Virus record (IMG/VR): IMGVR_UViG_3300042555_000899
Location: 1 to 38,036 of that record
Reading direction: 5' to 3' (one strand)
Length of the DNA: 38,036 nt
Source of the DNA: a virus
This document shows, in pieces, positions 1 to 38,036 of this stretch. Position numbers and translations under genes: made by a program. Positions within the stretch are counted from its first letter, which is position 1, and every line of letters starts with the position of its first letter. The notes below the pieces were generated by a model, which was not told the DNA's origin, did no database searches, and saw only the letters and a list, made by a program, of their open reading frames with translations.

Positions 1-3000
1 AAACACCTGCCGAAGATGAAACATCATATCCTGAACTTACAAATCCTGTTGCCCAATATCCTAATGTGTTTGTTCCATTAGGTATGGTAATTGGTGTGAT
101 TTTAGGAGGGCCCTTTGTATAAAGTACTGTTCTAAACCCAGCATTACTAGGTATCAATCTTGCCCAAGTGATATATGTGTATCCTGAATTTGGTAATAAA
201 GGTCCTGTTAAGTTGTAATCAACTCTATTATTTCCTGTTGTACAATCAAAACATTTTATACCGTTAAGAACTGTGTAAGTTGCACCAATTAATGTATGGT
301 CATATCCACCTGTAATGTCAAAAACAGTTGTTCCTGTACCAGGGTAACTTGAACTTTCATATGCGTCAAGTTGAATAACCAATCCTGAACTTACAATACT
401 TGGTGTTGTTGATGGTGTTGGTGTGTTGGTATTTGTTGGAGTTGATGTAATGGTTGGGGTATTAGTGTTTGTTGGTGTTTGCGTAACTGTTGGAGTTACA
501 GTCTGAGTTGGAGTTTCTGTATTTGTAGGCGTTGGTGTTACAGTATTAGTTGGAGTCTGAGTTGGTGTTTCAGTAGGAGTTTCTGTGTTTGTAGGTGTAG
601 GTGTTTGTGTTGGTGTATTAGTAGGAGTTTCAGTGTTAGTAGGTGTTTGTGTTGGTGTATTAGTAGGAGTTTCAGTGTTAGTAGGTGTTTGTGTTGGTGT
701 ATTAGTAGGAGTTTCAGTGTTAGTAGGTGTTTGTGTTGGTGTATTAGTAGGAGTTTCAGTATTAGTCGGTGTAGGTGTTGGTGTATTAGTTGGTGTAACA
801 CTTGTTGTTGGTGTAACTGTTGGCGTAATAGTTGGAGTCGGAGTTGCCGATGGACACATACCTAAATCAACTAAAACCAAAGAATTAACACCACCAGTTC
901 TTTTAACACTATTTTTAGTTGCACATAAATAAACATCAGGATTTGGAGGTAAAACATTTCCAGAAATTAAAGTACCATAACAATCTATGTAAGAATAGAT
1001 AACATTTCCTCTGTCAGATTCATTTATTAATCTATAATATTCACATCCAGTATATCCTGGTGTAGATGTAACACTTGGCGTTGGTGTTTTAGTCTGTGTT
1101 TGTGTTGGTGTTTGAGTAATAGTGGACGTAACACTTGGTGTTGGTGTTTTAGTTTGTGTGGGTGTTAGTGTTGGTGTTTGAGTAGATGTATTTGTTTGTG
1201 TAGGTGTTGGTGTTTGGGTAGATGTATTTGTTGGTGTTATAGTTTGAGTTGCAGTTGCCGTTGGAGTCAACCCTGTTGTTGCTGTTGGTGTTGGAGTTGT
1301 TGATAAAGTTGGTGTTACTGTAGGTGTTGCGGTATTTGATGGTGTTAGAGATATTGTTGGTGTGTTTGTAGGTGTATGTGTAGGAGTTGATGTAGGTGTG
1401 GGTGTTGGGAAATCACAATTTAAACAATATGGATTTAAAAAATTGTAAATTGGTCTTAAAATTCTTGCATTGTGTTGGATTTCTGGAACCGATAATGGTT
1501 TTGCATACATACCAAATGTTGATATTGCACCATCAAATGTCCCTGCAAAATTTTGTTCAATTAAAATGTTAGTTGTAAGACCGCTTAATGTAGTCCCACT
1601 TAAAATGTTTGGTGGAAACAATTCAGGGTCTTGGGTATAATAATTAATATCATTTGTTGGTACCGCACTAAAAATTAAATTTTCGTGTAATCCTTGTGTA
1701 CCACCACCCCAAGATATGTTGAATGGTACTCCAACTTGGGTTTCTTTGTGTCCAAATAAACCACGAGGTATAATTTCTTCAACATCTTCAAACACATCAA
1801 ATATTCTACCATTAATGTAGATTTTCATTCGACCTCTACGGTATATTTTTTCTAAAATCCAAAGATTGTTTAACTCAACAAGTTCTTCAATAGTCGGAAT
1901 TAATTCATAATGTGTTATTGGTGGTGATATTAATGAAACCGAATTGTTTGCCGTACTAGCAGTGTACGGGAACACAGTAATAGTTCCAAGACCACCACGA
2001 TAGTATAAATCACACGTATCTAACCATGTATATCGCTCAAAGACTACATCTACTAAAACCCAATGTTCTTGTTCATCATATGTTGTTCCACTACAGTCAT
2101 CATAAATTCCTCTATCGGTACAGTAGTTGTTAATTGAATATCCCGTTACTGAATCAGGACCTAAAGTTTCACAAGAACCTGAAAAAATACAATCCCCCGT
2201 TATAGTTAAAGTTCTTATACAAATTTTCGGATTGTGTGGGTCACCACTAAATTTGATTGCAATTGCATTAGACATTGAATCATATTCAGGATTATGTTCT
2301 GGAATTGGAACTGGTGGTTCAGGACAACAACAAGGGTCTACTTGAGTGTGTGAATCTGTTGTTCCTGTTGGTGGATATACTAATACACAATTAGAGTCAT
2401 TATACTGTAAATAACCTGGTTTGGTTATTATTGAAAATTTAATAGTCCCCAACCCTACTCGTTTTGTGGTTACAAATTGAAAATTTCCTGTTGATGCCGT
2501 GTATCCAACAACGGTTCCCTCAAGATACTGAGCATCGTCATGATAAATTAATGCCGTATCACCTGAAACCCATAATAAGTCTGGTGAAACAGTCAATGTT
2601 CTACCTGTTGTTGTTAAATCAAAAATTGTTGTTGATGAAGTTGTATATCCTGTATACAAATCAACACAAAAACAACTTGTTAAACCAGTTAACGGTGTTG
2701 TAATTCTGTAATAAGATGGGTCACCTGAATTTGTTCCGGCTGCGTGGTGCCAATATTTATTTTCGGCTCTTGTACCCATATAAAAGAATATACCCGCATT
2801 GTTTGGATAATATTCATTTAATGTGGTTTGTCCTGAACTTGGAGAATAAACATTTGATAATCTTGGTTTTAAAGTCATCTCTACCGTCCATCCTTTTGGA
2901 TATCTTTCAGGTAAAATTTTATAATCGTAACCAAACAATTCATAAAATCCTTGATAGAAACCACCATACAATTCTTGGTAATTTCCAATAGTTTGAGCAC

Positions 3001-3526
3001 TATATGACACAACATTATAAACCGTTCCTGCGGTTACACCCGAAAATCTTGTGTTTGGTGTCCAAGTATATCCTGTTACTTGATGTAATTTTAATCTTCT
3101 GTCAAATTTATACCTATCAAATTTTTCATTTGCGGGTAGTAAACCATTTGTATATGTTATTGATTGACCAGTCATTCCGGTTACCAAACCATTATCAGTT
3201 CCTGTTAGTCCAATATCACAAATTGTTTTTGAAGAATAACAAGGTATTAAAACATCTGTTGGGTTATAGTAATTTTCTGAAATTAAAATATTATCAAAAT
3301 CATAATTTCCATAGGTTAATGAAAAATTTTGATTACTTCCCGTAAAATTAATATCAAACTTAACTGGTAACACATCACCATCATACGCACCAATAATATA
3401 TGGTGAAAAAATAACTTCTTCGTTATAATCTCGTTCATCTGATGCTAAAGAAAGGTCTGTAACCTCCAAAAATGGTGATAAATACCATTTTTTATAGACA
3501 TATTGGTTAATGTTCTGGTAAGCCAT
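1..3526 (-). CDS. Giant fibre/adhesin-like virion protein, C-terminus beyond the window
   Basis: Reading leftward from an ATG at 3526, the frame stays open for 1175 codons and leaves the window without a stop. Residues about 180-700 look like a concanavalin A/laminin-G type beta-sandwich (phrases [15 protein letters not shown] and [20 protein letters not shown]). Residues about 704-822 and 891-1045 are Thr-Pro-rich linkers. Between them is a small Cys-containing beta domain (about 823-893), and from about 1047 a second lectin-like domain begins ([20 protein letters not shown]). Lectin domains on low-complexity stalks are typical of receptor-binding tail or capsid fibres, so host-surface binding is the likely role; this is inference. 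There is no signal peptide. The gene is divergent from the 3574 gene. The ATG was chosen as the first in frame after the promoter-like dyad, and no Shine-Dalgarno precedes it. Confidence 0.85.
390..850 (-). repeat. Thr-Pro-rich coding repeat, linker 2 of the fibre gene
   Basis: On the minus strand this stretch encodes a nearly uninterrupted run of Thr, Pro, Asn, Glu, Gln and Val (units such as [14 protein letters not shown]). On the plus strand it reads as Gly-Val-rich shadow frames. It joins the Cys-containing beta domain to the second lectin-like domain. Confidence 0.9.
601..768 (-). repeat. 42-bp tandem repeat, four copies, in frame (14 residues each)
   Basis: The copies are 601-642, 643-684, 685-726 and 727-768. 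The first three are identical by eye and the fourth differs at two bases near its end. The period is a multiple of three, so gain or loss of a unit keeps the frame and only changes linker length. Units abut directly with no spacers, so this is not a CRISPR array. Confidence 0.93.
1062..1412 (-). repeat. Thr-Pro-rich coding repeat, linker 1 of the fibre gene
   Basis: This is a second, more diverged Thr/Pro/Gln/Ser linker within the fibre gene. Two imperfect copies of a roughly 60-base unit (around 1069-1128 and 1129-1190) both include a [11 protein letters not shown]-like phrase. It follows a CLNCDFP segment that ends the first lectin-like region. Confidence 0.85.
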
Positions 3527-3530
3527 ATGA

Positions 3531-3538
3531 CATAAATA
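3531..3538 (-). promoter_or_regulatory. Candidate phage promoter element TATTTATG before the fibre gene
   Basis: On the minus strand TATTTATG begins 12 bases before the fibre ATG. If used as a -10 element the transcript would be almost leaderless. The opposing TATAAATA at 3558-3551 is the alternative and would give a normal leader. Confidence 0.35.
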
Positions 3539-3557
3539 CTTTTATTGTAGTATTTAT
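3532..3557. repeat. Inverted repeat between divergent gene starts
   Basis: ATAAATAC (3532-3539) and GTATTTAT (3550-3557) form a perfect 8-base dyad with a 10-base centre, in the 47-base gap between the divergent starts at 3526 and 3574. Each arm carries a promoter-like element (TATTTAT in one direction, ATAAATA in the other), so the dyad probably reflects paired divergent promoters rather than a terminator. Confidence 0.7.
3551..3557 (+). promoter_or_regulatory. Candidate phage promoter element TATTTAT for the 3574 operon
   Basis: TATTTAT (followed by AG) lies 23 bases before the ATG at 3574. The same sense-strand element recurs at similar positions before other genes in this window. Read on the other strand, 3558-3551 is TATAAATA, the exact T4 late -10 sequence, 32 bases before the fibre ATG, so the direction of use is ambiguous here. 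Confidence 0.45.
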
Positions 3558-3573
3558 AGTATAAAAAATCATT

Positions 3574-4383
3574 ATGATTGAATTTGGTCGTGAATATTAT
3601 AATAATGACATGTATTTTTTCTTAAAGAAAAGAAAAGATTCTATTGATGTCTACTATTCTGTTGGTAATACCATTACAGAAGCCAGAACAATGGATGAAA
3701 TTGTTAAAATACCATTAATTAATGAAACTAAATTAAAATTAGTTATTGAAAAATTAACAAAGTCAAAGAAAAAATTTTCAAAAAAAGATATTAAAAGAAT
3801 TATGGATAAAATTTCATCTGAAAAAGGTGAAATTGAAGAACTTGTAGATTACGATGGTAGTTTTTCAAATTCAAAAGTTCCAATTCATGACCCCACATTA
3901 TCACCTACAAAAACTATGGACCAAACTGTATTTGCAGCAAGACAAGCAACAAATCCTCTTTTACGTGGTTATAGAGTTTATTATGGTGAGAGTGTTGTAA
4001 GAGAAATTGATGCTCGTGGAGCCTTTGGTTTTGAAGAAACTGAATTAGAAGGTGAAGATGCAAAAGAAGCAATTGAAACATTCAAAGAGTTGGGTGTTGA
4101 CGACCCAAAAGGTAGAGCAAAAGAAATGGGTTATGACCCAAAATTAGAAAAGAAAAAATTACCAGGTTCTTTTACAAGAAAAAGATTGGAAGAAGTCCAA
4201 AAACAAAAAATGATTAAAGTTCTTGAGGATATGGTAACAAAAAAATCAAAAGATACTGATGTTCAAAATAAAGAAATCAACGCTTCAAAACTATTGATTA
4301 AGAATCTAAAAACTCTTAAAAAAATGGCAGAAAAAGAAGGGTTAAGTAATTCTGATATTTTAAAGTTATTAAAAAATGAATAA
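3574..4383 (+). CDS. Unrecognised 269-residue phage protein, probable virion-associated
   Basis: I do not recognise a family. The N-terminal third (MIEFGREYYNNDMYFF) is mixed alpha/beta. The middle holds a Pro/Thr-containing stretch (HDPTLSPTKTMDQ, about 105-118), and the C-terminal 80 residues are highly charged, Lys/Glu-rich and predicted helical (LEEVQKQKMIKVLEDMVTKK). It is the first gene of a five-gene plus-strand cluster and is divergent from the fibre gene. Its last eight bases overlap the next start. The location beside a fibre gene and its possible shared late promoter suggest a structural or assembly role, but nothing in the sequence proves one. Confidence 0.75.
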   Translation: MIEFGREYYNNDMYFFLKKRKDSIDVYYSVGNTITEARTMDEIVKIPLINETKLKLVIEKLTKSKKKFSKKDIKRIMDKISSEKGEIEELVDYDGSFSNSKVPIHDPTLSPTKTMDQTVFAARQATNPLLRGYRVYYGESVVREIDARGAFGFEETELEGEDAKEAIETFKELGVDDPKGRAKEMGYDPKLEKKKLPGSFTRKRLEEVQKQKMIKVLEDMVTKKSKDTDVQNKEINASKLLIKNLKTLKKMAEKEGLSNSDILKLLKNE

Positions 4384-4846
4384 AGAACTTTACAATAAGA
4401 GTTGGGATTTTCCAAAAGATTTACAAAATCATATGAGAATATGTTTTGGTAAAGTTAAAAATGCCGATGCAAATACTGAAGGATATAATCGTAATAGAAG
4501 ATTACAAACTGCAACATCTATATCATATCCAGAATTAAAAAGAATTAAAAATTTTTTTGATAACCACACAGGAACACCACAAGACGCACCATTTATTTTA
4601 AATGGTGAAAGTAAAATGAGAGATTTCGTTAATTCCTCGTTATCAGGTTCAAGACAATCATTGGCTACATCCAAAAATATTAGACAAGACACTGGAATGG
4701 AAAAAGAGTTTGTTCAAACACCAAATGCAAATGTAAATCTTAACATTTCAAAAGACGGAGCGAATAAATCAAGTCTTGAGAAATATGATTTACAAGTAAC
4801 CGAAAGCCTAAAAAGGATAAATAACATTATGAAAAAAATAATATAA
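4376..4846 (+). CDS. Unrecognised 156-residue phage protein
   Basis: No family recognised. The protein is basic, soluble and without membrane segments or a signal peptide. It contains an Asn-rich segment (TPNANVNLNISKDGANKSS, about 105-123) and a C-terminal amphipathic helix (LQVTESLKRINNIMKKI). It starts inside the end of the preceding gene (8-base overlap), which implies translational coupling, and ends 5 bases before the next start. Minus-strand frames across it are shadows. Confidence 0.72.
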   Translation: MNKELYNKSWDFPKDLQNHMRICFGKVKNADANTEGYNRNRRLQTATSISYPELKRIKNFFDNHTGTPQDAPFILNGESKMRDFVNSSLSGSRQSLATSKNIRQDTGMEKEFVQTPNANVNLNISKDGANKSSLEKYDLQVTESLKRINNIMKKII

Positions 4847-4851
4847 AAGTT

Positions 4852-5145
4852 ATGGAAAAATTACCATTAGATTTTTCACAACCAGCTAACAGATTAACTG
4901 CGATTGCGGAAATAGAAAGAAAAAAGAACATTGTAAAAAATGATTTTATTCAACAAAGTAATGAATATGGTAGTACTAACCCAGCTGCTCTTGCAGATGG
5001 TGATGCGATTGGAAGAGGTATAGGTACTTCGGACACTCGTAATGAAAGTGCTGGAACATCAATTGATATCTTTGAAAGAAAAATGAATATTAAATTTAAC
5101 GCTTATCAACCTGACAAACCTTACAACATAAAAGGTATTGAATAA
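4852..5145 (+). CDS. Unrecognised 97-residue phage protein
   Basis: A small soluble protein with an N-terminal charged helix (AIAEIERKKNIVKNDF), a Gly/Ala/Asp-rich middle (NPAALADGDAIGRGIGTSDT) and a short C-terminal segment ending NIKGIE. No family recognised. The final base of its stop codon is the A of the next ATG (TAATG), an arrangement typical of coupled phage genes. Coding status is supported by the tight packing and by codon use like that of its neighbours. Confidence 0.68.
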   Translation: MEKLPLDFSQPANRLTAIAEIERKKNIVKNDFIQQSNEYGSTNPAALADGDAIGRGIGTSDTRNESAGTSIDIFERKMNIKFNAYQPDKPYNIKGIE

Positions 5146-5540
5146 TGAGATTACTTGGTTCGTTAAAATCTTTAATAACTGAAGCGGCATCAATTGATGA
5201 TATTAAAAAATCAATTGAGCAAAAACAAGTGTGCTCCATTTATTATGAAGGTGATGAACCAGGAGGACGAGGATTACGTGAAATTGAACCGGTTGCTTTA
5301 GGTCGTTCAAAAGCAGGTAATTTAGTCCTTAGAGGATGGGATAGAACAGGAGCATCTCATACCGCATATAAAGGTGAACAACCACTACCTTCTTGGAGAT
5401 TATTTCGTGTAGATAAAATAACTATGTTAAAACCTACACGTGAAAACTTTACTCAGGCACAACCTGGCTATAACTTTAATGGAGATAAAAGCATGACCCA
5501 AGTTATTGTAATTGCAAAATTTGATAACACAACAACATAA
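5145..5540 (+). CDS. WYL-like domain protein with a candidate capsid-targeting N-terminus
   Basis: Residues about 28-95 resemble the SH3-like WYL fold: a CSIYYEG strand, then REIEPVALGRSKAGNLVLR, then a WRLFRVDKI strand. WYL domains in bacteria are usually ligand-sensing parts of DNA-binding regulators, but this 131-residue protein has no helix-turn-helix. The N-terminus MRLLGSLKSLITE|AASIDD resembles the short cleavable targeting peptides of T4 internal proteins, and I-T-E|A fits the T4-type prohead protease consensus (L/I-x-E). It may therefore be packaged in the head and injected with the DNA. The WYL call is moderate; the targeting idea is inference. Confidence 0.72.
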   Translation: MRLLGSLKSLITEAASIDDIKKSIEQKQVCSIYYEGDEPGGRGLREIEPVALGRSKAGNLVLRGWDRTGASHTAYKGEQPLPSWRLFRVDKITMLKPTRENFTQAQPGYNFNGDKSMTQVIVIAKFDNTTT

Positions 5541-5543
5541 TAT

Positions 5544-6149
5544 ATGAATTCAGAAAATGATTTAATGCAAAAATTAGTGGTGGCAAAAAAAATTATGGAT
5601 GCCCATAATAAAACACCAAGAGTTGGAAACAGTGGCGGAATCCCATCAACACCAATGTTAGAACAGTTTAACGCACCGCCAGCAATGTATAATATTCCAC
5701 AAGAATATATGACAGAACAAAAACAAGTTCAACCACAACAACAATCTCAATTACCTGTTAAAGATAAAATTTTAAATTCAAGATTACCTGATGAAATTAA
5801 AAGATTAATGATTGAGCACCCAATTGACCAACCAAATACCATGGCTGGACCAACATTATCAAATGATTTAATTGAAGCCGCTGCTAGATTAATGAAAACG
5901 GACGCTGCTGGTGGAACACCACCACAAACACAACAACGTACACAACAACCACAATATCAAACACCAAATATGTCGGGTGGAATTGATTACAGTTTATTAA
6001 AATCAATTATTAGAGACACAATTACCGAAGTTTTAACTGAAAAAGGATTGGTTGCTGAAAGTTCATCAAAAACAAAAGAACAAATTAGTTTTAGAGTTGG
6101 TCAACATGTCTTTGAAGGTTTTGTGACAAAAATTAAAAAGATGAAATAA
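5544..6149 (+). CDS. Unrecognised Pro/Gln-rich 201-residue protein
   Basis: No family recognised. The layout is an N-terminal helix (residues 1-20), a Pro/Gln-rich region (about 30-75), a conserved-looking short block (LPDEIKRLMIEHPI, about 77-90), a second Gln/Pro/Thr-rich linker (about 122-145), and a C-terminal helix and strand (SLLKSIIRDTITEVLTEKG, then RVGQHVFEGFVTKIKK). The C-terminal helix contains L-T-E, a possible protease site of the type discussed for the capsid protein. It is the last gene of the cluster and is followed by a 49-base gap before the glycan island. It is possibly a minor virion protein. Confidence 0.7.
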   Translation: MNSENDLMQKLVVAKKIMDAHNKTPRVGNSGGIPSTPMLEQFNAPPAMYNIPQEYMTEQKQVQPQQQSQLPVKDKILNSRLPDEIKRLMIEHPIDQPNTMAGPTLSNDLIEAAARLMKTDAAGGTPPQTQQRTQQPQYQTPNMSGGIDYSLLKSIIRDTITEVLTEKGLVAESSSKTKEQISFRVGQHVFEGFVTKIKKMK

Positions 6150-6198
6150 TACTTTGATTTATTGTGTAACTTTTCTATTATTATGAAAAAGTTTATAT

Positions 6199-7410
6199 AT
6201 GTCAAAGATAAAAGTATTAGTATTGCCATCCGACAGAACAGGTGTTGGTAAATTTCGTTCAATAGACCCCCACATTTTTTTACAGAATCTATATCCTGAT
6301 GATTTTCATATAGATATAGTTTTTGATTTAGATATCAACAACCCATCAGTTTGGGATGACTATCAAATTGTTCATTTTCATAGGGTAATTGCTGGAAATT
6401 ACGAAAACACTGCAAATATTGTTAAGTACCTAAAACAAAAAGGTATTAAAACCGTAATGGATTTGGATGATTATTGGTTACCAACCAAAGAACACCCAAT
6501 TCATGATTTAATTCGTGTAAATAAAATACATGAAAAAATTGTTGATAACGTAAGGGTTGCTGATTATGTGTTAACTACAACCACATTATTTGCCGATGAA
6601 ATTAAAAAATACAACAAAAATGTTTTTATTTTTCCAAACGCAATTAATCCAAAAGAATCACAATTTTGTGAACCAACAATTAAATCAGAAAAATTACGAT
6701 TTGGTTGGTTAGGTGGTTCATCTCACTTACATGATTTAATGTTGTTAGACGGATTATTCCAAAGAATGGAACCATACAAAAATAAAGTACAAACTTATTT
6801 GTGTGGTTTTGATATCAGAGGTAGTGTTACAGAAATTAATTCTGAAACAAAAGAACAAACCAAAAGAGATATTAAACCTGAAGAAACTGTTTGGTACAAA
6901 TATGAAAACATATTTACAGACAACGGGAAATTAATTAGTCCTGAATATCAACAATTTCTATTAAAATTCAAAGAAGAAGATTATTCACAGTTTTCTGATG
7001 AATACTACCACCGTATATGGACAAGACCAGTTCAAACTTACGCTAAAAACTATGCAAAATTTGATGTATCTTTGGCTCCAATTAAAAACCACATTTTTAA
7101 TAAAGTTAAATCTCAATTAAAAGTTATTGAGGCAGGTTTTTACAAAAAAGCGTTAATTGCTTCAAATTTAGGACCATATACAATTGATTTGAAACATTCA
7201 TTAGACCATGGTAACTTTGTTGACGGTAATGCGTTATTGGTTGATGAAAGTAGAAATCATAGTGATTGGTTTAAATACGCTAAAAAACTTATTGATAACC
7301 CAAATTGGGCTTATGATTTAGGTGAAAGATTATATGAAACGGTAAAAGATACGTATGACTTAAATGTTGTTACTAAAACAAGAGCAGAATTTTATAAATC
7401 TATTGTATGA
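6199..7410 (+). CDS. GT-B fold glycosyltransferase (group 1/GT4-like)
   Basis: This 403-residue protein has the two-domain layout of GT-B glycosyltransferases. The N-terminal Rossmann-like half has VLVLPSDRTGVGKFRS at the start and VMDLDDYW at about 86-93, a phrase seen in GT4-like proteins. The C-terminal nucleotide-sugar half begins FGWLGGSSHLHDL (about 168-180) and contains VIEAGFYKKALIAS, where the Glu sits in the usual donor-binding E-x7-E region. It probably transfers a sugar from a nucleotide donor in the infected cell's cytoplasm; donor and acceptor cannot be read from sequence. It opens the glycan island and overlaps the next gene by ATGA. Confidence 0.85.
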   Translation: MSKIKVLVLPSDRTGVGKFRSIDPHIFLQNLYPDDFHIDIVFDLDINNPSVWDDYQIVHFHRVIAGNYENTANIVKYLKQKGIKTVMDLDDYWLPTKEHPIHDLIRVNKIHEKIVDNVRVADYVLTTTTLFADEIKKYNKNVFIFPNAINPKESQFCEPTIKSEKLRFGWLGGSSHLHDLMLLDGLFQRMEPYKNKVQTYLCGFDIRGSVTEINSETKEQTKRDIKPEETVWYKYENIFTDNGKLISPEYQQFLLKFKEEDYSQFSDEYYHRIWTRPVQTYAKNYAKFDVSLAPIKNHIFNKVKSQLKVIEAGFYKKALIASNLGPYTIDLKHSLDHGNFVDGNALLVDESRNHSDWFKYAKKLIDNPNWAYDLGERLYETVKDTYDLNVVTKTRAEFYKSIV

Positions 7411-8108
7411 TACAGGTACCATTAACTAAACTATTATTTTTTGACATTGAAACTGTTGGATTGTATAAAGACTACGATGGTCTTGAACAAAATCATCCGG
7501 CACTTACAAAACAATTTCACAACTACTTTGATTGGTTTCAGAAAAGATTTCCTGAAGACCAAGGGTTGGACCCACAACAAGTTTTTGTAAACCGAGCGGC
7601 ACTTGTTCCCGAGTTTTCAAAAATTGTATGTGCAAGTTTTGCCTTTGTTGGTCCTGATGGAAAAACACACGCACAAACTTTCTCAGGTGATGATGAAAAA
7701 GAAATCTTATTGGGTATTAACGCCCTTCTGAATAAAGTATTCAAATTAGATTTTTGGTTGTGTGGACATAACATTAAAAACTTTGATATTCCTGTGTTAA
7801 ATAAACGTATGGTTATCAATGGAATTAAACCATCACCACTATTACCATCTTACGATACAAAACCGTGGGAAATAAAAGCTATTGATACTATGGATGTATG
7901 GAAAATGGGTAATAACTTTGCGTTATCATCATTGGAACTTATGTGTGCTGCCATGGGTGTTAAATCACCAAAAGAAGGTGAAGTAACAGGTAACCGAGTA
8001 CACGAAGCGTATTACGATTTTAATCAACTTGACTTGATTGTTGAATATTGTGAAAGAGATGTAATGGTGTTGATTGATATAATTAAAAAATTAAAAGAAC
8101 TACAATAA
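7407..8108 (+). CDS. DEDDy 3'-5' exonuclease, PolB-exonuclease-like
   Basis: Visible motifs match the DnaQ-like DEDDy superfamily, closest to the stand-alone exonucleases related to the proofreading domain of family B polymerases. ExoI is FFDIE (D13, E15), ExoII is HNIKNFD (residues 121-127), and ExoIII is YCERD (Y214, D218). The 233-residue length fits the family. It should remove nucleotides from the 3' end of DNA (or RNA) using two metal ions, in replication, repair or nucleotide recycling. It overlaps the upstream glycosyltransferase by ATGA and is followed after one base by the dUTPase, so DNA-metabolism genes sit within the sugar operon. Confidence 0.87.
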   Translation: MIQVPLTKLLFFDIETVGLYKDYDGLEQNHPALTKQFHNYFDWFQKRFPEDQGLDPQQVFVNRAALVPEFSKIVCASFAFVGPDGKTHAQTFSGDDEKEILLGINALLNKVFKLDFWLCGHNIKNFDIPVLNKRMVINGIKPSPLLPSYDTKPWEIKAIDTMDVWKMGNNFALSSLELMCAAMGVKSPKEGEVTGNRVHEAYYDFNQLDLIVEYCERDVMVLIDIIKKLKELQ

Positions 8109-8109
8109 T

Positions 8110-8712
8110 ATGAATAACGAAAACGATGAAATGGACTTGTTGCAACAAGAGTTATCTAATATCTTGAAACAACTTCAAAATGAAATGGATGGTAATCCTG
8201 AACTTGAAATTGAAGAAATTCATGGGGTTAATTTAAAAGAACTGGAAAAAGCGTTTGGTGATAGAGAACCAAAATTGGATTTAAGATTTGTTAAGTGTCA
8301 TCCCGATGCCGTATCACCAAAATATAATTACCCCACAGACTCAGGGTTTGATTTACACTCAACAGAAAGTATTGGTATTCCACCACTGTCAAGAATGTTG
8401 GTTGGAACAGGGTTAAAATTTAATATTAAAGACGGTTATGAAATTCAAGTTAGACCAAAAAGTGGTTTAGCGCTAAAACAAGGATTAACCGTTTTAAACA
8501 CACCTGGAACCGTTGACTCAGGATATGATGGTGAAGTTAAAGTTATTCTATATAATTCAACACATGATACCGTTTACATAGAAAAGGGACAAAAAATAGC
8601 TCAAGCTTGTGTTTGTCCTGTGGCAAATGGTAGATGGGTAAACCCAATTGAAGTTTCTGAAATTTCAGGTAAAGACAGAGGGGATAAAGGATTTGGTAGC
8701 ACAGGAATATAA
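8110..8712 (+). CDS. dut: dUTPase (trimeric type) with N-terminal extension
   Basis: It hydrolyses dUTP to dUMP and pyrophosphate, keeping uracil out of phage DNA and feeding dTMP synthesis. The motifs of the trimeric family are present: DSGFD (77-81), RPKSG (115-119), GTVDSGYDGEV (133-143, with the catalytic Asp) and the C-terminal Gly-rich arm RGDKGFGSTG (190-199). The family core is about 140-150 residues; here an acidic, helical extension of about 55 residues (DEMDLLQQELSNILKQLQNE) precedes it and has no obvious counterpart in standard dUTPases. The start is one base after the exonuclease stop region, supporting the long form. Confidence 0.95.
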   Translation: MNNENDEMDLLQQELSNILKQLQNEMDGNPELEIEEIHGVNLKELEKAFGDREPKLDLRFVKCHPDAVSPKYNYPTDSGFDLHSTESIGIPPLSRMLVGTGLKFNIKDGYEIQVRPKSGLALKQGLTVLNTPGTVDSGYDGEVKVILYNSTHDTVYIEKGQKIAQACVCPVANGRWVNPIEVSEISGKDRGDKGFGSTGI

Positions 8713-8714
8713 GT

Positions 8715-10235
8715 ATGATTACTATAATATACTCAACCCATAAAGATTCTAAGTACAATTCAGAATTTAAAAAACATTTAGAAACTACTGTTGGTTTAAA
8801 AAATACACAAATTTTAGAGTACCAAAATAATAATGAATTTTCATTATCCCAAGTTTATAACCGAGGTATTGGTGAATCAATATATGATATTGTAGTATGT
8901 TTACATAATGATGTAAAACTAGAACAAGGTTGGGGTAAAAAATTAATAAAAGACTTTGAAGATAATCCTGATTATGGAATTATTGGCAAAGCAGGTTCTT
9001 GTTATTTTCCTGAATCAGGTGTCTATTGGGAAAGAATGGGTCAAACTATGGTTGGACAGGTTTATCATCACCCTGAAGGACAAAACAAATGGATTAATAA
9101 ATATTCACCAAAATTACCATTTTTAATACCTGTGGTAACACTTGATGGTTTATTTATATCGTTTAATAAAACAAAAATTAAACACACCTTTGATGAAACA
9201 ATTGGTAAATATCACTTTTATGACCATCCATTTTCATTGTCAAATTATTTAGATGGTGTTAAATTAGGAGTTACCACATCATTTGAAATTACTCATAAAT
9301 CAATTGGTCAACCAAATGAAGAATTTTACAAATCTAAAGAAGTTTTTTTGGAAAAATACAAAACTTTTTTACCATTAGAGATTAAACCAAGTACAGTCTA
9401 TATTCCCGAAGTAAAAGAAAAGAGTATAAAAATTTCTACTAAAACAGCAGTTATTATACCAACAAAAAGTAAATTAAATTTATTGTTTGATTGTGTTAAT
9501 TCGATAATTGAACATTCAGACAAAGAACAATATGAATTATTTATTGCCGATACAGGTTCTTCGTTAGATGAAATTAATCAAATTAAAGATTTTATTTCAG
9601 AAAGAACTAATGTATCAACCATTCATTTAATAGAATACGATTATTATAACTTTGCAAAAATTAATAATGATGTTGTTAAAAATCATATATCAAATGATTT
9701 TGAATACATACTTTTTTGTAATAATGATATCAAATTTTTAAACAACATTATTTATGGTTTAATGAAAATACACAAACAAAATCATAATGTTGGGACCGCT
9801 GGTTGTAGATTACATTTTGAAGATAATTTAGTACAACATGATGGTATTATTTCTTGGATTGCAAAACCTAATGATTTTAAATTATCTCATGCTGGATTTA
9901 AAAGTCATTATAATTACAGTACAAATATTAAAAAAGTATTAGGTAATACCGCAGGTTTAACGATGATTAAAAAATCATTGTTTGAAAAATTGGGATATTT
10001 TAATGAAGAATATAAAGTTTGTTTTGAAGATGTGGAAATGAATTTTAAATGTTTATTAAATGGTTTTACCAATTATTTTGACGGAAGATATGTTGCGTAT
10101 CATTATGAAAGTCAAACAAGAAAAAATGATGATGAAACTGATAAAAATATTAGTCACGATTTACACCAAGTTTTATTACCATTTGTTAATGAAAATAAAA
10201 CAAAACTGAGAAATTTTATTCCTCACGAACAATAA
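8715..10235 (+). CDS. Two-domain GT-A (GT2-like) glycosyltransferase fusion
   Basis: This 506-residue protein holds two glycosyltransferase-2-like domains in tandem. The first (about 1-235) starts MITIIYSTHKDS and has the metal-binding region CLHNDV (62-67). The second (about 243-495) starts TAVIIPTKSKLNLLFDCVNS, has FCNNDIKF (334-341) as its DxD-like site and EDVEMNFKCLLNG as the acidic catalytic-base region typical of GT2. Such fusions often build disaccharide repeats by alternating two activities. The gene begins 2 bases after the dUTPase stop. Specificity is unknown. Confidence 0.87.
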   Translation: MITIIYSTHKDSKYNSEFKKHLETTVGLKNTQILEYQNNNEFSLSQVYNRGIGESIYDIVVCLHNDVKLEQGWGKKLIKDFEDNPDYGIIGKAGSCYFPESGVYWERMGQTMVGQVYHHPEGQNKWINKYSPKLPFLIPVVTLDGLFISFNKTKIKHTFDETIGKYHFYDHPFSLSNYLDGVKLGVTTSFEITHKSIGQPNEEFYKSKEVFLEKYKTFLPLEIKPSTVYIPEVKEKSIKISTKTAVIIPTKSKLNLLFDCVNSIIEHSDKEQYELFIADTGSSLDEINQIKDFISERTNVSTIHLIEYDYYNFAKINNDVVKNHISNDFEYILFCNNDIKFLNNIIYGLMKIHKQNHNVGTAGCRLHFEDNLVQHDGIISWIAKPNDFKLSHAGFKSHYNYSTNIKKVLGNTAGLTMIKKSLFEKLGYFNEEYKVCFEDVEMNFKCLLNGFTNYFDGRYVAYHYESQTRKNDDETDKNISHDLHQVLLPFVNENKTKLRNFIPHEQ

Positions 10236-10246
10236 TATATTTTAAA

Positions 10247-10801
10247 ATGGAAAAAAAAATAACTTTTGTAATACCATCAATAAATAGACCATCAATAATT
10301 AACTGCGTTAATTCATTATTACATCAAACAAACCCAAATTGGGAATGTATCATTATTTACGATGGTGTTGATGGTTTTAAATTTGATGATGACCGAATAA
10401 AAATTGTAGTAACAGAAAAGTTAGGTGGTAGTAGTTCAGTTCACGGTATTTCGGGACTTGTTAGAAATGTTGGTTTAAATATGGTTAATACCGATTGGAT
10501 TGGTTTTTTAGATGATGATGACACATTAGATTCTAATTATGTCCATACGTTATTTACAAAATATAATGATTACGATTTTGTTATATGGAAAATGAAATAT
10601 ACCAATGGTCTTATATTACCAAGAGGTAACTCCATACAATTTGGTGATGTAGGAATATCTTACTGTTATAAAAATAAATTTGAAAATCTTAGATTTGATA
10701 AAAATAGAGACGGTGAAGATTTTGATTTTTTAATTAAATTAAAGTCATTAACAAATAATTTTATTATTGCACCTGAAGTATACTACAATATTAGACACTA
10801 A
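10247..10801 (+). CDS. GT2-like glycosyltransferase, short
   Basis: The GT2 N-terminal signature ITFVIPSINRPSIINCVNSL, a VRNVGLNMV helix (72-80) and a metal-binding LDDDD (88-92) are clear. A GEDFDFLIKL segment near residue 152 could be the catalytic-base ED motif. At 184 residues it is shorter than most GT2 enzymes (about 250-300), so it contains little beyond the GT-A core. An A-rich leader (TTTTAAA) precedes the ATG instead of a Shine-Dalgarno. Confidence 0.85.
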   Translation: MEKKITFVIPSINRPSIINCVNSLLHQTNPNWECIIIYDGVDGFKFDDDRIKIVVTEKLGGSSSVHGISGLVRNVGLNMVNTDWIGFLDDDDTLDSNYVHTLFTKYNDYDFVIWKMKYTNGLILPRGNSIQFGDVGISYCYKNKFENLRFDKNRDGEDFDFLIKLKSLTNNFIIAPEVYYNIRH

Positions 10802-10827
10802 TTATATATATATTATTTTTTATTAAA

Positions 10828-11493
10828 ATGAGATTGTTAATAAAATTTCCAACAAGAAATCGCAAAAGTAAATTTTTTAATGTTTTAGAACAATACCAAA
10901 CATTATGTGAAGACATTGAAAATACATTTTTTTTAATAACTTTAGATAATGATGATGAAGAAATGAATTCACCTGAAGTTGTTAATATTTTTAGTACATT
11001 TAAAAATATAAAATATGTCTACGGAGATAGTACTTCTAAAATTCATGCAATAAATAGAGACCTTGAAACTGAAAATGAATGGGACATTGTTTTATTAGCG
11101 TCAGATGATATGACACCAAAAGTTAAAGGGTATGACAATATTATCCGTAACAAAATGAAAGAACATTATCCAGATACTGATGGGATTTTATGGTTTAACG
11201 ATGGACACCAAGGAACAACATTAAACACTTTAAGTATATTAGGTAAAAAATACTATGAAAGATTTAATTACATTTATTACCCTGAATATAAATCAATGTG
11301 GTCCGATAATGAATTTATGTTAGTTGGAAATATCTTAGAAAAACAAACGTATTTTGATGAAGTTATTATTGAACATGAACATCCTGATTGGGGATTTGGG
11401 GGTAAAGATTCGATTCATATAAAGAATGTAGAAAATGAAACTCACGATAAAAATTTATTTTTAAACAGACAATCTAATAAATTTTATTTATGA
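10828..11493 (+). CDS. GT-A-like glycosyltransferase, divergent
   Basis: The 221-residue protein opens with a GT2-like strand and loop (LLIKFPTRNRKSKFFNVL), then FFLITLDNDDEE (about 44-55) and an IVLLASDDMTP segment (about 87-97) in the place of the DxD metal site. EHEHPDWGFGGKDS near residue 182 resembles the acceptor-side end of related enzymes. A GT2-like fold is probable but the match is weaker than for its neighbours. It overlaps the following gene by ATGA. Confidence 0.72.
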   Translation: MRLLIKFPTRNRKSKFFNVLEQYQTLCEDIENTFFLITLDNDDEEMNSPEVVNIFSTFKNIKYVYGDSTSKIHAINRDLETENEWDIVLLASDDMTPKVKGYDNIIRNKMKEHYPDTDGILWFNDGHQGTTLNTLSILGKKYYERFNYIYYPEYKSMWSDNEFMLVGNILEKQTYFDEVIIEHEHPDWGFGGKDSIHIKNVENETHDKNLFLNRQSNKFYL

Positions 11494-12359
11494 AAAACAT
11501 TTGTACAGTATCCGACAATAATTATTTAATTAAAGGTTTAACTTTATATGAATCTTTAAAGGAATCTTCTAAAGATTTTATCCTTCATTATCTGTGTATT
11601 GATGATACATCATTTAATAAGTTAATTCAATTTGAATCTGAAACTTTAAAAGTTTGGAATATAAATAAATTATTAAATGATGATAGTAATTTATTAAACC
11701 TTAAAAACACAAACTATCAATATTTTTGTTGGTCATTAGCATCGTATTTTTCAAATTTTTTAATGAAAAAAAATAATGAATCAATATTATATATTGATTC
11801 CGACATTTTACTTTATGATGATGTTGAGGTAATTTTAAATGCCATTGATAATAAAGATATTGGTATTTTTAGACATAGACAATTTAATTTATCAATTGAC
11901 ACCCCTGAAGGTCATTATAATGTTGGTATTGTTTATTTTAAGAATAGTGATATTGGTAAACAAGTATTGAACTGGTGGGCAGATGCGGTTTTATTTAAAA
12001 AATACCCTATTTTATCAACTTGTGGAGACCAAAAATATTTAGACGAGTTTCCAAGAATGTGTGAAAATATTTTTATTGATGGAGAATTAGCACATGGGGC
12101 ACCATGGCAATGGCAACTTTATAATTTTGATAATTACAAAAACGATGGAACAATAATTTGGGAAGGTAAAAAACAAAAATTAATTTTTAGTCATTTTTCA
12201 CAATTTAATTATAATTTAGAAAATGATACTTATCTACCATCATCACAACACCATATATACACGCCATTAACCATGTATACTAACAATGAGGGATTAAAAA
12301 TAATTTATGATGATTATTTTGATAAAATAAAAAAAACTAATTTTAAATATAACAAATGA
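11490..12359 (+). CDS. GT8-like nucleotide-sugar glycosyltransferase
   Basis: The N-terminal phrase ICTVSDNNYLIKGLTLYESL is typical of GT8 and related retaining enzymes, and YIDSDILLYDD (101-111) contains the DxD metal-binding motif (D103, D105). A GHYNVGIVYFKNS segment near 142 matches the region after the DxD strand. GDQKYLDEFP (about 174-183) resembles the DQ segment of the family. The protein is 289 residues, a normal length. It overlaps both neighbours by ATGA, indicating one transcript with coupled translation. Donor and acceptor are unknown. Confidence 0.84.
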   Translation: MKNICTVSDNNYLIKGLTLYESLKESSKDFILHYLCIDDTSFNKLIQFESETLKVWNINKLLNDDSNLLNLKNTNYQYFCWSLASYFSNFLMKKNNESILYIDSDILLYDDVEVILNAIDNKDIGIFRHRQFNLSIDTPEGHYNVGIVYFKNSDIGKQVLNWWADAVLFKKYPILSTCGDQKYLDEFPRMCENIFIDGELAHGAPWQWQLYNFDNYKNDGTIIWEGKKQKLIFSHFSQFNYNLENDTYLPSSQHHIYTPLTMYTNNEGLKIIYDDYFDKIKKTNFKYNK

Positions 12360-13252
12360 AAATAGCATTTGGAATGATTGTTTTTGAGGGTGATTATGTT
12401 CTAAAAGAATGTTTGGAACAGGTGTACCCTTTTGCATCACAAATTCTTATCGCTGAAGGTCCCGTTTCTTATTGGCAAAGACAAGGAAGAACAACATCAA
12501 CAGATAATACCAATAAAATTATTAGTGAATTTCCTGACCCAGAAAACAAAATTAAAGTTGTTCATGGTGAATTTAATGAAAAAGATGACCAATGTCGTGC
12601 GTATATGCAAAATATAAATGACGACATTAATTATATATGGAATTTAGATTCTGATGAAGTTTATAAGACTGAAGATTTAAAAAAAATAATTAACTTCTTA
12701 AAAAAAGAACAACCAACAAGTGTTGGAATTAGAAGTTGTTCTTTTTATGGCGGGTTTGACCATTATTTAACAGGTTTTGAGTTAAATAAAGATAATTTTT
12801 TACGTATTTTTAAATATGTTAAAGGGTCTACTTGGTTTACTCATAGACCGCCTACAATACAATATCCATCAAATAGTAATATTGTAAAAAAACATATTGA
12901 CAGTGAAACTCTTTTTAATGAAACAGGTGTTCAAATGTATCATTATTCTTATGTGTTTCCAACACAAGTTTCAACAAAAATTGGATATTATAAAGACAGT
13001 GTTAGTAAACAAAATTGTATTGATAATTATTTTAATGATATTTATTTACCATGGGTCTTAGGTGATGAAACCCAAAAATTAAAAATAGAATCAAATTATA
13101 TAGGTGTACATGAATTTAAACCACATGTTAGGGGTGAATGTTATACTAAAAAATTTGAAGGTACTCACCCTGAATCAATAATTAATTCATATGAATTATT
13201 AAACCAAAGATTTAAAAAAGAATTACAAAACTATGTGGATGACCCCAAATGA
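12356..13252 (+). CDS. GT2-like glycosyltransferase
   Basis: Residues 1-110 form a GT-A nucleotide-binding half: IAFGMIVFEGDYVLKECLEQ at the start, an AEGP turn (33-36), and NLDSDEV (97-103) carrying the DxD-type metal site. The C-terminal half is Tyr/Phe/His-rich with no recognised motif. The glycosyltransferase fold is well supported; the specific reaction is not. The last 20 bases overlap the following methyltransferase-like gene in another frame. Confidence 0.8.
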   Translation: MKIAFGMIVFEGDYVLKECLEQVYPFASQILIAEGPVSYWQRQGRTTSTDNTNKIISEFPDPENKIKVVHGEFNEKDDQCRAYMQNINDDINYIWNLDSDEVYKTEDLKKIINFLKKEQPTSVGIRSCSFYGGFDHYLTGFELNKDNFLRIFKYVKGSTWFTHRPPTIQYPSNSNIVKKHIDSETLFNETGVQMYHYSYVFPTQVSTKIGYYKDSVSKQNCIDNYFNDIYLPWVLGDETQKLKIESNYIGVHEFKPHVRGECYTKKFEGTHPESIINSYELLNQRFKKELQNYVDDPK

Positions 13253-13724
13253 ACAAAATTTTTTTAAACAAAATTTAAATCCAAATCAAAGAGTTTTAGA
13301 ATGGGGATGTGGCTCATCAACAATTGACCTGTCAAATATTGTTAATGAAGTCCATAGTATTGAACACAACGAAGATTGGTATAACAAAATTAAACAGGAA
13401 TTACTAAATAATCCAAATGTATTTTTACACCTTTGTCAACCAAATGAAACATATGTTGAAGGTGGTCATTGTGGAACGTATGAGCAATTTAAAACATATA
13501 TTACAAAACCTATTAAATTAGGTAAATTTAATTTGATTTTTATTGATGGTAGGGCAAGAATTGAATGTGCTAAAATATGTAAAGATATTTCACATGAAGA
13601 TACTTTAATTTTTATTCATGATTATAAAGGTAGATACCATAGTGAAAATTATAAAGAAGTTGAAAACTATTTAACCTTTATTTCTGAAGTGGAAAACTTA
13701 GCTTTATTTAAAATAAAAAAATGA
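13233..13724 (+). CDS. SAM-dependent methyltransferase-like protein
   Basis: RVLEWGCGSSTIDLS (20-34) is a Rossmann motif I that normally holds S-adenosylmethionine, followed by an acidic turn (VHSIEHN) at the end of strand 2 and FNLIFIDGRAR further on, the motif IV region. The 163 residues cover only the catalytic core. It may methylate a sugar or act on a glycan intermediate, given neighbours on both sides. ATG at 13239 (two codons in) is an equally plausible start and would shorten the overlap. The end overlaps the next gene by ATGA. Confidence 0.78.
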   Translation: MWMTPNEQNFFKQNLNPNQRVLEWGCGSSTIDLSNIVNEVHSIEHNEDWYNKIKQELLNNPNVFLHLCQPNETYVEGGHCGTYEQFKTYITKPIKLGKFNLIFIDGRARIECAKICKDISHEDTLIFIHDYKGRYHSENYKEVENYLTFISEVENLALFKIKK

Positions 13725-14527
13725 AAAATATACCAGTAATTTTTATTCACCAAGGCTATCAACCCTATCTAAATTTTACTGTACAACAAGCCAGTAAAAA
13801 AAATAAAGTGTTTTTTATTGGAACGCAAGAACCACCAAAAAATGATAATGTGTCGTTTTTTAATTTACAAAATTATAATAAATACACAAATCAGTTTTCT
13901 GAAATTTATGAAAATTTAAGCACCAATAATTACGATTATGAATTATTTTGTTTTTTAAGATGGTTTGTATTAAAAGAATTCATGGAAGAACAAAATTTAG
14001 ATACCGTCTTTTATGTAGATTCTGACGTTATGTTATATGTTGATATTAGTGAAGAATATAAAAAATATGAACAATATGATTTAACATTACTTCATAGGAC
14101 AGCTGCGATTTCTTCATATTTTACTAAAGTTGGCTTAGACAATTTTACTAATTTTCTAATGAAAACTTTTAATAATAAACAATCATACGAATATCAAAAA
14201 ATTGCATCACATTACCATGTAAGACAAAAATTTGGACTTCCTGGTGGTGTTTGTGACATGACTTATTTTGATTTTTTTCATTATATGGATGATGGTGGTG
14301 GTGGACCTGGTAAAGTCGGTGAAATGATGTTAATCATTAACGATTCTACTTATGACCACAACATAAATGTCCCTGACCAATATTTTGATTTTAATGGGAT
14401 TAAAAATATTAAAATTAAAGATGGATTTCCATATGTATATAACCATAAATTAAAAAAAGATATTAGATTTAATTCACTTCATTTTCAAGGAGATTCAAAA
14501 TATCACATATCAAGTTTTATAATCTAA
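13721..14527 (+). CDS. DxD-containing glycosyltransferase-like protein
   Basis: VFYVDSDVMLYVDIS (96-110) is a clear GT-A DxD motif (D100, D102) of the kind found in GT8-like and related enzymes. The upstream LFCFLRWFVLKEFM helix matches the segment that positions this strand. The C-terminal half contains a Gly run (DDGGGGPGKVGEMM, about 191-204) and a terminal LHFQGDSKYHI phrase, similar to the His-x-x-Gly ends of such enzymes. The 268 residues are a normal length. It shares one base with the next gene (TAATG). Confidence 0.8.
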   Translation: MKNIPVIFIHQGYQPYLNFTVQQASKKNKVFFIGTQEPPKNDNVSFFNLQNYNKYTNQFSEIYENLSTNNYDYELFCFLRWFVLKEFMEEQNLDTVFYVDSDVMLYVDISEEYKKYEQYDLTLLHRTAAISSYFTKVGLDNFTNFLMKTFNNKQSYEYQKIASHYHVRQKFGLPGGVCDMTYFDFFHYMDDGGGGPGKVGEMMLIINDSTYDHNINVPDQYFDFNGIKNIKIKDGFPYVYNHKLKKDIRFNSLHFQGDSKYHISSFII

Positions 14528-15129
14528 TGAGCAAATTTATTGATAGTTGGAAAAACAAAAAAGTTTTTGAAAAACAACTTGAATTGAATAAGTTTGAATT
14601 TAATAACTTATATCCACAACATTGGTTTGATTTTTTAAACACAATTAAATCTTTAAATATTTCTAATATATTAGATGTTGGATGTGGTTCGGGAGTTTAT
14701 TATAAGTTATGTCAAAAAGAAATTCCAAACATTAATTATTTTGGTGTTGATTACTCAATAGACGCAATTGAAATTGCGAAACGTGAATATTCTGAAACAA
14801 ATTTTGATGTTAAATCAATAAATGATTTAACTGAAGATTATTTAAATCAATTTGATTTAATTCATTTAGGTGCGGTGTTAGATGTATTACCAAATGGGGA
14901 TGAGGTACTTGAACAAATATTTAACTTAAAACCAAAAAAACTTTTTATAGGTAGAATAAAATTTACAGATACCCCGTCCAATTATGTTGAATATAAAGCA
15001 TACGATGAAATCATGACGTATGAATATAGACATAATTTGTTAAATTTTACTAATTTATCAAAAAAATATAATTACACTATAAAATTTAAATCAAATAACG
15101 TATTATTAACTTATGAACCAAACAAATAA
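14527..15129 (+). CDS. Class I SAM-dependent methyltransferase
   Basis: ILDVGCGSGVYY (48-59) is a textbook motif I. YFGVDYSIDAIEIAK (about 75-89) provides the acidic residue that binds the ribose of S-adenosylmethionine, and FDLIHLGAVLDVLP (about 113-126) is motif IV. The 200-residue length fits small class I enzymes. By context it probably methylates a sugar or sugar nucleotide, but phage nucleic acid cannot be excluded. Its end overlaps the next gene by 17 bases. Confidence 0.88.
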   Translation: MSKFIDSWKNKKVFEKQLELNKFEFNNLYPQHWFDFLNTIKSLNISNILDVGCGSGVYYKLCQKEIPNINYFGVDYSIDAIEIAKREYSETNFDVKSINDLTEDYLNQFDLIHLGAVLDVLPNGDEVLEQIFNLKPKKLFIGRIKFTDTPSNYVEYKAYDEIMTYEYRHNLLNFTNLSKKYNYTIKFKSNNVLLTYEPNK

Positions 15130-15856
15130 TTTAACAAGAGAAAAAATGTTGGAGCTTATTGATGAGTTTCATCAATTATATCAAACAAGACCAATTAAAG
15201 ATAATAACGGTGGGATGAAGTCGGGACACATGTTTCCGTCTTGGTTTGTTATAAAAATATTACAACCAAAGTACATCATTGAGAGTGGAGTATGGAAAGG
15301 TCTTGGAACTTGGTTTTTTGAAAAAGCAAGCCCTAATAGTAAAATTATCTCCATTGACCCAAATCCTAACTTTAGAGTTTACACAAGTGAAAAAGTAGAA
15401 TATAGAACAACAGATTTTACATTAAATTCTTGGAATGACATTGATATTGAAGATACTTTAGTTTTTTTAGATGACCATCAAAATAGTTTAGAAAGGATAA
15501 AATTTGCAAAACAGGTAGGTTTTAAACATATTATGGTTGAGGATAACTATCCTTATAATCAAGGAGATTGTTATACCCCAAAAAAAATATTGTCACAAAA
15601 AAACTATGTAATTGATTTGGCGGGTAATAGAACTTGGTATGATGCAAAATCTGAAGACTATGAATATTTTACTAAAACTGTGACAAAATACATAGAATTT
15701 CCACCATTATTTAAAGATGATAAAACTAGATGGGGTGATGAGTGGATAAATGAAAATTACGAAACTCCAGAACAATTATTGTCGGATACTGAAAAATATA
15801 AAGATTTTTTTGATGAACTAAAAGATTATACATGGATTTGTTACTTAGAATTATAA
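15113..15856 (+). CDS. Rossmann-fold methyltransferase-like protein
   Basis: YIIESGVWKGLGTWFFE (54-70) followed by KIISIDPNP (77-85) and TLVFLDDHQNS (115-125) matches the class I methyltransferase layout, in the divergent form seen in cephalosporin-hydroxylase-like and macrocin-type O-methyltransferases, where an Asp-Asp-His-like cluster can bind metal. HIMVEDNYPYNQGD follows at about 138-151. The C-terminal 80 residues are rich in aromatic and acidic residues without a known motif. O-methylation of a sugar is plausible by neighbourhood. The start lies within the upstream gene; a later ATG (15146) is possible. Confidence 0.72.
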   Translation: MNQTNNLTREKMLELIDEFHQLYQTRPIKDNNGGMKSGHMFPSWFVIKILQPKYIIESGVWKGLGTWFFEKASPNSKIISIDPNPNFRVYTSEKVEYRTTDFTLNSWNDIDIEDTLVFLDDHQNSLERIKFAKQVGFKHIMVEDNYPYNQGDCYTPKKILSQKNYVIDLAGNRTWYDAKSEDYEYFTKTVTKYIEFPPLFKDDKTRWGDEWINENYETPEQLLSDTEKYKDFFDELKDYTWICYLEL

Positions 15857-15883
15857 TTAAACACGCAATTTAAAATAATAGAA

Positions 15884-16819
15884 ATGATAAATATAAGTTT
15901 AGAAAATAATTTAGAATTATATCAAGATTACGAAAAATCATTATCTTTTTTATCTAATATTGATGATAGTTCATATAACTATCCTAATAATATTACATAT
16001 TTTCACGTTTATTCGGAAATTAAAAACGAAAAGGAACTTTTATGTATTGAGTCGTATTTGGCAACTCAAGATTTAGAAAAAACTAAGTTAATATTATGGT
16101 CAGATTATGATATCTCAGACAATGAGTTAATTAAACCATACAAAGATTTAATAGATATGAGAGTCTATAATTTTAAAACCGAATCCATAGGTACATTACT
16201 TGAAAATAATGAGTACTTAAATGGTGCTAACGATACAAAACATTATATGAAAAGTGGTATTTTAAGATTCCTTGTAACTTACAAATATGGTGGAGTATGG
16301 GTTGATATGGACATGGTATTACTAAGAAACTTTAAACCAATTTTAGACCAAGAATGGGCATATATGTGGGGGGCTGAAACGGACTTCAATAATTTTGGAC
16401 CATGTGCGGCAATTATGAATATTCACAAAGAAAGCTCTCACGGTAAAATGTGTCTTGAAGAAATTTTAAATACAAGAATGGTTCCTGATAGTACTGTTTT
16501 AGACCACGTTTTATTAGCAAAAGTTTACACTAAAAATAAATTCACAGTATTTCCCTCAGCTTTTTTTAATACTGAGTGGCAAATGAATGTAAAATGGTTA
16601 AATGGTGTTAAACAATATGACCCAAATGGATTGGGTACAAAAACTGAAAAGGGTTGGTTTGTAAAAAATGAATATAGTGATTCATTATTTGAAAACGCAT
16701 TTTCTTGGCATTGGCACAATTCAACATATAAAAATCATACAATAGGTGAAGGCAGTAAATTTTATCAATTACAAAATAAAATAAAATCATTATTAAATGA
16801 TAAAAAAATTATTTTATGA
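15884..16819 (+). CDS. GT32-like glycosyltransferase (sugar-binding DxD type)
   Basis: YGGVWVDMDMVLLRNF (135-150) is the hallmark of the Gly_transf_sug/GT32 group, with DMD (141-143) coordinating the donor-bound metal. ITYFHVYSE (37-45) and LWSDYDISDN (71-80) fit the early strands of the same fold, and FSWHWHNSTY near the C-terminus is a typical His-containing end. The 311 residues fit the family. A 27-base non-coding gap precedes it, and its end overlaps the dehydratase gene by ATGA. Confidence 0.88.
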   Translation: MINISLENNLELYQDYEKSLSFLSNIDDSSYNYPNNITYFHVYSEIKNEKELLCIESYLATQDLEKTKLILWSDYDISDNELIKPYKDLIDMRVYNFKTESIGTLLENNEYLNGANDTKHYMKSGILRFLVTYKYGGVWVDMDMVLLRNFKPILDQEWAYMWGAETDFNNFGPCAAIMNIHKESSHGKMCLEEILNTRMVPDSTVLDHVLLAKVYTKNKFTVFPSAFFNTEWQMNVKWLNGVKQYDPNGLGTKTEKGWFVKNEYSDSLFENAFSWHWHNSTYKNHTIGEGSKFYQLQNKIKSLLNDKKIIL

Positions 16820-17763
16820 AAAAAGCACTAATAATTGGAATATCAGGACAAGATGGTTCTTTATTAGCAAAGCATTTATTGGAAAATAACTATAAAGTAT
16901 ATGGGACATCAAGAGATTATGAATTAACATCATTTAATGGTTTAAAAAAACTTGGAATTTTTGATAAGGTTGAATTACAGTCAATGATACTTAACGATTT
17001 TAGAAGTGTTATGAAAGCAATTGACGTTGTAAGACCAGATGAAATTTATAATTTGGCGGGTCAAACATCTGTGGGTTTTTCATTTTTACAACCAGTTGAA
17101 ACTATTGAGAGTATTATTAATGGATGTCTTAATGTTTTGGAAACTGTTAAATTTTTAAAGTTAGATTGTAAAATTTTTAATCCGTGTTCTTCCGAATGTT
17201 TTGGGGAATCTACAGATAACTCAAAAGAATCAACACCTTTTAACCCACTATCACCATATGCTGTTGCTAAAACCTCGGCATATTGGTTAACATCAAATTA
17301 TCGAAAATCTTACGGTATATACACATGTTCGGGAATATTGAGTAATCATGAATCATTTTTAAGAAGTGAAAGATTTGTGACCATGAAAATTATAAATTCG
17401 GCCAAAAGAATTTACGAGGGGGTTCAGAGTAAATTAGAGTTAGGTAATATTTCTATTGTTAGAGATTGGGGGTGTGCTGAAGAGTATGTAAAGGCAATGC
17501 ATTTAATGTTACAACAAGAAAATCCTGAAGATATGATAATTTCAACAAATAAATCAATAAGCTTGGAAGAGTTTATTGATTATACATTTAAAAAATATAA
17601 TTTAGATTATCAAAAACATATAATAATAAATAATGACTTAATAAGACCAAACGACATTAAAGTTAGTAGATTGTCAAATAATAAAATATTTGACCGTTTA
17701 GGATGGAAGCCTCAAAATAACGTGTATAATGTAATTGATAAATTAGTGAACACTTTAAATTAA
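16816..17763 (+). CDS. gmd: GDP-mannose 4,6-dehydratase-like short-chain dehydrogenase
   Basis: The family enzyme converts GDP-mannose to GDP-4-keto-6-deoxymannose with bound NADP. Seen here are the cofactor loop GISGQDGS (8-15), NLAGQTSVGFSFLQP (79-93, close to the NLAAQSHV phrase of Gmd), catalytic CSSE (124-127), SPYAVAK (Tyr148, Lys152), and NHES with FVTMKI after it, which are substrate-site phrases of Gmd rather than of other epimerases. NISIVRDWG matches the Gmd RDWG segment. The 315 residues are slightly shorter than bacterial Gmd (about 345-370). It is followed by an aminotransferase and a ketoisomerase, forming a sugar-nucleotide cassette. Confidence 0.9.
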   Translation: MKKALIIGISGQDGSLLAKHLLENNYKVYGTSRDYELTSFNGLKKLGIFDKVELQSMILNDFRSVMKAIDVVRPDEIYNLAGQTSVGFSFLQPVETIESIINGCLNVLETVKFLKLDCKIFNPCSSECFGESTDNSKESTPFNPLSPYAVAKTSAYWLTSNYRKSYGIYTCSGILSNHESFLRSERFVTMKIINSAKRIYEGVQSKLELGNISIVRDWGCAEEYVKAMHLMLQQENPEDMIISTNKSISLEEFIDYTFKKYNLDYQKHIIINNDLIRPNDIKVSRLSNNKIFDRLGWKPQNNVYNVIDKLVNTLN

Positions 17764-17766
17764 AAT

Positions 17767-18678
17767 ATGATTAATCTATTCAACATTAACGAATACAATA
17801 TTAATACGTCTGAATACTCAAATTTATTACACGATAAAAAAGTAATTCAGTTTGAAGAAAAAATTGCCGATTATGTTGGGGCAAAATACGCAGTCACATT
17901 TAATAGTGCAACAAGTGCCATTTTTTTATTACTATTGAATAAAAATATAACTGTGGATATACCAAGTATATTACCACCTGTTGTTATTAATGCAATTGTA
18001 ACATCAAACAATAAATACAATTTTTATGATGATATAAATTGGGTTGGTGATTCATATGTTTTACATAATTTTGGTGATTATAAAATTGTTGATTCAGCAC
18101 AAAAGTTAGAAAAAAACCAATTTAAAAAAGAATGTAATCCTGAGGATTTAATGATTTTTAGTTTCTATCCAACAAAACCAATTGGTAGTTGCGATGGAGG
18201 AATGATAGTGTCTGATGATTTAAATAAAATTTTACATTTAAAAGAAATGGCATTAAACGGAATGTCATTTTCTGAAAACAATTGGGACAGAAAAATAAAA
18301 TTCCCAGGTTATAAAATGTATATGAATAGCATCCAATGTGACATCGCTCTTAGAAATTTTGAAAACTACAAATCAAAATTAGAACGATTATCATATATTA
18401 GGGAATATTATAATGAAAATCTTGGTTTAAATAATACAAGTTCTCATTTGTATAGAATTAACACTAATGATAGAGACACATTAATTAACAACCTAAAGAA
18501 ACATAATGTTCAAACAGGTATTCATTATAAATCATTACACAATCACGAAGTTTATAAAATAAATGATGACTTATTACCAAATTCTGAAATTGAGTCTTTA
18601 ACTACATTATCAATACCATTTCATGAAAAATTAACCAATAATGACATTGAAAAAATAATTAAAATTATTAATGGATAA
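17767..18678 (+). CDS. DegT/DnrJ/EryC1/StrS-type sugar aminotransferase
   Basis: This PLP enzyme family moves an amino group from glutamate onto a keto-sugar nucleotide. The fold is seen in FEEKIADYVGAKYAVTFNSA (29-48), the cofactor residues VDSAQ (108-112, Asp109 and Gln112) and FSFYPTKPIG (131-140) with the Schiff-base Lys137, then a CDGG turn. At 303 residues it is shorter than typical members (about 360-390), lacking part of the N-terminal arm and some C-terminal length. With Gmd upstream it could be a perosamine synthase (4-amino product), or, with the next gene, a 3-amino enzyme. Last bases overlap the next gene by 8. Confidence 0.87.
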   Translation: MINLFNINEYNINTSEYSNLLHDKKVIQFEEKIADYVGAKYAVTFNSATSAIFLLLLNKNITVDIPSILPPVVINAIVTSNNKYNFYDDINWVGDSYVLHNFGDYKIVDSAQKLEKNQFKKECNPEDLMIFSFYPTKPIGSCDGGMIVSDDLNKILHLKEMALNGMSFSENNWDRKIKFPGYKMYMNSIQCDIALRNFENYKSKLERLSYIREYYNENLGLNNTSSHLYRINTNDRDTLINNLKKHNVQTGIHYKSLHNHEVYKINDDLLPNSEIESLTTLSIPFHEKLTNNDIEKIIKIING

Positions 18679-19063
18679 AAATAAATTTAAACCATTTTTA
18701 GACAAAAGAGGTTCATTAGTTCCAATAGAATTTAATTCTCTTCCATTCGTACCAATGCGTGTATTTGTTGTATCTGGTGTTCCAAAAAATACTATTAGAG
18801 GTAATCATTCACATTACACCACCAAACAGTATCTGTTGTGTTTAGAAGGTCAAATTGAAGTAATATTACACGATGGGATTAATGAAAGTAAAACACTATT
18901 AGAAGAAAATGAAGGTGTTTTAGTATCTGAATTAATATGGGATTCTCAAAAATTTTTAACAAAAAAATCAAAACTTATTGTTTTTTGTTCAACAAGTTTT
19001 GACCACGATGATTACATATTTGATTTTGAAGATTTTATTAAAATAAAAAATAACAAACAATAA
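18671..19063 (+). CDS. FdtA/QdtA-type sugar 3,4-ketoisomerase (WxcM-like cupin)
   Basis: A small cupin of 130 residues. RGNHSHYTTKQYLLCLEG (43-60) is the family signature, with His46 and His48 in the place of the catalytic His pair of FdtA (RG-x-H-x-H). Known members convert dTDP-4-keto-6-deoxyglucose to a 3-keto form before a DegT-type aminotransferase acts. Here no dTDP-glucose genes are visible; the upstream dehydratase is GDP-mannose type, which suggests a GDP-linked substrate. That is inference. Its start lies within the aminotransferase gene, strongly linking the two in expression. Confidence 0.85.
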   Translation: MDKNKFKPFLDKRGSLVPIEFNSLPFVPMRVFVVSGVPKNTIRGNHSHYTTKQYLLCLEGQIEVILHDGINESKTLLEENEGVLVSELIWDSQKFLTKKSKLIVFCSTSFDHDDYIFDFEDFIKIKNNKQ

Positions 19064-19066
19064 TTA

Positions 19067-20137
19067 ATGAACATTGGTATAATTGGCGTTGGTAATTTAG
19101 GTATAAATTTATTAAATTTTTTATCTGAAAAACAACATGTAATTTATGTTTCTGATGTTGATGGTGATAACGTTGATGTTATAAAAAACTCAGATGTTAT
19201 TTTTTGTTGTGTTGATACAAATATTTTACCATCAAATTTTTTGGACATAAAAAATGTTATGAATGTGGTTGAAGATTTTGGAATTGCATTTGAATCTGAA
19301 ATTCCATTATATGAAAAAACATTTGTCATATGCTCCACATTAAATCCTGGTGACACAAAACAAATATCAGAGATATTAAATCCAATGAATTTGAGTGTTT
19401 GTTACCTTCCTCTAATTATTGAGTCAGACAACATATTATCATCTCTAATCAATTTAGAAACAATGGTAATAGGTAGTCTTGATTTACAAGTAATTAATAC
19501 AATTACAGACATATTTCAACCAAAACAAAATAATAAATTAAATGTTATTTCAATGACAAGTAAGTCTGCGGAAATTTACAGATTGGCATATAGTTCTTTT
19601 ATACACACCAAAATTAATTTTGCAAATTTTTTAGGTGAATTAATGTTAAATTATGGAACTTCAGACGAAACAAAATTATTACTTAAAAGTTTAGGTTATG
19701 ATAAATCAATATCTGAAAATAATTTTAATTTTGGATTTGGTGTTGGTGGTCCTTGGATTCCAACAGAAAATAGAGTATTAGGTCAAGTGTCTAATGACAA
19801 TAAATTAGATTTTGTTTTACCATTTGTTAATGAAGATTTCAATATAAATCACCATCAATTTATTAAAAAACATTTTATAAATTTAAATCCTGACAAAACA
19901 ATACCTTTTGTGTTTACAGGTGTTGGATATAAAGACATGTCTATTGATATTACAGAATCACCAAAATCTGAATTGGTTTCAGATTTTTTAAAAGAAGGTT
20001 ATACTGTGTATATTATTGAAAGTGATGAATTTATAAAAAATATGAAAGTAGTTAAAGAATTAATTTTTGATTTTGGTGAAAAGGTAAAATTCTTTAAACA
20101 AGGTACATCGCCCAAAGGAGTATACGTTAATTTTTAA
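19067..20137 (+). CDS. UDP-glucose/GDP-mannose dehydrogenase-like protein lacking the catalytic Cys
   Basis: Family members oxidise the C6 alcohol of a nucleotide sugar to a carboxylate in two NAD-dependent steps. Rossmann loop IGVGNLG (6-12), a VIFCCVDTN strand, the hinge helix with Lys182 and Asn187 (HTKINFANFLGEL), and a third domain with FVFTGVGYKDMSIDITESP (GxxYK and R/E-SP phrases) are all present. The catalytic loop, normally GGxCFPKD, reads GGPWIPTE, so the nucleophilic Cys is Trp230. It probably cannot do the usual four-electron oxidation, and may be an alcohol/ketone reductase, a binding protein or decayed. It ends the glycan island proper. Confidence 0.83.
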   Translation: MNIGIIGVGNLGINLLNFLSEKQHVIYVSDVDGDNVDVIKNSDVIFCCVDTNILPSNFLDIKNVMNVVEDFGIAFESEIPLYEKTFVICSTLNPGDTKQISEILNPMNLSVCYLPLIIESDNILSSLINLETMVIGSLDLQVINTITDIFQPKQNNKLNVISMTSKSAEIYRLAYSSFIHTKINFANFLGELMLNYGTSDETKLLLKSLGYDKSISENNFNFGFGVGGPWIPTENRVLGQVSNDNKLDFVLPFVNEDFNINHHQFIKKHFINLNPDKTIPFVFTGVGYKDMSIDITESPKSELVSDFLKEGYTVYIIESDEFIKNMKVVKELIFDFGEKVKFFKQGTSPKGVYVNF

Positions 20138-20174
20138 TGTTTCTTTTATCATTAATTTTCATAAATTATAATTA

Positions 20175-20927
20175 ATGGAAAAAAAACCAAGAAAGAAACC
20201 AACTGTTTCTACAAAACCAACTATTTTTAGTGGAGACACAAAATTTACGTCTAAATCTAAAAAAGAAATTATCGCATCTATAATTTCAAGACCAACAAAG
20301 GAAAAATTTTTAACTGAAAATCAAAGATTGTATTATGATTTATTACAAAAAAATCAAATAATCATATGTTCAGGTCCGGCTGGTGTTGGTAAAAGTTATA
20401 TTGCTATGAAAGCAGCCGTAGATTTACTCGCGGACCCAACAACACCGTATGAAAAAATTATTATTGTTAGACCTGCGGTTGAAGCCGAGGAAAAACTTGG
20501 AGCTTTACCAGGTAATGTTGAAGAAAAATTAGACCCGTACATTTTTCCATCTTACTATCTATTAAATAAAATTATAGGTAAAGATAAAAGAGAACATTTA
20601 AAAAATATTGAAGCTATTGAAGTATTTGCCTTAGCATATATGAGAGGTATGAACATTGACAATTCAATTTTAATTTTTGAAGAGGCTCAAAATAGTACAC
20701 CAAAACAAATGAAACTTTTATTAACTAGAATTGGTTTTAAAAGTAAATTTTTTATTTCGGGAGATTTAGAACAAACAGATAGATATAAAGACAAAACACA
20801 ATCTGGTCTATGGGATGCTATTGAAAAGTTTAAAAATGTTAGTGATATTGGTGTTTTTGAATTTAACGACAAAGATATTGTTAGAAACCCATTAATTTCA
20901 CAAATTTTAAGTAAATACGAAGAATGA
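20175..20927 (+). CDS. phoH: PhoH-like ATPase
   Basis: The Walker A motif GPAGVGKS (67-74), the RPAVEAEEKLGALPG segment (99-113), Walker B LIFEEAQN (166-173) and the sensor phrase ISGDLEQTD (about 194-202) are those of PhoH family P-loop ATPases, which are widespread in tailed phages. The role in phages is unsettled; RNA-related or phosphate-stress roles have been proposed. The N-terminal 40 residues are Lys/Thr-rich and probably flexible. The 37-base gap before it has an AT-rich TATAATTA just before the ATG. It overlaps the following HAD gene by ATGA. Confidence 0.95.
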   Translation: MEKKPRKKPTVSTKPTIFSGDTKFTSKSKKEIIASIISRPTKEKFLTENQRLYYDLLQKNQIIICSGPAGVGKSYIAMKAAVDLLADPTTPYEKIIIVRPAVEAEEKLGALPGNVEEKLDPYIFPSYYLLNKIIGKDKREHLKNIEAIEVFALAYMRGMNIDNSILIFEEAQNSTPKQMKLLLTRIGFKSKFFISGDLEQTDRYKDKTQSGLWDAIEKFKNVSDIGVFEFNDKDIVRNPLISQILSKYEE

Positions 20928-21517
20928 GAATTGCGATAGATATTGATGGAGTGTTAAGAGATACTTTTACCAAGATAGAACAAATTTATCAAAAGTATTT
21001 TATTGATGAGTTAGAACTTGTTGATGACGAATTCAAATATGAAATCATAGCACCATACAATACACCTGAATATTCTAACCATTTTAAATTTAAAACAGAT
21101 GAAGAATATTTGTCCTTTATGTATGAAGAATTCGCAATGGAAATATTTGGTCACTCACCATCAACTGAAATGTCAACATTTTACGATTTAAACGATTTAA
21201 TTGTAAAATACAAAGATAAGGTAAAATTTTTATTAATTTCAAAGCAAGTTGGTAAGACAAAACCAGCAACATTATTTTTTGTTTCAAAATTTGGATGTGA
21301 AATTGATAAAATCATATTTTATAATCAATTGACAAAAGATAGTGTTTGGAATGAGTTTGATATTTTATTAACATCAAACCCTGATTTATTAGAACAAAGC
21401 AAAAACAAAACTTTAATTAAATATGAAACTTCTTATAATTTAACAACTGAGTGTGATGAAACAATTACAACTCTAAAAGAATTTGATAAAAAAATTGAAA
21501 CTTTAATAGAAAAATGA
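20924..21517 (+). CDS. HAD-superfamily hydrolase, nucleotidase-like
   Basis: AIDIDGVLRDTF (4-15) is HAD motif I, with Asp6 as nucleophile and Asp8 as acid/base. VKFLLISKQVGKTKPATLFF (about 94-113) supplies the motif II Ser and a Lys in the motif III position, and DILLTSNPDLL (about 145-155) is in the motif IV region, although its acidic residues are sparse. The 197-residue size fits 5'(3')-deoxyribonucleotidase-like or small HAD phosphatases, consistent with nucleotide-pool control next to dUTPase-type functions. Substrate is not determinable. It overlaps genes on both sides by ATGA. Confidence 0.8.
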   Translation: MRIAIDIDGVLRDTFTKIEQIYQKYFIDELELVDDEFKYEIIAPYNTPEYSNHFKFKTDEEYLSFMYEEFAMEIFGHSPSTEMSTFYDLNDLIVKYKDKVKFLLISKQVGKTKPATLFFVSKFGCEIDKIIFYNQLTKDSVWNEFDILLTSNPDLLEQSKNKTLIKYETSYNLTTECDETITTLKEFDKKIETLIEK

Positions 21518-21789
21518 TTACATTATTTGGTGAAAACTATTATATAAATTTAGATAATATTGACAAGTATGTTAATATTCAAACACCCCCATTATCAGGT
21601 TCACCAGAACCTGAACAACACATTTCAATAGTAAAATATGAAATGGTTAAAACACTTACTGATGTGATTTTAAGCGAAAGTGAAGATATTGATGAAAAAC
21701 TTGGTGGAAAAGCGTCAAGTCAACTTACAATACCATTTAAATTAGCATGGAACACAATGTTAGTTAATAAATTAATTGAAAAATTTTAA
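21514..21789 (+). CDS. Unrecognised 91-residue phage protein
   Basis: No family recognised. It begins with a short beta segment (MITLFGENYYINLDNIDKY), has a Pro/Ser loop (TPPLSGSPEPE, about 29-39) and then a helical region with acidic residues (VKTLTDVILSESEDIDEK), ending in LAWNTMLVNKLIEKF. It is soluble with no membrane segment. Overlap with the HAD gene by ATGA and an 11-base gap to the next gene support that it is real. Confidence 0.7.
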   Translation: MITLFGENYYINLDNIDKYVNIQTPPLSGSPEPEQHISIVKYEMVKTLTDVILSESEDIDEKLGGKASSQLTIPFKLAWNTMLVNKLIEKF

Positions 21790-21800
21790 GTAGAACGTAT

Positions 21801-22853
21801 ATGGAAAACGAAATGATTGAAAAAATCAAAGTGTCAATAAAAAATATTGACGAGAAATTAAACAGAATTTATTTTTTTGTTCAGGACACAAAAGGAAACG
21901 CCAAAGCATCAATACGATACATTTACGAAATGGCGTTAACTTTAAAAGACAATGGACATAATGTTATTATGTTGTATGAAAAGAAAGAATATACACCAGT
22001 TACATCTTGGTTAAAAGGTTCTTATGATGAATTACAACATCAAAGTTTAGAAGGTCAAAATTTAGCAATTGCACCTGAAGATGTTTTGGTTATTCCAGAA
22101 ATTTTTGGTTTTATTATGGAACAAGTTAAAAACTTACCTTGTGGTAAAATTGTTCTATGTCAAGCGTATGACCATATTTTAGAAACTTTATCACCAGGTG
22201 GTACTTGGGAACAATATGGTTTCTTTAAATGTATTACAACATCTGAAGAACAAAAAGATTATATCAATTCATTAATGAGACACGTATCTGTTGATATTAT
22301 AGAACCAACATTACATGAAAATTTTGAATCTTCTAAATTTCCTGCAAAAACACTAATTGGTGTTTCAGCACGTGAACAAAGAGAAGGTCTTAATATTATT
22401 AAACAATTTTATTTAAAATACCCACAATATAGATTTTTCACTTTTAAAGATTTAAGAGGTCTATCTCAAGATGATTTTGCAAAAGGTTTGCAAGATTGTT
22501 TGTTAGGTGTTTGGATTGACCCGACTTCAGGATTTGGAACATTTCCGTTAGAATGTATGAAGAGTGGTGTACCTGTTGTTGGTAAAATACCAAATCTAAA
22601 ACCAGGTTGGATGTCGGAAAAAAATGGTATTTGGATTGATAACCAAAATCAAATGGTTGATGTTATTGCTGATGTTGTTCAAACATGGTTAGAAGATAAC
22701 GTCTTACAAGATTTATATACCGAAGGGTTTAATACCGCAGAAAAATTCACAAACCAAGAGAATTTTAAAACGTCAGTTGTTGACATATTTAATTCATTTA
22801 TCAATAAACGTAAAGATGCTTTTGAAGCACAAATCACACAAGAAACTGCATAA
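21801..22853 (+). CDS. GT-B fold glycosyltransferase
   Basis: This 350-residue protein has an N-terminal Rossmann-like half (RIYFFVQDTKGNAKASIRYI, about 22-41) and a C-terminal nucleotide-sugar half with WIDPTSGFGTFPLECMKSG (about 238-256), the canonical GT4-type donor loop with Glu251 followed by VPVVG. The central ITTSEEQKDYI segment matches the linker region of GT-B enzymes. It is separated from the main glycan island by PhoH and HAD genes but probably acts in the same pathway. It is followed by a GT2-like gene after 2 bases. Confidence 0.85.
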   Translation: MENEMIEKIKVSIKNIDEKLNRIYFFVQDTKGNAKASIRYIYEMALTLKDNGHNVIMLYEKKEYTPVTSWLKGSYDELQHQSLEGQNLAIAPEDVLVIPEIFGFIMEQVKNLPCGKIVLCQAYDHILETLSPGGTWEQYGFFKCITTSEEQKDYINSLMRHVSVDIIEPTLHENFESSKFPAKTLIGVSAREQREGLNIIKQFYLKYPQYRFFTFKDLRGLSQDDFAKGLQDCLLGVWIDPTSGFGTFPLECMKSGVPVVGKIPNLKPGWMSEKNGIWIDNQNQMVDVIADVVQTWLEDNVLQDLYTEGFNTAEKFTNQENFKTSVVDIFNSFINKRKDAFEAQITQETA

Positions 22854-22855
22854 TT

Positions 22856-23662
22856 ATGGAAAAGAAACTTAATTTATCAATAATATTACCTATCAAATCA
22901 GCATTGGCGAAAGATTTTGATGAATACTTTGAAAGCGCCATTAAATCTTTAAAAATCCAAAAAACAACATTTAATGAGTTAATTATTGTTCATACTCAAG
23001 AAGAACAATTGGTTACCAAATTAAAAAATTATGATTTTGAAAGTTTAAATGTAAAACTTGTTGAATACGTTGGAGAACCATCATTTCAAAAACAGATTTC
23101 ATTTGGTGTTGAACAGGCTGAAAGTCAATGGATATCTTTCTTTGAGTTTGACGATGAATATTCAAATATTTGGTTTGATAATGTTTTAAAATATTCTGAA
23201 ATTTATCCTGATGTTGATGCGTTTTTACCAATTGTTGTTGATACTGACAACAAAGGTACATTTGCAGGTTTTACAAATGAAGCCACATTTGCGGCAAATT
23301 TCACACAAGAAATGGGATATTTGAATAATGAAACATTATTAGATTATCAAAATTTCCAAACTGCTGGTATGGTAATTAAAAAAGAAAAATTTGTTGATTT
23401 TGGAGGATTTAAATCATCAATTAAATTAACATTTGTATACGAATTTTTACTCAGAATGACATATAATTCTTTAAGAATTATGACAATACCAAAACTTGGA
23501 TACAAACATACTAGTATGAGAGAAGGTTCAATATTTTGGAATTACAAAAATGGTGATGATATTATGTCAGAAAATGAAGTTAAATTTTGGATTTCAACCG
23601 CAAAAAAAGAATATTTCTTCAAAGACGATAGAAATATAAATTATGAAGTTCAAAATGCTTAA
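22856..23662 (+). CDS. GT2-like glycosyltransferase
   Basis: The GT2 N-terminal strand LNLSIILPIKSALAK, a helix with SAIKSLKIQK, and FFEFDDEYS (95-103) in the metal-binding position define a GT-A enzyme. AGMVIKKEKFVDFGGFK (about 172-188) is the usual segment preceding the acceptor-side acidic residue. The 268-residue length is normal. The final base is shared with the sigma-factor start (TAATG). Confidence 0.82.
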   Translation: MEKKLNLSIILPIKSALAKDFDEYFESAIKSLKIQKTTFNELIIVHTQEEQLVTKLKNYDFESLNVKLVEYVGEPSFQKQISFGVEQAESQWISFFEFDDEYSNIWFDNVLKYSEIYPDVDAFLPIVVDTDNKGTFAGFTNEATFAANFTQEMGYLNNETLLDYQNFQTAGMVIKKEKFVDFGGFKSSIKLTFVYEFLLRMTYNSLRIMTIPKLGYKHTSMREGSIFWNYKNGDDIMSENEVKFWISTAKKEYFFKDDRNINYEVQNA

Positions 23663-24402
23663 TGTTTTCTTCCGAAACATTGACGGATACCACAGTCAAA
23701 AAACGAGGTAGAAAAACAACTAACGTTAATTATTTTGACGTTGCAGAAGAAGCTGCGGTAAGAAGATATCTTATCGCAGAAACTTTTGAAGAAAAAAATG
23801 CAATCTACAATGAGTTTTTGAGGGGTCCTTTGGATAAAATGATATCATCAATTATCCGTAGGTATAAGTTATATCGTAAAGATATGAATTTTACCGATAT
23901 TCACACTGATACACATTCTTTTTTGATGACAAAGGTTGATAAATTTAAACCTTCAAAAGAAAAGAAAGCATATTCTTATTTTGGTACTATTTGTAAAAAT
24001 TATTTAATGGGTCAAATCATAAAAGACCAAAAAGATACAAATAGAAAAATTTCGTATGAAGATATTTCATCCAGTTTAGAACAAAGACCTGATATGGTTT
24101 ATTATATGGAACTTGAAAAAACTGAAGCTGATGATGTAATACAAGGGTTTTTAAACGAATTAAAACACTATATTGATAACGAACCTTTAACTGATAATGA
24201 AAAAAAATTGGGTATTGCTTTGTTAGAGTTATTTGAAAATTATAAAACAATATTTTTAGGTACGGACAATAACAAGTTCAACAAAAATATTATTTTACTT
24301 TCAATCCGTGAAATGACAAACCTTTCAACGAAAGAAATTAGAACGGCAATGAAACGATTTAAAAAATTATATTATGTCGTGTTAAATGACATGATAGAAT
24401 AA
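23662..24402 (+). CDS. gp55-like late sigma factor
   Basis: T4 gp55 is a small sigma factor that directs host RNA polymerase to late promoters. Here residues about 48-125 look like a sigma region 2 core (EFLRGPLDKMISSIIRRYKL, then KAYSYFGTICKNYLMGQIIK, the -10-binding helices), and about 212-237 (LLSIREMTNLSTKEIRTAMK) resembles a region 4-type helix-turn-helix. At 246 residues it is larger than T4 gp55 (about 185). The Lys/Arg-rich N-terminus (VKKRGRKTT) could contact DNA. It sits immediately upstream of virion genes, several preceded by a TATTTAT element that may be its promoter. Assignment to gp55 rather than a general ECF-like factor is inference from context. Confidence 0.82.
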   Translation: MFSSETLTDTTVKKRGRKTTNVNYFDVAEEAAVRRYLIAETFEEKNAIYNEFLRGPLDKMISSIIRRYKLYRKDMNFTDIHTDTHSFLMTKVDKFKPSKEKKAYSYFGTICKNYLMGQIIKDQKDTNRKISYEDISSSLEQRPDMVYYMELEKTEADDVIQGFLNELKHYIDNEPLTDNEKKLGIALLELFENYKTIFLGTDNNKFNKNIILLSIREMTNLSTKEIRTAMKRFKKLYYVVLNDMIE

Positions 24403-24418
24403 AAAACATTAAAAATAA

Positions 24419-24425
24419 TATTTAT
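24419..24425 (+). promoter_or_regulatory. Candidate phage promoter element TATTTAT upstream of 24430
   Basis: TATTTAT starts 11 bases before the ATG at 24430, in the 27-base gap after the sigma gene. It is the same sense-strand element as before 3574, 28489 and three capsid-module genes. The short distance would leave almost no leader, so it is one of the weaker cases. Confidence 0.35.
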
Positions 24426-24429
24426 CAAT

Positions 24430-24801
24430 ATGTCAAGACCAAAAAAGAAAGAAATAAATTTATCTAAAGATTCGGTTCTTGCATTATTGCAAGAAATCTA
24501 CAATGAACTTGTAGAACAAAGGTCTACGGCTATTAGGGTACAAAATAAAATGTTGGCAATGTTAAAAGACCCTGAAGATATGACCGTAATTGGTCCTGTT
24601 TTAGAAAAACAACAAAAAATTATTAATGATGTTGTAGAGAAAAAATTAACATTGGCTAAATTACAATCAACTATTTGGGAAAAATCAAATAAAAGTGAAG
24701 AAGACTTATCATTGGGTGATATTGATGATGACATGTTACAGTCTTTAATTCAAAAAGATATTGATGGAATGTCAAATGACAATTCATATAAGTTTAAATA
24801 A
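24430..24801 (+). CDS. Unrecognised 123-residue coiled-coil-like protein
   Basis: The protein is mostly helical: residues 10-45 (VLALLQEIYNELVEQRSTAI) and 55-85 (LEKQQKIINDVVEKKLTLAK) have heptad-like hydrophobic spacing, and the C-terminal 40 residues are acidic (LSLGDIDDDMLQSLIQKDI). The basic start SRPKKKE could touch nucleic acid. Lying between the sigma factor and virion genes, it could be a late transcription co-activator (T4 gp33-like role) or a small assembly protein, but no residue-level similarity supports either. Confidence 0.72.
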   Translation: MSRPKKKEINLSKDSVLALLQEIYNELVEQRSTAIRVQNKMLAMLKDPEDMTVIGPVLEKQQKIINDVVEKKLTLAKLQSTIWEKSNKSEEDLSLGDIDDDMLQSLIQKDIDGMSNDNSYKFK

Positions 24802-24803
24802 TT

Positions 24804-26771
24804 ATGGCAACAATTGTTGATTTAAATTCCGCTTATGATAATGCCGAAAATTCTATAAAGGCGATTCAGACGTTTAATCAAGTATCGGAAGATAACAAAC
24901 AAATTACTTCACAACAACAATCGTCTCAAGAAAAGGCTGCGGAAGAAACTGTAAGTCCTTTAACTCAATTACAGGAAAACAAAAAAAAATTTCAAAGACA
25001 AACTGAAACACAATTAGATAAATTATTAAATCTTAATCAATTATTGCCTGACAATAGATTATCGGGTAAGTCATCTAGTTCAGTTGTTTCATTAGTTAAA
25101 AATGATTTTTTAATCGCTTTAAATCAAATTAAATCTGAATTACCAGGTATTATTAAAAAGGCTATGTTAAAACAATTAGGTTGTTCACAAGAACAAACCT
25201 ATGACGTATCAACTTTTTCTGCTAATGGTATTTTTATTCCTGTTGAAAGTGTAGATTTATTTGGATTATTAAAAGAATCACCAACAACTCCTATGGGTAG
25301 ATTGATGTATGAAACAACGCCTATTAAAGTTCAACAAACACCATTTTCTATGAACCGTGAGTTATACTCAAGAATTCAAACTGAAGGTGTATCATATGAT
25401 GCTGTTAATGGTCAAAATTATATTGGTTTATCACAACAAAGTTTATTTGATGTTACATATGTTACAGAAGATGAAAATGGAAATCAAGGAAGTTTTTTTC
25501 AAGTAACATTACCAAACAGAGCCGATAATAAAAATTTAGTTAGTCAATTTATTACTGACTATTTTAACACTATCAAAATAGTTGATAGTAAGGATATATA
25601 TCTCCGAATATTTCAAGTTTTATTTGGTGCGATGTCCATACAATTAAAAAATGGTTCTGCAGAAACCGAAAGCCAATTAGTCTTTCAAAGAATATTAACT
25701 CGTATTTTAGGTTTATGTTTTGACGATAGGTCAGAAATTGATGTTAGTGGTGTTGCCAAAGTAGCACCTTTAGATGGGGTTGATGAATCTTTTTTTGAAT
25801 TAACAGATGTTGATTTAAGAACTATTGAAAGTGAGTTATCAAACATTCAAAGAGGTGTGGTTGAATATCCTGATTGTACTACGGTAAAATTACCAATAGA
25901 TACTGAAGCACTGTTTAATACTTTTAGTGGTATTTTAGAAATTAGTGATGATAATTCTGATGCTAATAGTAAAATTTTTAATAAATCAATTGCCTCTGTA
26001 ACAAATAATCCACAATGGCCTCAAGGACCTGAAATTCAATTTTCTGTGGATACCAATATAATCAAAGCAATACCACAAGCATTGTATGCAGCCGTTCTTT
26101 CACCAAAAGTATTATTACCTTTTATGGTGATGTATAAAGCAATTGAAGGAATTGCTCTTGGTAAAGTTGGTTCTGTAGTAAATGAAGTTTATAATTTACA
26201 AACATTTTTAAAAACTTTCCAAAAATTAAACATAGATGTTATGTCTGAAATAGGAGCAAGATTTGTAAAAATCTTACGTGATTTAATTGTTAGAGATATT
26301 AGAAAACTCCTTCAAAGTATTGTTAGAGATTTAAAAAAATCCCAAGTTGCAAAACAATACGCAGTGATATTTCAATTAATTGAAGGTGCAATATTAATAA
26401 CCCAATTAGTTACGGATTATAGAAAATGTAAAAGTGTGATTGGTGATATTATTAACATTATTGAGTTTGCCTTAAGGGGTACACGAATTGAAATCCCACC
26501 ATTTTTATTGTTTTTATCAACCTTTAGAACAGGATTTAACGATACAAGAGCGTCGTTAGAAGTAATTAAAGAACTACAAAGGGCTGGAATCCCAACGGGA
26601 CCTATGCCTGATGGAAGTCCAAATTTATTTTTACAATCAATAGTATCACAAATAAAAGGTACCGAATCTGAACGAACAAAAAATTCAAAAATGGTATCCA
26701 TGACTCCACCACAAGTAATAACACCAAGTGGGTTTACAGTCCCAAGACCAATGACAGGAATTCCATTATGA
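24804..26771 (+). CDS. Large virion-associated protein, family unrecognised
   Basis: A 655-residue protein with a Gln-rich helical N-terminus (about 1-80), a mixed middle (about 130-400) and a C-terminal half of long amphipathic and hydrophobic helices (VLLPFMVMYKAIEGIALG around 450-467, and ARFVKILRDLIVRDIRKLL). It ends in a Pro-rich tail (GFTVPRPMTGIPL). Between the sigma gene and a gp5-type OB-fold protein, it is most likely a baseplate or tail component; the helical half would suit a ring or tape-measure-associated protein. I cannot match it to a T4 protein. Its end overlaps the next gene by ATGA. Confidence 0.75.
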   Translation: MATIVDLNSAYDNAENSIKAIQTFNQVSEDNKQITSQQQSSQEKAAEETVSPLTQLQENKKKFQRQTETQLDKLLNLNQLLPDNRLSGKSSSSVVSLVKNDFLIALNQIKSELPGIIKKAMLKQLGCSQEQTYDVSTFSANGIFIPVESVDLFGLLKESPTTPMGRLMYETTPIKVQQTPFSMNRELYSRIQTEGVSYDAVNGQNYIGLSQQSLFDVTYVTEDENGNQGSFFQVTLPNRADNKNLVSQFITDYFNTIKIVDSKDIYLRIFQVLFGAMSIQLKNGSAETESQLVFQRILTRILGLCFDDRSEIDVSGVAKVAPLDGVDESFFELTDVDLRTIESELSNIQRGVVEYPDCTTVKLPIDTEALFNTFSGILEISDDNSDANSKIFNKSIASVTNNPQWPQGPEIQFSVDTNIIKAIPQALYAAVLSPKVLLPFMVMYKAIEGIALGKVGSVVNEVYNLQTFLKTFQKLNIDVMSEIGARFVKILRDLIVRDIRKLLQSIVRDLKKSQVAKQYAVIFQLIEGAILITQLVTDYRKCKSVIGDIINIIEFALRGTRIEIPPFLLFLSTFRTGFNDTRASLEVIKELQRAGIPTGPMPDGSPNLFLQSIVSQIKGTESERTKNSKMVSMTPPQVITPSGFTVPRPMTGIPL

Positions 26772-26986
26772 TTACAACAAATAAAATATCGTTTGACGAA
26801 GCCAATGAAATAATCTCTGATATCAAAAACAGAGGTAATGGTGATTTAACTAAAGTTATGGATTTTTTAAATGAAGATTTTGAAGAAACAAAAAATCTTA
26901 TTGTAGAATTATCCAAACATTTAGATAACATTGAAACTTTATACGATAGTGTATTAAAAGAATATAATTCACGAAACAATGGATAA
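26768..26986 (+). CDS. Unrecognised 72-residue protein
   Basis: A short acidic helical protein (ANEIISDIKNRGNGDLTKVM, then ETKNLIVELSKHLDNIETLY), resembling a small chaperone or coiled-coil adaptor. No family recognised. It starts by ATGA overlap with the 655-residue gene and its last 8 bases overlap the OB-fold gene, placing it firmly in the virion operon. A minus-strand frame over the same interval is a shadow. Confidence 0.72.
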   Translation: MITTNKISFDEANEIISDIKNRGNGDLTKVMDFLNEDFEETKNLIVELSKHLDNIETLYDSVLKEYNSRNNG

Positions 26987-28466
26987 GTCACAGAAAAAAA
27001 TAATATTTCCTGCCGAAGTTGTTAACAATCAAGACCCACAAATGTTGGGTCGTATTAGAGCGTATCCATTAGACCAAAATACAAGAGCCGTATTAGAAGG
27101 TTATAGTTTTAATCCTGTAACAGATGTTTGGGGACCAAAAGACCCCTTCGTGCAATTACCGTTATTACCAATGTTTTTTAGTCAAGTTCCTGAAGTTGGG
27201 GAAAGAGTTAACATTATTTACCAAAATAGTTTATACCCATTCCAAGACCAATATTATGTTCAAGGAGCCTATTCAACACCAATGAGTTTACCGTTTGAAA
27301 ACATTCAAGCTGCAAACAAATATACATCATTAGGTGATAGAGTTTTAAGTACATTATCCGTTAAAAATAAAGACGGTACATATAAGAATGAAAAATCTTA
27401 TGGTGTATTTCCTGAACCTGGTGACAACGCTTTATTAGGTAGAGGTGCTGCCGATGTTATTGTAAGAAGAAATAGTGTTCTTTTAAGAGCCGGAAAAACA
27501 AAAAGGTTTGATACAAATAAATTACCTATTGCCAATACAAATAGAGCTTTTCTTCAAGTATCAAATTTTGATTCATCAATTAAAAGCAAAAAAACACAAA
27601 CTCTTATTAAACTTGGGACTGCAAACCAACAAATTAAAAAATTAGTTGAATGGGAAGTTCAAAATTTGGAAAACCAACAAAACGCATTTACAGGTTCAAT
27701 AAGATTATATTCATTAAAACCAGTTAATAAAACATTATCAGACAATATTGATTATGATAGTGATTTAGAAGATGTAAAATCTTTGGAATACTATCAAAAT
27801 TTCATTGGTTATTCATTTGAAAGAACCGTAAAATTAATTAATGATTTTATTATTGGTGTTAATAATGGTCAAATACCGAATGGTCCAATTGTTGAAAATC
27901 AATTCCCATTTATTTATAGACCAAACGTTACCGCAAGGAAAATATTAAGAGATATTTCAACAACCGCAAATGCCGTTGTTTTTACAAACGCATCAAGAAT
28001 TGCAAACTCAATTACATTAAATCCAGGTTTAGGTACACAAGCAATAAAGTACGCAATTGTACGTTCAAAAGGTGAAGTAGGAAAACCTATTAAAGTTAAT
28101 TTGGAGGATGTGGTTCCAAAAGAAGTTGTTGCCGATTATGGAACATTTTTTGCTGGAGGTGCCGATACTGTCTACCTTTTATCACATAAGTCAAACAAAC
28201 CTGTTGATTTAGAGGGTACAATATATGGTATTACACAACAAGATATTATTGATAAAGTATTACCATTTACATCATCAATGGTTAGAGGTGAAGAACTAAT
28301 TGACCTACTTAATTTAATCGTTAGATTCTTGGTTGCTCACGTCCATCCAGTACCAGGAACCCCACCAGTTCCCGTTGCAACAGACGGAACACAATCCACA
28401 CAAATATTGTTTGAATTACAAAATGCGGTAAATAAAATTCTAAATCCAAATATTAGAATTAATTGA
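26979..28466 (+). CDS. Baseplate hub protein with gp5-type OB-fold
   Basis: Residues about 8-100 look like the N-terminal OB-fold of T4 gp5/VgrG-type hub proteins: AEVVNNQDPQMLGRIRAYPL, then PFVQLPLLPMFFSQVPEVGE, then a strand with QDQYYVQGAY. The rest (about 140-470) has no visible lysozyme domain or VgrG needle repeats, unlike T4 gp5 (575 residues). The C-terminal phrase VAHVHPVPGTPPVPVA (about 448-463) contains an HxH-type motif common in phage baseplate proteins. It probably forms part of the hub or spike near the tail tip. It starts within the 72-residue gene. Confidence 0.8.
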   Translation: MDKSQKKIIFPAEVVNNQDPQMLGRIRAYPLDQNTRAVLEGYSFNPVTDVWGPKDPFVQLPLLPMFFSQVPEVGERVNIIYQNSLYPFQDQYYVQGAYSTPMSLPFENIQAANKYTSLGDRVLSTLSVKNKDGTYKNEKSYGVFPEPGDNALLGRGAADVIVRRNSVLLRAGKTKRFDTNKLPIANTNRAFLQVSNFDSSIKSKKTQTLIKLGTANQQIKKLVEWEVQNLENQQNAFTGSIRLYSLKPVNKTLSDNIDYDSDLEDVKSLEYYQNFIGYSFERTVKLINDFIIGVNNGQIPNGPIVENQFPFIYRPNVTARKILRDISTTANAVVFTNASRIANSITLNPGLGTQAIKYAIVRSKGEVGKPIKVNLEDVVPKEVVADYGTFFAGGADTVYLLSHKSNKPVDLEGTIYGITQQDIIDKVLPFTSSMVRGEELIDLLNLIVRFLVAHVHPVPGTPPVPVATDGTQSTQILFELQNAVNKILNPNIRIN

Positions 28467-28473
28467 TATTTAT
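28467..28473 (+). promoter_or_regulatory. Candidate phage promoter element TATTTATATAG upstream of 28489
   Basis: TATTTAT starts 22 bases before the ATG at 28489, overlapping the end of the intergenic gap. Position and sequence match the elements before 3574 (23 bases) and 37428 (22 bases). Confidence 0.45.
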
Positions 28474-28488
28474 ATAGTAAAATATATA

Positions 28489-29976
28489 ATGTCAATTTTA
28501 AGGTCATATTTTAACAAGAACAACACAATCCAATTAAACAGTGTAGTTAATACGGGTAGAAACCCAATTACACAACTTTATTTTGGGGGTGACTTAGCCA
28601 CTTTTGCACCAAGAGGGTTTACAAGATTTCTTTTTGATTTGGATTTAGCAGATTTAATAGAAGGTGTTGCCACAGGCACAATATCAACAGGTTGTACAAC
28701 AGGAATGACTCATGTGTTAAACATGACAAATACATCAGCGTTTGATATTGATTTACTAAATACAACAACAACTGATGGTTCTCGTAGAGCAACATCATTT
28801 GATTTAATATTATTCAGGATACCTGAATATTCAGGAACCACAGGTAATCCCCAAGATTGGGATGAAGGTGTTGGTTTTGATTATACATACCAACCTGTAG
28901 TGGGTCAATTCTCAGATAACGTACCATTTAGTGAAAGACCATCCAACTGGTTCCAAACAACCACTATAAATAATTGGTCATATCCAGGATTATATAACAA
29001 CACCAATACAATACCAACAACATCACTTTCAGGATTAAATTATTCTGCTTTAACAATCGTTGATACCCAACATTTTGAGTTTGGTAATGAAGATATTAAC
29101 TTTGATATGACAAGTGAAATCAATGGTATTTTAAACGGTAGTATTACAGGTGTTACAGGTTGGGGTGTTGCATATGTTCCCGAAGTAGAAAACATCTCAG
29201 GATTGACTGAAACTTATTCTGTGGGGTTCTTTACCCGTCACACCCAAACGTTCTACCAGCCCTTCTTACAAACCACATACGATGATATTATTAAGGATGA
29301 TAGAAACACTTTTGCACAGAACAGAACAAATCAGTTATATTTGTATGTTTATCAAAATGGTGACTTTGTAAATTTGGACGAAAACCCTGTTGTTGATATT
29401 TTAAATCCTGATGGTGAACCTATTTCAGGTTATACTGGATTAACCACTTGTTTACGTACAAAAGGTGTGTATGAAGTAGTAGTACCACCATTGAATGGAT
29501 ATTATACACCATGTCAATTCACGGATAAATGGACTAATATTGTTATTGATGGTAATAATTTATCTGACATTGAAAATGATTTTGTTTTATTACCCACATC
29601 TTCAGCATATCAAATTGGTGTTCAATCTAAAGACCCAATCCTTTATGGTTTTGATTTTAGTGGTATTAAACAAAATGAAAAAATACTTAACACCGATATT
29701 CGTAAAGTGATGGTAACTATCAAACAAGCTTACACAAGTCAGGTTGTTTTAAATAGTATTGATACATTTTATAGAGTATATGTTAGAGAAGGTAATACCG
29801 AAGTACAAGTTCAAGATTGGACACCAATCAATAGAACACCCAATGAATACTACTTTATGTTTGATACAAGAGATAAAATACCAAATCAATATTATGTTGA
29901 TATAAAAGTGAATACTAGCGGAGAACGAGATACTTATCAAAAAGAATTAATGTTCCAAATCGTAAACAAAAAATGA
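28489..29976 (+). CDS. Probable virion structural protein, beta-rich
   Basis: The 495-residue protein is rich in Thr, Asn, Tyr and beta-strand patterns, with Gly-Thr-rich loops (TGTISTGCTTGMTHV, about 62-76) and a C-terminal immunoglobulin-like series of strands (KVMVTIKQAYTSQVVLNSID, then FYRVYVREG). No signal peptide or membrane segment. Such composition is typical of tail-fibre, baseplate-appendage or head-decoration proteins. Position after the OB-fold gene and behind its own candidate late promoter support a structural role. Family not recognised. The end overlaps the next gene by ATGA. Confidence 0.75.
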   Translation: MSILRSYFNKNNTIQLNSVVNTGRNPITQLYFGGDLATFAPRGFTRFLFDLDLADLIEGVATGTISTGCTTGMTHVLNMTNTSAFDIDLLNTTTTDGSRRATSFDLILFRIPEYSGTTGNPQDWDEGVGFDYTYQPVVGQFSDNVPFSERPSNWFQTTTINNWSYPGLYNNTNTIPTTSLSGLNYSALTIVDTQHFEFGNEDINFDMTSEINGILNGSITGVTGWGVAYVPEVENISGLTETYSVGFFTRHTQTFYQPFLQTTYDDIIKDDRNTFAQNRTNQLYLYVYQNGDFVNLDENPVVDILNPDGEPISGYTGLTTCLRTKGVYEVVVPPLNGYYTPCQFTDKWTNIVIDGNNLSDIENDFVLLPTSSAYQIGVQSKDPILYGFDFSGIKQNEKILNTDIRKVMVTIKQAYTSQVVLNSIDTFYRVYVREGNTEVQVQDWTPINRTPNEYYFMFDTRDKIPNQYYVDIKVNTSGERDTYQKELMFQIVNKK

Positions 29977-30443
29977 AAAAAATAGTTAGACTTAATGAAT
30001 CTATGATTCAAAACCTTGTAAGAAAAGTATTACAAGAACAAAAAAATGAAAGATACATGTTCTTCTCTAATTTAGAACAAATGAAAAGACAATGTGAAAT
30101 GTTGTTAGATTTAGATGAATCACAAATTGAAAGTATTCTTGACAATGGTCATGACTGGGCTCAAGACCACATTTCTGAAGCAAAAAACAATATGGACCAA
30201 GTCTTTGATTTTTTAATGAATGAAATCAATGGGGGTGAAGACGAAACAATGGAGGTTGAGCCTAATATGATGGAAGGTAAGAAAAAAACGGGAACAAAAT
30301 TATGTGTTCGTGGTAAAGCTGCTGCTAAAGCAAAGTATGATGTTTACCCTTCGGCATATGCGAATGGTTATGCGGTTCAAGTGTGTAAAGGTAGGATGCC
30401 TGGTTTAGACGGAAAAAAACATTGTTCAGGTGCCTATTGTTAA
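29973..30443 (+). CDS. Small protein with N-terminal helix motif and C-terminal Cys-containing domain
   Basis: Residues 7-24 (LNESMIQNLVRKVLQEQK) are an amphipathic helix of a type that recurs at the N-termini of unrelated phage proteins and contains two L-x-E sites. Residues 110-140 contain KLCVRGKAAAKAKYDVYPS followed by AYANGY and VCKG, a phrase I recognise as recurring in proteins of large phages and some algal viruses, function unknown. Four Cys (111, 138, 151, 156) fall in this C-terminal half. The middle is acidic. It may be head-packaged and processed by the prohead protease, which is inference. Confidence 0.78.
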   Translation: MKKIVRLNESMIQNLVRKVLQEQKNERYMFFSNLEQMKRQCEMLLDLDESQIESILDNGHDWAQDHISEAKNNMDQVFDFLMNEINGGEDETMEVEPNMMEGKKKTGTKLCVRGKAAAKAKYDVYPSAYANGYAVQVCKGRMPGLDGKKHCSGAYC

Positions 30444-30466
30444 TTCAAAAAAAATTATTATCTTTG
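30437..30466 (+). promoter_or_regulatory. Bacteroidetes-type housekeeping promoter (TTG-N19-TATCTTTG)
   Basis: TTG (30437-30439) and TATCTTTG (30459-30466) are separated by 19 bases, matching the Bacteroidetes primary-sigma consensus TTTG-N19-TAnnTTTG except that the first T is A. Initiation a few bases downstream would leave a short leader before the ATG at 30480. It indicates that the 30480 gene can be read by unmodified host polymerase. Confidence 0.65.
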
Positions 30467-30479
30467 AATCCATATTAAA

Positions 30480-30887
30480 ATGAAAGAATACAAACACATA
30501 TTCAAAAGGTGGATTCAACGAATGTACATTGATTCTGCAAGAAAAATGGACTACGAACGTGGTCACAGGTCAAAATACGAGTTGGATTGTTTATCAATTT
30601 GTAAAAAATTGATTGATAAACCAGATACTCAATTATTAATGACACCACTTTCAAATAAAAAATACATACACAATCCTGCAAATTCTATTTTTATAACAAT
30701 TGAAGGTAATACAGTTAATGTAATTAATCACAAATATTCATATACGGTTGTAATTCAAGACAAATCAAAAATTGAAATAACAAATCACTTTAATGAAGTT
30801 TTAGAAAGTCAAAGATTAAAAATGGAAGAAGAAATTACTTCCAATATTAAACATTCTCTTAAGAATATATTACAAACATTAGTTTGA
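30480..30887 (+). CDS. Unrecognised 135-residue basic protein
   Basis: No family recognised. The protein is basic at both ends (MKEYKHIFKRWIQRMY, and a C-terminal helix SNIKHSLKNILQTLV) with a beta-rich middle (SIFITIEGNTVNVINHKYSY). No signal peptide or membrane segment. It has its own host-type promoter, in contrast to its operon-borne neighbours, suggesting early or constitutive expression. Its last nine bases overlap the end of the convergent minus-strand gene. Confidence 0.75.
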   Translation: MKEYKHIFKRWIQRMYIDSARKMDYERGHRSKYELDCLSICKKLIDKPDTQLLMTPLSNKKYIHNPANSIFITIEGNTVNVINHKYSYTVVIQDKSKIEITNHFNEVLESQRLKMEEEITSNIKHSLKNILQTLV

Positions 30888-31436
30888 TGGACAAACTTCC
30901 TTAGCAATTTTTTCTGTTTGTCCTTCATCAATTAGTCCTATTCTGTGTAGTACACAATAATATCTTGGATTTTCATTTAAATGTTGTTGTGCAATTTTAC
31001 GAGCTTCTTTTAAATCTTTAGCATATTGCGATTCAACCATTTCTCCAAGGTCTATCATTTTGTTTTTTCTGACCTGTTCGTTGAGGATGGACTTAATAAA
31101 TTGTCTCATACCTTCATTAGTGTTTTTCTTTTTGGGTTTATAAGAGGTCATTACTGGTTTTTGACCTTTACCTGATTGAGTATCTTTTTTTTCGGCTTCT
31201 CTTTTTTGTCTACAAGCATTTTGTTTTGCGGAATCGCTCATTTTACCCGCAACACCTGCTGCTCTACACTTTGGATAAGCACCTTTATCAGTGTCTGAAC
31301 GACCACAAGGTGGATGTTTTCCATTTTTATCTTTACTACAAATATTAACCCATGGCCCTTTAGGCTGACTACTTCCTTTTGGCTTCTTTTTTTTGCCAAA
31401 CCATACTGCCAAATCTTCATTTAATTGTTGTTCCAT
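30879..31436 (-). CDS. Cys-rich basic domain (DUF5872-like) plus DUF5661-like C-terminus
   Basis: Residues about 14-80 contain Lys-rich GKKKKPKGS, PWVNICSKDKNGKHPPCGRS and AYPKCRAAGVAGKMSDSA, resembling the small DUF5872-type domain found in phage proteins. Cys33, Cys44, Cys57 and Cys75 could bind zinc. The C-terminal half has MRQFIKSILNEQ (110-121), a recurrent amphipathic helix, then LKEARKIAQQHLNENPRYY (142-160), similar to DUF5661. The N-terminus MEQQLNE|DLAV carries an L-x-E site. Family calls are from memory of consensus phrases and are tentative. It is the only minus-strand gene inside this otherwise plus-strand stretch. Confidence 0.8.
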   Translation of the reverse strand: MEQQLNEDLAVWFGKKKKPKGSSQPKGPWVNICSKDKNGKHPPCGRSDTDKGAYPKCRAAGVAGKMSDSAKQNACRQKREAEKKDTQSGKGQKPVMTSYKPKKKNTNEGMRQFIKSILNEQVRKNKMIDLGEMVESQYAKDLKEARKIAQQHLNENPRYYCVLHRIGLIDEGQTEKIAKEVCPSN

Positions 31437-31469
31437 GTTGTTTTTGTGAAAAAAATTACGATACTTAAC

Positions 31470-31476
31470 ATAAATA
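31470..31476 (-). promoter_or_regulatory. Candidate promoter element TATTTATG upstream of the minus 31436 gene
   Basis: Minus-strand TATTTATG starts 40 bases before the ATG at 31436. On the plus strand the same bases (CATAAATA) lie just before the divergent gene at 31486, so as in the 3526/3574 gap the element could serve either direction. Confidence 0.3.
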
Positions 31477-31485
31477 TAAAACCAT

Positions 31486-31725
31486 ATGGAAAATACTAAA
31501 AATACTGAAGAAATATCAAAAAAAACGCAAGAAATTATTGGTTCTCTTTTTGATACAATACATTACACATCAAATGAACAATTAAATTCATTTATTGATG
31601 GTATGAATGAAGAACAAGCAATATATTGTATAAGACAAGCATTAATTGCTTGCCACGTTAGAGGCTCATTTACAATGGAAGAAACTGAAGCAGTTTCAAA
31701 GTCTTTAAGAATTATTAACACCTAA
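31486..31725 (+). CDS. Unrecognised 79-residue protein
   Basis: A small helical acidic protein (SKKTQEIIGSLFDTIHYTSN, then FIDGMNEEQAIYCIRQALIA). No family recognised. It is divergent from the 31436 gene and ends five bases before the stop of the convergent minus gene, with no terminator visible between them. Confidence 0.72.
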   Translation: MENTKNTEEISKKTQEIIGSLFDTIHYTSNEQLNSFIDGMNEEQAIYCIRQALIACHVRGSFTMEETEAVSKSLRIINT

Positions 31726-31730
31726 ACTCC

Positions 31731-32588
31731 TTATGAGTCAGTAGGTGTAGGTGTTGGAGTCTCAGTTGGTGTTTCAGTATTAGTTGGAGTAACCGTAGGT
31801 GTAGTAGTTGGTGTTTCAGTATTAGTTGGAGTAACCGTAGGTGTTGATGTATTAGTAGGTGTCGGAGTCTCAGTTGGTGTTTCAGTATTAGTTGGTGTTG
31901 GTGTATTAGTCGGAGTTTCTGTTACAGTAGGTGTTGGTGTGTTAGTTGGAGTTTCCGTATTAGTTGTTGTAGGTGTAGGAGTTTCCGTATTAGTAGGTGT
32001 TGGTGTTGGTGTATTTGTTGAAGTTACAGTATTAGTTGGAGTAACCGTAGGTGTTGATGTATTAGTTGGTGTTGGTGTATTAGTCGGAGTTTCTGTTACA
32101 GTAGGTGTTGGTGTATTAGTCGGAGTTTCTGTTACAGTAGGTGTTGGTGTGTTAGTTGGAGTTTCCGTATTAGTTGGTGTGTTAGTTGGAGTTTCCGTAT
32201 TAGTTGTTGTAGGTGTAGGAGTTTCCGTATTAGTAGGTGTTGGTGTATTTGTTGAAGTTACAGTATTAGTTGGAGTAACCGTAGGTGTTGATGTGTTAGT
32301 TGGTGTTACACTTGGAGTTACTGATGGAGTTGAGGTATTACTTGGTGTTGGAGTTGGCGTAGTAGATGAAGAACTTGGAGTTTGAGTAACGGGTGGCCAT
32401 TCAATTGTAGAATCTACTGTTAAATTTGAAAACGCAGTTTTATACGTACCATCAACATACCAAATGTTTACAGTTTCACCTATTTGAATTTCATAATTAT
32501 TAACAACAAAATTATCATTACATCTTGTATAAGAAATAACACTTATTCTACCTAAATTGTTGGTAATTATACTTTTTTTACAAGCCAT
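31731..32588 (-). CDS. Small beta-domain protein with long Thr-Pro repeat tail
   Basis: Residues 1-66 ([20 protein letters not shown], then [20 protein letters not shown]) form a compact beta domain shared with the adjacent 66-residue protein. Residues about 68-285 are almost purely Thr, Pro, Asn, Glu, Val and Ser in units such as [12 protein letters not shown], like the linkers of the giant fibre. No C-terminal binding domain follows the repeats; the frame ends PTPTPTDS then stop. It may be an appendage or head-decoration protein with a stalk, or a remnant of a longer fibre. Gap to the paralogue is 9 bases. Confidence 0.8.
31734..32384 (-). repeat. Thr-Pro-rich coding repeat array
   Basis: Low-complexity array of 6-base (Thr-Pro-type) and 36-base units in the tail of the 31731 gene. 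It includes a near-identical duplication: 31939-32060 and 32179-32294 match except for six bases lost in the second copy and one or two substitutions. All indels keep the frame. Confidence 0.9.
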
Positions 32589-32597
32589 GTCAAATTA

Positions 32598-32798
32598 TTA
32601 TTGAGGCCAATCTACCGTATTTGTTAGTGTAACACCCGCAAATGCCGTTCTAAATGTACCGGTCACATACCAAATATTAACGGTTTCACCTGGTTGAATT
32701 TCATAATTATTAACTACAAAATTATCATCACATCTTGTGTATGATATTACTATAATACTTGAAGCAGTATTTGTTATTGTTGATTTTTTACAAGCCAT
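32598..32798 (-). CDS. Small beta-domain protein, tail-less paralogue of the 31731 gene
   Basis: At 66 residues it is MACKKSTITNTASSIIVISY followed by a strand pair ([20 protein letters not shown]) and TVDWPQ then stop. It matches the N-terminal domain of the adjacent 285-residue protein through nearly its whole length, with about two-thirds identity by eye. It ends exactly where the paralogue's repeat tail begins, so this gene is a complete single-domain form. It is the first gene after the capsid terminator and may be a separately expressed head or fibre accessory. Confidence 0.8.
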   Translation of the reverse strand: MACKKSTITNTASSIIVISYTRCDDNFVVNNYEIQPGETVNIWYVTGTFRTAFAGVTLTNTVDWPQ

Positions 32799-32822
32799 AA
32801 TTTAATTATTATTTTTATACAT

Positions 32823-32829
32823 ATAAATA
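32823..32829 (-). promoter_or_regulatory. Candidate phage promoter element TATTTATATG upstream of 32798
   Basis: Minus-strand GTATTTATATG (32830-32820) starts about 31 bases before the ATG at 32798 and lies just downstream of the capsid-gene terminator, so transcription can restart here. It is nearly identical to the element before the 36361 gene. Confidence 0.45.
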
Positions 32830-32841
32830 CCACGTAAAAAC

Positions 32842-32870
32842 AAAAAAGGGAACCGAAGCTCCCTTTTTTT
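32842..32870 (-). terminator. Factor-independent terminator with UUCG tetraloop after the capsid gene
   Basis: On the minus strand the RNA folds as GGGAGC-UUCG-GUUCCC, flanked by an A run before and a U run after. The C(UUCG)G loop is an exceptionally stable tetraloop often used in T4 terminators. It lies 18 bases past the capsid stop. The A/T symmetry could let it work in both directions. Confidence 0.92.
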
Positions 32871-32887
32871 ATAAGTTTTAAGATAAA

Positions 32888-34735
32888 TTATCTCAATTCT
32901 TGTAAGTTGAATGTTCTTACACCATCAACTGTTACTCTACCATAGAAACGGTTGTTAACCATTTTCTTAGCGTATCTTGTCATGATACCCTTGATAGGTG
33001 TGAAGTTGAATGGGTTATACATAGTTGGAGTCAACTGTAAAGGAACATATGGAGCGTAGATGTAACCTGTATCCAACAAGCTAGTACCTTTGTGTCCGAT
33101 TAACACTTGGTTAGCTGGGAAGTAAGGGTCACGATACACTTGGTATCTTCCTGACAATGTACCGATTCTTTCAATACCCATGTTGTATTGGTCTTGCTCA
33201 GGAGCTGCGTTTGATACGTGGAAGTACTCCAAGTCATCAAAGATAGCAGATACTTCAGAAGATACAACAATCCAGTTAGCACCACCTCTTAAAGTTGATT
33301 TGTGGATTTGAGCTGACAATTGGTTAATTGCAGTAATCAAAGTTTGGTTCCAATCTTTTTGAGTGTAAGGAGTAGTACCAGCAGAAGATAGTCTCTTCCA
33401 ACCGTTGTAATCCCATCTCAAGTTCCAAGCCGCACCTTTTCTCAAATCTCTCAAGATTTCTCTATCAATTTCTGCTGCAACTTGCTCAGATAACAATGCT
33501 GTCAATTCAGCTTCAGCATCAATGTTGTGGAACGCCGCAACGTCTTGAGCTAATTCAGGAGACCATTGTGCTCTCAATTTTCTTTCTGTAACAGAAACTG
33601 TTACTGACTCAAGGTCAAAAGAAACTTCACCAATTTGGTCTTCAAATTCCAACTCTTTGTAGTTTCTGTAAATTGCGTAGAACGCATTGTTAACAACAGT
33701 TGAAGATGAGAATGTTGAACCTGTGTAACCGTCCATAGATGAATCACCACAAGTGATACAAACAGGAGCTTGTAAATCCATTTCTAAGAAAATAAATCCA
33801 TCAGCGTCACAAATATTGTAATAAGAACCACCTGAGTTATTAGCAGTTGGCCAAGTAGTGTTTACTTGATTACCGTATTGAACAATACCTTTACCATATC
33901 TTTGAGTTACAACTCTGAATAAGTAAGGGTTAGTTGTGTTTGCTGAAGTATAAACGTTACCAGCTACACCTAAGATGTTCAAACCTGATAAGAATTCTTC
34001 AGTATCCATAGTATTACCATTAGGACCAATCAATTGACCAGCACCAGCGTTAGAGAAACCACTCATAACAATAATTACTTTTCTGTAATTATCTGTAGTG
34101 TAAGCGCTAGGAACTAATACACCAGCATTAGACCAAGCGTAAGTTACAGTTGATGCAGTTACTGCTGTCCACTGACCTTTTGAATAGTCAAACAAACCAG
34201 GAGGGTTCAAACCAGCTTCGTTACCTTCGTAGAATAAGTCATACAAATCCTTATTGTAAATAGGATTGTAAAGACCATTACTATCTGCAGCACTATAACC
34301 AGCATCTGGGTTACCAGGATAGTTTCCAGGAGAACCAATAGGAGCGTAGTGTGAACCTGATTGTCCAAACAAACCATCCGCTGAAGTTCCACCAGAATAA
34401 CCTTGAATTTTAGGTACGAAGTAGAACAATTTACCGATTGGTAAGTTCATTGCTTGTACAGACACGATGTCGTTAGCTAATAATTTAGAGAATACTCTTC
34501 TCACGATTGGGAAAACAACCGTTTCAAAAGAACCTGAATCAGAAGTTGAAGAAGCTTCGTTAATTAAGTGTGAAGCTTGGTTTTCATACAACTGAGCCAC
34601 GTTTTCTTTCATGTGACCTTTTAGACCTTCTAAAAAGCCAAGTTTATCCCATTTGTTGATTGTGTCTTCTTTGATAACTTTAAGGTGTTTCAAACCAATG
34701 TTACCAACAAGACCGCTTTCTAATAATGCACCCAT
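32888..34735 (-). CDS. Major capsid protein, gp23-like
   Basis: The 615-residue protein matches the T4 gp23 family (HK97 fold). The N-terminal pro-region ends in SHLINE|ASSTSD (cleavage predicted after Glu60; T4 gp23 is cut after residue 65). This is followed by FPIVRRVFSKLLANDIVSVQ and PIGKLFYFVPK (mature N-arm and E-loop region). The C-terminus has GRYQVYRDPYFPANQVLIGHK and YIYAPYVPLQLTPT, close to the YCPYVPLQ phrase of gp23, then a TRYAKKMVNN end. It forms the hexamers of the head. It has higher-GC, more even codon use than its neighbours, as expected for a highly expressed gene. A terminator follows directly. Confidence 0.96.
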   Translation of the reverse strand: MGALLESGLVGNIGLKHLKVIKEDTINKWDKLGFLEGLKGHMKENVAQLYENQASHLINEASSTSDSGSFETVVFPIVRRVFSKLLANDIVSVQAMNLPIGKLFYFVPKIQGYSGGTSADGLFGQSGSHYAPIGSPGNYPGNPDAGYSAADSNGLYNPIYNKDLYDLFYEGNEAGLNPPGLFDYSKGQWTAVTASTVTYAWSNAGVLVPSAYTTDNYRKVIIVMSGFSNAGAGQLIGPNGNTMDTEEFLSGLNILGVAGNVYTSANTTNPYLFRVVTQRYGKGIVQYGNQVNTTWPTANNSGGSYYNICDADGFIFLEMDLQAPVCITCGDSSMDGYTGSTFSSSTVVNNAFYAIYRNYKELEFEDQIGEVSFDLESVTVSVTERKLRAQWSPELAQDVAAFHNIDAEAELTALLSEQVAAEIDREILRDLRKGAAWNLRWDYNGWKRLSSAGTTPYTQKDWNQTLITAINQLSAQIHKSTLRGGANWIVVSSEVSAIFDDLEYFHVSNAAPEQDQYNMGIERIGTLSGRYQVYRDPYFPANQVLIGHKGTSLLDTGYIYAPYVPLQLTPTMYNPFNFTPIKGIMTRYAKKMVNNRFYGRVTVDGVRTFNLQELR

Positions 34736-34771
34736 TTTAGTATTTTTTTTGTTTTTAAGTTTTATTTATTT

Positions 34772-36361
34772 TTATTTTTGTATTTTTTGCATAATATCCT
34801 TCATTCTTAAAAATTGTGGATTTTCATACGTTTTTGACTCAATTAAGTTTTGTGAAGAACCTGATGCTGGAGATTTTCCAATTTTTTCAATAGATTCTGT
34901 TACAACACTTTGAGTACTGTTTGTTGTGTTTAATTCTCCTTTAATTGATGAGTATAAAGTTTTTGATTCTTTTAATGATTCAACATCATCAAATCTTCTT
35001 AAGATATTAATTTTCTCTTGTTTTGTTGTTGTATGTTCAGTGAACAATCTTGTAGCATAAGCCAAGTTAGAATTAAACACAGCAACTTCATTTAATTTTT
35101 CTCTGAAAATATTAAGTGCTTTTCTGTATTCTTCATTCTTCTCTCTCAATCTTTCAACTTCTTCAGCAAGAGCTTGATTTGGAATTACTTTCATTTTAGG
35201 TAAACCTTTTCTTTCAGCGTAATTTCTAGTTCCATTACCTAATGTTCTAGCAGCTTCTTTAGTTTCCTCTTTTTCGTAATCTTTGTAATGACCACCTTTT
35301 TCACCAGCTTTCTTTTCAACACCATCAACATCCTTACGTCTGTATTCGTGTTTTTTAGAACCGTATTTTTCTTCCATTTCAGCCTCAGTGTATTCAAATT
35401 TCTTAGGTTTCAAATTCATACCAACTCCTTTAGCCTTACCTTTTGGTTCAATAGCCGCTTCTTTGGTTTCCATTTTTCTACCTTCTTTATATTCAAATTT
35501 AGCACTTCCGGTTTTAACACCTTTACCTACTACAGGTTTACTCATCATTGACCCTTCTTTAGTTTCCATTTTTTTAGCTTTGTTAGTTAAAGAGGATTTA
35601 GTTAATTTACCCATAACTGGTTTAATTGTCATTTTACTTTCAGACATACTTTCATCTGAATCATCAGAATCATCCATATCTTCGTCTTCATCCATTTCAA
35701 TTTCATATACTACCTCATCATCCATATCTTCTTCATCCATATCTTCTTCATACATAGATTCTTCGTCCATGTTCATCTCTTCACCAAAAATATCAGCCAT
35801 CATAGAATCTAAATCCTCATCTGATAATTCTTCTTCTTCATCCATTTCTTCCATAGTTTCTTCTTCCATGTCACTTTCAGTTTGAATAATATATTCAACA
35901 TCTTCGTCTTCATCATTTAAAGTAATGTTGTTACCATCTTGTTTAACAATGATACCATCTTCATCACTCATAGATTTGAAAACCTTTAAGATTTCATCAT
36001 CGGATGCGTTTGTAAGGTCAATTGGTAGTGTATCATCAGAATCCATATCAAAGTCCATTTCAAGTTCATCATCCGATTCATCATCGTCAGAATCCATATC
36101 AATGTCCATTTCAACATCATCCATTTCTTCATCATCAGAATCCATATCAATATCCATGTCTAACTCATCTTCCGATTGTTCATCCATTTCAACATCCATT
36201 GATTCATCTTCAGCCTCATTTTTCAAAGACTCTTTTACTAGTTCTGAGATTTCTTCCTTCATTGTAGAAGCAAGTATTCCTTTTGCATTTTCGGCAACTA
36301 CTTGTTCCAAATTTTTCATTTGTAGTAGTGCTTCCTCAACTAACGACTTTTTTTCTGTCAT
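34772..36361 (-). CDS. Prohead core/scaffold protein, gp22-like
   Basis: This 529-residue protein lies directly upstream of the capsid gene, the position of T4 gp22. Residues about 50-240 are extremely acidic, with Asp-Glu-Met-Ser repeats (MDIDMDSDDEEMDDVEMDID). A Lys-rich middle (about 240-390) has repeated KMETKE and KFEY(K/T)E phrases, and the C-terminal 130 residues are coiled-coil-like (LAEEVERLREKNEEYRKALN). Many L/T-x-E sites suit destruction by the prohead protease, as known for T4 gp22. It is much longer than T4 gp22 (about 270 residues). Scaffold function is inferred from position and composition. Confidence 0.85.
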   Translation of the reverse strand: MTEKKSLVEEALLQMKNLEQVVAENAKGILASTMKEEISELVKESLKNEAEDESMDVEMDEQSEDELDMDIDMDSDDEEMDDVEMDIDMDSDDDESDDELEMDFDMDSDDTLPIDLTNASDDEILKVFKSMSDEDGIIVKQDGNNITLNDEDEDVEYIIQTESDMEEETMEEMDEEEELSDEDLDSMMADIFGEEMNMDEESMYEEDMDEEDMDDEVVYEIEMDEDEDMDDSDDSDESMSESKMTIKPVMGKLTKSSLTNKAKKMETKEGSMMSKPVVGKGVKTGSAKFEYKEGRKMETKEAAIEPKGKAKGVGMNLKPKKFEYTEAEMEEKYGSKKHEYRRKDVDGVEKKAGEKGGHYKDYEKEETKEAARTLGNGTRNYAERKGLPKMKVIPNQALAEEVERLREKNEEYRKALNIFREKLNEVAVFNSNLAYATRLFTEHTTTKQEKINILRRFDDVESLKESKTLYSSIKGELNTTNSTQSVVTESIEKIGKSPASGSSQNLIESKTYENPQFLRMKDIMQKIQK

Positions 36362-36384
36362 ATTATTATAGAATAATTTAACAT

Positions 36385-36391
36385 ATAAATA
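36385..36391 (-). promoter_or_regulatory. Candidate phage promoter element TATTTATATG upstream of the scaffold gene
   Basis: Minus-strand TATTTATATG (36391-36382) starts 30 bases before the ATG at 36361, in the gap left after the DUF4494 gene's terminator. Sequence and spacing nearly equal those before 32798. On the plus strand it reads TATAAATA, but no plus-strand gene follows. Confidence 0.5.
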
Positions 36392-36444
36392 TATCCATAT
36401 GTTAAAAAATTCTGTTTGGGCTTGTCAAAAACCCTAAATAAATA

Positions 36445-36472
36445 AAAAACCCCTCGGTTAGGAGGGGTTTTT
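36445..36472 (-). terminator. Factor-independent terminator after the DUF4494-like gene
   Basis: CCCCTC (36450-36455) pairs with GAGGGG (36462-36467) around a 6-base loop, flanked by A5 and T5. On the minus strand it directly follows the stop at 36474 and separates the protease transcript from the scaffold and capsid genes. It could act in both directions. Confidence 0.9.
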
Positions 36473-36473
36473 A

Positions 36474-36686
36474 TTAATCTTCAATAACTTCGTCTATTTT
36501 ACTCTCGGAGACTGCTGTGATTCTCCAATCATGTTGAAACCCTGTATATCGGGATGTCACCTTGGCTTCAACATCAGTTACAGAGTAACCTTTAACCAAT
36601 TTTTCCTCTCGGATTTTTTTTAATTTTCCTGTATTTTCATCAGGTAAATCGTACTGTACTTTTGCTACAAAATATTTTTCGTCCAT
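36474..36686 (-). CDS. DUF4494-like small protein
   Basis: The 70-residue protein fits the DUF4494 pattern found in Bacteroidetes and their phages: YFVAKVQYDLPDENTGKLKK, then EEKLVKGYSVTDVEAKV (the LV-x-A/G-x-SFTEAEA-like helix), and a C-terminal strand ITAVSESKIDEVI. Function is unknown. Between protease and scaffold it occupies the neighbourhood of T4 genes 67/68, though no similarity to those is visible. It begins 10 bases after the protease stop, so the two are probably cotranscribed. Confidence 0.82.
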   Translation of the reverse strand: MDEKYFVAKVQYDLPDENTGKLKKIREEKLVKGYSVTDVEAKVTSRYTGFQHDWRITAVSESKIDEVIED

Positions 36687-36696
36687 GTTTTTTAAA

Positions 36697-37428
36697 TTAT
36701 CTGTCCAAATAATGGTTTAATTTTTTTAATAAGTCAATAGAGCGGTTCATTTTTGTTCCACTTTCCTGTTCGATTGGAGACATTCTTGAAACTTTTTCTT
36801 CTTCTAAATTTTCTTCAAATTTGTTTCTGTCATCAGGGTTTGTAAACAAATATGCTCCTGGTGTAGATGGTGAAGATACCAAATCAAAACAGATTAATTC
36901 AAAATCATCTTGTACTTCATTCTGTTCACCACTCTTTTTTAAAGAACCAACCCCACGTGAAGATATACCCAAAGTAACACCTTGTCTTAACAAGTTTGCT
37001 GCTTGGTCACCCTTTGTAGATACAATCCCTCTCTCATGAAATCCTGGTGATGTTAGAAGACGTAACTTACCCATAAGGATATGTCCGTCCCACCATATAT
37101 CATTGATGATGTGAGACACACGGTCAAGGTCAATTAATGATGATTCAGGGTGATTTAATTCTGAAAGAGATGTTCCTTTTTGAATCATCTTTTTATAATT
37201 CTCAGATTCACGTTTTAAGATTCTTTCAGGATACACTCTACCATTACGGTTTGGTGTGTTGTATTTTTGAAGTACGGCATAGAATTCAAAAGGTTTTGAA
37301 TAATCCAAGAAGTTCTTGTGATTTTCTTCAAGCATCTTTTTATTAAATTCATGAGATGGTGACACATATCCTGCGTCCATTTCAATCAATATTCCTTTAC
37401 CTGTCTCGGTAGGTCCTAATATTTTCAT
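36697..37428 (-). CDS. Prohead protease, gp21-like
   Basis: T4 gp21 is a serine protease of the herpesvirus-assemblin type that cleaves scaffold and capsid proteins after L/I-x-E. Visible are NRNGRVYPERIL (60-71, the conserved NxNxRxYP entry), ELNHPE (90-95, catalytic His93), GISSRGVG (154-161, nucleophile Ser156 or Ser157) and FDLVSSPSTPGA (181-192). The 243 residues fit the family. The C-terminal 40 residues are charged and probably self-processed. It precedes DUF4494, scaffold and capsid genes, as in T4. Confidence 0.95.
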   Translation of the reverse strand: MKILGPTETGKGILIEMDAGYVSPSHEFNKKMLEENHKNFLDYSKPFEFYAVLQKYNTPNRNGRVYPERILKRESENYKKMIQKGTSLSELNHPESSLIDLDRVSHIINDIWWDGHILMGKLRLLTSPGFHERGIVSTKGDQAANLLRQGVTLGISSRGVGSLKKSGEQNEVQDDFELICFDLVSSPSTPGAYLFTNPDDRNKFEENLEEEKVSRMSPIEQESGTKMNRSIDLLKKLNHYLDR

Positions 37429-37443
37429 ACGTATGTTTTAGTA

Positions 37444-37450
37444 ATAAATA
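37444..37450 (-). promoter_or_regulatory. Candidate phage promoter element TATTTAT upstream of the protease
   Basis: Minus-strand AGTATTTATTAC starts its TATTTAT 22 bases before the ATG at 37428, in the gap between the 148-residue gene and the protease. Spacing matches the elements at 3551 and 28467. Confidence 0.45.
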
Positions 37451-37897
37451 CTAGGATGCTTCTTCTTTGCTCTTTTTAGATAGTGTAAAATCAAAATACT
37501 CGTTCTTTTTGAAGTTTTCAATATAAATTTCTTTGGCAATTCTTTTTAATTTATCTTTAAGAATTGTATCTTTGAAATCCACTTCCTGTGATAAAAATAA
37601 AGTAATTTCCAAATTCATAAAACTTTTTTTACCATAAACAATTCCGCTAGTTCTCAAATCCAAATCAACAATATAGTTGTCTTTAAAAAATGTGGGGTCT
37701 AATATTTCAAATATTGTGTGTTTTATTTGTCTACTAAAATTTGATACTATTCTCTCCCAATTGTCATAACTTTGTTTTGGTGAAACCCAACTTTGTAAAT
37801 TAAGATAAACTGATTTAAAATTTTTGGAATCAACTGTTCCATAACTCACTTTTGAATTGTTGAATCCTACAATTCGTGATGTTTTTCCTTTTTTCAT
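37451..37897 (-). CDS. Unrecognised 148-residue protein upstream of the protease
   Basis: No family recognised. It is basic at the N-terminus (MKKGKTSRIVGFNNSKVSYG), with a Trp/Phe-containing helical middle (WERIVSNFSRQIKHTIFEIL), a beta region (YIVDLDLRTSGIVYGKKSFM) and a Lys-rich end. By T4 order this place lies between portal (gene 20) and protease (gene 21), so a head-assembly role is plausible but unproven. It is divergent from the right-edge gene. Confidence 0.75.
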   Translation of the reverse strand: MKKGKTSRIVGFNNSKVSYGTVDSKNFKSVYLNLQSWVSPKQSYDNWERIVSNFSRQIKHTIFEILDPTFFKDNYIVDLDLRTSGIVYGKKSFMNLEITLFLSQEVDFKDTILKDKLKRIAKEIYIENFKKNEYFDFTLSKKSKEEAS

Positions 37898-37957
37898 TAA
37901 TAATCATGTGTATAAATTGTTTATTGTTTGAAAAAAAATAATCTAATTTTATTCTAT

Positions 37958-37995
37958 TGTCAAATTTTGACCAACTTTGTATTATTTACTATAAT
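37958..37995. promoter_or_regulatory. Divergent promoter region with overlapping dyad
   Basis: Plus strand: TTGACC (37967-37972), 17 bases, TATAAT (37990-37995). Minus strand: TTGACA (37963-37958), 17 bases, TATTTT (37940-37935). The two -35-like boxes are arms of a near-perfect dyad, GTCAAA-T-TTTGAC (37959-37971). In Bacteroidetes terms both read TTTG-N20-TA. The plus -10 box abuts the ATG at 37996, so that start or that promoter needs confirmation. Confidence 0.5.
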
Positions 37996-38036
37996 ATGTT
38001 AAAAGTAAAAATAGACGAAAAAACTCCATTGGAAAA
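37996..38036 (+). CDS. Start of a gene cut by the window edge, possibly bS21-like
   Basis: Only 13 codons are visible: MLKVKIDEKTPLE, then a partial Lys or Asn codon. This resembles the N-terminus of ribosomal protein bS21 (a short K-V strand, then a negatively charged turn and the start of a helix). bS21 homologues are known in some large phages. Too little is present for more than a hint. It is divergent from the head gene at 37897. Confidence 0.35.
   Translation, partial: MLKVKIDEKTPLE

Follow-up and report, generated by a model that had tools for sequence, protein, structure and literature searches.

The DNA analyzed here (the window, a whole stretch of 38 kb) is a fragment of a T4-like phage, and its glycan island (6,199–23,662) is a conserved frame, consisting of four glycosyltransferases (GTs) and non-glycan genes, around an exchangeable cassette that extends from ~8.7 to ~19.07 kb. 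Since a fixed sugar-transferring set is paired with an exchangeable sugar-making block, the sugar coats probably differ from one related phage to the next. In our estimation the chances are about even that this is a glycan-variation locus of the lineage, in which the frame GTs and the cassette jointly decorate a virion protein, the presumed target. The initial annotation had read the interval as a phage-encoded glycan pathway, which the gene families recovered in profile searches bear out, and as one coupled pathway, which gives way to a lineage-wide frame enclosing a cassette that is exchanged among relatives.

The window encodes a gp23-type capsid protein and a prohead protease (phrog_138, 3.7e-66; phrog_207, 4.2e-44), and has tblastn matches to 2,483 phage records; these matches identify the phage, which is a large one, as a T4-like myovirus. 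Its host is possibly a member of the Bacteroidota. SD-like motifs occur at 2 of 44 starts, and scarcity of such motifs is a trait of Bacteroidota; by MCP, the closest phages in culture infect Microcystis and Flavobacterium. Gene content and record sizes suggest that the lineage is probably that of the moraphages, a relation drawn from their published description.

A conserved frame around an exchangeable cassette

Across 37 loci (the window and 36 relatives, partly non-independent), the frame keeps the order GT-B (6,199), exonuclease, dUTPase, double GT (8,715), an intervening segment, PhoH, HAD-like protein, GT-B (21,801), GT2 (22,856), and sigma-like gene. Near-copies of the window (L002–L005, L082–L084) and near-duplicates such as L013, L014, L021, L025, L030, L031, L033, and L079 were left out of these counts; the near-duplicates L010 and L012 are among those kept. 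The first GT-B (GTB1) is present in 36 of the loci, a UGDH-like gene in 27, and the double GT, the second GT-B (GTB2), and the GT2 (GT2d) in all 37. All frame and cassette genes lie on the + strand. The label of the sigma-like gene (23,662) comes from a weak Pfam match (0.044). The genes at 24,804 and 26,979 were taken by eye as baseplate/tail genes; PHROGs and Pfam yield no family over the cut-off for them.

Both of the annotated GT-B enzymes are retained: GTB1 (6,199–7,410) by phrog_7162 (1.2e-46) and GTB2 (21,801–22,853; found in 67 of 69 stretches) by its family profile and fold model, which match solved GT-B enzymes, its Pfam match being weak (0.0092). The GTB1 model also adopts a GT-B fold; it is only fair (pLDDT 76) and matches generic GT-B folds, so we left GTB1 aside for functional assignment. 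GT2d (22,856–23,662) is present in all 69 stretches and has weak profile matches, falling under the Pfam cut-off (7.5e-4; 19.9 vs. 23.3 bits), with its family profile matching solved GTs weakly (best 0.0017). The double GT (8,715–10,235; PF13712 5.4e-20 and PF00535 3.2e-11) has a first domain common to 37/37 loci and a second part drawn from one of three unrelated families. For GTB1, GTB2, and GT2d, the three genes tested, dN/dS is 0.03–0.07 against L006 and L010 and 0.14–0.25 against L008 and L018, values that point to purifying selection.

The glycan genes of the annotated island are real, but 5 of its 22 genes are non-glycan frame members. These are a 3'-5' exonuclease (7,407–8,108), a dUTPase (8,110–8,712), and PhoH (20,175–20,927), each identified by profile search, an NT5C/HAD-like protein (20,924–21,517; weak match, 0.01), and a gene to which no function was assigned (21,514–21,789), the latter two conserved in 37/37 loci. 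The ATGA overlaps that had been taken to couple the genes are found at 7 of 21 junctions. Every intergenic gap in the + strand run from 3,574 to 30,887 is at most 49 nt, so tight packing is not peculiar to the glycan genes. The late-promoter motif TATAAATA has 8 matches in the window vs. 8.3 expected and is thus uninformative.

The distance between dUTPase, the final gene ahead of the left cassette border, and PhoH ranges from 3.8 to 17.8 kb in the 37 loci. Two relatives (L012 and L006) are 87–94% identical to the window outside the cassette; identity drops at the dUTPase/GT junction in L012 and where the double GT ends in L006, and past this drop the next nucleotide match of at least 150 is found only at 19.05–19.07 kb. 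As a measure of cassette turnover, 417 ORFs fall into 128 clusters, 63 of them confined to one locus. Families in the relatives' islands include GT2, GT10, GT11, GMD, DegT, FkbM, and CmcI, based on a scan of 148 of 194 representatives, 13 representatives being untraceable to a sequence piece.

At the clustering threshold used, 9 of the 12 cassette genes are unmatched in all 36 other loci. Homologues occurring only as unrelated singletons had been named as a finding that would undo the single-glycan interpretation, and this pattern holds for those nine genes and not for the frame. It could also mean that the interval serves no single pathway and is a recombination hotspot in which sugar genes from hosts accumulate and act singly or not at all, as would fit the loss of the catalytic Cys from the UGDH-like protein. 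We consider this quite unlikely, given that GTs, nucleotide-sugar enzymes, and methyltransferases make up the commonest island families, that GTB1, GTB2, and GT2d are under purifying selection, and that the Gmd-DegT-FdtA gene order is biochemically sensible.

Cassette enzymes and a predicted amino sugar

The cassette begins with a GT2 (10,247–10,801; profile search) that has a counterpart in 0 of the 36 other loci, followed by a GT (10,828–11,493; PHROG glycosyltransferase phrog_14945, 6.5e-19) with counterparts in two other loci. A second GT2 lies at 12,356–13,252 (5.1e-10). GT2-like enzymes are thereby confirmed at 8,715, 10,247, and 12,356, with weaker evidence for 22,856, which is under the Pfam cut-off. 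Two proteins called GT8/DxD-like (11,490–12,359, GT8-like by eye, and 13,721–14,527, GT-like by eye) have a DxD motif spotted by eye and zero GT family matches in Pfam, PHROGs, and NCBIfam, which makes that assignment weaker than first proposed. The GT32-like enzyme is upheld: the protein at 15,884–16,819 matches Gly_transf_sug, with its sugar-binding DXD region (1.5e-8). Among three proteins described as methyltransferase-like, one is a clear match (14,527–15,129; 1.1e-15), one is under the cut-off (13,233–13,724; E 0.0057), and one has no family match (15,113–15,856).

The Gmd, DegT, FdtA, and dehydrogenase order reported previously is present at the level of families. The Gmd-like 4,6-dehydratase (16,816–17,763; PF16363) belongs to a divergent subfamily: its nearest solved proteins are GMDs (9.2e-73), but it scores 262.8 bits against the NCBIfam GMD equivalog TIGR01472, for which the cut-off is 415. 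The DegT-type sugar aminotransferase (17,767–18,678) is short (303 aa) and clearly a family member (PF01041, 125.9 vs. 19.8 bits cut-off); as it reaches no NCBIfam equivalog cut-off, amination at either the 3 or the 4 position is possible. The FdtA-type sugar 3,4-ketoisomerase (18,671–19,063) likewise belongs to its family (PF05523, 109.8 vs. 23 bits cut-off) and contains the RGxHxH motif, its RGNHSH aligning with the RGEHAH of a solved WxcM-like protein. Of 50 records, 3 contain FdtA, and all are near-copies of the window. The UGDH-like protein of the UDPG/MGDP dehydrogenase family (19,067–20,137; profile search) is encoded by the first gene past the right cassette border. UDP-glucose/GDP-mannose 6-dehydrogenases carry their catalytic Cys in a GFGGxC motif; here Trp occupies that position, and the Cys is retained in two cyanophage homologues. 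No GDP-mannose synthesis gene was recognized among the window proteins scanned. Given this and the divergence of the Gmd-like subfamily, the previous label of a GDP-sugar cassette holds at the family level only.

We also looked for this gene combination in genome contigs. A scan for FdtA returned 28 pattern stretches and no relative. Among the best 80 Gmd-like loci, the closest 13 (47–54% identical) belong to varied bacteria, and in 4 of these 13 a second Gmd-like gene, canonical-looking in both cases aligned, starts ~2.5 kb or less upstream. None of the best 80 loci contains an FdtA match (window FdtA as tblastn query, 1e-4). A search for PF05523 in 41 of the Gmd-like genomes identified 12 places over the cut-off, in 8 genomes; a DegT match lies beside 2 of the 12 and a Gmd-like match within ~1.5 kb of none, although the sample is small and its flanks are short. 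Of 4 places under the cut-off, 2 have a weak Gmd-like match. The neighbor families of the divergent Gmd subfamily (50 chosen of 88 listed proteins) reveal no clear pathway. A 2022 review states, in the part drawn on here, that no enzyme has been identified for the 3,4-keto shift on a GDP-4-keto sugar (PMC8944477), and the window's FdtA is a candidate for that activity.

Candidate acceptors and the proposed target of the glycan

Two Thr/Pro-rich proteins, both on the - strand and both lacking a Pfam match, are candidate acceptors. One is a fibre-like protein truncated by the window end (2–3,526), with a ~690 aa N-terminal part followed by Thr/Pro-rich stalk segments; the other, near the major capsid gene (31,731–32,588), has a small domain and a Thr/Pro-rich tail. 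All 24 loci that extend 5 kb or more to the left of the frame, the window among them, carry Thr/Pro-rich minus-strand ORFs on that side; between the 26,979 homologue and the MCP, a Thr/Pro-rich ORF occurs in 8 of the 42 loci spanning that region. Of 36 lineage records, some of them nearly identical to one another, 35 show a TPTxTxTPT coding pattern, vs. 0 of 13 other T4-like phages.

Viral contigs in general often contain Thr/Pro repeats, among the matches listed. We compared repeat-chosen records with records chosen by the backward pattern, using those of ~40 kb or more (40 and 21, respectively) among the 80 listed for each. GT2 (PF00535) occurs in 18/40 vs. 6/21 of these, which is not significant (Fisher p = 0.27), and among listed records of at least 80 kb the direction is reversed (13/21 vs. 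5/6). Frame GT2d is found in 7 of the 40 repeat-chosen records listed, one of the 7 being a record of the lineage set. The co-occurrence of Thr/Pro-rich proteins and the frame may stem from one shared ancestry.

Sequence alone does not discriminate between DNA, a virion protein, and the host surface; we tentatively favor a virion protein, and DNA is the least supported. The frame GTs (6,199, 8,715, 21,801, and 22,856) would act in the cytoplasm, assembling a common inner glycan, and the cassette would supply special nucleotide sugars, transfer them, and methylate them. The sugar here is probably a 3-amino-3,6-dideoxyhexose, formed via the Gmd-like, FdtA, and DegT proteins. The product would be placed on a virion protein, most plausibly on the Thr/Pro-rich stalk segments that fibre or head-decoration proteins bear, and cassette variation would alter the outer surface of the particle. 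In favor of this reading, Agt homologues of AmGGT, the best solved match of GTB2, are described as acting on adhesins glucosylated in the cytoplasm, but AmGGT itself is described as not using glycopeptides, which counts against a virion protein target (PMC12159676, as far as drawn on here). A more specific version, an antigen-variation system, seems unlikely in its full detail: fixed GTs would prime mucin-like Thr/Pro fibre stalks, and the exchangeable cassette, with the module-swapped second GT domain, would cap them with strain-specific sugars, in this phage including GDP-3-amino-3,6-dideoxyhexose made via an FdtA-type 3,4-ketoisomerase acting on a GDP-4-keto sugar.

Alternatively, the enzymes may alter a host surface polysaccharide (O-chain or capsule), blocking competing phages or progeny adsorption to debris, with the cassette varying because host surfaces vary; we regard this as possible but rather unlikely. 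O-antigen loci are hypervariable in sugar gene content, as is this island, and the relatives' islands encode the GMD, GT10/11, DegT, and FkbM types. Gtr-type serotype conversion uses a membrane flippase and membrane-bound GTs, whereas a hydropathy scan predicts no membrane segment in the window glycan proteins, and a simple scan of 403 island ORFs finds one hydrophobic segment in 7 and two in none. By this measure the island enzymes look soluble and multi-span membrane proteins are absent, but host carriers could still serve. Among 148 island proteins, the 25 most frequent Pfam families include no flippase, polymerase, GtrA-like protein, or lipid-phosphate transferase, and an enzyme set that follows changes of the host surface would hardly be expected to keep four GTs fixed across diverse relatives.

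Modification of phage DNA bases, either T4-style or with longer glycans, against restriction is very unlikely. The phage is T4-like and has a dUTPase, T4 glucosyltransferases modify DNA bases, and phage GTs are said, from the work of Pyle et al. 2024, to put diverse glycans on DNA. T4 DNA glucosylation needs a base hydroxymethylation gene, but a protein of the thymidylate synthase/hydroxymethylase family is found in 2 of 16 lineage records and was not found in a 295-kb record bearing the frame (these records may be partial). Neither T4 BGT nor AGT is among the 50 best folds listed for either frame GT-B. A simple restriction shield would not be expected to involve methylated or amino-dideoxy sugars or to be replaced from one relative to another.

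Comparison with known systems

Glycan gene clusters in phages are already known, and four core GT groups have been published for the probable lineage; to this the present analysis adds the cassette architecture of the locus. Moraphages resemble the window lineage in T4-type capsid, protease, and baseplate genes, PhoH, dUTPase, and sigma factor, and are reported to have genomes up to 307 kb, predicted Bacteroidota hosts, and four core orthogroups of putative glycosyltransferases (PMC12619734). The portions of that account used here mention unexamined variable islands and contain no description of this locus, its borders, its cassette, or the Thr/Pro-rich proteins. The locus is organized like a bacterial serotype locus: its GT frame is invariant, and the enclosed block varies among phages that are 87–94% identical around it. 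Sister phages differing in the cassette offer a direct route to asking the purpose of phage glycans.

On a single strand, the T4-like cyanophage cluster of the S-SSM7 type has nucleotide-sugar epimerases, a methyltransferase, NAD synthetase, several GTs, and a UGDH-like protein that shares 34% identity with that of the window. The cluster differs in that the UGDH-like Cys is retained, Thr/Pro repeats are absent (from glycan-rich S-SSM7 and P-TIM68 alike), and GTB2 has no match, as in all 50,697 phage records searched at 1e-5. The pelagimyophage host-recognition island is likewise T4-like and hypervariable, with GTs at a constant place, but is described as holding tail fibres, between VrlC and gp14, whereas the window's fibre-like genes lie outside the cassette; those authors prefer a host-surface role for their phages' GTs (PMC7029224, in the part consulted). 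Megavirinae, according to the part of PMC10117803 used here, also cluster virus-encoded nucleotide-sugar pathways and GTs, with rare, clade-specific amino sugars, and these clusters make capsid-fibril glycans; they are eukaryotic giant viruses of measured sugar composition, whereas the window's sugars are predicted from genes.

AmGGT of the Actinobacillus Agt/AmGGT glucosyltransferases is the best solved match of GTB2 by both profile (1.5e-13) and fold, at only 16% identity, and we assign GTB2 neither acceptor nor donor. Serine-rich-repeat adhesin loci encode GtfA/GtfB plus strain-variable GTs. They offer a working analogy, with soluble GTs, fixed initiators, variable extenders, and an adjoining repeat-rich acceptor; we do not claim membership, as GtfB and the accessory Sec genes were unrecognized among the scanned proteins and the window repeats are Thr/Pro-rich. 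GtfA (4pqg) is among the GTB2 fold matches.

Frame genes and cassette borders

Related stretches were extended with flanking sequence where the records allowed, resulting in 37 loci that reach from dUTPase (8110-8712) to PhoH (20175-20927); the window is counted among them, and near-duplicates were kept in some cases, for example L010 and L012. The distance between these two genes ranges from 3,811 to 17,790 bases, with a median of 9,158. A GT-B glycosyltransferase (GT), GTB1 (6199-7410), is present in 36 of the 37 loci; the double GT (8715-10235), a second GT-B enzyme, GTB2 (21801-22853), and a GT2 enzyme, GT2d (22856-23662), are present in all; and a UGDH-like gene (19067-20137) is found in 27. 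A short gene of unknown function between a HAD-like gene and GTB2 (21514-21789) is likewise conserved in 37/37 loci.

The window is 87-94% identical to the related loci L012 and L006 in long blocks outside the segment between ~8.7 and ~19.07 kb. Relative to L012, nucleotide identity (per 100 bases) drops from 92% to 59% at the dUTPase/GT junction, followed by a weak match until 9,324, and matching is back at 19,048; relative to L006, similarity lasts until 10,147 and returns at 19,067. Two more distant loci, L016 and L018 (74-75% identity in the blocks flanking this segment), lose similarity at 9,269 and 9,324 and regain it at 19,067 and 19,166, respectively. Between these borders, none of the four contains a nucleotide match of at least 150 to the window. 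An architecture consisting of a fixed frame and an exchangeable cassette is well supported, and we regard it as very probably correct. G+C content reaches its minimum (25-28%) from ~9 to 23 kb and is still below 30% until ~27 kb; the right cassette border is therefore not visible in it. Glycan clusters of T4-like phages are already in print; the fixed-frame/exchangeable-cassette structure and the GT domain swap described below were not found in the literature searched, including the available portion of the moraphage paper.

The double GT, located at the left border, is modular. Its first domain (~200 residues) is related in all 37 loci, with 41-89% identity to that of the window, while the remainder belongs to one of three groups that BLAST does not connect at 1e-6. 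The window type of second part is found in 4 loci and contains GT2 in both proteins scanned; in the second group (8 loci), the single protein scanned matches no Pfam GT; and the third (25 loci) contains Glyco_transf_4 in 4/5 scanned, one of these four with an additional pyruvyl-transferase domain. One locus encodes an 830-aa three-domain fusion (L028:2463-4952) of GT2-like, Glyco_transf_4, and polysaccharide pyruvyl transferase domains.

In the window clade, the UGDH-like protein, encoded by the first gene after the right border, has Trp in place of the catalytic Cys, unlike the homologues of two cyanophages, which have the Cys, and ~32 residues near the N-terminus are absent. The Cys is kept in 6 of 30 aligned relatives, alignment at the motif failed for 4, and in others the position is occupied by Tyr, Phe, Ser, Thr, Asn, or Leu. 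The protein probably does not function as a normal sugar-acid dehydrogenase, and the family with a replaced Cys is a candidate for a new function. Alongside the varied replacements among the homologues in L006-L081, the window-clade gene is under purifying selection (dN/dS of 0.14-0.16 relative to L006, L008, and L010, and 0.21 relative to L018).

Cassette contents and predicted sugar chemistry

The initial annotation described 6199-23662 as a glycan island. Profile searches bear out its gene order of Gmd-like (16816-17763), DegT (17767-18678), FdtA (18671-19063), and dehydrogenase-like proteins, as well as the GT-B type proteins, the double GT, further GT2-type enzymes, a GT32-like protein, and one sure methyltransferase; two proteins listed as GT8-like and one as a methyltransferase lack such a family match. 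Five of the 22 interval genes are nucleic-acid, nucleotide, or unknown genes rather than glycan genes. ATGA overlaps had been taken as the mark of one coupled pathway; however, across the 34 junctions of the plus-strand run 3574-30887 gaps are at most 49 nt, with 9 ATGA overlaps (7 inside the interval), so tight packing is general there and is no sign of a single pathway.

Clustering 417 ORFs from the 37 loci (1e-10, 30% identity, 60% coverage) resulted in 128 clusters, 63 of which are confined to one locus. The part of the window flanked by the double GT and UGDH-like genes contains 12 genes, of which, at this threshold, 9 are without a match in any of the other 36 loci; the remaining three are the gene at 10828 (matched in 2 loci), Gmd (10), and DegT (4). 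Family scans covered 148 of the 194 representative island proteins; because the families overlap, the counts cannot be summed into a fraction: GT2 (16), GT11 (11), DegT (10), GMD (9), FkbM (9), UGDH (7), GT10 (6), CmcI (4), and NAD synthase (3), among others. Given these differing contents, the sugars made by genes at this one position apparently differ among relatives. FdtA is found in 3 of 50 records, every one a near-copy of the window, and DegT in 23, including those three. In six records (G004, G010, G017, G031, G036, and G046) the DegT-like frames are just 201-245 aa with a partial family profile; these may be miniature aminotransferases or remnants.

The closest solved proteins to the Gmd-like protein are GDP-mannose dehydratases, and it scores 262.8 bits, under the NCBIfam GMD equivalog cut-off of 415. 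Among the matches listed, the bacterial proteins nearest to it constitute a subfamily; all three that were scored also fall under the cut-off, and 4 of the 13 nearest bacterial loci have a second Gmd-like gene nearby. The histidine motif is kept in the window FdtA. Provided that the Gmd-like protein acts as a genuine GMD, the predicted pathway with FdtA and DegT would lead to a GDP-3-amino-3,6-dideoxyhexose, the mycosamine precursor being one example. A 2022 review (PMC8944477) states that no 3,4-ketoisomerase for a GDP-4-keto sugar had been identified. Alternatively, FdtA and DegT may act on host dTDP-4-keto-6-deoxyglucose. An FdtA match is rare in phage records (4/50,697), a Gmd match commoner (180), and FdtA adjoining Gmd was not seen in a small bacterial sample.

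Candidate targets of the glycan

We consider the chances that the glycan is destined for a virion protein to be about even. The best solved relative of GTB2, by both profile and fold, is AmGGT; one study reports that Agt homologues of AmGGT extend the sugar on adhesins glucosylated in the cytoplasm, and that AmGGT itself does not use glycopeptides (PMC12159676). To the left of the frame, the opposite strand encodes Thr/Pro-rich stalk proteins in every one of the 24 loci that have 5 kb or more of flanking sequence, including the window (2-3526, minus strand), and the Thr/Pro repeat pattern is present in 35 of 36 lineage records compared to 0 of 13 other T4-like phages. Counting against this reading, the repeat is, among the matches listed, common in viral contigs, and GT2 is found in 18/40 repeat-picked and 6/21 backward-pattern-picked records (p = 0.27), or 13/21 and 5/6, respectively, of those of at least 80 kb. 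The case for the stalk hypothesis therefore consists of the lineage pattern and the position.

The host surface is a rather doubtful target. A hydropathy scan detected no membrane segments in window proteins, and none of 403 island ORFs has two, so no Gtr-like membrane system is encoded there. Glycosylation of DNA is more improbable still, because a TS-family enzyme was found in 2 of 16 lineage records (possibly partial) and was not found in a 295-kb record containing the frame.

Two Thr/Pro-positive viral records, G064 (202 kb) and G072 (311 kb), encode more distant GT2d homologues (E about 1e-77) and are a possible sister group. Near the capsid gene, two adjoining minus-strand genes (31731-32798) encode, as judged by eye, a common small N-terminal domain, with a Thr/Pro tail on one only; they are possibly a head decoration pair.

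Lineage of the window

The window, 38,036 bases long, is a virus fragment from IMG/VR. Among its minus-strand genes from 32.9 kb on, profile searches identified those for a prohead protease and a capsid protein of T4 type. The phage records nearest to the capsid protein, each below 60% identity, are an uncultured 484-kb phage, Microcystis phage Mel-JY01, and Flavobacterium phage immuto. SD-like motifs are found at 2 of 44 gene starts in the whole window; near-absence of such motifs before genes is typical of Bacteroidota. Moraphages were described in 2025, with core GTs in print (PMC12619734). Judged against it, PhoH, dUTPase, several GTs, and the record sizes fit a moraphage-like lineage. The sigma-like label of the protein encoded at 23662 comes from a weak Pfam match (0.044); it has 297 related stretches in viral contigs, and among the best 80 of these, which were kept, some are in records up to 309 kb.
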